Assembly (NCBI GenBank): GCA_002698985.1
Contig: PAAY01000005.1
Span: forward strand, 1 to 44,941
Source of the DNA: Saprospirales bacterium
GTDB taxonomy: Bacteria > Bacteroidota > Bacteroidia > Chitinophagales > Saprospiraceae
Reading direction: 5' to 3'
DNA: 44,941 nt
In this document: positions 1-44,941 of the stretch, piece by piece
How the letters are laid out: each line of letters begins with the position of its first letter
How positions within the stretch are numbered: position 1 is the first letter of the stretch
Program-made: the position numbers and the translations under genes
Notes under the pieces: generated by a model
What the model was told of the DNA's origin: nothing
Database searches by the model: none
What the model saw: only the letters and a program-made list of their open reading frames with translations

Positions 1-80
1 ACTCATTGGGTGATTGTTCTTCGTGTAAGTTGTGCAAAACTCAAACTTAGAACTTTCACCCTTTTATACATTAAATACTT

Positions 81-488
81 TCACGGACTATTGAACCAAT
101 AAAATCTATATTTTTTGCTATAAAAAAAACAACCAAGGGCATAAATTATTACTACAACTACCCCATAGCTACCCCACCAAGCATTGAATGATGTGTCCCA
201 TGAGGCAGAACTTCCCAAGACATTTGAAGTCGAATAGAAACCTACCCAATCAAAGAATGTCATCACAATGGCTATAATTGCCAACAAATAAGGAATGTTG
301 GAGTTTTGGACATCTTTCGAATGACCTTTTCCTTCTGACACGAATTGTGTCCGCTTGGAAATTATTAGGTTTAGCTCTTCTTCTGTTATCCCAATTGATT
401 CTGCTCTCTTCAAAATCACTCTGTAGTCATCCTCGGAGATTTTACCGTTTAAGAGAGCAATGTCAATTAACTTAATAAGCTCATCCAT
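81..488 (-). CDS. Small two-helix membrane protein, unknown function
   Basis: Predicted 135-residue protein starting at the ATG with complement at 486-488. The frame stays open to a TTG at 530, but that TTG directly follows a stop codon, so the ATG is the more natural start. The N-terminal ~50 residues are a soluble helical segment (MDELIKLIDIALLNGKI onward, with acidic and basic residues alternating), resembling the short helical domains at the front of many Bacteroidota membrane proteins. Two hydrophobic segments follow (roughly residues 66-85 and 108-125), then a short aromatic tail. The gene lies in A+T-rich DNA unlike the G+C-rich core of the window. I do not recognise a family. Confidence 0.6.
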   Translation of the reverse strand: MDELIKLIDIALLNGKISEDDYRVILKRAESIGITEEELNLIISKRTQFVSEGKGHSKDVQNSNIPYLLAIIAIVMTFFDWVGFYSTSNVLGSSASWDTSFNAWWGSYGVVVVIIYALGCFFYSKKYRFYWFNSP

Positions 489-530
489 ATCCAGGCAGTT
501 AAAGTTTAAATTTGTACTGGCAGTTGCCAA

Positions 531-783
531 TTACCAGTGGGTCAAATGTAAATTGACGAGGTCTTTTCAACCAAAACAAACCATGAAACCCTCCAAAAAA
601 GACCATGAATGCATATAATTGGGTCATGAACCATTTAAGTTTGCCTTCCTGTGTTCAAAATCATTAGACTTCCCCTCAATACAGCCAAACACACTTGATA
701 GAGCATGTTTTCATACTCATCAGTTTTGATGGAAATTTGAAATGTAAGTTTTTAGGAAATGGCAATCATATTAAACCTACAAG
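531..783. other. Intergenic, nothing recognised
   Basis: A+T-rich spacer between the divergently oriented small membrane protein and the esterase. It presumably carries both promoters. I see no clear TAnnTTTG box, hairpin or repeat that I would defend. Confidence 0.4.
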
Positions 784-1956
784 ATGATTAAACACCTATT
801 CATTGTGCTAATCCTGGTGAGCGGAATTAGCCAGATTAAGTCGCAGGATGCCGGACAAATGGTAATCGGCACAGCGAAAATTCTCCACTCCAACATTTTG
901 AACGAAGACAGAGAATATTGGGTCAGCCTGCCGGAATCTTATTCCGATGAAGCTTTGTCCTACAGGAAATATCCATTGCTCATAGTGCTCGACGGAAACG
1001 TCCATTTTAAGGTAATATCAGGAATGGCCAATTACATGGGTGCCGACAGATACAGGAGCTGGAAAATTCCTGAAATGATTGTAGTCGGCATTCAAAACGT
1101 TGACAGAAGGCGGGATTACACACCAGACAAAATCATTACCGTAAGAGAAAACAACTCAGGTGGAGGAGAACGATTTCTCAGTTTTTTAGAAGATGAGCTA
1201 ATCCCTGAATTGGATAAGAATTACAGAACGACATCCTATAGAATCCTGTTTGGGCATTCATTGGGCGGCTTGCTGGCAACCCATGCCTACCTAAAAGAAG
1301 AGACCCTTTTTAACGCATTCATCGCCGTTGACCCAAGCTTTGGAACCTGGGACGAAGAAACCATGGACAAGAAATTAGCAGCAGTGACCAACCGGACGTT
1401 TGACAGATACATCTACATAGCCACCGCAAACTGGGGGAAAAGAAATATCAGAAACCGGGATCGCCACGTGAGACTTTTTGAGGCATTGAATAACAAATGT
1501 GAAGGTGAATTTCCGGCAAAACTGGAATACTTTGAAAATGAAAGCCATAGTTCAGTTCCTCTGATAGCATTTCACAACGGCATTTCAAGCATTTTTGATG
1601 GCTATGGAATTTCCTATAGAGATGTAAAAAGCACGGATCAATTAATTCAACATTTTCAGTCCATCTCACAGCGGCTGTCATGGGAATTCAAACCTCCGGA
1701 AAATCTTGTGAACCGCGTTGGCTACAGAATGCTTCAAAGTAGAAACCCGGACAACAAGTCCAAGGCATTGGCATTTTTCCTCCTGAATACAGAAAATTAC
1801 CCCGGTTCATTCAATGCCTTTGACAGCCTCGGCGAGGCCTTCGAAATTCTGGGAGAGCCTAAAAAAGCAATCGAGAACTACAAGAAATCTCTCGAGCTCA
1901 ATCCAATGAATGAGCATGCCGCAAGGAAAATAGAAAGCCTGGAACGCAAGGATTAA
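784..1956 (+). CDS. Secreted esterase (alpha/beta hydrolase, esterase-D type) with C-terminal TPR
   Basis: 390 residues. A signal peptide covers about residues 1-20, ending near SQIKSQDA. The body matches the PF00756/COG2819 esterase family, which includes Fes/IroE-like hydrolases. It shows the LLIVLDGN strand at 65-72, a nucleophile elbow GHSLGG with Ser159, and a late catalytic-type His255 in ENESHSS. The acid residue is probably in the 219-228 stretch, but I cannot assign it with certainty. Residues ~325-385 form TPR-like helices (KALAFFLLNTENYP, then EAFEILGEPKKAIENYKKSL). This hydrolase-plus-TPR architecture is common in Bacteroidota periplasmic or exported proteins. The natural substrate cannot be read from the sequence. 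The gene appears monocistronic. Confidence 0.85.
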   Translation: MIKHLFIVLILVSGISQIKSQDAGQMVIGTAKILHSNILNEDREYWVSLPESYSDEALSYRKYPLLIVLDGNVHFKVISGMANYMGADRYRSWKIPEMIVVGIQNVDRRRDYTPDKIITVRENNSGGGERFLSFLEDELIPELDKNYRTTSYRILFGHSLGGLLATHAYLKEETLFNAFIAVDPSFGTWDEETMDKKLAAVTNRTFDRYIYIATANWGKRNIRNRDRHVRLFEALNNKCEGEFPAKLEYFENESHSSVPLIAFHNGISSIFDGYGISYRDVKSTDQLIQHFQSISQRLSWEFKPPENLVNRVGYRMLQSRNPDNKSKALAFFLLNTENYPGSFNAFDSLGEAFEILGEPKKAIENYKKSLELNPMNEHAARKIESLERKD

Positions 1957-2105
1957 ATAATGATTAACACATGGCTGGAACTTTAACACCGGAAAATACC
2001 AGCTTCGTCGCTGACGACAGACTTAGTCCGGCAGATATTATCCTTCAAAAACCATCTGTTTTGAGGTTCATAACTTTTTTGAAGTGAACTTACTTATCAA
2101 TAATT

Positions 2106-2492
2106 ATGAGTAAATCGGGAAAAAGCGTTTTTACTTTCGGTGTGTATTTGGCCGCTATTGGCATTTTATTGTTATTCATTCCAAATGTGCTGATCACACC
2201 TTTTGGCATCGAGCCTGCCCGTGAAGTATGGATCAGGCTTTCGGGCATTTTGCTCATGGCACTTTCAGTGTATTACATCCTTGCGGCCACGCATGAAATT
2301 GTCGTGATAATGAAAGCTACTGCCTTTATAAGGCTTACCATCATTTTCTTCTTTTCTGCATTTGCAATTTTGGACTTGGTGTCTCCGAACATCATTATCT
2401 TCTCAGTGATTGATTTTCTGGGAGGTATTTGGACACTATCGATGTTGTCCAGTGAGGGGCATTTTGGTCATAAAGGTATTGGTAGTTCCTGA
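2106..2492 (+). CDS. Four-helix membrane protein, unknown function
   Basis: 128 residues, nearly all hydrophobic, with four predicted membrane helices (about 8-28, 42-62, 70-90, 95-113) separated by very short loops and a short polar tail. The size and layout resemble small DoxX-like or DUF-type membrane proteins, but no diagnostic motif is visible. The ATG follows an A+T-rich stretch with no Shine-Dalgarno, as is normal in this phylum. The stop lies 12 bp before the converging tsaD stop, with a run of nine C between them. Confidence 0.7.
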   Translation: MSKSGKSVFTFGVYLAAIGILLLFIPNVLITPFGIEPAREVWIRLSGILLMALSVYYILAATHEIVVIMKATAFIRLTIIFFFSAFAILDLVSPNIIIFSVIDFLGGIWTLSMLSSEGHFGHKGIGSS

Positions 2493-2504
2493 CTCCCCCC
2501 CCCT

Positions 2505-3506
2505 TCACCACTCCAACCGTGCATCCGGCACCACATCTTGCGAAGCGAAGTCCCCTTTGAGGAATTTGTAATAGCCAGCCAGGGCGATCATGGCGGCGTT
2601 GTCGGTGCAGAATTCAAAGCGGGGGATGTAGGTGTTCCAGCCTTCTTTTTTTCCCATTATTTCCAGTGCGGAGCGAAGGCCTGAGTTGGCGGAAACGCCA
2701 CCGGCGATGGCTATTTCCCGGATGCCTGTCTGGCGGGCTGCTCTTCGCAATTTGGACAGCAGGATGGTGACGATGCGGTGTTGTACGGAAGCACAAATGT
2801 CGGCCAGGTTGTTTTTAATGAATTCGGGGTCTTCTTTCACCTTGTCCCGCAAAAAGTACAGGATGGCGGTTTTGAGTCCGCTGAAACTGTAGTTGAGGTC
2901 CGGGATTTTTGGTTCCGGGAATTCGAATACCGGTTTACCTTCTTTGGCCAGTTTGTCAATGAGTGGGCCGGCGGGATAATCGAGGCCGAGGAGTTTGCCG
3001 GTTTTGTCGAAGGCTTCACCGGCAGCGTCGTCGAGGGTGTGGCCGAGCACTTCCATGTCGAGGTAATCCCTGACGAGGACGATTTGTGTGTGACCGCCCG
3101 AAACTGTGAGGCAGAGAAAGGGGAAGCTGGGTTTGGGATCTTCGGCAAAATGAGCCAGCACGTGCGCCTGCATGTGGTGTACCTCCACCAGAGGTATGTT
3201 CAGGCTCATTGCGAGGGCTTTGGAAAAGCAAGTGCCCACGATGAGCGAGCCGATGAGTCCGGGCCCGCGGGTGAAGGCAATGGCACTCAGTTGTTCTTTA
3301 GTCACACCTGCCTGTTTGAGGGCCTGATCCACCACCGGAACGATGTTTTCCTGGTGCGCCCGGGATGCAACCTCCGGCACCACCCCGCCGTACAAACGGT
3401 GAATTTCCTGGCTGGCAACGACATTGCTGAGTACCCGGCCATCGGCCAGGACGGCGGCAGCGGTGTCATCACAGGAGGATTCAATGCCGAGTATGACGTG
3501 GTTCAT
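2505..3506 (-). CDS. tsaD: tRNA N6-adenosine threonylcarbamoyltransferase
   Basis: 333 residues, full length for TsaD/Kae1/Gcp. Transfers the threonylcarbamoyl group to A37 of ANN-decoding tRNAs (t6A), working in the cytoplasm with TsaB and TsaE. The N-terminus GIESSCDDTAAAVL is the ASKHA nucleotide-binding start. The metal ligands are His111 and His115 in VHHMQAH. Further family blocks are TRGPGLIGSL (79-88), TVSGGHTQ, and the C-terminal CTDNAAMIALAG with the conserved Asp. An essential, single-copy gene in nearly all bacteria. A -7-like box lies ~60 bp upstream. Nothing is missing or truncated. Confidence 0.97.
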   Translation of the reverse strand: MNHVILGIESSCDDTAAAVLADGRVLSNVVASQEIHRLYGGVVPEVASRAHQENIVPVVDQALKQAGVTKEQLSAIAFTRGPGLIGSLIVGTCFSKALAMSLNIPLVEVHHMQAHVLAHFAEDPKPSFPFLCLTVSGGHTQIVLVRDYLDMEVLGHTLDDAAGEAFDKTGKLLGLDYPAGPLIDKLAKEGKPVFEFPEPKIPDLNYSFSGLKTAILYFLRDKVKEDPEFIKNNLADICASVQHRIVTILLSKLRRAARQTGIREIAIAGGVSANSGLRSALEIMGKKEGWNTYIPRFEFCTDNAAMIALAGYYKFLKGDFASQDVVPDARLEW

Positions 3507-3568
3507 TGCACTTCTTTTTTTGCCGAAGGAAAGAAAATGAATTTCAACGGCCTAATTTTGGCCCGGCC

Positions 3569-3577
3569 GCAAAAGTA
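3569..3577 (-). promoter_or_regulatory. Predicted sigma-A -7 box for tsaD
   Basis: Read on the minus strand, the sequence is TACTTTTGC, an exact match to the Bacteroidota -7 consensus TAnnTTTG. It lies ~63 bp before the tsaD start codon. The -33 element is less clear. Confidence 0.55.
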
Positions 3578-3683
3578 CCGGATTGCGCATTAAGCAGCAG
3601 CCGGCCGTTTACCGAAGGAAAAAAACATCATGAGAAAACTTGCCGCACCTGATTGTTAACCAACTAGCGTAAATCAAGCACAC

Positions 3684-4058
3684 ATGTTAGGCAGCAAGTC
3701 CAAAAGCAAACCAACCGGAAGCACCTCTACCCAAGATTCAGGCTCAGACACCTGTGTGGTAACCAAAGGTGCCAGTATTGAAGGCAAATTCACTTCCTCT
3801 GACAACGTCCGTTTCGATGGCAAAATGAAAGGAGAGTTTTCCTGTACCAATCGCCTGGTAATGGGTGAAAGTGCCAGCATCGAGGGCAATGTAATGGCAC
3901 AGGATGCGATTATCATGGGCAGCATCAAAGGGGAAGTCATCGTAAAAGGCAGCCTCCACCTGAAATCCACTGCCTTTATCGAAGGTAATATCCAGGCCAA
4001 GACCATGATCGTGGATGAGGGCGCCCGCTATGTTGGAGAATGCAAGATTGGGGGGTAA
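3684..4058 (+). CDS. Bactofilin (polymer-forming cytoskeletal protein), copy 1
   Basis: 124 residues. After a short polar, Ser/Thr-rich N-terminus (~1-25) comes the bactofilin domain (PF04519). Its short repeating strands carry regular Gly and hydrophobic spacing (ASIEGKFTSSDNVRFDGKMKGEF, IEGNVMAQDAIIMGSIKGEV, IEGNIQAKTMIV), which build a right-handed beta-helix that polymerises without nucleotide. Bactofilins scaffold envelope and wall enzymes at the inner membrane. A second copy lies at 40080-40523. The two share the fold and motif pattern but differ in tails. The gene is followed by a 230-bp spacer with two hairpins, then a membrane-anchored unknown and a DUF3822 gene. Confidence 0.9.
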   Translation: MLGSKSKSKPTGSTSTQDSGSDTCVVTKGASIEGKFTSSDNVRFDGKMKGEFSCTNRLVMGESASIEGNVMAQDAIIMGSIKGEVIVKGSLHLKSTAFIEGNIQAKTMIVDEGARYVGECKIGG

Positions 4059-4174
4059 GGCGGTTGGCTATGGAAGAGGCAATCGAAAAATTTACGCTCT
4101 TCCCAACCAAAATGAGCCTGGATGCATCTGTGAAAGGTCATCTGCGCAGGTGGGGCTGCAATAAGTAGCGGGTC

Positions 4175-4254
4175 GAAGCACAAAAAAATGTGCTTCTTCG
4201 CCGGGGAATTTGGGCTAATCCGTAAAATTGCAGCCTCAAACGCCAGCTGGCGTT
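4175..4254 (+). other. Two hairpins downstream of bactofilin
   Basis: Stem GAAGCACA (4175-4182) pairs with TGTGCTTC (4189-4196) around an A6 loop. A perfect 16-bp palindrome AACGCCAGCTGGCGTT sits at 4239-4254 and is followed by GAAAAAA. The first could end the bactofilin transcript, but neither has a T-tract on the plus strand, so a terminator role is only possible. Confidence 0.4.
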
Positions 4255-4289
4255 GAAAAAACTTTATCATTGCATCAAAACAAGCCGGA

Positions 4290-4877
4290 ATGAAAAAGCG
4301 CACCATCTTCAATGCTTTAATGTTTTTGCTCATCCTGTTTTTGGGCTATGTCCTTTTTGCCCAGATCAGGGAACCCATTGCTTTCCAAAGGGAAAAGAAC
4401 CGCCGCGAAAAGGCCGTCATTGACAAGTTGATCGAGATCCGTAAAGCGCAGGAATTGTATCGAGGAGTGACCGGCCATTTTGCCAAATCTTTTGACGAAC
4501 TGAAAAAAGGCCTTGAAGAAGGACAATTCACCGTCATCCAGGTTTACGGTGACCCCGACGACCCGGACAACCTGCAAGCCGTTACCTATGATACGACTTA
4601 CCTTCCGGCTATTGATTCAGTGCAAAAGCTGGGTCTCAAACTGGACGGATTGGGCAAAGTGCCTTTTGGCAATGGTGCTGAGTTTGAGATTTACGCAGAT
4701 ACGGTAAACTACCAGCAAACCCTGGTCGATGTCGTTGAAGTAGGCGCCCCTTACAAGGTCTTTATGGGTGAGTGGGCTGACAAACGCTTCAAGAAATACG
4801 ACGAACAATATGACCCGAACAAGTACATCAAGTTCGGATCTCGTACGAAGCCAATTCTCAGTGGAAGTTGGGAATAG
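4290..4877 (+). CDS. Membrane-anchored protein, unknown (pseudopilin-like helix)
   Basis: 195 residues. One N-terminal membrane helix (about 8-25, FNALMFLLILFLGYVLF) is followed by a charged amphipathic helix rich in Arg, Lys and Glu (REKNRREKAVIDKLIEIRKAQELYRGVTGHFA). The hydrophobic-helix-plus-LIEIRKAQ start resembles type II/IV pseudopilins, which often have an 'LxEIRxAQxxY' segment followed by a soluble domain, but no prepilin peptidase site is visible. The remainder is soluble and probably extracytoplasmic. Its stop codon overlaps the TTG start of the DUF3822 gene, implying translational coupling and one operon. Often found beside DUF3822 in this phylum; function unknown. Confidence 0.75.
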   Translation: MKKRTIFNALMFLLILFLGYVLFAQIREPIAFQREKNRREKAVIDKLIEIRKAQELYRGVTGHFAKSFDELKKGLEEGQFTVIQVYGDPDDPDNLQAVTYDTTYLPAIDSVQKLGLKLDGLGKVPFGNGAEFEIYADTVNYQQTLVDVVEVGAPYKVFMGEWADKRFKKYDEQYDPNKYIKFGSRTKPILSGSWE

Positions 4878-5725
4878 ACTATCACATAACGACTTCAGAA
4901 TTTGACAAGCGGAACACATCCGCTTACCAACTGTCCATCCTGCCTGGGATGGACAGTTTGGTTTATTTCATCACCTCCGGCGATGACCGTGCCCTCTTTT
5001 TGAAAACCATCCACTTTGCCCCTGGTACCGATGGCAAGCCCAATAGCTTTGCTGACAACCTGGCGCATTTTCTGGAAAAGGAGGAGCTGATGGGGTACCT
5101 CTTCCGAAGAATCCGGGTGGCACTGCCGCAAGCTCTTGCAGCGCTTGTGCCAAACCGCCTTTTTCAGGCTGAGGAATTGCCCACCTACCTGTCTGCACTC
5201 ACTGACCTTGCCGAAGGCGAAGTGACCCAGGCGGATGAATTGAGCTTCGGAGATATAAAAGTGGTGTACCAGCAAAATGTGGCGGTTGCCGACCTCCTTC
5301 GGAAAAAATTCCCCACTGCCCGGCTTTATGGAATGGCCACCCCTTTCATCGAAGCCGCAGCAAGGCTCAAAACCGAAACCCGGGAAAACTATGTGGTGCT
5401 GAACATCTATGAAGGCCGCCTGCAACTGGTCCACTTCAATGAGGGCAAAGCCCTGTTCTACAATTCTTTCCCCTTCCACTCCGCCAGCGATGTGATGTAC
5501 TACACATTACTCGTTTACGAGCAGTTCCAACTGGACCCTGCCAAAGTGCCGCTCCTGCTGTCAGGTGAATTGATGGAATCTTCAGACATCTACAAGATGC
5601 TCTTCCGCTATGTGGCCGACATTCATTTTACAGACCTGCCTGATTTTATCTCCTGGAACAAAAGATTCAACGACCTGCCCTCCCACCAGTTTTTTACGCT
5701 CTTTGGCCTGAGCAGGTGTAAGTAG
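4868..5725 (+). CDS. DUF3822 family protein (ASKHA-fold-like)
   Basis: 285 residues. It matches the DUF3822 family found almost only in Bacteroidota, usually just upstream of rsmD as here. The family looks like an actin/hexokinase-fold relative of type IV pilus PilM-like proteins. Recognisable parts are the N-terminal LSILPGMDSLVYFI strand pair, NYVVLNIYEGRLQLVHF near residue 175, and LLLSGELMESS near 235. The start is a TTG overlapping the last codons of the upstream gene. The next ATG would be at residue 28 and would remove the first conserved strand, so TTG is preferred. Cytoplasmic, function unknown. Confidence 0.85.
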   Translation: MGIDYHITTSEFDKRNTSAYQLSILPGMDSLVYFITSGDDRALFLKTIHFAPGTDGKPNSFADNLAHFLEKEELMGYLFRRIRVALPQALAALVPNRLFQAEELPTYLSALTDLAEGEVTQADELSFGDIKVVYQQNVAVADLLRKKFPTARLYGMATPFIEAAARLKTETRENYVVLNIYEGRLQLVHFNEGKALFYNSFPFHSASDVMYYTLLVYEQFQLDPAKVPLLLSGELMESSDIYKMLFRYVADIHFTDLPDFISWNKRFNDLPSHQFFTLFGLSRCK

Positions 5726-6050
5726 GGTTTAGGGAGTAGGGTGTAGGGAGTAGGGAGTAGGGAGTAGGGTGTAGGGTGTAGGGTGTAGAGTTTAGGGTTT
5801 GGGGAGTGCTGGCATTTTCATCTCTGTGGAACTTCTTGAAAACACTCTGTGCAACTCTGTGTAACACCTCTGTTTAACTCTGTGGTTAAAAAGTGTAGGG
5901 TGTAGAGTTTAGGGTGTAGGGTTTGGAGGCGCTAACATTTTCATCTCTGTGGAACTTCTTGAAATCACTCTGTGTAACTCTGTACAGCACCTCTGTTTAA
6001 CTCTGTGGTTAAAAAGTTTAGGGTGTAGAGTTTGGGGTTGCCAGCTCTCT
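5726..6050. repeat. GTAGGG/TTTAGGG low-complexity repeats and a ~125-bp tandem duplication
   Basis: From 5726 to 5803 the DNA is (GTAGGGA/T)n with 7-bp periodicity. A segment beginning CATTTTCATCTCTGTGGAAC and ending TTAACTCTGTGGTTAAAAAG occurs at ~5814-5896 and again at ~5936-6016, each followed by more GTAGGG/TTTAGGG, giving an imperfect duplication of about 125 bp. Reverse-complement relatives (CCCTAAACCCTACAC) occur at 42372-42428, and a shorter CTCTGTGGTTAA copy at ~21513. No coding potential. Confidence 0.8.
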
Positions 6051-6125
6051 CGATTCTTCAATTCCTCGGTTCCTCGGTTCCTCAATTTTGGGAACTTTGC
6101 ACTTCATTTAGCAGATACAAGATTT

Positions 6126-6662
6126 ATGAGGATAATAGGAGGACAATTCAAGGGGCGGCGTTTTCATCCACCGGCTGACAAGTGGCCCACCCGGCCCACT
6201 ACCGACTTCGCCAAAGAGGCCCTTTTCAACATTTTGCAAAACAGCTTTTACTTTGATGAAATAAAAGTGCTGGACCTCTTCGGTGGCACGGGGAGCCACA
6301 GTTATGAATTCATCTCCAGGGGATGCAGGGATGTAACTTATGTTGATAAATTCGGGCCGGCAGTGAAGTTTGTGAAGCAGACGGCCAAAAGCCTGGGCAT
6401 CGAAGAATACATCCATGCCTTCAGAATGGACGTTTTCAAATTCGTAGAAAACTGCACGCAGCAATTCGATTACATCTTCGCTGGCCCACCCTACCCCCTG
6501 CCCAACCTGGACAGTATTCCGGATGTCATCTTCGCAAACGAAATCCTGAAGCCCGGCGGCTGGTTCGTTCTGGAACACAACGCCAACCACAACTTCAAAG
6601 ACCATCCCCGCTTCCTGCAACAACGAAACTACGGCGGCACTTACTTCAGTTTTTTTGAATGA
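6126..6662 (+). CDS. rsmD: RsmD family 16S rRNA (guanine966-N2)-methyltransferase, altered motif IV
   Basis: 178 residues starting at MRIIGGQFKGRR. That N-terminus is highly typical of RsmD, so the upstream in-frame extension through repeat DNA is not used. RsmD methylates G966 (E. coli numbering) of 16S rRNA using S-adenosylmethionine. Motif I is LDLFGGTGS (49-57). The SAM-contact acid is in VTYVDK. The catalytic motif IV should read DPPY, but here is G120-P-P-Y: codon GGC where GAC is expected, a single-base difference. Either activity is altered or this is a sequence error or strain variant. The gene follows DUF3822 at a distance of 400 bp of repeats. Confidence 0.9.
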   Translation: MRIIGGQFKGRRFHPPADKWPTRPTTDFAKEALFNILQNSFYFDEIKVLDLFGGTGSHSYEFISRGCRDVTYVDKFGPAVKFVKQTAKSLGIEEYIHAFRMDVFKFVENCTQQFDYIFAGPPYPLPNLDSIPDVIFANEILKPGGWFVLEHNANHNFKDHPRFLQQRNYGGTYFSFFE

Positions 6663-6732
6663 GGTTTTTGATTGAGGTTTTTGAATCGTTTTTGAGGTTT
6701 TTCAACCCCTCATCCCTCATCCCTCATCCCTA
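6663..6732. repeat. GAGGTTTTTGA and CATCCCT simple repeats between convergent genes
   Basis: Three or four copies of TGAGGTTTTTGA-like units are followed by a 7-bp repeat CATCCCT x3 that abuts the stop codon of the converging PLP-enzyme gene. The same 7-bp repeat sits at the 3' end of the subtilase gene near 33977-34020. Confidence 0.75.
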
Positions 6733-7824
6733 TTAAAGTTTTCCCCACTGCTCTCCCGTTGTTAGCAGGTAATGACCGGCGATGTCCACCATCATGCAGG
6801 AATGGACGGGCAGGATGCCCACCAGGCCTCCGATTTTGAGTTTTTCGAAGAACGCTGGCGTGCAATGCAGCACCCCGTGTTCTTGCGAAAGCGAACGGAC
6901 GTAATTGCCAGGTTCGGGCAGGTTCCAGCCAGAGTCCGACAATTCCACGGGCAAGCCAAAAATTTCCGTTCCCTGCCATTGCATCCGGTCTTTTGAGAGG
7001 TGAATGCCGCCGCCGTAAACGATGGCTTCGTGGCGGTCAGGGTGGAGGGCCACCACCGGGCAGGCCAGGGCAACGGCCACGTTCTCCATCCGGCAGGAGC
7101 CGATGGCGACCTGCATCAGGTCGTAAAAAACGAAGTTGCCGGGGCGAATTTCATCGATGCCTTCCCATCCCTCATCGGCTACACTGCATGTCGGTGTGTC
7201 GCCGGTGGAAACTTCGAGGCTGGGAAACCGGGACAGGTATTTTGACTTCAGCATCCGCAAGATGGCGGTGCTTTCACGGTGTACCTTCAAAATTTCTTCG
7301 GAACTGCGTGCGGCATAGCTGTGGCCGGCATGGGCCAGAAAACCTTTGAAGGTCAGCAAATCGTGGCTTTCCATTTCCCGAAGGCAAGCTTCAATGCCAA
7401 TTTCATCCTCCGGCAACAGCCCGGTGCGGTGGGTACCCACATCTATTTTGACGAAAACACCGAGCGGGTGCCGCAGGTCTTTTTTCAGCCAGGCCAGCGA
7501 TTCGGCATTGACGACGAGAACGTTCAGACTGATTTGCGAAGCGAGTGAATTGATGGCTTCGGCTTCACGCAGGTTTACCGGAAAGGCAACGGTGATGTCT
7601 TTTATTCCTCCTTCGGCAAAATACCTGGCCATTGAAAAGGACGAACAGGTGAACTGCCCCACCCCTTTCGATTCAAAATAGCGGGCTATTTCGAGGCATT
7701 GAGCCGTTTTCAGGTGGGGCCTCAGGCGCAGCCCATGCCGCCGGGCTTTGTCCACCATTCGATCGATGTTGGCTTTGGCGACGGGCCAGTTGAGGAGCAC
7801 CGTAGGCGTGGCTATGTCTGTCAT
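6733..7824 (-). CDS. D-threonine aldolase / D-serine dehydratase-like PLP enzyme (alanine racemase fold)
   Basis: 363 residues from the ATG giving MTDIATPTVLLNWP. An upstream in-frame extension looks non-coding. The family is fold-type III PLP enzymes (D-TA/DSD, COG3616). The Schiff-base lysine is Lys39 in RPHLKT. The phosphate- and PLP-binding stretch VGTHRTGL lies near 143-150, and STGDTPTC near 210. Residues LPVHSCMMVD near 340 supply the His-x-Cys metal site expected for D-serine dehydratase or D-threonine aldolase. The enzyme cleaves or dehydrates a D-3-hydroxy amino acid using PLP and a divalent metal. Which substrate is used cannot be decided from sequence. Cytoplasmic; apparently monocistronic. 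Confidence 0.88.
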   Translation of the reverse strand: MTDIATPTVLLNWPVAKANIDRMVDKARRHGLRLRPHLKTAQCLEIARYFESKGVGQFTCSSFSMARYFAEGGIKDITVAFPVNLREAEAINSLASQISLNVLVVNAESLAWLKKDLRHPLGVFVKIDVGTHRTGLLPEDEIGIEACLREMESHDLLTFKGFLAHAGHSYAARSSEEILKVHRESTAILRMLKSKYLSRFPSLEVSTGDTPTCSVADEGWEGIDEIRPGNFVFYDLMQVAIGSCRMENVAVALACPVVALHPDRHEAIVYGGGIHLSKDRMQWQGTEIFGLPVELSDSGWNLPEPGNYVRSLSQEHGVLHCTPAFFEKLKIGGLVGILPVHSCMMVDIAGHYLLTTGEQWGKL

Positions 7825-8419
7825 GGTATTGCTGCATTTTGCACCCCCGGAAGCGGGATGGCGGTTTCGATGAAAATGAAAATTCGTTAAGCGTAGCGAG
7901 ACTGCCTTCAAAATAAGGCATGAAAGACGGCAAAAGATTTGCGATTTGCAAACCGAAGCGCCGGAATCCCATTAGCGTTTTTTACATTTTGAAAAGATTA
8001 ATAAGTATAGAATTTGCAATGCCCGGGAGTGGAAAGGAAAGTTGGCACAATTTTTTAAATTAAAAATATCGAAATGCAAGAACCCCCTCCTATTCCACAC
8101 GCAAACACATCTCGAGCACTACATACTATGAGAAAGTCCGGAAACCGAGCTTACTACACTCACTCCTTCCGAACTCCAGAAAATTCTTTCTGGGCCTTTC
8201 TCAAAAAAGACTTACCACACACAACTCCGTCAGCGAAAGTTGCTGGCTGAGACCGCTGCGAGGTTCTCTCAGCGATTGACACGATTCTTACATCCTTACC
8301 AAGACCATACACACCTTTACTGGAGCTGACAGACAGTAGCCAGGCGGCATTCGTATGCCCCGGTTGCAGGACAGTTCCGGTCAATTACCACGGATCCCAT
8401 TATTAACAATTATAATCTC
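7825..8419. other. Long leader/intergenic region upstream of the first HYR protein
   Basis: About 600 bp without a gene. TTTTG at 7987-7991 and TAGAATTTG at 8008-8016 resemble -33 and -7 elements with a roughly 17-bp gap, which would give a ~400-nt untranslated leader. Inside the leader are inverted repeats: GCTGAGA pairs with TCTCAGC (about 8246-8274), and GGCAT with ATGCC (~8346-8359). The string ACATACTATGAGAAA near 8121 recurs almost exactly in the leader of the downstream paralog (~12623). Confidence 0.45.
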
Positions 8420-11400
8420 ATGGTAAAAGGTAACGGTTTTGCTCCACGCAGGATGTTATGGCTGACCCTCCGACGTACCCCCCTACAGTTCGGTTGGTTC
8501 ATGTTCATGGCTGTTACTGTAAGTCAAAAAACAGTTGTAGCACGCCTGTGTGGGCAAACCGCTTTTGCCGGAAAACCTGGTAACAGGATGAGGATGAAAC
8601 AGAATCGTATCAACACGCACTTATTCCCACTCGTTTTTCTGCTCACAATGATGGCCGCCCTGTTTACAGGCCCGCAAGCCGGTGCACAATGCGCCCTGGC
8701 CTGTAAAGGCAGCGTAACGGTGCCGCTGGATTCCAACGGCATGGCCACCATTTATCCGTCCACCATTCTGCAAAGCTCGGTGGGCTGCAGCAACAATTTC
8801 GAGATAACAGTGGTGGATACCCTCGGCAACGAATATGGCCCACAACTGGCTGATTCACTGATGAATCAACCGCTTACGGCCACCATCCTGCATCCTGCCA
8901 GCGGCAATTCCTGCTCCACGATCATTACCCTCGTTGACAACACCCCGCCGCAAATCACCTGCGGACCTGATACCTTGTTTATATGGTGCAACACGCCGCT
9001 CGACAGCCTGGAAACCCCGGTCGTCAGCGACAATGTGACCGACACGGCCGACATCCAGCTCACCTGGGTAGATGCCACGGTTTCGCTTGGCTGTCAGGAT
9101 TCTGTGGGCCTCGTTCCCGCAACGGGCTACATCACCCGCAGCTGGTACGCCGAAGATGAAAGCGGCAACGTGGATTCCTGCACACAGGTTTTCGTGCTGA
9201 AAAGGGCCACGGTTGACATGGTGGTCTTTCCACCTCACCATGACGGTGTGGAAGCACCGGCACTGGAATGCAGTGTGGATGATCCGCTCGACCTCTCCGT
9301 TACCGGTCAGCCGATGCTGGAAGGTTACATCATTGACAATACCACGAGTTGTGACCTGCTGATCTCTCATTCCGACCAGAGCCTGCCCATTTGCGGAGGC
9401 GCAAAAAAATACATCCGCACCTGGACGGTGTTCGACTTTTGCACCGAAGATTTCCGGGTTTACTCGCAGGTAATCAAAGTGCTGGACACCACGGCACCCG
9501 ATCTCACCTGCCCGGACAACCTTTCCGTCACTTCTTTCAGTAGCGCCTGTTCGGCGCAAGTTTTCCTTCCATCGGCAAATGCGGAGGACGGTTGCTCCGG
9601 TGTTACGGTGGAACCTTCATGGGAATTCGGCAACGGCTTCGGTCCCTTTGACGGTGTGCCCGTGGGCAGCCACACGGTGACCTACAAAGCCACCGATGGC
9701 TGCAACAACAGCAGCACCTGCACCATGACCGTAACCGTGAAAGACGAAAAGAAACCCACCGCCCTCTGCGAAAACCTGGTGACAGCCAGCCTGGAGGAGG
9801 ACGGCACCATATTGATCTACGCCACTTCCTTCGACAACGGCAGTTATGACAACTGCGGCATTGCCGAACTGCTGGTTAGCACGGCCGACCAGCCCTTTGA
9901 CACCTTTGTGTCTTTTGATTGCGAAGACCTGAACAGCAATACGGAAGTGACGCTCAAGGTGATCGACGTGAACGGCCTGGAAAGCACCTGCATTTCTTCA
10001 GCAAAGGTGTTGGACGAGATCGCCCCTAAAATCCAGTGCCCGGCCAACAAGACCATCAATTGCGGAGTGAATTACAACAACCCGGTCAACACCGGTTTCC
10101 CTTACGCAACGGACAACTGCACCGTGGCCTCGACCACCTTCACCAACCAAACCAACCTGAACACTTGCGGCCTGGGCACCATCACCCGCACCTGGACCGC
10201 CAAAGACCAGAGCAACAACAGCAGTAGCTGTCAGCAAATAATTACCATTGAGGACAACACGCCCATAGACGTGGTATTTCCGGAAGACCTTGTTTACTAC
10301 AAGTGCCAGCCGGATACCGATCCGGCAGTGACCGGAGAACCAATTGTTACGGGCGCCGATTGCGAGCAATTGCAAATTACCCATACCGATTACTTGTTCT
10401 ACACGGCTGAGCCGTCCTGTTACAAACTCATTCGCAACTGGGCAATCATCAACTGGTGCGTGTACACGCCCAACGATCCGAACAACACCGGATTCTGGGA
10501 ACACACCCAGGTAATCGAGGTGCGTGACACCCTCGCACCAGTGATGACTTGTCCGCCGGCCATGACGGCCAACATCCAGGGCACCGCCTGCGAAGCCTTC
10601 GTGGAATTGCCCATGCCGGACATCCAGGACTGCTCCGCCCAGATCACTTTGGTCAACGATTCTCCTTTTGCCAACAGCCTGGATGGGGTGGCCAACGGTG
10701 TTTACCCGCAGGGTACACACACCATCACCTACACGGCCTTTGACGGCTGCGGCAACACCAGCACCTGCTCAATGCAACTAACGGTGAAAGACGCCCAGGC
10801 TCCCAACCCCGTGTGCAACAACGGTGTATCGGTGACCATCCAGACCAGTGGCTATGTGACCCTGACACCCGCCATGATCAACAACGGCAGCTATGATAAC
10901 TGCACACCGCAAAACCAGCTGGTGCTGCAGGTGAGTCCCAATACCTTCGACTGCCAGACTTTGGGCAGCAAAAAAGTGACCCTCACCGTGACAGACCAGA
11001 GCGGCAACAGCGCCTTCTGCGAAACAACGGTGAATGTTCAGGACAACTTCAACGTCTGCAATGGGCAGGGCACAGTGACCATCGCCGGCAAGCTGGAGAC
11101 AGAAAACGGCACCCCGCTCAGCAACAAAATCGTTGGTCTGACCGGCGGCATCAACATCGCCGTGCACACGGATCAGGATGGCACTTTCGATTTCCCGAAC
11201 CTGCCACCCGGCCAGTCCTACACCGTCAAACCGGAGTTCGACAAGAACCACACGAACGGAGTCACCACCTTCGACCTCGTGATCATCCGCAGGCACATCC
11301 TGAATGTGGAACTGCTGGACTCCCCCTACAAGCTCATCGCCGCTGATGTAAACAACAGCAAGGCTGTAACCACCCTCGACCTGGTGGAATTGCAGAAGCT

Positions 11401-12343
11401 GATACTGCATGTTTCGGAGAAGATGCCCAACAACAAATCCTGGCGTTTTGTGGCAGCTGATTACGTTTTCCCCAACCCGCAAAACCCCTGGATGGAGCCC
11501 TTCCCGGAGAGCCTGAGTTATCCCGACCTGGAAATTAACCAGTGGAACCAGAATTTCGTGGGCATCAAGATTGGCGACGTGAACGGCAGCGCCAACGGCG
11601 GTTCATTCAACGAAGATGAAACCGATGATCGCAACTTTACCGACAACCTTACTTTCACAACCGAAGATATAGAACTGGAGGCTGGAGTGGAGTATGCTAT
11701 ACCCTTCGTAGCCCCTCACACATTCCCCCTTGCCGGCTTCCAGTTCACTTTTGAATTCGACCCGACAGCCCTGCAATGGCAGGGTGCCGAGAGCGGCTTC
11801 AGCGGATTCGATCCAGCTGCCAACATGGGCACCACCCTTGTTGCCGACGGACTTATCACCGTCAGTTGGGTGAATACCGACGGCTTTGAACTTCCCCGTG
11901 AAGGTGCCTTGTTCAGCCTGCGTTTCCGTTCGCTGCGCAATGGCCGGCTCTCAGAAATGATCAGCATTGGCAGCGATGTAATTCCGGCCGAAGCCATTGC
12001 CGGACGCATTGCCGAAGCAAATACAACACTGGAACCCATGGGCGTAGCCCTCAGCTTCAACACAGCCCAGGTTCCACAACTCCATCTCTATCAGAATACT
12101 CCAAATCCTTTCCGCAACCAGACCACCGTGCGCTTCAGCCTGCCGGAGGATGCTCCGGTCAGCCTGACCGTGTACAATGCCTACGGGCAGGTGGTGAAAG
12201 CCCTGGAAGGACAGTTTACCGAAGGAGAACACGAAGTGGTTCTCGATTTCAACGGTGACAAGGTCACCGGAATGCTGTTCTGCCGGCTGACGGTACCGGG
12301 CTACGACAGCCAGGTGATCCGCATGGTGGCCGACGGCTCATGA
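8420..12343 (+). CDS. Giant secreted HYR-repeat protein with dockerin-like pair, cohesin-like domain and T9SS tail (paralog 1)
   Basis: 1307 residues from ATG 8420. A start at 8588 or 8594 would place the signal peptide (residues ~59-90, ending AGAQC) at the true N-terminus. The 8420 ATG has the more typical A+T-rich upstream. Residues ~170-870 are Cys-containing HYR/Ig-like repeats (recurring DNTPPQITCGP, ATDGCNNSSTC, YDNCG patterns). A CnaB/SdrB-like beta domain follows (~884-940). Two EF-hand-like loops, DKNHTNGVTTFD (~940) and DVNNSKAVTTLD (~977), match dockerin spacing D-x-N-x-S/T-xx-V-T-xx-D, each followed by a helix. A cohesin-like beta domain (~1076-1215) includes LAGFQFTFEFDPTAL. A type A T9SS sorting domain (~1221-1307) begins YQNTPNPF. 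Predicted cell-surface or extracellular adhesive/structural protein. Tandem with a close paralog. Confidence 0.88.
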   Translation: MVKGNGFAPRRMLWLTLRRTPLQFGWFMFMAVTVSQKTVVARLCGQTAFAGKPGNRMRMKQNRINTHLFPLVFLLTMMAALFTGPQAGAQCALACKGSVTVPLDSNGMATIYPSTILQSSVGCSNNFEITVVDTLGNEYGPQLADSLMNQPLTATILHPASGNSCSTIITLVDNTPPQITCGPDTLFIWCNTPLDSLETPVVSDNVTDTADIQLTWVDATVSLGCQDSVGLVPATGYITRSWYAEDESGNVDSCTQVFVLKRATVDMVVFPPHHDGVEAPALECSVDDPLDLSVTGQPMLEGYIIDNTTSCDLLISHSDQSLPICGGAKKYIRTWTVFDFCTEDFRVYSQVIKVLDTTAPDLTCPDNLSVTSFSSACSAQVFLPSANAEDGCSGVTVEPSWEFGNGFGPFDGVPVGSHTVTYKATDGCNNSSTCTMTVTVKDEKKPTALCENLVTASLEEDGTILIYATSFDNGSYDNCGIAELLVSTADQPFDTFVSFDCEDLNSNTEVTLKVIDVNGLESTCISSAKVLDEIAPKIQCPANKTINCGVNYNNPVNTGFPYATDNCTVASTTFTNQTNLNTCGLGTITRTWTAKDQSNNSSSCQQIITIEDNTPIDVVFPEDLVYYKCQPDTDPAVTGEPIVTGADCEQLQITHTDYLFYTAEPSCYKLIRNWAIINWCVYTPNDPNNTGFWEHTQVIEVRDTLAPVMTCPPAMTANIQGTACEAFVELPMPDIQDCSAQITLVNDSPFANSLDGVANGVYPQGTHTITYTAFDGCGNTSTCSMQLTVKDAQAPNPVCNNGVSVTIQTSGYVTLTPAMINNGSYDNCTPQNQLVLQVSPNTFDCQTLGSKKVTLTVTDQSGNSAFCETTVNVQDNFNVCNGQGTVTIAGKLETENGTPLSNKIVGLTGGINIAVHTDQDGTFDFPNLPPGQSYTVKPEFDKNHTNGVTTFDLVIIRRHILNVELLDSPYKLIAADVNNSKAVTTLDLVELQKLILHVSEKMPNNKSWRFVAADYVFPNPQNPWMEPFPESLSYPDLEINQWNQNFVGIKIGDVNGSANGGSFNEDETDDRNFTDNLTFTTEDIELEAGVEYAIPFVAPHTFPLAGFQFTFEFDPTALQWQGAESGFSGFDPAANMGTTLVADGLITVSWVNTDGFELPREGALFSLRFRSLRNGRLSEMISIGSDVIPAEAIAGRIAEANTTLEPMGVALSFNTAQVPQLHLYQNTPNPFRNQTTVRFSLPEDAPVSLTVYNAYGQVVKALEGQFTEGEHEVVLDFNGDKVTGMLFCRLTVPGYDSQVIRMVADGS

Positions 12344-12851
12344 CGCGGAGATTTTGCTCCAAATTTTTCGAAGAAAATAACTGACCAAAACCCATTGACG
12401 GCGCCTGCAAAGGCGGGCGCTGGAGGGAACTCCTTTTGACAACCAAAACCCATGTTCATACCGATAGCACCGGAAGATCTGCGATTCTATAACCACTTAC
12501 ACAGACAGCACTTTGACCAAGTATTTACACGCAAGTTTTCCACCGGGCTATCGAAACCGGGTATCTGAATCAAAATCCCATGGCACGGAGCAAAGGCTCC
12601 GGAAAATCCAGCCCCACGGGGCACATACTATGAGAAACCGCCAGGCACAGGCAGCAATGCTGCCGGCCATTTTGCGAAAGATACCCATGTGAAGCGTGGA
12701 ATCGCCACGAGGCAGGCACCGGCAAAGGTGCTTGCCGGCGATTCTGCAAAAAAGTGCAGTTAATCAACTGAAGCATACGGAGCGTGAGCGGGCCTGGCCC
12801 ATTTGCCTCCGCAAACTGAAAACCTTTATTCAATAATCAATCTTAAATCCC
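12344..12851 (+). other. Structured leader between the HYR paralogs (series of small hairpins)
   Basis: A 508-bp gap without a convincing gene. From 12587 to 12801 it holds consecutive short perfect hairpins: GGAGC-AAAG-GCTCC, CCCC-A-C-GGGG, GGCAGC-AAT-GCTGCC (approx.), CGTGG-AATCG-CCACG, GCACC-GGCAAA-GGTGC, CTGCA-AAAAAG-TGCAG and GGGCC-T-GGCCC. Several share the AAAG/AAA loop seen in the TAAAC arrays. The start codon is preceded by A+T-rich DNA. The leader may control expression or mRNA stability of the downstream paralog. Confidence 0.5.
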
Positions 12852-15800
12852 ATGAGAAAACTCGAGTTTACGCAAACGCACCAAAACTATTTTGGGACGC
12901 TGTGTCAGGCCCGCAGGGTGGCCCGCTTCGGCGGCTTGCTATCCGTTCTGAGCCTGCTCTTGCTCATGGCCTTCAGCAACCGGGCAGGGGCCCAGTGTGC
13001 ACTGGCCTGTAACGACCAGGTGAACATATCCCTGCCTGGCACTGCTGACGACTGTGAGCTGGAAGTGACGGTGGACATGGTCCTCGAGGATCCCACCTCC
13101 TGCAATTTGCCCATGGAAGTGCAGCTTTTCGATCTGCAGGGCTTTCCGCTTCCCGGAAGCCCCTTTGTGAACGAAACGCACATCGGCAAAAGCTACATCT
13201 TCTCCGTAACGGAAATCCAGAGCGGTAACAACTGCTGGGGAACCATTTTGGTGGAGGACAAGTTGGGCCCTGACATGTTCAACTGTGGCAACGTCACCGT
13301 GCCTTGTCTGGTGGACTACCTGCCCACCACCGACGGCGGAGACATTCCCGCACCAGACATCGACGATTGCTCAAACATCCTGAGCATCAGTTACGAGGAC
13401 GACATTACCCTCGGAAACTGCAATACCACTTATGTGGCCATTGTGGACCGGGAATGGACCGCCATCGACCAGCTTGGCAACACCAGCACCTGCACGCAGC
13501 ACATTTTCGTGGAGCGTGTTTCACTGGCCGATTACACGCCGGTATGCCCCGCCAACGTGACCATCGAATGTGACGGTGGCAATCCGGATACCTCTCCTGA
13601 CAGCACAGGCTATCCCACCATCGAAATCGACAGTGTGGTTTACAATGTGGTGCCGGGTGCCAACAATTTCTGCGAAATCGCCGCTTCTTACAGCGACGAG
13701 GTATTCGACCTCTGTGGTGGCGGCCAGAAAATCCTGCGTACCTGGACCATTTACGACTGGTGCTTGCCCACCAACCCGCAAAACGGCAACCCCTTCACCT
13801 GCATTCAGGTGATCAAGATCGAGGATACCACACCACCGGCCATCACTTGTCCGGCTCCAATCGTTTATCCGACTTCTGCGGTGAACTGCCTTGCAACGCT
13901 GGATTTGCCGGCAGCGACGGTTACCGACGACTGCTCAGGTATCAGCGTGAAGGTGCTGACACCATTCGGGCTGGTGAACGGCAACGGTGGCCTGCTGGCC
14001 AATGTGCCCATGGGTACGCATCCCATCACCTATTCTGCCACGGATGCCTGCGGCAACAACAGCTCTTGCTCCACCACACTGACCATTGTGGACAACAAAC
14101 AACCAACCGCCGTTTGTGACGAATTCACAACCGTATCATTGGATGCGGATGGCACGGCCATCGTTTCCGCCTCCACTTTTGACGACGGAAGTACAGACAA
14201 CTGCGGTGTGGACTACTTCGAAGTGCGCCGCATGCCTTCCACCTGTGTTCCCAACGGAACGCCCTTCGGTGCTTACGCCACTTTCGACTGCTGCGACCTG
14301 AACGAGAGCATCATGGTTGTGATGCGGGTTTTTGACAACAGCGGCAACTACAACGATTGCATGGTGGAAGTGACCGTGCAGGACAAAATTGCGCCGACCA
14401 TCATCTGCCCACCGAACAAGACCATCGAGTGCCACGATCCTGTCGGTGCGCCAGACCCATACACTGCCGATGACAACTGTCCGGCCGACACGACCATAAC
14501 AATTACGACGACGAGCAACCTCAACAGTTGCGGTGAGGGTTACTATACCCGCACATATACCATCACCGATGGCGCCGGCCTCTCGGCCAGTTGTACGCAG
14601 ACCATTAACGTAGAGAACTCAGATCCATTCAGTGAAGATGACATTACCTGGCCATGGGACTATACGACCGATGAGTGTGATCCAGCATTGGATCCAGAAG
14701 ACCTGCCCGCAGGTTACCAAGAGCCGGTTGTTTACGACGGCCCCTGCGATCACATCGCCGTGACCTATACAGACCAGTTGCTGCCGACCAACTTCCCGGC
14801 TTGTTTCAAGATTTTGCGGAAGTGGATCGTGATCGACTGGTGCCAGTACGATCCCAATATTCCGGGCAGCCCGGGTTACTGGGAGCACACGCAGATCCTG
14901 AAAGTGGTGGACAACACACCGCCAGTCCTCACCTGCCCTGCTGACACCGTTGTGATCAGCCTGGACCCGAACTGCGGCTTTGGCCCGGTGGCCCTGGATG
15001 AGGCAACAGCTGACGATTGCAGCACCGAGTTTGCATGGAATACGCAAACCGACTACGATTCTGACGGCAGCATCGACGCCGTGGGCAGCAGCCCCAACCT
15101 GAACGGTAATTATCCCTTCGGTAAACACAAAGTGACCATCGAAGTGGAAGACCTCTGCGGCAACTTCAGCACCTGCGTGGTCAACATCGAAGTGAAAGAC
15201 GGTAAGAAGCCTACCCCTGTCTGTGTGAATGGCCTGGCAGTGGAGCTCATGCCCGACCCCAACGGAAACGGTGGCATGGTTCAGCTTAACCCCGAGCATT
15301 TCAACCAGGGCAGCTACGATAACTGCACCGCCGCCGAAGACCTCGTGCTGGCGCTGACACCCAACGTCTTTACCTGCGACGATGTGGGAACCAACGTGGT
15401 GACCATGTTCGTGACCGACGAAGCCGGCAATACCGATTATTGCGAAACCTATGTGATCATCCAGGATAACATGGTGGTTTGCTCCGGCAACCTCACCGCT
15501 GATGTGGGAGGCGCCATCGCCAACCCGGCCGGCTCAGGCGTACAAGATGTGTTGGTGGAAGTGAGCGGCAACGGCCCGCTGACGGCACCGGTAATGACCA
15601 ACCAGCAGGGTCAGTTCCAGTTCTACGGTTTGGACCTGGGCCACGATTACACCTTTACGCCCAACAACAACCAGAACCCATTGAACGGGGTCACCACCTT
15701 CGACATGGTGCTCATGACCCGCCACATCCTCAATGTGCAGAAACTGGATTCGCCTTACAAGATCATTGCTGCTGACGTGAACCACAGCGGTAGCGTGACC

Positions 15801-16757
15801 ACTGCCGACATCGTTGAACTCCGCAAACTGGTACTCCAGATCATACCGGAATTCAGCAACAACACTTCCTGGCGCTTTGTGGACAAGGATTACGTCTTCC
15901 CCGATCCTGAGAACCCATTTGCCGAGGAGTTTCCTGAATTCTTCAACATCAACAACCTGGCCTCCGATGTGAACAATGTGGACTTCGTGGCCGTGAAAGT
16001 GGGTGACGTGAACATGAGTGCCGTCACACACAACCTCAACGGCGACGACACCGAAAGCCGCACCTTCGGTCAGGAACTCAGCTTCGTTGTGGACAACCGG
16101 GAGCTTGCCGCAGGCGAAACAGTTGAAGTACCATTCATGGCAAAAGACTTTGTGAACATGCAAGGATTCCAGCTCGCCCTGCAGTTCGATACCGATGCCC
16201 TGGAACTCATGGACATTGCCAAAGGCGAACTTCCAAACCTGGAAGACGGCAACTTTGGATTGACCATGGTAGATGAAGGCATCATCACAATGAGCTGGGA
16301 CAACACAAAAAACACACTACTCAACGATAACACTACAGTTTTCACACTCGTTTTCAAAGCCAACTCAAACACCAGCCTGCAAAAGGCGCTGACCATCAGC
16401 ACCCGCACCATGCCGGCTGAAGCATACCGTTACGAAGGCAATGGCTACACCATGCTCGACCTCGGTCTGCAATTCAACAACGCCGTTCAGACGGAAACCG
16501 AATTTGAGTTGTTCCAGAACAATCCGAACCCCTTCCGTGACGTGACCGTCATCGGCTTCAACCTGCCACGTGCAGACAAAGCCACCCTCACGGTGTTCGA
16601 CCTGTCCGGAAAGGTTTTGACGACGATCAGTGAAAACTTCGAGGCTGGTTACAATGAAATCGAGTTGAGCCAGTCACAGTTGGGTAGTTCAGGTGTGTTG
16701 CTCTACAAACTGGAAACCACCGATTACACTGCCACCCGCCGTATGGTGCGCCTGTAA
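12852..16757 (+). CDS. Giant secreted HYR-repeat protein with dockerin-like pair, cohesin-like domain and T9SS tail (paralog 2)
   Basis: 1301 residues. A long basic N-region and hydrophobic core (residues ~28-47) end at GAQC, and the mature start AQCALAC is shared with paralog 1. The domain order is the same: HYR/Ig-like Cys-rich repeats (~150-870, e.g. DTTPPAITCPAP, ATDACGNNSSC), a beta domain (~880-936), and two dockerin-type loops. The first loop is degenerate (N-x-N in place of D-x-N before GVTTFD, ~937-950). The second is DVNHSGSVTTAD (~977). The cohesin-like domain (~1075-1212) includes MQGFQLALQFDTDAL, and the T9SS sorting domain (~1218-1301) begins FQNNPNPF. A strong terminator follows. 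Probably surface-attached; partners may include the other paralog. Confidence 0.9.
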   Translation: MRKLEFTQTHQNYFGTLCQARRVARFGGLLSVLSLLLLMAFSNRAGAQCALACNDQVNISLPGTADDCELEVTVDMVLEDPTSCNLPMEVQLFDLQGFPLPGSPFVNETHIGKSYIFSVTEIQSGNNCWGTILVEDKLGPDMFNCGNVTVPCLVDYLPTTDGGDIPAPDIDDCSNILSISYEDDITLGNCNTTYVAIVDREWTAIDQLGNTSTCTQHIFVERVSLADYTPVCPANVTIECDGGNPDTSPDSTGYPTIEIDSVVYNVVPGANNFCEIAASYSDEVFDLCGGGQKILRTWTIYDWCLPTNPQNGNPFTCIQVIKIEDTTPPAITCPAPIVYPTSAVNCLATLDLPAATVTDDCSGISVKVLTPFGLVNGNGGLLANVPMGTHPITYSATDACGNNSSCSTTLTIVDNKQPTAVCDEFTTVSLDADGTAIVSASTFDDGSTDNCGVDYFEVRRMPSTCVPNGTPFGAYATFDCCDLNESIMVVMRVFDNSGNYNDCMVEVTVQDKIAPTIICPPNKTIECHDPVGAPDPYTADDNCPADTTITITTTSNLNSCGEGYYTRTYTITDGAGLSASCTQTINVENSDPFSEDDITWPWDYTTDECDPALDPEDLPAGYQEPVVYDGPCDHIAVTYTDQLLPTNFPACFKILRKWIVIDWCQYDPNIPGSPGYWEHTQILKVVDNTPPVLTCPADTVVISLDPNCGFGPVALDEATADDCSTEFAWNTQTDYDSDGSIDAVGSSPNLNGNYPFGKHKVTIEVEDLCGNFSTCVVNIEVKDGKKPTPVCVNGLAVELMPDPNGNGGMVQLNPEHFNQGSYDNCTAAEDLVLALTPNVFTCDDVGTNVVTMFVTDEAGNTDYCETYVIIQDNMVVCSGNLTADVGGAIANPAGSGVQDVLVEVSGNGPLTAPVMTNQQGQFQFYGLDLGHDYTFTPNNNQNPLNGVTTFDMVLMTRHILNVQKLDSPYKIIAADVNHSGSVTTADIVELRKLVLQIIPEFSNNTSWRFVDKDYVFPDPENPFAEEFPEFFNINNLASDVNNVDFVAVKVGDVNMSAVTHNLNGDDTESRTFGQELSFVVDNRELAAGETVEVPFMAKDFVNMQGFQLALQFDTDALELMDIAKGELPNLEDGNFGLTMVDEGIITMSWDNTKNTLLNDNTTVFTLVFKANSNTSLQKALTISTRTMPAEAYRYEGNGYTMLDLGLQFNNAVQTETEFELFQNNPNPFRDVTVIGFNLPRADKATLTVFDLSGKVLTTISENFEAGYNEIELSQSQLGSSGVLLYKLETTDYTATRRMVRL

Positions 16758-16832
16758 TCTGAAGATCTCTTGATTACCCCTTCTGATCCCGAAACCGTTT
16801 CAAGTCAATCCTGAAATCTGGTTTTTGGGATG

Positions 16833-16866
16833 GCTCCTCCTGGCTGCGGCTGGGGGGAGCTTTTTT
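16833..16866 (+). terminator. Rho-independent terminator after HYR paralog 2
   Basis: Stem GCTCCTCC (16833-16840) pairs with GGGGGAGC (16853-16860) with one G-T wobble and a 12-nt loop. TTTTTT follows directly. Confidence 0.85.
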
Positions 16867-16868
16867 GG

Positions 16869-17255
16869 GTTTAGCCCGCCTGGCGGCGGGGTTTAAGCAC
16901 CTGCGGTTCGTTTAGGCCCTGCGGGCGTTTAGCCCACCTGGCGGTGGGGTTTAGGCACCTGCGGTGCGTTTACGCCCTTCGGGCGTTTAGATGGCTTCGC
17001 CATGTTTAGATCGCAACACGCAGGTTTCGCTGTAAAATTTAAGGCCGTAGGTTGTTAAACAACGCCGAAGGCATCCTAAACCCCGCCAAAGGCGGTTTAA
17101 ACCCCGCCGAAGGCGGATTAAACAGGCCAAAGGCCTTTAAACGCCCGCAGGGCCTAAACTCCGCCAAAGGCGGACTAAACAGGCCAAAGGCCTCTAAACG
17201 CCCGAAGGGCCTAAACCCGCCAAAAGGCGGACTAAACAATGCCACAGGCATTCAG
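16869..17255. repeat. TAAAC mini-hairpin array A (two half-arrays in opposite orientation)
   Basis: From 16869 to ~17010 units read GTTTAG + palindrome; from ~17056 to 17255 they read TAAAC + palindrome, so the two halves face each other around ~17040. There are about 7-8 and 10 units, each 16-20 bp. Example palindromes are ATGGC-TTC-GCCAT, CCGCC-AAA-GGCGG, CCGCC-GAA-GGCGG, AGGCC-AAA-GGCCT and GCCC-GAA-GGGC. The stem sequence differs between units while the linker and loop type are kept. The array ends at the predicted promoter of the DUF6089 gene. Confidence 0.9.
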
Positions 17256-17263
17256 TAACTTTG
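17256..17263 (+). promoter_or_regulatory. Predicted -7 box for the DUF6089 gene
   Basis: TAACTTTG matches TAnnTTTG exactly and lies ~46 bp before ATG 17309. It begins 23 bp after the last TAAAC of array A. Confidence 0.55.
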
Positions 17264-17308
17264 CCGCCCTCGCACCGTAAGGTGGCAGGACCATCAGCCG
17301 AATCATTC

Positions 17309-18178
17309 ATGAATAACCTCAGGATCGTGACCAGGATCATAGCTATTTCCATTGCCATTTTCACTTTTCTTTCTCCTTCGGTAAATGCCCAGGAAGGCAT
17401 GGAGGCCGGGGGCTGGCTGGGTGTAAGCCACTACTTTGGCGACCTGAACACCAACATGCGCATCGACCACCCGGGAATGGCCGGCGGCCTTGGCGTGCGT
17501 TACAACTTCAACCCGAGGGTGGCCATCAAACTGCATGCGAATGCAGGCACCGTGCAGGCTTATGACTCGGACTCTCCCAACATTTTTGAGCGGGCCCGCA
17601 ACCTCCATTTCAAATCCAACGTGGTGGATGCCGCTTTGCAGATGGAGTTCAACTTCCTGCAATATGAGCACGGCAGCAAGGACTACAACTGGACGCCCTA
17701 CATCTTTCTCGGGCTGGGTGTAACCCACTTCAACCCCAAAGCTCAACTGGACGGCACATGGTACGAGCTGCGCCCCCTCGGCACCGAGGGCCAGTTCAAA
17801 GGCGAGGAGTATTACACCGTGGCCGGCGGCTGGGTGTATGGCATGGGACTCAAAATCGACCTCAGCTATGAGTGGAGCCTCAACATCGACCTCAGTGCCC
17901 GCCGCCTGTTCACAGACTACCTCGACGATGTAAGCACCGTGTATCCGGACCTCGGCGATGTGCAGGACCTGAGAGGGGATTTTGCCGTGCAGTTCGTTGA
18001 CCGCTCACCGGAGCTCTACGCCACCAACCCCGAGTTCTTTTCCAACAACCAACTGGAATACCCCATCGGGGAGGCCGGCCGTCAAAGGGGCAACAGCAAG
18101 ACCCGCGACACTTACGTCTATTTCGGAATCGGCCTTTATTACTACTTTGGCGACATCAAATGCCCTTACGGCCGGTAA
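17309..18178 (+). CDS. DUF6089 outer-membrane beta-barrel (PorG-like)
   Basis: 289 residues from MNNLRIVTRI; an in-frame extension upstream overlaps the promoter and is rejected. The signal peptide ends near residue 27 (SVNAQEG). The rest is an alternating-strand barrel with GGWLGVSHYFGDLN at the start, GLGVRYNFNPRVAIKLHANAG in the first third, and a closing strand TYVYFGIGLYYYFGDIKCPYGR ending in aromatic residues. The DUF6089 (PF19573-type) family includes, as I recall, the type IX secretion protein PorG. The assignment to T9SS is therefore plausible but not proven. Next to the secreted HYR proteins and upstream of a small protein plus TonB receptor. Confidence 0.82.
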   Translation: MNNLRIVTRIIAISIAIFTFLSPSVNAQEGMEAGGWLGVSHYFGDLNTNMRIDHPGMAGGLGVRYNFNPRVAIKLHANAGTVQAYDSDSPNIFERARNLHFKSNVVDAALQMEFNFLQYEHGSKDYNWTPYIFLGLGVTHFNPKAQLDGTWYELRPLGTEGQFKGEEYYTVAGGWVYGMGLKIDLSYEWSLNIDLSARRLFTDYLDDVSTVYPDLGDVQDLRGDFAVQFVDRSPELYATNPEFFSNNQLEYPIGEAGRQRGNSKTRDTYVYFGIGLYYYFGDIKCPYGR

Positions 18179-18219
18179 GCCCACGCTTAGGCAGCTTACC
18201 GCCAAAATGGTAAGCCTGC

Positions 18220-18744
18220 ATGAGACCCGTCATTGCCACCATATTGTTCATCAGTCTGCTTTCGCCCATGCTGTTCACTACGGCCTGGATGCAGCTGCAC
18301 CGCTGGCAGGTGCGGCAGGATTTGAAGGCGGTGCTCCTCTCCGAAACCAACAACCCCAACCTGGTCTGGCTCAGACTTTCCCGGGAGGAGGCTGAAAAAC
18401 TGCATTGGGAAGACAAGCATGAATTCGAATGGAAAGGCAGCATGTACGATGTAGTCAGCATGAAAACTGACGGCGACAGCCTGCACCTGCTTTGCTGGCC
18501 CGACCAGCTCGAAACCGGCCTCGGCCAACAACTGGACCAACTGCTGAATCAACCGGCGGACCCTCAACAGCAGCAAAAACAACTCAACCTGCAGGATTTC
18601 CTCAAGTCTTTACCCAATCTTTCCCTCGCTGCGCAACCGGCCGGCTCGTCGTTTACCGAAGGTGAAAAAACTGACCATCTGGTTATTTTTCCCACTCGCT
18701 TCGCAACTCCCCCACCCGCTCCACCTCCGCAAGCCGTTTCCTGA
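18220..18744 (+). CDS. Small membrane-anchored protein upstream of a TonB receptor, unknown
   Basis: 174 residues. One N-terminal hydrophobic helix (about 3-22) either anchors or exports it. The middle is soluble and charged (LREEAEKLHWEDKHEFEWKG region, with a conserved-looking MYDVVSMKTDGDSLHLLCWPD). The C-terminus is Pro-rich (PPPAPPPQ). Proteins of this size and pattern, with the 'M(Y/F)DVV... L.C..D..E' core, commonly precede heme or metal-type TonB receptors in Bacteroidota. Neither a metal site nor an enzyme motif is evident. Probably co-transcribed with the receptor, 171 bp downstream. Confidence 0.72.
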   Translation: MRPVIATILFISLLSPMLFTTAWMQLHRWQVRQDLKAVLLSETNNPNLVWLRLSREEAEKLHWEDKHEFEWKGSMYDVVSMKTDGDSLHLLCWPDQLETGLGQQLDQLLNQPADPQQQQKQLNLQDFLKSLPNLSLAAQPAGSSFTEGEKTDHLVIFPTRFATPPPAPPPQAVS

Positions 18745-18849
18745 CAACAGTCACAGCCATGCTGCCTGAGAAGCAGGGTCAACAATTTGGCTAGACCCGG
18801 CATCCCTTATTCTCTCCTTTCAGGGAGGTGGATTCTGTCAATTCATGCT

Positions 18850-18900
18850 CCAATCACCTGATAACCCGGAGTCACCAGGTGATTGGTTTGCATGCCAATC
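18850..18900 (+). promoter_or_regulatory. Inverted repeat with an alternative hairpin upstream of the TonB receptor
   Basis: CCAATCACCTG (18850-18860) and CAGGTGATTGG (18876-18886) are a perfect 11-bp inverted repeat with a 15-nt loop. The GATTGG end (18881-18886) can instead pair with CCAATC at 18895-18900 across an 8-nt loop. The second stem ends 15 bp before ATG 18916. It could be an operator or a two-state leader RNA. Confidence 0.5.
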
Positions 18901-18915
18901 ATTCAAACACTTCAC

Positions 18916-21321
18916 ATGAAAAGCATATATACCCTCATCCTTTTCCTCCTCACCCTGCAATGGGTCGCCGCTCAGACCGTCCGTGTGGTGGACGCCGGCA
19001 GCGGAGAGCCCCTCGAATACGTCACCATTTTTGATCCGGAAAGCGGCGCCAATGCCGCCACCGACGAGCGGGGCCAAGCCGACATCAGCGCATTCAAAGG
19101 AGCCACGTCCATAGAGTTTCAACGCCTGGGTTACTCCTCGCTGCGCCTGAGCTATTTCGACCTGGAGCGCAACGATTTCCTCGTAAAAATGGAAGCCTGG
19201 GCCGTTTCGCTGGACCAGGTGGTGGTATCGGCCAGCCGCTGGCGCCAGGCCCGCCGGGAGGTGCCGGGCAACGTCCTGTCCATCAACAAGTCGGAGCTGG
19301 AGCTGAGCAACCCCCAGACTGCCGCCGACCTGTTGGGCAACACGGGAGCGGTGTACATCCAGAAAAGCCAGCTGGGCGGCGGCAGCCCCATGATCCGGGG
19401 TTTTGCCACCAACCGCCTGCTCATCGCCGTGGACGGGGTGCGCATGAACAACGCCATCTTCCGCAGCGGCAACCTCCAAAACATCATCTCCATCGATCCC
19501 TTCGCCGTGGGCAATGCAGAGGTGTTTTTCGGCCCCGGCTCGGTCATGTACGGCAGCGACGCCATCGGCGGGGTCATGAGCTTCAGTACCCTGGCACCCC
19601 GTTTTGCCGAAGGGAAAGAAAAAACCGTGAACGGCCATGCCGCCGCCCGCCATGCTACGGCTAACGGCGAGTTGACCACCCATTTCGACGCTGCCGCCGG
19701 AGGGAAAAAATGGGCTGCGCTCACCAGCCTGACTTACAACCATTTCGGTGACCAGCGCATGGGCCGCCACGGGCCCGACGACTACCTGCGCCCCTGGTAC
19801 GTTGAGCGCATAGACGGGCAGGATGTGGTGCGCAGCAACGACGACCCCCTGGTGCAGCGCCCCACCGGATTCGACATGACCCACCTCATGCAGAAGGTGG
19901 CCTTTCGCCCTTCGGGCAACTGGGAGCTGAGCTACGGCCTGCACTACTCCGCCACCACCGATTACGCTCGCTACGACCGCCTCATCCGCACCCGCAACGG
20001 CTTGCCGCGCAGTGCTGAGTGGCGCTATGGCCCCCAAACCTGGCTCATGAACCACCTGCGGGTGGATCACCACAGCGACGGGAAACTATTCAAAGAAATG
20101 AGCCTGCACCTGGCCCACCAGTTTTTCGAAGAAAGCCGCATCGACAGGGATTTCAATTCCACCAACCGCTCTCACCGGGTGGAAAAGGTGAATGCCTGGT
20201 CGGCCAACCTGGATTTTCTGCTGCCGCTCAGCGATAAAAACCGCCTCCATTACGGATTTGAAGCCGTGTTGAACGACGTGAATTCCACCGGCACCGAGGA
20301 GGACATTCTGACGGGCAAGAAAACCGAAGGCCCAAGCCGCTACCCGCAGGCCACCTGGCAATCCTGGGGGGCCTACCTCACCTGGCAGCGGCAGCTGGCG
20401 CAAAACCTGCGGGGGCAGGCGGGAATCCGTTACAGCAGTTTCGGCATCGACGCCACCTTTGACACGGAATTCTTTCCCTTGCCATTCTCCAACGCCAGCC
20501 TGAACAACGGCGCCCTCACCGGCAGCCTGGGTTTCGTTTTATTCCCTTCGGAAAAATGGACCCTCAGCCTGAACACCGCCACCGGCTACCGCAGCCCCAA
20601 CGTGGACGACATGGGCAAAATTTTCGACTCGGAACCGGGTGCCGTGGTAGTGCCCAACCCCGACCTCAAAGCCGAATACGCCTACCACCTTGAGCTGGGT
20701 GCAGCCCACATTTTCGGCCGCTACCTGAAGGTGGATGTGGCAGCCTACTATACCTGGCTCGACGACGCCCTTGTGCGCCGCAACTACAGCCTGAACGGCA
20801 TGGACAGCATCGTTTACGACGGAGAACTGAGCCGGGTGCAGGCCATACAAAACGCCGCATCGGCCACCGTTTACGGCTTCCAGCTGAACGCTGAACTGAA
20901 GCTGCCGGCGGGCTTCGGCTTCCACGGCAATTTCAATTTCCAGAAGGGCGAAGAAGAACTGGACGACGGCAGCACCAGCCCCTCCCGCCACGCCGCTCCC
21001 TGGTTCGGAGCGCTGCACGCCACCTACCGCACCTACGGCCTGCTGATGGACCTGAACATGCGCTTCAGCGGTGAACGGGCTTTTGAAGACCTGCCACTTG
21101 AAGAGCAAAGCAAGGATTACCTTTATGCCCGGGACGAAAACGGCAAGCCCTACGCCCCCGGCTGGTACACGCTGAATTTCAACGCCCGCTACCAGCTGAA
21201 TGAACAAACCAGCCTGACTGCCGGCATCGAAAACATCCTCGACAAACGCTACCGCCCCTACTCCTCGGGCATCACCGCCCCCGGCAGAAATGTGGTGATG
21301 GCGGTGAGGGTGGGTTTTTGA
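18916..21321 (+). CDS. TonB-dependent outer-membrane receptor, heme/siderophore type
   Basis: 801 residues from MKSIYTLILFLLTLQ; the in-frame extension of 11 residues upstream is unlikely because this ATG begins a good signal peptide (cleavage after ~VAAQ, 19-20). A short CarbopepD-like beta domain (~21-95) precedes the plug, which shows RGFATNRLLIAVDGVRMNN and VFFGPGSVMYGSDAIGGVM. The barrel contains YRSPN and PNPDLKAE, equivalent to the FRAP and NPNL boxes of HmuR-type heme receptors. It ends in a Phe (VRVGF), as barrel proteins do. The substrate is suggested, not proven, by these boxes. Preceded by a small anchored protein and a possible leader switch. Confidence 0.88.
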   Translation: MKSIYTLILFLLTLQWVAAQTVRVVDAGSGEPLEYVTIFDPESGANAATDERGQADISAFKGATSIEFQRLGYSSLRLSYFDLERNDFLVKMEAWAVSLDQVVVSASRWRQARREVPGNVLSINKSELELSNPQTAADLLGNTGAVYIQKSQLGGGSPMIRGFATNRLLIAVDGVRMNNAIFRSGNLQNIISIDPFAVGNAEVFFGPGSVMYGSDAIGGVMSFSTLAPRFAEGKEKTVNGHAAARHATANGELTTHFDAAAGGKKWAALTSLTYNHFGDQRMGRHGPDDYLRPWYVERIDGQDVVRSNDDPLVQRPTGFDMTHLMQKVAFRPSGNWELSYGLHYSATTDYARYDRLIRTRNGLPRSAEWRYGPQTWLMNHLRVDHHSDGKLFKEMSLHLAHQFFEESRIDRDFNSTNRSHRVEKVNAWSANLDFLLPLSDKNRLHYGFEAVLNDVNSTGTEEDILTGKKTEGPSRYPQATWQSWGAYLTWQRQLAQNLRGQAGIRYSSFGIDATFDTEFFPLPFSNASLNNGALTGSLGFVLFPSEKWTLSLNTATGYRSPNVDDMGKIFDSEPGAVVVPNPDLKAEYAYHLELGAAHIFGRYLKVDVAAYYTWLDDALVRRNYSLNGMDSIVYDGELSRVQAIQNAASATVYGFQLNAELKLPAGFGFHGNFNFQKGEEELDDGSTSPSRHAAPWFGALHATYRTYGLLMDLNMRFSGERAFEDLPLEEQSKDYLYARDENGKPYAPGWYTLNFNARYQLNEQTSLTAGIENILDKRYRPYSSGITAPGRNVVMAVRVGF

Positions 21322-21324
21322 GGG

Positions 21325-21463
21325 GGATTATGGAGGGTTATGGCCCCGATATTTATCGGGGATGGAGGGTTATGGAGGGTTATGGCCCCGATATTCATCG
21401 GGGATGGAGGGTTATGGAGGATTATGGAGGATTATGGAGGATTATGGAGGATTATGGAGGATT
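21325..21463. repeat. 10-bp GGATTATGGA tandem repeat with two CCCCGAT palindromes
   Basis: A ~44-bp segment (ATGGAGGGTTATGGCCCCGA onward) is present twice, each with a hairpin CCCCGAT...ATCGGGG (21344-21361, 21386-21403). Four to five exact 10-bp units (ATTATGGAGG) follow, in register from 21411 to 21460. The same CCCCGAT...ATCGGGG hairpin occurs at 42110-42129. Located between the TonB receptor stop and the oxidoreductase. Confidence 0.85.
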
Positions 21464-21547
21464 ATATGGGTTTAGCAGGAATACGCTGTTAACTCTGTTT
21501 TCAACTCCGGTTACTCTGTGGTTAATTCAGGATAATAAACCTAAAGC

Positions 21548-22522
21548 ATGAATTGGGGAATCATCGCACCGGGCAGGATCGCCCGGAAATTTGCACAGGA
21601 CCTTGCATTGAGTAAGGGCAGCAGGCTGCTGGCGGTGGCCTCACGCTCGTTGGAGCGGGCGCAGGCTTTTGCGTCGGAATTTGGAGCGAAGCATGCCTTT
21701 GGCAGCTACGAAGAACTGCTTTCCTGCCCGGATCTGGATGTGGTCTATGTGGCCTCGCCGCACAGCCATCATGCTGAGCACAGCTTGCTTTGTCTTCGCA
21801 AGGGCATTCCAGTGCTGTGCGAAAAACCGCTGGCGGTGAACCGCAGGCAGGTGGAGGCCATGATTGGCGCAGCCGAAGCAAACAACACTTTTTTGATGGA
21901 GGGCATGTGGACCCGCTTCAACCCGGCATTCAGCCATGCGCTGGAGCTGGTGCAGTCGGGGGCCATCGGGGAGCCTCAACTGTTGCGGGCGGATTTCGGC
22001 TTCCGGGCGCCTTATTTACCCGAAGGGCGGCTTTACAACCCTGCGCTGGCCGGCGGTGCCCTGCTGGACATCGGTATTTACCCGGTGTTTGCAGCACTGA
22101 GCTTTTTGGGAGCGGCCAAAGGCATCATTGCGCAAGCGAAGCTGACAGAAACCGGCGTGGATGCCACAACGGGAATCGTGATGACCCACGAGTCGGGGGC
22201 TGTTTCCGTACTGGATTGCACCATCGTGGCGGATACTGACACGGTCTGCTCCATTCATGGCGAAAAGGGGAACATCACTGTGCAATGCCGTTTCCATGAA
22301 GCTGACTCCGTGGTGGTGGAGCTGAAAGGTGAACAAGCCAGAAGGATCGAGCTACCAAAAACCGGCATCGGCTTTTACCACGAGATAAGGGCTGTTGAAG
22401 AGGCCCTCCAACACGGTTGGACGGAACATCCGAAGGTGTCACATGCGTTCAGCCGTCTGCTCATTGACACCCTTGACCGGATCAGGGAGCTGGCCGGCAT
22501 CCGCTATCCCGATTTTGATTAA
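21548..22522 (+). CDS. Gfo/Idh/MocA family NAD(P)-dependent oxidoreductase
   Basis: 324 residues. The N-terminal Rossmann fold opens with WGIIAPGRIARKFA (dinucleotide-binding G-x-G-like loop), followed by DVVYVASPHSHHAEH and the family hallmark CEKPLAVN (~94-101), whose Lys is the usual catalytic-type residue. The C-terminal half (PF02894-like) has GGALLDIGIYPV with the conserved Asp and a final helical part. It resembles trans-1,2-dihydrobenzene-1,2-diol dehydrogenase/D-xylose dehydrogenase-like members, but the sugar or cyclitol substrate cannot be named. Cytoplasmic. It ends 27 bp before the CotH gene, so the two may be co-transcribed. Confidence 0.9.
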   Translation: MNWGIIAPGRIARKFAQDLALSKGSRLLAVASRSLERAQAFASEFGAKHAFGSYEELLSCPDLDVVYVASPHSHHAEHSLLCLRKGIPVLCEKPLAVNRRQVEAMIGAAEANNTFLMEGMWTRFNPAFSHALELVQSGAIGEPQLLRADFGFRAPYLPEGRLYNPALAGGALLDIGIYPVFAALSFLGAAKGIIAQAKLTETGVDATTGIVMTHESGAVSVLDCTIVADTDTVCSIHGEKGNITVQCRFHEADSVVVELKGEQARRIELPKTGIGFYHEIRAVEEALQHGWTEHPKVSHAFSRLLIDTLDRIRELAGIRYPDFD

Positions 22523-22549
22523 CTTGGGCACCGCAAAAAAACAAACACG

Positions 22550-24175
22550 ATGCACACCCGGCTGACGATCAAACTGCTGTTACTGGCTATCATCCTACCG
22601 GCTTTTGCCTTCGGGCAACTCGTCAATTCCAACCTGCCCATCGTCATCATCGAAACCGAAGGCGGCCAGCCCATACCCAACGAACCGAAAATCACCGCCC
22701 ACATGGGCATCATCTGGAACCAGGACGACTACAACTCCATCTCCGATCCTTACAACCACTACGACGGCTTCATCGGCATCGAGATCAGGGGAAGCTCCAG
22801 CCAGGGTTTTGAGAAGAAAAACTACGCACTGGAGACCCGCAAGGCGGATGGCTCCAACAACAACGTGTCGCTGTTTGGATTTCCGGAAGAGAATGACTGG
22901 GTGCTGCACGGCCCCTATTCCGACAAAAGCCTGATGCGCAACGCCATCGCCTATACCCTGGCCGGATGGACCATGGCTTACGCCCCGCGGGTGCAGTTTT
23001 GCGAGGTGGTCATCAACGGACAGTATGAGGGCGTTTACCTGTTCACGGAAAAGATCAAACGGGACAAAAACCGGGTGGATGTGGCTGAACTCAACCCCGA
23101 CGAAAACCAGGGCGACGACCTGACCGGTGGCTACATCCTGAAATTTGACAAATGGGATGGCGCCGACAACGACGGCTTCACCTCCGACTACCCCGCCGAC
23201 CTGGACGGTTTCGGCACCACCTGGTTTCTGTACCATTATCCCAAGCCAGACGAGATTACCGAAAAGCAAAAGGCTTACATTCAGCAGTGGATCAGGGATT
23301 TGGAGTTCAACCTGATGAGCCCCTATTTCGATTCGCCGCAGTACGGCTACCGGCAGTATTTCGATGTGCCATCCTTCATCAACTACCTGTTCATTCAGGA
23401 GATCGGCAAAAACGTGGATGCCTACCGGCTGAGCACCTTTTTTTACAAAGACAAGGACAGCAAAAACGGCAAGCTCTTCATGGGTCCCGTCTGGGATTTC
23501 AACCTCGCCTTCGGCAACGCCGATTATTGCGATGGCTGGCAGACGGCCGGCTGGGCCTGGCAATTCAACGAGGTTTGCCCGTCGGATGCCTGGGTGGTGC
23601 ATTTCTGGTGGGAGCGCCTGTGGCAGGATAAGGCTTTCCTTCGGGAAACGGGCCTGCGCTGGCAGGACCTCCGCAACGATACCCTCTCCAACGAGCGCAT
23701 CTTCGGCATGGTGGACAGCCTGTACAACATGCTCGTCGGGCCGGCCAACCGCAACTACCAGCGATTCCAAACCCTCGGCAACTACGTTTGGCCCAACGCT
23801 TACATTGGGCAGTCCTACCAGGACGAATACTTCTACCTCCGCAACTGGCTCACCGCCCGCCTCAACTGGCTGGACAGCCAAATGGCCCTGCTGGCAGAAC
23901 CCGAATATGTGGAAGCTGATTACTTCCCACCCAAAGTCTATCCCAATCCTTTCAGGGACCGCTTGACCTTCGAGTATTACGTCAGAAAGGAAGTTCCCGT
24001 CTCCATCCAACTCTACGATGCCCGCGGCGCCCTGGTGCTCCAGCACATCGACGACGGCCACTCCAACGGCAGCAACTCCACCCATCTGAACACCGACCTG
24101 CCCAACGGCCTCTATTTCTACCGCATCCTCTTTGGAGATAAGCGGGAAGCGGCAGGGAAAGTGGTTAGGAATTGA
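22550..24175 (+). CDS. Secreted CotH-kinase family protein with T9SS sorting domain
   Basis: 541 residues. The signal peptide is ~1-22 (FAFGQ). The CotH domain (PF08757), an atypical secreted protein kinase fold, runs ~35-430. It shows IEIRGSSSQGFEKKNYALE (~77-95, with the conserved Lys), GPYSDKSLMRNAIAY, YEGVYLFTEKIKRDKNRV and GPVWDFNLAFGN (~313-324, metal-binding Asp). Residues ~460-541 form a type A T9SS sorting domain (VYPNPFRDRLTFEY ... LPNGLYFYRI ... GKVVRN). CotH of Bacillus spores phosphorylates coat proteins; in Bacteroidota these proteins are exported and their targets are unknown. Followed by a mini-hairpin array and a 28-bp palindrome. Confidence 0.92.
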   Translation: MHTRLTIKLLLLAIILPAFAFGQLVNSNLPIVIIETEGGQPIPNEPKITAHMGIIWNQDDYNSISDPYNHYDGFIGIEIRGSSSQGFEKKNYALETRKADGSNNNVSLFGFPEENDWVLHGPYSDKSLMRNAIAYTLAGWTMAYAPRVQFCEVVINGQYEGVYLFTEKIKRDKNRVDVAELNPDENQGDDLTGGYILKFDKWDGADNDGFTSDYPADLDGFGTTWFLYHYPKPDEITEKQKAYIQQWIRDLEFNLMSPYFDSPQYGYRQYFDVPSFINYLFIQEIGKNVDAYRLSTFFYKDKDSKNGKLFMGPVWDFNLAFGNADYCDGWQTAGWAWQFNEVCPSDAWVVHFWWERLWQDKAFLRETGLRWQDLRNDTLSNERIFGMVDSLYNMLVGPANRNYQRFQTLGNYVWPNAYIGQSYQDEYFYLRNWLTARLNWLDSQMALLAEPEYVEADYFPPKVYPNPFRDRLTFEYYVRKEVPVSIQLYDARGALVLQHIDDGHSNGSNSTHLNTDLPNGLYFYRILFGDKREAAGKVVRN

Positions 24176-24206
24176 GGAACTGAGAAGCACCCTGCTAGCA
24201 CCTAAT

Positions 24207-24402
24207 AAACATGGCGAAGCCATTTAAACTCCGCCGCCAGGCGGACTAAACCCACCGCAGGTGTTTAAACAGGCCGAAGGCCTTTAAACGCCCGAAGGGC
24301 CTAAACATGGCGAAGCCATCTAAACTCCGCCGCCAGGCGGACTAAACGCCCGCAGGGCCTAAACGCACCGCAGGTGCCTAAACCGGCCAAAGGCCTTTAA
24401 AC
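24207..24402. repeat. TAAAC mini-hairpin array B (about 10 units)
   Basis: Units are TAAAC + palindrome, e.g. ATGGC-GAA-GCCAT (24211 and again ~24304), TCCGCC-GCCA-GGCGGA (twice), ACC-GCA-GGT, GGCC-GAA-GGCC, GCCC-GAA-GGGC, GCACC-GCA-GGTGC and GGCC-AAA-GGCC. A two-unit block (ATGGC hairpin followed by TCCGCC hairpin) is repeated within the array. Lies between convergent genes. Ends at a long palindrome. Confidence 0.9.
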
Positions 24403-24403
24403 A

Positions 24404-24431
24404 GTACAAACGGCCAATTGGCCGTTTGTAC
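24404..24431. repeat. 28-bp perfect palindrome
   Basis: GTACAAACGGCC-AATT-GGCCGTTTGTAC is fully self-complementary and caps array B. With GAAAAGGG downstream it could terminate transcription from either side or act as a protein site. Confidence 0.85.
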
Positions 24432-24469
24432 GAAAAGGGTCTTCACTACTCACAATGCATCTTGGAGGC

Positions 24470-25261
24470 TTATTTGATAAAGCTGAGCAAGCCATCCGGC
24501 TGCGGCTTTAGGGCCATTTCTTTTGTTGGAACCCGCTGGGTAACCGGTTTCAGTTGGAGGCTGTGGTCGTCGCAATAGACCATCTGATAAACAGTGGTGG
24601 ACTCGCAGACATTGGGTTGATTGCGTGCGCAGGCATGCAGCAGCAGGAAGTTGCCGTCTTTAGACAGTTCCCACACGCCGCGCTCGGGGATTTCAGTTCC
24701 GCCCATATCCAACAAACGGGTGTAAGTATCGTCATTGCTGAATTGAAAGCGCACGGCCTGGGGCTGGCCACGGCGGGGCTCACTGGCATAAGCGGTCCAC
24801 TCCCCTCTCAGATCGGCTTTGAGTTCTTTCAGTTTTGACGAGGCCACCATTGGGCGATACAGCAGTTTCTGCACCTCCCAGGTATTTGTATTCAGCAGGT
24901 TCATGCCCTCACAGTCGGAGGTGACGACGTATTGCTGCAGGCTCCCATCCGCACTGCTGATGGTTGAAAGCTGCGGAAGTCCGTCCACCGAAGAAACACT
25001 CCAGATCATGAAAGAAACGGAGGACGTTCCATTTTCTTCGGAAAACTGAATGGCAGTGCCGTCATCGTTGAACTGAATGGTCGTGGAGTGTTTCCCTTCG
25101 GGCAACCACAGCCCATGGGTCAGGTCGTAGGCAATGATCTTTTCCGGTCCCATACTCAGGTCCGGTTTGTACGCCCGGCAACTCAGGTCCATTTCGGGTT
25201 GAGAAGCTGCAAAAGCCGCAAAGGCAAAAAGGAGGAGACAGAATAATGCAGACGTTTTCAT
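24470..25261 (-). CDS. Exported protein, unknown function
   Basis: 263 residues. A clear signal peptide (~1-20, FAAFAASQ) precedes a soluble domain made of strands such as STTIQFNDDGTAIQFSE and AVRFQFSNDDTYTRLLD, reminiscent of repeated lipocalin-like or WD-like strand pairs. Two stretches have the pattern 'W-x-L/Y...GTWE/GVWEL' (RGVWELSKDGNFLLLHA), which is also typical of Bacteroidota lipocalin-like secreted proteins. There are a few cysteines (DCEG, HACA, NVCES, YCDD) that could form disulfides. No catalytic motif. Nothing in the context fixes its role. Confidence 0.72.
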   Translation of the reverse strand: MKTSALFCLLLFAFAAFAASQPEMDLSCRAYKPDLSMGPEKIIAYDLTHGLWLPEGKHSTTIQFNDDGTAIQFSEENGTSSVSFMIWSVSSVDGLPQLSTISSADGSLQQYVVTSDCEGMNLLNTNTWEVQKLLYRPMVASSKLKELKADLRGEWTAYASEPRRGQPQAVRFQFSNDDTYTRLLDMGGTEIPERGVWELSKDGNFLLLHACARNQPNVCESTTVYQMVYCDDHSLQLKPVTQRVPTKEMALKPQPDGLLSFIK

Positions 25262-25582
25262 AAGTCGGGTATGGAGATTTTACAACAACAAAAACGAGCC
25301 GGGAAGGTGAGGGAACGCGGGCGGGAAATTCCCGCCCTGACATTCCCTTCGGATGATTTCTCGTGACAATGACAACAGACCGGAAAGAGGGTTGCCCGGG
25401 TTGGCATCCTACTGCCCGGAATATGAAATTTGTCGACAGACGACACTTTCTGACCGTTCAGTGATTGCGGGAGGCATCCCCCCTTTCGTCCGGCATCCCT
25501 TCGACGGGCTATGAGGAAGAATAGTTACAACAGGCATGAAACAATGCCCCAGGGCTTATCTTCGCTGCGCAATACCAGGCCT
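25262..25582. other. Spacer with a 19-bp palindrome between divergent genes
   Basis: GGGCGGGAA-A-TTCCCGCCC (25319-25337) is a perfect inverted repeat flanked by GGGAA (25311) and TTCCC (25343), so a larger cruciform is possible. It lies 58 bp upstream of the exported protein gene start and may be a regulatory site or a terminator for neither. No clear promoter box for recO was found. Confidence 0.4.
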
Positions 25583-26305
25583 ATGCTCATCAAGACCAGC
25601 GGCATCGTTTTCAAGACCAAAAAATACGGTGAGTCCAGCCTCATCGTGGACATCTACACCGAGGAGAAGGGTTTGCGCTCTTACATCATCGGAGGGGTGC
25701 GCAAGGCCCGCCCAACGGTAGGTGCTTCTTTGTTGCAGGTCCTTTCGCTGGTGGACATCGTGGCCTACCACCGCGAGGACAGAACCCTCACCCGGCTCAA
25801 GGAAGTGAGGCCTTTTCATACCTACCAGTCCGTACCTTATGACATCAGGAAATCTGCCGTGGGAATGTTTATCGTGGAAGTGGCCCGCAAGGTGATCAGG
25901 GGCCATGAAGCGCAGCCGGAGCTCTTCTCCTTTTTGCGGAACACGCTGCTGTTGCTGGATGAATCGGACCAATTCACCAACCTGCACCTGCATTTCATGG
26001 TTGGGCTCAGCGCCTACCTGGGTTTCTGGCCCGGAGAACATTTTGATGAAAGCCATCAATACTTTGACCTGCAAGCCGGCACTTTCTGCCCGGTGGAGCC
26101 GCCTCATGCCTATCACCTCCAGCCGGAGGAGGCCGAAATCCTGCAAGCCCTGCTCAACACTGCCGCTGAGGAAGCCGGCAACATTCCGATGACGCTGTCA
26201 TTGCGAAGAAAAATGCTGAACCACCTGATCACCTACTACCGCCTGCACATCGAGGACTTTCCGGCCATCCATTCGCACCAGATCCTGGAGGAAGTGCTGG
26301 GCTAA
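25583..26305 (+). CDS. recO: DNA repair and recombination protein RecO
   Basis: 240 residues from MLIKTSGIVFKTKKYGESSLIVD, the classic RecO start; the in-frame extension from 25511 lacks homology-like sequence and is rejected. RecO loads RecA on SSB-coated DNA in the RecFOR pathway. The N-terminal OB fold covers ~1-80. The helical part follows (VGMFIVEVARKVI ..., LHLHFMVGLSAYLGFWPGEHF). The C-terminal region has a single Cys (TFCPVE) rather than the CxxC pairs of many RecO proteins, so no zinc site is apparent; this is common in Bacteroidota. Monocistronic, converging on thrS through a repeat. Confidence 0.93.
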   Translation: MLIKTSGIVFKTKKYGESSLIVDIYTEEKGLRSYIIGGVRKARPTVGASLLQVLSLVDIVAYHREDRTLTRLKEVRPFHTYQSVPYDIRKSAVGMFIVEVARKVIRGHEAQPELFSFLRNTLLLLDESDQFTNLHLHFMVGLSAYLGFWPGEHFDESHQYFDLQAGTFCPVEPPHAYHLQPEEAEILQALLNTAAEEAGNIPMTLSLRRKMLNHLITYYRLHIEDFPAIHSHQILEEVLG

Positions 26306-26380
26306 GCCCCGTTTGCCACACCCGCTCCGGCTGGTTCCCTAAATAGAGCAGTGAACCCCCAAAAACCTCAAAAACCCCTC

Positions 26381-26495
26381 TAAACCTCTCTAAACCCCTC
26401 TAAACCTCTCTAAACCCCTCTAAACCTCTCTAAACCTCTCTAAACCTCTCTAAACCTCTCTAAACCTCTCTAAACCTCTCTAAACCCCTCTAAAC
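26381..26495. repeat. 10-bp TAAACCTCTC tandem repeat (11 units)
   Basis: Eleven exact 10-bp units in register from 26381 to 26490, each TAAACCTCTC or TAAACCCCTC, and a partial twelfth. It sits between the convergent ends of recO and thrS. The heading word TAAAC is the same as in the hairpin arrays; here no palindrome follows. Confidence 0.95.
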
Positions 26496-26503
26496 CAGCT
26501 GAT

Positions 26504-28444
26504 CTACTCCTCCTCTATCAACCCTTTGAACCAGTCGATAAATTCATCGAGGGCTTTGGCGCCGAGGTCGCCTTCACCTTGTTTGCGGATGCCAACGGTG
26601 CCGGCTTCGGCTTCCTTCTCACCCACGATGAGCATGTAGGGGATCTTTTTCAGTTCCGCATCGCGGATTTTGCGGCCGATGCTTTCGGTGCGGTCATCGA
26701 TGCTGCCCCGGATGTTGTTGAGGGCCAGTTTCGACTGCACCTCTTTGGCATAGTCGAGGTATTTGTCGCTGATGGGCAGCAGGATGTACTGTTCCGGCGT
26801 CAGCCAGAGGGGGAACTTTCCGGCGCAGTGTTCGGTCAGCACGCCGATGAAGCGCTCCATGGAGCCAAACGGAGCGCGGTGGATCATCACCGGCCGGTGT
26901 GGCTGGTTGTCCGAACCGATGTATTCCAGTCCAAAGCGTTCGGGCAGGTTGTAGTCCACCTGGATGGTACCCAGTTGCCAGGAGCGGCCCAGGGCATCCT
27001 TCACCATGAAGTCCAGTTTGGGACCGTAGAAAGCGGCCTCACCCAGTTCGGTAATGGTTTCGAGGCCCACCTCTTCGGTGGCTTCGATGATGGCACGTTC
27101 GGCTTTTTCCCAGTTTTCTTCCGAACCGATGTATTTCTCCTTGTCCTCCGGATCGCGCAAGCTGATCTGGGCCGTGTAATCGTCAAATCCCAGTTTGCGA
27201 AGCACATAGCGTGTCAGGTCCAGCACGGAGAGGAACTCATCTTTCAGCTGGTCTGGTGTGCAGAAGATGTGGGCATCGTCCTGGGTGAATCCGCGCACCC
27301 GGGTCAGGCCGTGCAGCTCACCGCTCTGCTCGTAGCGGTAAACGGTGCCAAATTCCGCTATGCGCAATGGCAGTTCCCGGTATGAGCGGGGTTTGTGTCC
27401 AAAAATCTCGCAGTGGTGCGGGCAGTTCATCGGCTTCAGCAAGAACTCCTCGCCCTCTTTGGGCGTATGGATGGGCTGGAAGCTGTCCTTGCCGTACTTC
27501 TCGTAGTGGCCGCTGGTCACGTAGAGGTCTTTCTTGCCCAGGTGCGGGGTGATCACGGGCTGGTAACCACGTTTGATCTGCTCCTCTTTCAGGAACTCCT
27601 CCAGCCTGCTACGCAGGGCGGTACCCTTCGGCAACCAGATGGGAAGGCCGGCACCCACTTTGTCCGAGAACATGAAGAGTTCCAGTTCGGCACCCAGCTT
27701 GCGGTGGTCGCGCTTTTTGGCCTCTTCGAGCAACTCCAGGTATTCGGTCAGTTCCTTTTGTTTCGGGAAAGTGACTCCGTAGATCCGGGTCAATTGCTGG
27801 CGCTTTTCGTCGCCACGCCAATAGGCCCCTGCCACAGCCATCAGTTTAACGGCTTTGATTTTGCCGGTGTCAGGAATGTGAGGGCCCCGGCAGAGGTCGG
27901 TGAAATTGCCCTGCTGGTAAAAGGTGATCGTTCCGTCCTCCAGCTCGGAGATCAGCTCCAGCTTGTATTCATCACCCTTTTCTTCGAAATACTTCAGGGC
28001 ATCGGCTTTGCTCACCTCTTTGCGGATGTAGGGGTTGGCCTGTTTAGCCAGTTCCTTCATCTTCTGCTCGATTCTCGGCAGGTCATCGATGGAGATCTGG
28101 CGTCCACCGGGATCAACATCGTAATAAAAGCCATTCTCGATGGGCGGTCCGATGCCGAACTTGATTCCTGGGTAGAGGGCTTCCAGGGCCTCGGCCATCA
28201 GGTGGGCCGAAGAGTGCCAGAAAGTGCTTTTGCCCTCCTTGTCGTTCCAGGTAAGCAGCTGCACCGTGGCGTCTTCATTGATGGGGCGGGTGGCATCCCA
28301 CACCTCCCCGTTGATTTTTGCGGAGAGGACATTCCTGGCCAGCCCCTCGCTGATGGATTTGGCGATGTCCATCGCCGTGGTCCCTTTCGGGTATTGCCTG
28401 ACACTGCCATCAGGCAGCGTGATGTTGATCATTTGAGATTCCAT
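26504..28444 (-). CDS. thrS: Threonyl-tRNA synthetase
   Basis: 646 residues, complete. Charges tRNA-Thr. TGS domain at ~5-65 ([18 protein letters not shown]). The editing/second additional domain follows with [11 protein letters not shown] (~76-86) and the RGPHIPDTG block. The class II catalytic core has the Zn ligand Cys in [14 protein letters not shown] (~340) and motif 2 [25 protein letters not shown], then motif 3 [17 protein letters not shown]. The anticodon-binding domain covers ~545-646 ([11 protein letters not shown] ... [11 protein letters not shown]). No leader T-box is expected in this phylum. A -7 box lies ~115 bp upstream. Confidence 0.98.
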
Positions 28445-28559
28445 TTAATTATTCTTTTTCTTCGCCCTTCGGGCAACTATGAGCCAGGCTGCAACAGCCT
28501 GGATATTATACGAAGCAAGGCCATTTTCGTTCAATGAACAGCCCCTCTCCAACAGCCGG

Positions 28560-28567
28560 CAAAAATA
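28560..28567 (-). promoter_or_regulatory. Predicted -7 box for thrS
   Basis: Minus strand reads TATTTTTG, then C, matching TAnnTTTG. It lies about 116 bp before the thrS start codon at 28444. Confidence 0.45.
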
Positions 28568-28662
28568 CACTTTTGAAGCACATGGCGGGCAGTGAAAAAT
28601 CAAGGGTTTTCTAAACCCCAAACAGCGACCTCAGCCCCACCCCCTTCAACAATTCAACAACC

Positions 28663-28782
28663 TAAACGCTGCCGCAGGCAGCCTAAACCAGCCAAAGGCT
28701 TTTAAACACTGCCGCAGGCAGTCTAAACTCGCCAAAGGCGATTAAACGCTGCCACAGGCAGCCTAAACAGCCCAAAGGGCCA
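28663..28782. repeat. TAAAC mini-hairpin array C (6 units)
   Basis: Units TAAAC + palindrome: CTGCC-GCA-GGCAG (three variants incl. ACA loop), AGCC-AAA-GGCT, CGCC-AAA-GGCG and GCCC-AAA-GGGC. It directly precedes the promoter and TPP riboswitch of the thiamin-type receptor. Confidence 0.9.
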
Positions 28783-28790
28783 TATCTTTG
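28783..28790 (+). promoter_or_regulatory. Predicted -7 box for the riboswitch-receptor transcript
   Basis: TATCTTTG matches TAnnTTTG, nine bases before the riboswitch P1 stem begins and 19 bp after the last TAAAC of array C. Confidence 0.6.
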
Positions 28791-28798
28791 CCGCACGT

Positions 28799-28881
28799 CT
28801 CATTTGGGGTGCCCTGTCCGTTGGCGGGGCTGAGATCATACCCATCGAACCTGCCCGGGTAATTCCGGGAAGGGAAATGAG
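28799..28881 (+). ncRNA. TPP (THI-element) riboswitch aptamer
   Basis: The conserved THI-box core is visible: GGGGTGCC, then GGGGCTGAGATCATACCC, ATCGAACCTG, and CGGGTAAT..CCGGGAAGGG. P1 is CTCATTT (28799-28805) with AAATGAG (28875-28881), seven perfect pairs. This class binds thiamin pyrophosphate and usually switches downstream expression off. It lies 117 nt before a TonB-dependent receptor start. Confidence 0.96.
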
Positions 28882-29000
28882 TGCTCACCAATTATTGCAG
28901 CCACTCATTTAAGATAGGTAACCCATCGTGTTTCGTGCCTGACAGTCAGACCGGCGTCTGGCGGCACCATGTCTAACCAACCAAATTTTACTACACGATG
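28875..29000 (+). promoter_or_regulatory. Expression platform: anti-P1 hairpin and start-codon-masking stem
   Basis: AAATGAGTG (28875-28883) also pairs with CACTCATTT (28902-28910), nine perfect bp, mutually exclusive with P1. CATCGTGT (28924-28931) pairs perfectly with ACACGATG (28993-29000), whose last three bases are the receptor start codon. Inside this loop are GTGCC/GGCAC (28935-28939 / 28963-28967) and CAGAC/GTCTG (28947-28951 / 28956-28960). No T-tract is present, so control of translation rather than termination fits. Predicted by eye only. Confidence 0.5.
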
Positions 29001-31466
29001 AAAAAGTTACAACTGGCGGCGCTGCTGCTCTTCCTGGCCTGCTATGGCCACGCTCAAATCAAAATTCTCGGAAACATCACCGACACCCGTGGGGTGCCAT
29101 TGCCCGGAGCCACCATTCAGGTGCTCGGCACTGCCAAAGGCACCACCAGCGATCTGGAAGGAACCTTTGAGCTGATGTTGCCGGAAGCAGGAAGTTACGA
29201 CTTGCAGGCATCCTATGTCGGCTACAAAACAGCCACCCTCCGCCTCAACATTGCCGAAGGAGAAGAGGTAAAAGAGGTGCTCATAAAGCTGGAAGAGGAG
29301 GCCACCGTGCTGCAGACCCTGACCCTGAAAGCCACCCGCATGGGCGCTTCCACCCCCTTTGCCACCCAAGTGATCACCAAAGAGGAGCTGGAAAGCAAAA
29401 ACCTGGGACAAGATGTTCCATTTCTGCTGGAGGATGCCCCCTCGGTGGTGGTGACCTCCGACGCCGGCACCGGCATTGGCTACACCGGCATCCGCATCAG
29501 GGGCACCGATGCCACCCGCATCAACGTGACCATCAACGGGGTGCCCCTCAACGACGCCGAATCGCAGGGCGTGTTCTGGGTGGACCTGCCCGATTTCGCC
29601 TCCTCAGCCGCCGACATCCAAATCGAGCGGGGAGTGGGCTCTTCCACCAACGGCCCCGGGGCCTTCGGCGCCACCATCAACCTGAACACCAGCCTGCTGG
29701 AACACTCCGAGTACGCCGAAGCCAACCTCGGCATCGGTTCTTTCGGAACCAGAAAGCGGAACTTCAAGTTTGGCACCGGACTGATGCCCTACAAAGGGAA
29801 TCAAGACGTGGGATTTACCCTCGACGGCCGCCTGTCACACATCAATTCCGACGGCTACATCGACCGGGCCCGGGCTGACCTGGAATCCTTCTTTGTTTCC
29901 GGAGCTTTCATCGGCAACAAGTCGGCCCTGCGGGCCAACGTCTTCTCCGGCCACGAGGAAACCTACCAGGCCTGGAATGGCGTGCCGGCCCAGTGGGTGA
30001 ACGACGACAAGCTCCGCCGCTACAACTCCGCCGGCACCGAAAAACCGGGCCTGCCCTACGAAGACGAGGTGGACGACTACACCCAAACCCACTACCAGTT
30101 CCATTTCGACCACCATGTGAACGACCGGCTGGACCTGGGCCTGTCCGCTTTTGCGACGACGGGAAAAGGATTTTTTGAACAGTACAAAGCCGATGAGGAG
30201 CGCTCCCGCTACCTGCTCAACGACACCCTGCCCGACTGCTGCTACGATTTCGTGCGCCGCCGCTGGCTCGACAATGTCTTCTTCGGAACGCTGTGGACCC
30301 TGGACTACCATTCCGACGATGACCGGCTCAACCTCACCCTGGGCGGCATCGTCAGCAAATACTCCGGCGACCACTTTGGGGAACTGATCGACGGGGAACT
30401 GCTGCTGCCCAACCAGTTCGGCCACCGCTACTATTTCTCAAACGGAGAGAAAAAAGATTTCACCACCTACCTTAAATCCCGGTACCGCCCATCCGATGCA
30501 CTGAGCCTCTTCGCAGAACTGCAACTGCGCCGGGTGGACTACCATACGGAAGGCACCAACAACGACCTGCTCGCCTTCAAGGTCAGCGCTGACCACACTT
30601 TTTTCAATCCGAAAGCCGGCTTCGTTTATGAGCCCATACAGGACTGGTTCCTCAACGGCTCTATTGCCGTCGGCCAGCGGGAGCCCAACCGCGATGATTA
30701 CATCGATGCCCTCAACGGGCAGCCCGTAAAGCCCGAAAAAGTAGTTGATTACGAACTGGGCGTCCGCCATGTGGGTCCCTACCACAGCTACGCACTGAAC
30801 GCCTATTACATGAACTACAAAGACCAACTGGTGCTCACCGGCAACATCAACGACGTGGGTGAGGCCATCCGCCAGAATGTGGACAAGAGCTACCGCTACG
30901 GCGTGGAACTCAGCGCCAGTGTGGCACCCGCCAGCCGCCTCACCCTGTCGGGCAATGCCACCCTCAGCCGAAACAAGATCGAAGGCTTCACGGAGTACAT
31001 CGACAACTGGGACACTGGGGAGCAGGAGGTCGTCTTCCACGGCACCACCGACATCGCCTTCTCGCCCAACTTCATTGCCTTCGGTAAAATAAGTTACGAT
31101 CTTTTCGCCAGCCGCCGGGTCGACGCCAACCTTGCTTTCACCCTCAAGCACGTCGGCAAACAGTACATCGACAACACCTCCAACGAAAACACCACCCTGG
31201 AGGCCTACACCGTGGGCGGCCTGCACCTGAAGGTCGGCATCGTCACTTCCCGCTTCGAAGAGGTACTGCTCAACTTCAGAGTGAACAACCTCTTCGATGC
31301 CCGCTACAGCGCCAACGCCTGGACCTACCGCTACATCTCGCCCTCTTACGATGCCCGCCCGGACGATCCCTACGCCCGACTGGAATCAGGCAACACCTAC
31401 AACCTGACGGGCTTCTACCCCCAGGCCGGCCGAAATTTCCTCCTCGGCCTGACGATCAGGATCTGA
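28998..31466 (+). CDS. TonB-dependent outer-membrane receptor, probable thiamin uptake
   Basis: 822 residues. Signal peptide ~1-20 (CYGHAQ). CarbopepD-like domain ~22-105 (GNITDTRGVPLPGATIQVLG). Plug ~115-235 (LEDAPSVVVTSDAGTGIGYTGIRIRGTDATRINVTINGVPLND, then VWVDLPDFASSAADIQIERG-like stretch). The barrel fills the rest and ends in LLGLTIRI. A TPP riboswitch in its leader makes thiamin or a thiamin precursor the likely substrate; TPP-regulated TonB receptors of this kind are known in Bacteroidota. Energised by TonB-ExbBD, not in this window. The gene is alone between promoter and terminators. Confidence 0.9.
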   Translation: MKKLQLAALLLFLACYGHAQIKILGNITDTRGVPLPGATIQVLGTAKGTTSDLEGTFELMLPEAGSYDLQASYVGYKTATLRLNIAEGEEVKEVLIKLEEEATVLQTLTLKATRMGASTPFATQVITKEELESKNLGQDVPFLLEDAPSVVVTSDAGTGIGYTGIRIRGTDATRINVTINGVPLNDAESQGVFWVDLPDFASSAADIQIERGVGSSTNGPGAFGATINLNTSLLEHSEYAEANLGIGSFGTRKRNFKFGTGLMPYKGNQDVGFTLDGRLSHINSDGYIDRARADLESFFVSGAFIGNKSALRANVFSGHEETYQAWNGVPAQWVNDDKLRRYNSAGTEKPGLPYEDEVDDYTQTHYQFHFDHHVNDRLDLGLSAFATTGKGFFEQYKADEERSRYLLNDTLPDCCYDFVRRRWLDNVFFGTLWTLDYHSDDDRLNLTLGGIVSKYSGDHFGELIDGELLLPNQFGHRYYFSNGEKKDFTTYLKSRYRPSDALSLFAELQLRRVDYHTEGTNNDLLAFKVSADHTFFNPKAGFVYEPIQDWFLNGSIAVGQREPNRDDYIDALNGQPVKPEKVVDYELGVRHVGPYHSYALNAYYMNYKDQLVLTGNINDVGEAIRQNVDKSYRYGVELSASVAPASRLTLSGNATLSRNKIEGFTEYIDNWDTGEQEVVFHGTTDIAFSPNFIAFGKISYDLFASRRVDANLAFTLKHVGKQYIDNTSNENTTLEAYTVGGLHLKVGIVTSRFEEVLLNFRVNNLFDARYSANAWTYRYISPSYDARPDDPYARLESGNTYNLTGFYPQAGRNFLLGLTIRI

Positions 31467-31471
31467 CCGTA

Positions 31472-31493
31472 CCGGCGATCTCCAGATCGCCGG
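31472..31493 (+). other. Perfect hairpin just after the thiamin receptor
   Basis: CCGGCGATCT-CC-AGATCGCCGG, 10 bp stem, starts six bases after the stop codon. No T-tract; may protect the mRNA 3' end upstream of the terminator. Confidence 0.6.
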
Positions 31494-31506
31494 CCCAGAA
31501 ATAAAA

Positions 31507-31544
31507 AAGAGCAGCAGGGATCAACTCTGCTGCTCTTCTTTTTT
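31507..31544 (+). terminator. Strong terminator after the thiamin receptor
   Basis: AAGAGCAGCAG (31507-31517) pairs with CTGCTGCTCTT (31527-31537) around a 9-nt loop, with an A-run before and CTTTTTT after, so it could act in both directions. Confidence 0.92.
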
Positions 31545-31933
31545 AGGCATCCAATACGATTTTCGAAATGCTACCCAGGTTGGATGGGTAGGCTCCCTTG
31601 CAGGAGCTAACTTCCGGTTAGCTCCTGTTTTTCTGGTTATCCTTCGTAGGACTTGCAAGTCTGCGTGCCGTAAGTGCGCAACCAAGGGATTCACATAGCG
31701 TACCTACGGCACGCATAGGCCAATTCTTGGCTGCATGCTACAAAGATTTCGTCCCTACGGGACGGGCAAATAACAATTCGGGCTGGCAAGTGTCTTTTTG
31801 TGACTTGAAAAAGTTTTCGGAACACCACACAAGTTGGAGAAGTAGCCCTACTGGGCTGGGTAATTCAGATTGCTTTTCTCTTGCTTTCAGGAATCGGTTT
31901 TCAAATTGAAAGGATAGGAGAAAACGATCTCGC
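31545..31933. other. Palindrome-rich intergenic region with a second terminator-like hairpin
   Basis: It holds CTACCCA/TGGGTAG (31571-31591); CAGGAGCTAAC-TTCCG-GTTAGCTCCTG followed by TTTTT (31601-31632, terminator-like); GCGTGCCGTA (31663-31672) with TACGGCACGC (31705-31714); CGTCCC-TAC-GGGACG (31750-31764); and AGCCC-TACT-GGGCT (31844-31857). No gene is supported. It may be the remains of a mobile or repeated element. Confidence 0.6.
31601..31632 (+). terminator. Second terminator-like hairpin
   Basis: An 11-bp perfect stem (CAGGAGCTAAC / GTTAGCTCCTG), a 5-nt loop and TTTTT. No plus-strand gene reads into it after the first terminator, so it may back it up. Confidence 0.7.
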
Positions 31934-32698
31934 CTAATCAACATTTAAATACAAAATCGGATTGGAGTTCCCTTTCATAAAGTAGTGAGCAACGGACTTA
32001 TATTTATACTTATCCCTAATTTCTTTTGAAGCCAAATTCCCTACAAATTCATACCTGCCCGCCAGGGCTGTTTTATCATGCACTCCTGCAGATAAATTCA
32101 TATCCCTTACGCTAAACGTCTTCCCTGCTTCATACCAATCCAAGATTTCATAGACTTCCTGAATAATTCCTTCATAAACGGCGAAAGCATATTTTGCACG
32201 TTTTGCTCGTACAGGGTTAAGCCTCCATTGTCCCCGTGTAAAATCATAGAGCTCCATTTCAGACATAGAGTATCGAAATGCCTGATTAATCCTGATAAGT
32301 ATTGCAGGTTCACTGATATCGACTTTCTGCCCATCATAAGTAGATATGATTTGATCAACGGTCATCCTCCCATACAATGCACTTTTGTAACCACTTTGCC
32401 GATTGGTTAGATTGTGGATTCTCAACAAATCAATAACAGCAGATTCAACTCTTAAAGCAGTAACCTCATCTTCGAGTCCATGTATCAAAATTTCGATTTT
32501 TGGTTCAAGCCCTTGTCTTCTAATCTCTTTGATAACCCGGGATTTATCAGAATCCACTTCGTCATGCAAATGGGAAAAAACTCTGTTACCTTTTCCTTTC
32601 CCGACATAAAATATTTCACCTGATTCAGGATGAACGTACAAATACACGTAATACTTCAAAGCTTTGGATACAACACTAGAAAACTTCTTTTTTTCCAT
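31934..32698 (-). CDS. GIY-YIG nuclease-like protein (LEM-3/COG3680 type)
   Basis: 254 residues. N-terminal GIY-YIG fold: YYVYLYV (16-22) for the first strand, EIFYVGKGKGNRVFSH (28-43) for the second, Arg60/61 in the helix and Glu85 in LRVESAVIDLL as the metal ligand; then NLTNRQSG. The second domain (~105-215, EPAILIRINQAFRYSMSEMELYDFTRGQWRL ... YAFAVYEGIIQEVYEI) is a small beta domain seen behind this nuclease type. A function in DNA cleavage or modification is expected, perhaps defence or mobile-DNA related, but not shown. A+T-rich, unlike the flanks, suggesting transfer. Confidence 0.8.
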   Translation of the reverse strand: MEKKKFSSVVSKALKYYVYLYVHPESGEIFYVGKGKGNRVFSHLHDEVDSDKSRVIKEIRRQGLEPKIEILIHGLEDEVTALRVESAVIDLLRIHNLTNRQSGYKSALYGRMTVDQIISTYDGQKVDISEPAILIRINQAFRYSMSEMELYDFTRGQWRLNPVRAKRAKYAFAVYEGIIQEVYEILDWYEAGKTFSVRDMNLSAGVHDKTALAGRYEFVGNLASKEIRDKYKYKSVAHYFMKGNSNPILYLNVD

Positions 32699-33026
32699 AT
32701 TCTATTGTGTTACAAAATCACCAGCATGATGTACAATCCTACATCACTTAACTCCTCCCTAAATCGATGCCAGATAGAAGGCCTGAATACAATCAATGAA
32801 ATTTCCCATGATCATTCAATGGTAAAACCCATTCAGATAACACTAAAACCAAACATCTGGCCACATGCTTGTATGACGTTCCCAAGGCTATGCGTTGTCA
32901 AATTTGATTGAACGGTGTCCGTAAAAAAAGTGTTGCCTACCGCATCCCACAAATGAAGGGAACTGGTGAATGTTGGGAAGGGCTGGCTGCGCTGACAGCA
33001 ACTCAAACCATCTTACTCAGTTTCTT
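32699..33026. other. Intergenic, nothing recognised
   Basis: A+T-rich spacer between two minus-strand genes of the island. No repeat, hairpin or reading frame that I would defend. Confidence 0.5.
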
Positions 33027-33797
33027 CTAACAGCATGGAAAATTGAATTTAATTGAGTAGGCATTCTCAGAATCCTTATACACTTCAATTCCACATCCTA
33101 ATCCAATAAATTCTCCCGCACACCTCCCTTCAACTCTGTATGATTTCGGATTCTTCAAGTAATGGTCATTTAAAATGAATATTTCTTCTGGCGCATCTTT
33201 TAAAAATTGATGTATCAAATAGTACACTTCGGAAATTCTTACATTTTTTAAACTCAATTCAGTCGAAGTTCCCTCCCAATACTGATGTTCAATGAGAACG
33301 TGTCCTTCCCGAAAATTCTGAATCCTCATTTCATGTGCAGATGTACCATCCACCCTGTTGGACCACTCAAACATACAGCCAGTTTGTGTAAAATTATCAA
33401 TGGCGTATTGTCTAAGCAATACTGGTAGCCATTGGGAATATTCGAAAGAGCTAGGTGGGACTGTCTTGCCATTTTCTAATAGAGACCTAGCCGGAGGAAG
33501 TGTGCTTAAAAATGCATCAAAAACATATCCTGTTAACCCTTCAGTTGTATGTATCTTCACCCAATTTCCACGAAAGCCAAAGATTGTATCATGTTGGATT
33601 TCAAAATTAGATGTGTCAATGATGCAAACCTTATCATAAGTTTTTAATACACCTATTTTCTCGCCTTTCAAATTTGCTTTGGAGCGAATAGTCAGTCCAT
33701 TTATTGCAACTACATACAATGTATCACCAATTGAGTAATTAACTCCCTTGGAAACAAATGGAAGAATGATGAAAAAGATGGCTATTAATTTTTTCAT
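33027..33797 (-). CDS. Exported SH3b-domain protein, unknown
   Basis: 256 residues. Signal peptide ~1-19 (FIILPFVSKGVNY). An SH3b (bacterial SH3) domain spans ~25-100: IGDTLYVVAINGLTIRSKANLKGEKIGVLKTYDKV ... GNWVKIHTTEGLTGYVFDAFL. It has the usual 'L.VR..P......G.L..G..V' pattern and binds cell-wall or other peptides in relatives. Residues ~100-256 form an alpha/beta domain with scattered Cys (TGCMFEW, GRCAGEF, GCGIEV, FPCC) that I do not recognise. A+T-rich like its neighbour. Confidence 0.78.
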   Translation of the reverse strand: MKKLIAIFFIILPFVSKGVNYSIGDTLYVVAINGLTIRSKANLKGEKIGVLKTYDKVCIIDTSNFEIQHDTIFGFRGNWVKIHTTEGLTGYVFDAFLSTLPPARSLLENGKTVPPSSFEYSQWLPVLLRQYAIDNFTQTGCMFEWSNRVDGTSAHEMRIQNFREGHVLIEHQYWEGTSTELSLKNVRISEVYYLIHQFLKDAPEEIFILNDHYLKNPKSYRVEGRCAGEFIGLGCGIEVYKDSENAYSIKFNFPCC

Positions 33798-33998
33798 TTC
33801 AATTTTTTTAAAAAAAAAGTACTGATGGCCTTTTTAGTTGTGTCCACCTTCCAATAGCGCTGGAAATACTCCTCATGAAACTCGCTCATTAAGTCCTTTA
33901 GGCTGGCAATCATTTAACGCCTTTTACTACAATCAGGATTGGAATAGCTTAACAGGAAAATACAAGGTATCGACCAATCATCCCTCATCCCTCATCCC
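33798..33998. other. Short spacer ending in a 7-bp repeat
   Basis: Mostly featureless A+T-rich DNA. From ~33979 onward it is (CATCCCT)n, ~5-6 copies, running into the 3' end of the subtilase gene. Confidence 0.6.
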
Positions 33999-34021
33999 TC
34001 ATCCCTCATCCCTCATCCCTA
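33979..34021. repeat. 7-bp ATCCCTC tandem repeat overlapping the subtilase stop codon
   Basis: About six copies. On the minus strand it reads GGGATGA repeated and supplies the last codons (GMRDEG) and the stop of the subtilase. Confidence 0.9.
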
Positions 34022-35531
34022 TCCTCACCGCTTCCCCCGCCTGTATCAGTTTCCCAGTTTTCTTCCCCGTTTTGAGTTTTTTACCGGTGGCGTTCAGGAT
34101 GCGGTAGGCTTGTTCGGTGGTCAGGGTTGGGTTGAGGCTTTTGAGGATGCCCACCAGTCCGGCCACGTAGGGGGTGGCCATGGAGGTGCCGCTTTTCAGG
34201 CCGTACTGGCTGCCGGGGATGGCGGAATAGATGGCCACGCCGGGGGCAGCCACGCCCCATTGCAGGTCTTCCACTGTATTGCTGAAGGAGGCCCTGTTGA
34301 GGGCGGTGTCCACGGCAGTAACGGTGATGACACCGGGGGTATTGGCGGGGGCGTAGTTGCGGGCGTTGCGGTTGGAGTTGCCGGCGGCCACCACCACGAT
34401 GGCGCCTTTTTTATTGGCGTATTCCACGGCCTTCTGGTAGGCCCGCTGCTGGCGGTCGGAGCTGGGGCCGCCGAGGCTCATGCTGAGCACATCGGCGCCG
34501 CGGTCGGCGGCTTCCAACATCCCGTTGATGATGGTTCGCTGGGAGCCAAAACCGCTGTCGTTCAGTACCTTGATGCTGGTGATGCGCACATGCTTGTTGT
34601 TGGGTGAGAAGCTGGCGATGCCGATGCCGTTGTTGGACACGGCGCCGGCGATGCCTGCGCAGTGGGTGCCATGCCCCCGGCGGTCGGTGTCGTAGATCTT
34701 TTTCGTGGAGATGTAGTTGGCAGCCAGATCTTCGTGGCCGGCATCCACACCGGTGTCCAGAATGGCGATGAGGGCCTGTTTTTTCGGTTCGGCATTGGCG
34801 AGGAACTTCACCACCTCGCCGACCTTCATTTCCTCGAAGCCCCAGAGCTGGGACACACCAGGGTCGTTCAGTCCAAAGCGGCTGCGGGTGGTGCGGGCTG
34901 TGGTGGCCTCTTCCGGTCCCACGAAGATCTTTTCATTGGCCTCCAGCCATTCCACGGCTTCATTTTCCTGGAGCACGGCCCTCACCTCGTGCAGCAGCTC
35001 TCCGTTTGCCGAAGGAACATCCAAAGCGTAATAGTCGTCCAGGTCGGTGGCCTCGGGATGCGCCATGGTAAAGGCCGGCGTGGCCGTTATATTGAAGCGA
35101 TCGAGGATGGGCTGCACTTCGCTGAGGCTGTGGCCTTCCCGCACTTCTATGAGCAGTTCGGCGGCTTCATCTACCTCCACGGCTTCGGTGAGCACCTCCT
35201 GCGGAAAGGTGCGGGCCAACTCCGGGAAATACCACTTCTTCAGGCTGATGAGCGACACCACCAGAAAAGCGATGTAGGCCCAGGTGACTTTGCGGAACAC
35301 GCTCAACAACAGCGGCAACAAGGCCAGCAACAGCAACTCCCGCAGCAAGGCCGCCAGTTTGTACGAAAAGCTGCCGGAGGCGAACAACCAGCACAGCACA
35401 TAGGCCAGCAAGGCACCGAAAAACACTTTCCGGAACAGCGGCGCTTTCTGCTCGTTGTCACGGAAATAAAACCAGCCGGTGAGGGCACCGAGGGTGAGGA
35501 GGTAAGCGATGGGATATAGGCTCGAGAACAT
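33999..35531 (-). CDS. Membrane-anchored subtilisin-like serine protease (S8)
   Basis: 510 residues. The N-terminus (~5-97) holds about four membrane helices (PIAYLLTLGALTGWFYF, VFFGALLAYVLCWLF, LLRELLLLALLPLLLSVF, WAYIAFLVVSLISL). Then an inhibitor-I9-like propeptide region (~125-205) and the S8 domain with Asp259 (LDTGVDAGH), His287 (HGTHCAG), oxyanion Asn385 (AAGNSN) and Ser450 (GTSMATP), all present. The catalytic domain should face outside or the periplasm. A membrane module in front of a subtilase is unusual. The final GMRDEG comes from a 7-bp tandem repeat, so the natural stop may have been displaced. Confidence 0.92.
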   Translation of the reverse strand: MFSSLYPIAYLLTLGALTGWFYFRDNEQKAPLFRKVFFGALLAYVLCWLFASGSFSYKLAALLRELLLLALLPLLLSVFRKVTWAYIAFLVVSLISLKKWYFPELARTFPQEVLTEAVEVDEAAELLIEVREGHSLSEVQPILDRFNITATPAFTMAHPEATDLDDYYALDVPSANGELLHEVRAVLQENEAVEWLEANEKIFVGPEEATTARTTRSRFGLNDPGVSQLWGFEEMKVGEVVKFLANAEPKKQALIAILDTGVDAGHEDLAANYISTKKIYDTDRRGHGTHCAGIAGAVSNNGIGIASFSPNNKHVRITSIKVLNDSGFGSQRTIINGMLEAADRGADVLSMSLGGPSSDRQQRAYQKAVEYANKKGAIVVVAAGNSNRNARNYAPANTPGVITVTAVDTALNRASFSNTVEDLQWGVAAPGVAIYSAIPGSQYGLKSGTSMATPYVAGLVGILKSLNPTLTTEQAYRILNATGKKLKTGKKTGKLIQAGEAVRIGMRDEG

Positions 35532-35644
35532 GGTGAAATGGTTGAGAGAAGTTTAGAGGGGTTTTTGGGGTTGCCAGCTAAGGTAACCAATGCGGGGCAG
35601 CCTCCGCAAGTGTTTCGACGAAAGAAAGCGGGGCGGGTTACGAA

Positions 35645-37111
35645 TCAATGAGAAGGGTACAATTTTTCACAGAGCCGGCGGAAGCGAACCAGCTTTTGGC
35701 GGTAAATTTCGTGCAGCTCAGGGCGGGGCTGATAGGCCTTTGAAGCGGCGGGTACGAAATGAGCGGGGTAAGATCCCTCCAGGGCGGCTTTGGCCAGCAT
35801 GGCGGCGCCACGGGCGCTGTCGTCGCTGCCGTCTTCGCTGCGCAATGGCCTTCCGAAGACATCGGCAGCCATCTGCAGCCAGGCACCGGAACGTGCGAAG
35901 CCGCCGCCAGCCCGGATCTCATGCACCGGACCGCTGAGCTGCTCCAGCTCTTCCGCCACCAGGGCAATGTTGAGCAGGATCCCTTCCATCACGGCCCGGT
36001 GGAAATGGGCCTTGCCGTGCTGCGGCCGGATGCCGGCAAAGGTGCCGGTGGCCGAGGACTCCCACAGCGGTGCCCGCTCGCCGTAGAGGTGCGGCAGAAA
36101 AAGCGGATCGCCAAGTTCCGGAGGGGCTGCCGACAGAAGCGCTTCCTGCCCGGCTGCATCGGGGATGCCACCGAGCCATTGCTCGCAGAACCACTGGTAG
36201 GCCACTGCCCCGTTGTTGCTGGCGCCGCCGCTGACGTACAATTTTTCCGAAGGGAAGCCCGCTGGCAGGCCGCCTGACAGTAAATAGCTGAAAATGCCGC
36301 CCTGCCCACTGCTGATCTTCTGCGGCCCCGTGATCCGGTAAGCGGCGCTGGTGCCAATGGTGAGCACGCCCGTTTGCCCGTCGAGGACGCCGGCACCCAA
36401 GTTGGCCAGGCAGCCGTCGGAGGCTCCTATGACGATTTTCGTCGCCTCCGGCAATGGCCCGGCTGCCCTGGCTGAAAACAGCTCCAGTGGGCTGCAAAGC
36501 TCCGGCAGGCGGGAGCGCCCGATGCCGCAAAAATCCAATGCCGGCCCATACCAGTCGAGCGCTTCCGCATCGAAGAGTCCGCTGGCGGAGGCCGTGGAAT
36601 GATCGGTGCACCAGCGGCCCGTGAAGTGGTGCATCAGCAGGGCTTTGACATCGGCAAAGCACCGCACCCTGCCAAACAGCTCCGGCTGCGCTTTGCGGAA
36701 CCAGGCGATTTTGCAGAGCGGACTCATGGCATGCACCGGGGTGCCGCTGCGGCGGTAAAAATCCATGGCTTTTCCTTCGCTGCGCAACTGTTCCGCAATG
36801 CCGGCGGCCCGCAGGTCGGACCAGAGGATGCAGTCGCTGAGCAGTTCATCGCCCTCCCCTACCAGGATGAGGCTGTGCATGTGAGTGCTCAGCGCAATGG
36901 CTTCCGGCGGGTTCTCCAGCTCCCGGATCAATGCAGCCAGCAGGCCGTCAACCGCTTCCACAATGTCGCTGCAACGCTGCTCCTGCCGGCCTTTACCGTC
37001 GGAAACGGTGTGCATCGGCCGGCTGCTCCGTGCCAGCACCCGCCCCTCTCCGTCAAAAGCCACGGCCTTTGCGCTGGTGGTTCCCAAATCCAGTCCGATG
37101 GTGTAGGTCAT
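35645..37111 (-). CDS. FGGY-family carbohydrate kinase, gluconokinase/xylulokinase-like
   Basis: 488 residues from MTYTIGLDLGTTSAKA; a longer in-frame start at 37213 runs through repeat DNA and is rejected. ATP-dependent sugar kinase: DLGTTSAK phosphate-1 loop (8-15), SDLR sugar-binding segment, GASDG with the catalytic Asp, TIGTSAAYR, ASNNGAVAYQW, and GERAPLWESSATGTFAG and the GGGFARSGAW adenosine loop. It looks nearest gluconokinases of the GntK/FGGY kind. The precise sugar is unproven, and no other sugar gene lies beside it. A minus-strand TATCTTTC box lies ~20-27 bp upstream. Confidence 0.9.
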   Translation of the reverse strand: MTYTIGLDLGTTSAKAVAFDGEGRVLARSSRPMHTVSDGKGRQEQRCSDIVEAVDGLLAALIRELENPPEAIALSTHMHSLILVGEGDELLSDCILWSDLRAAGIAEQLRSEGKAMDFYRRSGTPVHAMSPLCKIAWFRKAQPELFGRVRCFADVKALLMHHFTGRWCTDHSTASASGLFDAEALDWYGPALDFCGIGRSRLPELCSPLELFSARAAGPLPEATKIVIGASDGCLANLGAGVLDGQTGVLTIGTSAAYRITGPQKISSGQGGIFSYLLSGGLPAGFPSEKLYVSGGASNNGAVAYQWFCEQWLGGIPDAAGQEALLSAAPPELGDPLFLPHLYGERAPLWESSATGTFAGIRPQHGKAHFHRAVMEGILLNIALVAEELEQLSGPVHEIRAGGGFARSGAWLQMAADVFGRPLRSEDGSDDSARGAAMLAKAALEGSYPAHFVPAASKAYQPRPELHEIYRQKLVRFRRLCEKLYPSH

Positions 37112-37130
37112 TTTGAGCGTGTTTTCGGGG

Positions 37131-37138
37131 GAAAGATA
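37131..37138 (-). promoter_or_regulatory. Predicted -7 box for the FGGY kinase
   Basis: Minus strand reads TATCTTTC, one base from TAnnTTTG, ~20 bp before the start codon at 37111. Confidence 0.4.
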
Positions 37139-37195
37139 GGGAGGAGAAATGAGGATTTGAGAAATGAGGATTTGAGGATTTGAGCTAGCTGGCCA

Positions 37196-37358
37196 TAAAC
37201 ATGGCGAAGCCATCTAAACTCCACCAAAGGTGGATTAAACGCACCGTAAGTGCTTAAACGCCGAAGGCAATAAACTTCGCCGAAGGCGAACTAAACCCGA
37301 CGAAGGAGGCTAAACTCTGCCGTCAGGCAGACTAAACTCCGCCGAAGGCGGATTAAAC
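37196..37358. repeat. TAAAC mini-hairpin array D (about 9 units)
   Basis: Units: ATGGC-GAA-GCCAT, TCCACC-AAA-GGTGGA, GCAC-CGTAA-GTGC, GCC-GAA-GGC, TTCGCC-GAA-GGCGAA, an eroded CCGACGAAGGAGG unit, CTGCC-GTCA-GGCAG, TCCGCC-GAA-GGCGGA. Ends 19 bp before the -7 box of the EAD11 protease gene. It lies between two divergent genes. Confidence 0.9.
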
Positions 37359-37376
37359 AGTTTCAACAACTCTCCC

Positions 37377-37384
37377 TACCTTCA
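37377..37384 (+). promoter_or_regulatory. Predicted -7 box for the EAD11-trypsin gene
   Basis: TACCTTCA, one base from TAnnTTTG, 28 bp before ATG 37412 and 23 bp after the last TAAAC of array D. Confidence 0.4.
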
Positions 37385-37411
37385 CGGGTAAATGAGAACA
37401 AACAATCAGCC

Positions 37412-38416
37412 ATGCAAAAAGCATTTGACAGTTACATCGCTGCGGTGAAGGAGATCATCCAGGAAGACGAGCTGGAACAGGCCATCGAGTACATGGAACA
37501 GCTGGACGACAAGCTGGATATCGGCATCGAGAATGACCTGGTGATGCAGAAGGGGCGTTTGAAAGCCGTTGAAAAAGACATGCAGCGGGGCCTCATTCCC
37601 TACGACCGCTATGGAATGGTCAAAGCGCAAATCCGCTTTGCCTTGCTCAGCATTGCCGACGACATTCCGAAGAAAATGAAACTGAAGGACATGCTGAAGG
37701 GCATCTCCGGCATGGACTTCATGGTGCAGGATGAGGATGCCTTCCAAAAGGTGCTGGGAGAAAAGAGCCACTTGGTGCGAATCGCCTGGCTGGAAAAAGC
37801 CATCAAGGCCTCGAAAAGCGTGGGACGGGTGGTATTGCCCGACGGGGCTACCGGCACGGGCTTTTTGACGGAGGGCGGCTACCTTTTTACCAATCACCAC
37901 GTGCTAAGCGATGCAGCGGTTACCGCCAATTCCTATGTGGAATTCAACTTTGAGCTGGACGCTGCCGGCCAGAGCAAACCCCGCTACCGCTACTCTTTTG
38001 ACACATCCGACTTCGTGACCGACGAAGCACTCGATTTTACGAAGGTAAAAGTGAAAGAGAACGACCAGATACCGCTGGCTGAGTGGGGATACCTGGAACT
38101 GGCCCCCGATGCCCTGCCCACCGTTGGCGAGCCGGTGAATATCATCCAGCACCCCAACGGCGATGACAAACAGATCGCCCTGACGGCCAACGAGGTGTTG
38201 TCGGTTTGGGGCTACCGGCTGTTTTACACCGCCGATACCGAACCGGGGTCCAGCGGATCTCCGGTGTTCAACCAGGACTGGAAAGTGGTGGCCCTGCACC
38301 ATGCAGGCAAGACCATGAAAGAAGGTGGCCTGCAGATCAACGCCAACGGCGACAGGGCCGGCGCCAACCGGGGCATCTTGTTCTCTTACATTTTACAGGA
38401 ACTGAACGGCAGGTGA
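37412..38416 (+). CDS. EAD11 effector-associated domain fused to a trypsin-like serine protease
   Basis: 334 residues, no signal peptide, so cytoplasmic. Residues ~5-88 fit effector-associated domain 11 (VKEIIQEDELEQAIEYMEQL ... NDLVMQKGRLKAVEKDMQRGLI ... FALLSIADDI), a helical adaptor of biological-conflict systems described by Kaur and colleagues. The trypsin-like domain (~135-330) has VGRVVLPDGATGTGFL, His163 in TNHHVL, Asp208 in EALDFTKVKV and Ser281 in GSSGSP, a complete triad. Such proteases are thought to be switched on by a partner NTPase or sensor carrying the same adaptor. No partner lies in the window. DUF423 converges on it. Confidence 0.82.
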   Translation: MQKAFDSYIAAVKEIIQEDELEQAIEYMEQLDDKLDIGIENDLVMQKGRLKAVEKDMQRGLIPYDRYGMVKAQIRFALLSIADDIPKKMKLKDMLKGISGMDFMVQDEDAFQKVLGEKSHLVRIAWLEKAIKASKSVGRVVLPDGATGTGFLTEGGYLFTNHHVLSDAAVTANSYVEFNFELDAAGQSKPRYRYSFDTSDFVTDEALDFTKVKVKENDQIPLAEWGYLELAPDALPTVGEPVNIIQHPNGDDKQIALTANEVLSVWGYRLFYTADTEPGSSGSPVFNQDWKVVALHHAGKTMKEGGLQINANGDRAGANRGILFSYILQELNGR

Positions 38417-38422
38417 AGGCGC

Positions 38423-38860
38423 TCACTTCTCATCTGAATCAGCATCCTCCTTTCGGTACCAGCGGCGTTTGACATAGCCGTTGCTGGCGTAAAAGAGGAA
38501 AGCCCAACCAGCGATGAAGCAGACCCCGCCAATGGGCGTTATTGGACCGATCACAGATCTGAAATCCGGAATGCCGAGCAGGTCGGCGGTGCTGAGCAGG
38601 TACAGTGAGCCGCTGAACAGCAGCACGCCTGCAATGAAAAACCAGATGGCCAGGCGGATTTTCTTTTTGTTGAGGTGGCGGCCCAAAATGGCTGCGATGA
38701 AAATGGCAAAGGTGTGGTAAAACTGGTATTGAACCCCCGTTTGCCAACTGTGCAGGTGTTCGGGTGAGATGGCCTCCGCCAGACTATGGGCACCGAAAGC
38801 ACCCAGAATTACGGCGGTCATTCCAAAGGTACAGGCAATGAATAGAAAAATACGGGTCAT
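38423..38860 (-). CDS. DUF423 family membrane protein
   Basis: 145 residues, four membrane helices. It has the family's GAFGAHSL near residue 20, YQFYHTFAIF near 45 and a GGVCFIAGWAFLFYAS last helix. The charged, Arg/Lys-rich tail (VKRRWYRKEDADSDEK) faces the cytoplasm. Function of the family is not known. Its stop lies seven bases from the stop of the converging protease gene, leaving little room for a terminator. Confidence 0.92.
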   Translation of the reverse strand: MTRIFLFIACTFGMTAVILGAFGAHSLAEAISPEHLHSWQTGVQYQFYHTFAIFIAAILGRHLNKKKIRLAIWFFIAGVLLFSGSLYLLSTADLLGIPDFRSVIGPITPIGGVCFIAGWAFLFYASNGYVKRRWYRKEDADSDEK

Positions 38861-38929
38861 AATGATGTTTGATTCACAGTGTGGTTCCGCAACCTGAGCG
38901 GATGCCGGAACCCGGTTTTGGAGCGTGGT

Positions 38930-39418
38930 TTATTCGAGTTCTATCAGCACTTCGCCTTTGTCAACGGCTTTTCCCTTTTCCACTTTAATGGCTTTGATGA
39001 CACCTTCTCCGGGTGACTTGATGACGTTTTCCATCTTCATGGCTTCCAGCACCAGCAGGGCGTCACCGTGCACCACTTCCTGACCCGGCTCCACCATGAT
39101 GTCGAGCACCATGCCGGGCATGGGCGCTTTGATGTCTTTGATCTTGTGGATGACGGCAGTGGTGAGGCCCATCTTCCGGACCAGCTCATCGAAACGGTCG
39201 TAAAGGCGGATGGCGTAAGGCATTTCATTTACCCGAAGGTGAATGGTCTTGCCGGCAAAATCCAGCTTTTCGAGTTTGGCCAGGTAGCGTTTACCGTCTT
39301 TCAGGATGTGATAGACCCCAGGTTCAGGGCTGACCAGGTCCAGCTGGTCAGCCTGCTCTTCCGTTATGAAAAGGTCGTGCTTGTCGTTTATCCGAAGGTG
39401 AAATGCTTCTTCTTGCAT
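38930..39418 (-). CDS. Biotin carboxyl carrier protein (biotin/lipoyl attachment domain)
   Basis: 162 residues from ATG 39418 (a TTG at 39427 is possible but less likely). Residues ~95-162 are the biotinyl domain with the classic EAMKME motif, Lys128 the modified residue, and APMPGMVLDIMVEPGQEV before it. The N-terminal ~90 residues (ITEEQADQLDLVSPEPGVYHILKDG...) are typical of the stand-alone carrier of acyl-CoA carboxylases (propionyl-/methylcrotonyl-type) in this phylum. The carboxylase subunits are elsewhere. Separated by 15 bp from the upstream membrane protein gene, so probably an operon. Confidence 0.92.
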   Translation of the reverse strand: MQEEAFHLRINDKHDLFITEEQADQLDLVSPEPGVYHILKDGKRYLAKLEKLDFAGKTIHLRVNEMPYAIRLYDRFDELVRKMGLTTAVIHKIKDIKAPMPGMVLDIMVEPGQEVVHGDALLVLEAMKMENVIKSPGEGVIKAIKVEKGKAVDKGEVLIELE

Positions 39419-39433
39419 GGTCGTCAATACGAA

Positions 39434-39820
39434 TCACCGTGCATTGATCTTGCTCAGGTGTGTTAGTGTGTTGGTTTCGAAAATGGTGTAAATGATGTAA
39501 ACCGCAAAAAAGGGCACCACGAAGAGCATGCTTTCAGGCGCTTTCAGTTTGAGCCAGCCCACCACCAGCAAAGCCGACAGGAAGAGTTTGCCGAAGGTGA
39601 AAAGCATGATGACGCGCGTAAAGGCATTGGAATCCTTGCTCATGGCAGCATTTACGCCGAGGTAAAAAACGGCGGTGCTCATGAAGAAAAACATGGAAAT
39701 GGTGATGAGGGTAAAGTCCCAGGGTACGATTTCCGGGAACTTTGAATTGGCGAGGTAACTGATGAGCAGGAGCACTGCCGTCAGTACGCTCAGCCTCCCC
39801 ATGTACCTTTTTTGGTTCAT
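39434..39820 (-). CDS. Four-helix membrane protein, ATP-synthase-I-like
   Basis: 128 residues, four hydrophobic helices (about 10-24, 35-55, 67-90, 97-113). In Bacteroidota a protein of this size and helix pattern normally sits between AtpZ and atpB at the head of the F1Fo ATP synthase operon. Here it follows an AtpZ-like gene, but the next gene is a biotin carrier, not atpB. Role in assembling the c-ring is inferred only from that neighbourhood. Confidence 0.7.
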   Translation of the reverse strand: MNQKRYMGRLSVLTAVLLLISYLANSKFPEIVPWDFTLITISMFFFMSTAVFYLGVNAAMSKDSNAFTRVIMLFTFGKLFLSALLVVGWLKLKAPESMLFVVPFFAVYIIYTIFETNTLTHLSKINAR

Positions 39821-39859
39821 TTGATGCGGCGTTTCAGGTGTTGATCAGGTGCCGGATGC

Positions 39860-40045
39860 TCATTTGCGAAGCAAATCCTTGAGCACCAGGTAGAGGGCAG
39901 CCACCAGAAAAAGCAGAACGAACAAGGCAGTGAACAGGGGCTTTTCAAGGCCAAAATACCCGTCCAGTTTCTGGCCGATGAAAGCACCGATTCCCAGCAT
40001 GATCGCTATTTGAAAAGCCATGCCGGTGTACTGCATGTAGTTCAT
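39860..40045 (-). CDS. AtpZ/AtpI-family small membrane protein
   Basis: 61 residues from MNYMQYTGMAFQIAIMLGIGAFIGQKLDGYFGLE; a longer in-frame reading from 40234 overlaps the bactofilin gene and is not favoured. Two membrane helices with the family's GMAFQ...G.(F/W).GQKLD between them, in which the GQKLD and Asp are conserved. AtpZ helps F1Fo ATP synthase. Directly follows the bactofilin stop (~35 bp), so likely the same operon. Confidence 0.88.
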   Translation of the reverse strand: MNYMQYTGMAFQIAIMLGIGAFIGQKLDGYFGLEKPLFTALFVLLFLVAALYLVLKDLLRK

Positions 40046-40079
40046 CGACTGCTTTACCGGATCGTTTTTCCGGTCTTCT

Positions 40080-40523
40080 TTATGATTTGGCTGCTTCGAC
40101 AACTTTTTTGGCTTGGTTGGAACTTGCCGGCTGGCCGTTGCCGCCGCTTCCCTGCAAATTGTAAGTGCCGCTGATGACGGCACCGGCCTGTACCACCAGC
40201 TTGCCGTAGCGAACATCGCCGGTGACGTTTGCACTTTCTTTGATGTGCAGGAGTTCTTTCACATCCAGATTGCCGTTGAATTTTCCTTCGATAACGGCAT
40301 TCTTGCATTTCACTGTTCCATCCACACTTCCCTGGGTTCCAATGATCACCTTCGCTTCGCAACGCAGCTCGCCCTTGAGGTGTCCGTCAATGCGGATATC
40401 ACTGGTGGTTTTCAGTTTGCCCTCCATCTCAGTGCCGGTGGCAAAGGTGTTGAGGGAGAGGCCTGAAGAGGCCTGGCTTGAAGTCTTGCTCATAGCTTTG
40501 TCTTTTTTGTCACTTCCGAACAT
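40080..40523 (-). CDS. Bactofilin, copy 2
   Basis: 147 residues. A Ser/Lys-rich N-terminus (~1-25) precedes the bactofilin beta-helix (~30-120: GTEMEGKLKTTSDIRIDGHLKGEL, IGTQGSVDGTVKCKNAVIEGKFNGNL, ANVTGDVRYGKLVVQAGAVISG). The tail is flexible (GGNGQPASSNQAKK). Bactofilin-AtpZ order is common in this phylum. Its 5' leader contains CTGCCGC-AAAG-GCGGCAG (40552-40569), ~30 bp upstream of the start. Confidence 0.92.
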   Translation of the reverse strand: MFGSDKKDKAMSKTSSQASSGLSLNTFATGTEMEGKLKTTSDIRIDGHLKGELRCEAKVIIGTQGSVDGTVKCKNAVIEGKFNGNLDVKELLHIKESANVTGDVRYGKLVVQAGAVISGTYNLQGSGGNGQPASSNQAKKVVEAAKS

Positions 40524-40794
40524 GGTTACGTCAGTTTGTATCCGGAAATCCCTGCCGCAAAGGCGGCAGATGCAATCGGATCGTTACATTTTTTGAGAAG
40601 CTAAAAGGGTCAAAAGTGCGATTTGGAAACTTTCTGAATCCGGCGCCGAAGATAGGCATTTCAACGGGAATGCATGACCAATTCCGGTCAATTGAAATAC
40701 TGTTGACTGCCGGAATGAAAATGACCGGGTGACTTCAGTCATCCGGTCATAGGGTCAGGCGTTTTGCCTGTTTCCAGAAAGGAAAAGCAGGTTA
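40524..40794. other. Intergenic with a short hairpin upstream of bactofilin 2
   Basis: CTGCCGC-AAAG-GCGGCAG at 40552-40569 resembles the stem/loop style of the TAAAC arrays. The rest holds nothing I recognise; a TAnnTTTG box could not be placed. Confidence 0.4.
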
Positions 40795-41850
40795 TCAGAA
40801 GCGCGGGCAGTAAACACCGCGACGCTCGTTGTTGCAGAATTTGTAAACCAGCGCAAACTCAAAAGCACCGTTGTTGGAGCTGGCAGGTTTCAGTGCTGAA
40901 ACGTTCACGTCGTAGCTGAAACCCAATGAGAACTGGTTGTAATCGAAGCGGGTTGAAAGGATCACCGCATCGGTCAGGATGCCGGTCTCAACCTTGTTGG
41001 ACACCCGCACCCAGGTACCAAACTGGAAAGCCTGGTAGTTGTTGACACGGCTGCCGCTGCCAAGGACAAAGCGCAGGCTGGTACCGGAGTTCACCTGGAA
41101 CGAAGGTCCTTGCTTCATCACAATGACACCCGGGAGCAATCCCACGCGTTTGGTCACTTCAAACTCACCACCGGCGTGGAAAGTGAAGCGGCTGTAGATG
41201 AAGTCCTTGTTTTCGGAATTGAACGACTGGTTGGCACGGTTGAGGTGGTGAAAGGCACCGCCCACATAGAGGCTGTTGCTCTCGTCAAAAACAGAGAACC
41301 ACATCAAACCGGCGGCCATATCGGCAAAGAGGAAATTGTCCTGATCAAAATTGCTGTCTTCAAAAGACGGGCAGGTGGCGCAGAATCCGCCCTCGCCGTC
41401 GTGCTGGGTACCCCAGCGCAGTTTCAGAAAGTCTATGCTTCGCTGCGCAACACCGGCTTCAGCACCGAAAACGAGGTAATGGGCCTCCTTGCGGCTACCG
41501 GCCATGCGCTTGGCGTAAGAAGCTGAAAGTTTACCAGTTACCGTTGCAAAATCGGCTTCACCGGCACGATCACCCCAAAATGTTCCGCCGATACCGAAGT
41601 AGTCATAGCGGCCCACGGGAATCTTCTGGTCGTATGAAAATGAATATGTTGAATAGGCATTGTCTTTCAAAACGCTCGCCCATTGGTTGCGGTAGTTGCC
41701 CACCAGGCGGATGTTGCAATTCATGACCCCTGTCATGGCGGGGTTCAGATTGAGCGGGGAGAGGTAGAACTGTGAGAAGTGTATGTCCTGAGCAGATGCA
41801 CCAAAACCTACAAACAACAAAAGAGAAAAGAGTAAATGTTTGAATTTCAT
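40795..41850 (-). CDS. PorP/SprF family type IX secretion outer-membrane protein
   Basis: 351 residues from MKFKHLLFSLLLFVG; an in-frame extension of 23 residues upstream is unlikely. Signal peptide ends ~GASAQ. The family hallmark starts the mature part: DIHFSQFYLSPLNLNPAMTGV. A barrel of alternating strands follows with a typical FGIGGTFWGDRAG turn and an end VYKFCNNERRGVYCPRF. PorP/SprF proteins are needed for T9SS-dependent export or for anchoring of surface adhesins/filaments. This one is unpaired with other T9SS core genes. Confidence 0.94.
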   Translation of the reverse strand: MKFKHLLFSLLLFVGFGASAQDIHFSQFYLSPLNLNPAMTGVMNCNIRLVGNYRNQWASVLKDNAYSTYSFSYDQKIPVGRYDYFGIGGTFWGDRAGEADFATVTGKLSASYAKRMAGSRKEAHYLVFGAEAGVAQRSIDFLKLRWGTQHDGEGGFCATCPSFEDSNFDQDNFLFADMAAGLMWFSVFDESNSLYVGGAFHHLNRANQSFNSENKDFIYSRFTFHAGGEFEVTKRVGLLPGVIVMKQGPSFQVNSGTSLRFVLGSGSRVNNYQAFQFGTWVRVSNKVETGILTDAVILSTRFDYNQFSLGFSYDVNVSALKPASSNNGAFEFALVYKFCNNERRGVYCPRF

Positions 41851-42486
41851 CTGAAAAGCTTTTAAGAATACCGTGCTGCGGACGATTGTTTTTTCAGCAC
41901 TCGTTTTTTCCGCATGCAATAATAGAGAATGAACCGAACTTAAAAGGAGATTTGGTAGTTAAAAGCGGGAATTTTGTCAACCAAACGGTATAACTGCTCT
42001 TTGTTTGCAAGAATAACTCCAAATTTCACAGTCCAAAAAACGAGCCGTCTGAACTGAAATTGCCCCCTTGTTTTTCCTTAATGTGGAACTGAGGAACTGA
42101 AGAATGAGGGCCCCGATAGCCATCGGGGCAAAAAGTGCCCTCATTCGTTTAGAGTGGTTTAGAGAGGTTTAGAGAGGTTCCGCTCGGTCGCCCTAAATCT
42201 CTATAACCCAAAGTTTTAGATCTATGCCAACTCCTCTCAATCAACGACTCTTGCAGGCAACTCTAATTGAAAATGGCTTTTTTGCTGCTAAAATTTAGAA
42301 ATCTCACTCCTGACAGCACTCAGAGTGCTGTCAGGAGTAAAATGCGAACACCCTCAATCGAATAGCTAGGTACCTCCCTACTCCCTAAACCCTAAACCCT
42401 ACACTCTAAACCCTACACCCTAAACCACTCAAAAAAAATCCTACCTTACCGTTTCTTTGGTACACTCACTGAAAATCCGAACAACC
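41851..42486. other. 636-bp intergenic region rich in palindromes and repeats
   Basis: Contains a nested palindrome (GAATGAGGGC 42102-42111 with GCCCTCATTC 42137-42146, surrounding GCCCCGAT / ATCGGGGC 42110-42129), three GTTTAGAG repeats (~42148-42175), a perfect 15-bp stem (42306-42338), and (CCCTAAACCCTACAC)n-type repeats at 42372-42428. Promoters for the flanking divergent genes must lie here. Confidence 0.6.
42306..42338. repeat. 33-bp inverted repeat (15-bp perfect stem)
   Basis: ACTCCTGACAGCACT, CAG loop, AGTGCTGTCAGGAGT. No T-tract directly next to it on either strand, so a terminator role is uncertain. Resembles a stand-alone short interspersed palindrome. Confidence 0.85.
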
Positions 42487-44865
42487 ATGGAAACGTACAA
42501 ACTGGGTCAGGTACTGGCCGATGAAGCCACCGCATTGAAAAACCGCCGGAAAGCGCTTTTCGGAGAAGAAGCTGCTGAGAATTTTGACAAAAACCGCTTT
42601 GGGCTGGCGCTTTCCGGGGGCGGCATTCGCTCCGCAACCATCAACCTGGGATTCCTGCGCACCCTCAACCTTTTCAAACTGCTGGAAAAGGCCGACTACA
42701 TTTCCACCGTATCAGGTGGGGGCTACACAGGGGCTTACATTCAATCCACCATCAAGGAAAAGAACGGTTACGACGAGCTTTTTGCCGAAGAAAAAATCGA
42801 ACACCTGCGCCGCTATGGCAATTACCTGATTCCCGGCCAGAGCGCCTTCACCAAATTGTGGAACACGCTGATGCTGGCCATTGGCTTCCTCATCAGCTGG
42901 ATCATGAGCCTGCTGGGGCCGGCGGCAGCCGTGGTGGCCACGTACCTCATTTTCAAGGTGGTCACCTCCATCCCTATTTTCAAGAATGACGACCTGCTGC
43001 TGGACCTCAACTATCCGGGCAACATTGTCATGGACATCCTCAACCCGGCGCTGTGGGCACTGGGTTCAGTGATGCTGGTGCATTTGCTGCTGAATGTTGC
43101 CAGGATCTTCGACCTGGGCATTTCGAAGACCTTCACAAAAATTGAGACGGTCATTGCCGTGCTGTTGATCGCCTTTCTGATGGTGGTTGGCGGGGTCACT
43201 TACGAAATGAACACCGACTGGGTGGGCAACCAGGCCTGGGAGATGCTGCTGCTGGCAGCCGGCCTGCTGGCCGCCGGATTCATCCTCAACCCCAATGCGC
43301 TGAGTTTCCACCGTTACTACCGCAACCAGCTTGCCGATGCTTACCTGGCTCACACCGGCAATCGCTTCAAAAACCTCCTGCTCAAAGATGTTTTTTCCTT
43401 CGGCAAAAACGAAGACCGGAGCCGCTACCTGGCACCCTACCCCCTCATCAACACCTGCCTCAACCTGCAAAACCCCGGCGGCAAGGATAAATTCAAAGGC
43501 GCCAAGGCCAGCGACTACTTCCTGCTGTCGCCGATGTACTGCGGTTCCAAACTCAGCAAATACATCAGAACCGGCGACACCCCCGGATACCGTGAAATGA
43601 CCCTGCCGGCGGCGCTCACCATTTCGGCGGCCGCCGTCAATCCGGGCATGGGCATCTATTCCAGCAAGATGCTCAGCATCCTGATGACGCTGTTCAACGC
43701 CCGCCTCGGATTCTGGGTGAACAACCCCGATGTCAAACCCTCAAAACTTTTCGGACACCTGGTCTGGTGGCCCAGTTATTTTTTCAAAGAACTGCTCTCC
43801 AACATCGGCACCACCAACCGCAAGCTGAACATCTCCGACGGCGGCCACATCGAAAACCTGGCGGTTTACGAGCTTTTGCGTCGCCAATGCAGGCTCATCA
43901 TCGCCGTGGATGCCGGGGCAGATCCCAAAAGTTCTTTTGCCGATCTGGAAAACCTGGCCATCCGTGCCCGCAACGAGCTGGGCATAGAAATCCGGTTCCG
44001 GCCGGATCAGGACCCGGTGGACATCATCCGGCCCCGACCCTCCAGCGGCTATGCCCGCAAGCGCTTCGCCATCGCCGACCTGCTGAAAATCTGGGAAGAA
44101 TTCAACATCTACAACGAAAAGGGTGAACCCGTCACCTTCAAAAAAACCGTCAAAACCGGTAAAAAAGAGGAGGTCAAAACCATCAAACTGGAGGCCCTCG
44201 TCAATTACTTCTACCACCCCAGCCAACCCGATCTGCTGAAATACCGCCTGGATCTGAAAGCCGAACGGGGCGTTGACCTGCCCGAAGCAGACTACGACCG
44301 CTATTACCAACAGGCCAAAAAAATTGTGGACGACAAACTGCTGGCCTGTGCACACCTGCCAGCCATGGAGCGCATCAAAACAGGCACCCTGGTTTACATC
44401 AAATCGAGCGTGACCCCTCCGCGTAAAATCTTCGTTCCGGAATACACCAGCAAGGGACAGAAAAACCTCCAGTTCGACACCTTTAAGTACAAGATCTATC
44501 ACCCGGCATTCCCACACGAAAGCACCGCCGACCAGTTCTTCGACCCCGTGCAATGGGAGTCGTACTTCCAGCTGGGCCAGTCCATCGCTGCCGATATTCT
44601 GGGCACACCGAAGCCCGTCTCGGAATTCCGGCGGGGTGACAACGACCTGGACATCGACGACCTGATCAAATGGTTTGACAAGGATCAGCCCCTGTTCCGC
44701 AAAGAGGAAAAGATCGAAGGCGTTTTCGATGCACCGGAGAAACCCGTCGAAATGGAAGAGGAAGCACTCGAAACCTACCGGCCCAAACCCGCCGGAGAAA
44801 GAACCGCCCCCTCTCCTCAGGACATCAAAAAGCAGATCGAGGAAGAAATGGAGTTCAGGATTTAG
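42487..44865 (+). CDS. Patatin-like phospholipase with membrane-helix insertion
   Basis: 792 residues from METYKLGQVLADE. The oxyanion loop is SGGGIRSAT (43-51), the nucleophile Ser76 in STVSGGGYTGAY (GxSxG-like, with Val before Ser), and the dyad Asp451 in ISDGGHIENLAVYELLRR. Between nucleophile and Asp lie about four membrane helices (~128-158, 186-206, 220-240, 250-267), so the catalytic domain is split by a membrane module. The C-terminal ~300 residues are soluble with a charged, Glu-rich end. Lipid acyl hydrolase is likely; a role in envelope remodelling or defence cannot be told apart from sequence. Confidence 0.88.
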   Translation: METYKLGQVLADEATALKNRRKALFGEEAAENFDKNRFGLALSGGGIRSATINLGFLRTLNLFKLLEKADYISTVSGGGYTGAYIQSTIKEKNGYDELFAEEKIEHLRRYGNYLIPGQSAFTKLWNTLMLAIGFLISWIMSLLGPAAAVVATYLIFKVVTSIPIFKNDDLLLDLNYPGNIVMDILNPALWALGSVMLVHLLLNVARIFDLGISKTFTKIETVIAVLLIAFLMVVGGVTYEMNTDWVGNQAWEMLLLAAGLLAAGFILNPNALSFHRYYRNQLADAYLAHTGNRFKNLLLKDVFSFGKNEDRSRYLAPYPLINTCLNLQNPGGKDKFKGAKASDYFLLSPMYCGSKLSKYIRTGDTPGYREMTLPAALTISAAAVNPGMGIYSSKMLSILMTLFNARLGFWVNNPDVKPSKLFGHLVWWPSYFFKELLSNIGTTNRKLNISDGGHIENLAVYELLRRQCRLIIAVDAGADPKSSFADLENLAIRARNELGIEIRFRPDQDPVDIIRPRPSSGYARKRFAIADLLKIWEEFNIYNEKGEPVTFKKTVKTGKKEEVKTIKLEALVNYFYHPSQPDLLKYRLDLKAERGVDLPEADYDRYYQQAKKIVDDKLLACAHLPAMERIKTGTLVYIKSSVTPPRKIFVPEYTSKGQKNLQFDTFKYKIYHPAFPHESTADQFFDPVQWESYFQLGQSIAADILGTPKPVSEFRRGDNDLDIDDLIKWFDKDQPLFRKEEKIEGVFDAPEKPVEMEEEALETYRPKPAGERTAPSPQDIKKQIEEEMEFRI

Positions 44866-44941
44866 AGCCTGTTTAGATTTTCATGCTTGAGCGAAAGTGA
44901 GCAAATTTTATTCTGAACGAGGCAAATTTTGCAGGCGGATA
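44866..44941. other. Right edge: possible start of a repeated element
   Basis: GAGCCTGTTTAGATTTTCAT follows the stop directly. The word GCAAATTTT occurs twice (about 44900 and 44922). The pattern resembles an interspersed repeat or element end cut by the window edge. Confidence 0.3.

Follow-up and report, generated by a model that had tools for sequence, protein, structure and literature searches.

Tag-plus-hairpin arrays in a Saprospirales genome: possible REP-like DNA satellites acting as folded single strands

Short hairpins, strung head to tail behind the word TAAAC, occupy four loci of a 44,941-nucleotide stretch of DNA (the window) from an uncultured Saprospiraceae bacterium of the Saprospirales. 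Our tentative reading, which we put at somewhat below even probability, is that these arrays are REP-like tag-plus-hairpin DNA satellites that act as single-stranded DNA, by a mechanism that we infer. The units follow a fixed grammar, differ between strands, and change their stems in a compensated manner; their sites are conserved while the units turn over. Blocks of units are shared by unrelated sites, and relatives carry copies in frame within genes. Taken together, the arrays and the intragenic rows of relatives suggest a little-studied, self-spreading DNA element that is read folded and single-stranded. TAAAC arrays are undescribed in the titles and abstract openings of the literature surveyed, within the terms used.

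The four loci hold 41 units, a few of them imperfect. All four positions given in a preliminary description of this DNA were confirmed, except that its first locus is actually two arrays and its second begins at 24206. Array 1 consists of two divergent halves on opposite strands. The left half (16869..17008, 7 units) reads TAAAC on the minus strand and is directed towards 16757; in its place the sister species G003 has plus-strand TCAACATTTCAACA-linked TGGCC-GCA-GGCCA hairpins instead. The right half (17056..17254, 10 units), with TAAAC on the plus strand, is adjoined by a promoter-like TAACTTTG and has a G003 ortholog (L242). Array 2 (24206..24402, plus strand, 10 units) lies between convergent genes, and synteny with G003 is broken across it, positions 24168 and 24437 falling on different G003 contigs. 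Array 3 (28663..28781, plus strand, 6 units; G003 ortholog, L251 and L299) lies between divergent genes, flanked by a thrS-like gene (26504-28444, minus strand) as well as a TPP riboswitch (28795-28892, plus strand) and a TonB-dependent receptor gene (28998-31466, plus strand). Array 4 (37196..37358, plus strand, 8 units; G003 ortholog L305) includes an imperfect unit at 37292, CCGAC-GAA-GGAGG, with tandem G.A mismatches.

Across the 4.83 Mb genome (G000), the pattern TAAACN{9,18}TAAACN{9,18}TAAAC has 272 matches vs. 9 for the reversed pattern, part of the 272 being hairpin-less TAAAC arrays (TAAACCTCTC, TAAACCCTACACTC), and TAAACN{1,3}GCCNNAGGCN{1,5}TAAAC has 77 vs. 0 for the reversed control, so that the units are frequent beyond chance. 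Within a unit, the TAAAC tag is usually separated by 0-1 base from a stem of 4-6 bp, whose loop is closed by C-G; the common lengths of 17, 19, 21 and 22 nt span a slightly wider range than the 16-20 bp first described. Among 261 hairpin units, the loops are mainly GAA (88), GCA (55), AAA (49), ACA (10) and G..A tetraloops (18), and the closing pair is C-G in 242, in agreement with the loop classes and closing pair named at the outset. In the arrays read in the genome, 210 of 223 triloops are purine-N-A, 62 of these being A-first, and 25 of 29 tetraloops are purine-NN-A, of which only 3 are GNRA. The d(GNNA) tetraloops constitute a class of extra-stable DNA mini-hairpins. In G000 and G003 together, a single stem may bear up to six different loops, and an off-rule loop occurs in 2 of the 189 units whose stem occurs at least three times. 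The array loops fit the very stable C-GNA-G class to which they had been assigned, loop and closing pair being identical to those of the d(C-GNA-G) mini-hairpins, which are a physical motif and not a genomic element; the d(GCA) triloop melts at 68.9 C with C-G closing and at 48.9 C with G-C (PMC5815330).

The pairing of the arms is maintained far more strictly than their letters. DNA folding of loci 1-4 gives z scores of -10.5, -4.15, -4.29 and -4.85 against dinucleotide shuffles, the best folds of loci 1-3 also pairing some adjacent units with one another. In the 268 units that carry R..A as their central loop, own-arm pairing reaches 3.44 of 4, vs. 2.09 with the arms re-dealt (maximum over 1000 shuffles, 2.28). 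Among 102 distinct 19-nt units, 90.4% of cells are paired vs. 59.1% in shuffles, and both sides are changed in 168 cells vs. 47.6, while two of five covariation measures in this set (double-change pairs and pair types) are not above shuffles. When distinct on-rule stems of G000 and G003 differ at exactly two sites, these are paired sites in 122 of 164 pairs of 19-mers (both Watson-Crick in 83), 17 of 30 pairs of 21-mers and 20 of 23 pairs of 22-mers, with 9-11% expected. Arm covariation is thus beyond chance, and the proposal that structure rather than sequence is kept is borne out by compensated change far above shuffles. ViennaRNA energies were also tried and set aside, as they did not tell triloops apart.

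Comparison with G003 adds a view of turnover. In 15 orthologous units, hand-aligned and chosen as alignable, 2 of 160 stem sites and 11 of 46 loop sites have changed (first position 5, middle 6, last 0). The order of neighbouring stems is common to loci taken as non-orthologous 28 times vs. 13.8 in shuffles (p = 0.0004) for G000 and G003 combined, and the same test in G000 alone gives p = 0.051. One identical 51-nt block stands at two unrelated G003 sites.

In relatives, arrays also enter genes. By our own gene calls, whose score cut excluded a weak 69-codon frame lying across array 1, none of 36 arrays in this genome lies inside a gene; the expectation that arrays are intergenic only therefore holds here and fails in ruminant-gut Bacteroidales. 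In one such relative, arrays run in frame within the KBL and Era genes, adding 21 and 17 residues, respectively, compared with solved homologs, and DapA in relatives carries an insertion of 5 aa; an O-methyltransferase is a more doubtful candidate. The inserted peptides differ between sites; INAEGNK-like words recur, a recurrence that the search pattern itself favours. A comparable behaviour is described for Rickettsia palindromic elements and intragenic GTAG/CGTC REPs, palindromic repeats that keep the reading frame of the various unrelated protein genes they have entered (PMC10969869, PMC3733652). The Rickettsia elements are reported to measure about 150 bp and have a conserved peptide, whereas the present units are tandem, 17-22 nt long and variable in their stems, with site-variable peptides and in-frame copies in relatives only. 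Sponge mitochondria also underwent recurrent intergenic invasion, by hairpins that diverge in structure and composition (PMC2800124), although these elements are organelle-borne.

The closest likeness is to REPs and their TnpA-REP (RAYT) proteins of groups 3 and 5 (subclasses 2.5 and 2.6), for which the literature describes a short word at the 5' foot, a short perfect hairpin, key loop bases and tolerance of stem changes (PMC8266576, PMC6006769). Group 3 TnpA-REP needs the 5' word, key loop bases and perfect pairing for cleavage while tolerating many stem changes (PMC8266576), and subclass 2.6 is mostly from Bacteroidetes, with "atypical secondary structures" (PMC8266576, PMC6006769). Like REPs, the units are short, high-copy, mostly intergenic hairpins (261 hairpins; 0 of 36 arrays intragenic). 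They differ in tag, which is TAAAC, the word searched for, in place of GTAG/GTGG or CGTC, and in layout: REPs occur as singletons or inverted dimers and rarely head to tail, whereas here head-to-tail arrays prevail and just 3 lone TAAAC+hairpin units lie away from TAAAC runs, a number inside the range of 0-3 obtained with four control words (TCAAC gives 15). REPs of the GTAG type have an associated RAYT gene that the repeat itself flanks, and CGTC REPs are reported to lack one; for the TAAAC tag, no such flanked enzyme was found among 21 Y1-bearing loci.

The search for a Y1/RAYT-type transposase, suggested in the preliminary description, returned one match in G000, accompanied by its own repeats; its protein has the subclass 2.6 motif YIHQNP, but SHVH replaces NH[LIV]H. 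The hairpins at this locus carry GTCA at the foot, and a common TCAAC tag was ruled out and the shared-tag claim dropped because the AC belongs to the stem. At E<=0.001, no Y1 gene was detected in four unit-bearing draft genomes (19 unit matches in G061; 2 each in G060, G066 and G070), and G001 has 7 Y1 matches with zero TAAAC triplets. None of the 21 Y1-bearing loci has an on-rule hairpin whose foot word is TAAAC, and in another set of 20 Y1 loci, one has a single TAAAC with an AT-rich hairpin. On the other hand, the C-R(N)nA-G loop occurs in 88 of 198 hairpins near Y1 genes vs. 20 of 149 in control loci (stems of at least 6). Given the Y1-less unit genomes and the lack of on-rule hairpins with TAAAC at Y1 loci, Y1/RAYT was rejected as a demonstrated driver of the TAAAC units.

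In the reading that we favour, head-to-tail units, in which an invariant 5' tag (TAAAC in this genome, AAC-containing words in others) precedes a short hairpin whose purine-(N)1-2-A loop is closed by C-G, would be read on the TAAAC strand, as a folded single strand, by a putative reader, most likely an ssDNA nuclease of the HUH/Y1 type or a factor obeying comparable rules. The reader would require the tag, the loop and pairing; it would be indifferent to stem sequence, and therefore the stems would drift via compensated changes. Tandem duplication would grow and shrink arrays in place, and the reader would presumably transfer multi-unit blocks elsewhere from time to time, with genes among the targets in certain lineages. 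A less probable account, though the strongest of its competitors, is a self-maintaining satellite without a dedicated protein, amplified by slippage and kept paired by template switching from arm to arm (quasipalindrome correction), very stable loops surviving since only these fold often enough for correction. It accommodates the near confinement of units to arrays, the change of unit number in place (the CACCC unit has 1 copy in G000, L216, and 3 in G003, L241), an 8-unit block duplicated in L224, and the mismatched stem intermediates present among units. However, it predicts neither the same-strand tie of a fixed tag to R-N-A loops, nor one tag common to a genome's loci, nor copies inside genes and at unrelated sites, and inverted-type loops (T-N-pyrimidine) are rare, TTC and TCT occurring once each among the triloops listed.

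Action as RNA, by transcribed hairpins that terminate or protect transcripts, appears improbable. C-GNA-G units would give C-UNCG-G tetraloops, which are very stable RNA loops, on the complementary RNA; among internal mismatches, the raw counts are 17 for A.C, which reads U.G on the complement, and 9 for G.T, and G-first triloops make up 81% (44/54) of antisense vs. 63% (65/103) of sense units when pooled. By array, however, the G-first share does not differ (p = 0.35), and an RNA-level orientation effect was rejected; the orientation of arrays relative to flanking genes is mixed (++ 16, -- 11, +- 7, -+ 2), and the A-first triloops and GCCA/GTCA tetraloops match neither UNCG nor GNRA. The promoter-like TAnnTTTG adjoining arrays 1 and 3 is not general, following 3 of 36 arrays (8%) vs. 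5.4% of intergenic 80-mers, and intrinsic termination was rejected, since what comes after a unit is another TAAAC and not a T run, and gene orientation is mixed. The asymmetry between strands and the non-GNRA tetraloops favour action of the TAAAC units as single-stranded DNA over action as RNA, in line with the single-strand action originally suspected. Slightly less probable still are BIME-like chromosome-organisation sites kept for binding of a nucleoid or topology protein, of which we know none of such a kind here. Array sites conserved between two species at ~79-88% DNA identity and arrays in every kind of gene setting would agree with this, but relatives have arrays within genes, and no array was seen in 9 readable genus-mate loci at site 1 or 10 at site 3; two of these loci are short, and visual inspection established synteny of both flanks solely at site 1 of G009 (L274). 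A replication-strand bias was also rejected (in 23 of 36 arrays TAAAC falls on the side of negative GC skew; p = 0.13); the 13 of 16 obtained at |skew|>0.03 is weak because the cut was picked afterwards.

A wider, rather doubtful possibility is a Bacteroidota-wide class of selfish DNA whose heritable identity would be a grammar (AAC tag, paired stem of any sequence, C-R(N)nA-G loop), copied and maintained via folded ssDNA by the putative reader and writing in-frame peptides into essential genes. If true, nature would have run a replicated mutation experiment on hairpin DNA in vivo, with hundreds of units that have lost their stem letters but retained pairing and the purine-N-A loop. Two questions would become directly testable: do living cells read extra-stable DNA triloops in folded single-stranded form, and by what route do short repeats that lack a linked transposase spread and get into genes? 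As regards distribution, the hairpin unit is absent from three of four tested relatives with a TAAAC excess (G010, G026 and G028), and viral contigs gave a single match only. Units are also present in Litoribacter ruber, a cultured environmental relative. Opposite-orientation array pairs less than 500 nt apart are divergent in 4 of 4 cases, and linkers at loci of other genomes include GTCAAC, TTGAAC, CTAAACC and CAAACCA, among others.

The TAAAC arrays are REP-like palindromic repeats in a new form, and as hairpin arrays they are unusual; no description of such arrays was met in the literature searched by title and abstract. The host (G000), very probably an uncultured member of the Saprospiraceae, is represented by a 4.83 Mb draft of 102 contigs, among which the window is contig C11. 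The DNA read comprised the window and 60 further stretches (855,288 bases), with array places partly chosen, so that the sample is array-enriched. The mini-hairpin arrays of the preliminary description are real: 41 units occupy four loci, namely 16869-17008 (minus) with 17056-17254 (plus), a diverging pair of arrays with opposite orientation, 24206-24402, 28663-28781 and 37196-37358. Across the 61 stretches, 59 runs hold at least three TAAAC words. Gene context was taken from the 36 runs with at least two R(N)nA hairpins each (loop purine-(N)1-2-A), the other 23 being mostly non-hairpin arrays (TAAACCTCTC, TAAACCCTACACTC) or having fewer such hairpins. Hairpin statistics rest on 294 units from runs of mostly long period; 261 have a stem of at least three pairs, and the remaining 33 are trailing TAAAC words, decayed units or non-hairpin units.

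The units follow a grammar. TAAAC abuts the stem directly in 169 of the 261 units and is separated from it by one base in 62, while stems of 4-6 are found in 230. A C-G closing pair is found in 242/261 units, and 210 of 223 triloops are R-N-A. Tetraloops are R-NN-A in 25/29 cases, chiefly GCCA and GTCA, and only 3/29 are GNRA, the tetraloop favoured by RNA. In G000 pooled with its sister species G003, the four common lengths comprise 303 units, 289 of them with an on-rule loop; a single stem is found with six different on-rule loops, and off-rule loops occur in 2/189 units whose stem is seen at least three times. Off-rule loops in G003 include CCA (L235) and CAA (L305, the ortholog of the array at 37196-37358). 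A copied unit present in both genomes, CCGAC-NAA-GGAGG (window 37292-37310; L305; L299, the G003 ortholog stretch of the array at 28663-28781), has GAA, AAA or CAA as its loop and tandem G.A mismatches, which may form sheared G.A pairs.

Arm covariation above chance, as had been suggested, was confirmed in 102 distinct 19-nt units: both-sides-changed cells numbered 168 against 47.6 in shuffles, covariation was 0.765, with a shuffled value of 0.189, and the signal was lost (≤0.202) when the partner was slid. The closing pair is nearly invariant in these units, and neither the pairs with a double change (5 vs. 4.1 shuffled) nor the pair types (16 vs. 14.8) show a clear excess. Among distinct stems with exactly two differing sites, these sites are base-paired in 122/164 (19-nt), 17/30 (21-nt), 20/23 (22-nt) and 3/3 (17-nt) comparisons, with 9-14% expected, and are Watson-Crick in both stems in 83, 11, 13 and 2 of these, respectively. 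Because units share ancestry, such differences are not independent events; despite this, the compensation effect lies far beyond the shuffles. One-mismatch intermediates are also present, with internal mismatches of A.C type (17) and G.T type (9).

The simplest account of this structure is that the TAAAC strand, when single-stranded, would fold into a DNA hairpin, and a structure so kept may in turn be read by a protein. A serious rival is an RNA-level element, since a GNA triloop corresponds to a UNCG tetraloop on the complementary RNA, and pooled units do lean toward an orientation effect. This effect is, however, absent at the level of arrays (p = 0.35), and both the A-first loops (62 of 210 R-N-A triloops) and the GCCA-type tetraloops count against a UNCG reading. 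Relative to flanking genes, the 36 arrays are oriented ++ in 16 cases, -- in 11, +- in 7 and -+ in 2; orientations are thus mixed, and no single transcript sense is clearly favoured.

For a DNA hairpin, the closest worked case is the TnpA-REP system. Cleavage by group 3 TnpA-REP depends on the word at the foot of the hairpin, on certain bases in the loop and on an intact stem, but many stem changes are tolerated (PMC8266576); subclass 2.6 (RAYT group 5) is described as mostly Bacteroidetes with atypical structures at the flanks (PMC6006769). The one Y1 match in G000 has the YIHQNP motif as in subclass 2.6, but SHVH at the HUH site, and its sequence would place the protein in that subclass. This RAYT-like gene (G000:C58; L001, L183) is flanked by its own GTCA-tagged repeats, an element with 35 genome copies (≤3 mismatches), of which 33 have a purine-N-A triloop. 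Among hairpins whose stem is 6 or longer, 88 of 198 at 21 Y1-bearing loci carry the C-R(N)nA-G loop vs. 20 of 149 at 29 control loci, some with arrays of their own; the excess is due to about eight loci at which copies recur. The TAAAC units thus have the loop rule in common with the repeats that lie next to Y1 genes in these genomes, whereas the tag is not shared at the 21 loci, and four draft genomes with units gave no Y1 match. We therefore say that the array works like a REP, not that it is one.

Units appear to have been copied between places. Stem neighbour order is common to non-orthologous loci more often than in within-array shuffles (28 vs. 13.8, p = 0.0004, G000 and G003 together, G003 loci without a flank match being counted as separate and non-orthology assumed); for G000 alone, p = 0.051. 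At C200:36605, G003 repeats the first 51 nt of its ortholog (C7) of the array at 37196-37358, and G000 has no array there; either G003 has acquired this copy or G000 has lost its own.

Flanks of 7 of the 13 G003 array stretches examined match G000 array loci at ~79-88% identity (L223, both arrays of L214, L218, L224, L216, the diverging window pair and, on one side only, L226); the other 6 have no flank match within the G000 stretches read. The window arrays at 28663-28781 and 37196-37358 are likewise orthologous in G003, synteny is interrupted across 24206-24402, and orthology of the diverging pair is limited to its right half. At the left-half site, G003 (L242:3150-3320) carries tandem TGGCC-GCA-GGCCA hairpins, TCAACATTTCAACA-linked and on the other strand, which are another dialect of the same grammar. 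Units turn over inside orthologous arrays: unit number differs, some arrays retain mainly end units, and two pairs (L218/L234, L226/L237) have no common unit order. In 15 eye-aligned unit pairs, loops differ at 11/46 sites (first 5, middle 6, last 0) and stems at 2/160; as picking alignable units favours conserved stems, only position within the loop is bias-free. In the other genus-mates, no array was seen at the diverging-pair site (9 readable loci) or at the 28663-28781 site (10 loci, two short), L264 and L273 having no usable upstream DNA; at the former site, L274 (G009) retains the left gene end and promoter-like TACCTTTG, with the array absent.

Among 60 relatives, TAAAC triplets were mostly not above the reversed control. 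The hairpin unit was counted 49 times in G003 vs. 1 in the control, and was absent from G010, G026 and G028, three of the four tested relatives with TAAAC excess. In a scan of genome contigs, at least 108 stretches matched TAAACN{0,3}GCCGAAGGCN{1,4}TAAAC; among the matches listed, many fall in the Bacteroidota (Saprospiraceae, Litoribacter, Flavobacteriales, Bacteroidales) or in the related Melioribacteraceae. Some single matches in other phyla look like chance, while arrays are present in Idiomarina and in one Kiritimatiellae record. Linkers vary between genomes, AAC being present in most. The supposition that arrays are intergenic only, which fits the 36 G000 arrays by our gene calls, does not hold in some relatives: in 10 of 13 loci from ruminant-gut and other Bacteroidales, picked for intragenic appearance, arrays lie within long open frames. 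Compared with solved homologs, KBL and Era of one genome (L072) have 21 and 17 extra residues over the hairpins, and DapA has 5 extra; at the O-methyltransferase array site, length is variable.

Several further features were observed. TAAAC arrays without hairpins, of 10-bp TAAACCTCTC or 14-bp TAAACCCTACACTC, have that word in common with the hairpin arrays; they lie at window 26381-26500, 42386-42425 and 42130-42171 (minus), and elsewhere in the genome. A GAGGAACTGAGG-like repeat or GCTAGC-like word, perhaps belonging to an inserted block, precedes several arrays (L214:2958-2982, L233, L230, window 24181-24205). A TPP riboswitch (Rfam RF00059) lies at window 28795-28892, upstream of a TonB-dependent receptor gene. 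The dispersed repeat at window 21353-21537, composed of GGATTATGGA runs and an AACTCTG-rich block, recurs: 24 other matches were listed for G000, and G003 has many. The last 79 bases (44863-44941) are 93-100% identical to seven G003 places, the genomes being ~15% different elsewhere; a repeat that moved recently probably has its edge here, at the end of the contig. Finally, L224:2848-3220 (minus) contains a tandem duplication of an 8-unit block; between the copies there are three differences in loops, one in a tag, one compensated change of a base pair and one uncompensated change in a stem.
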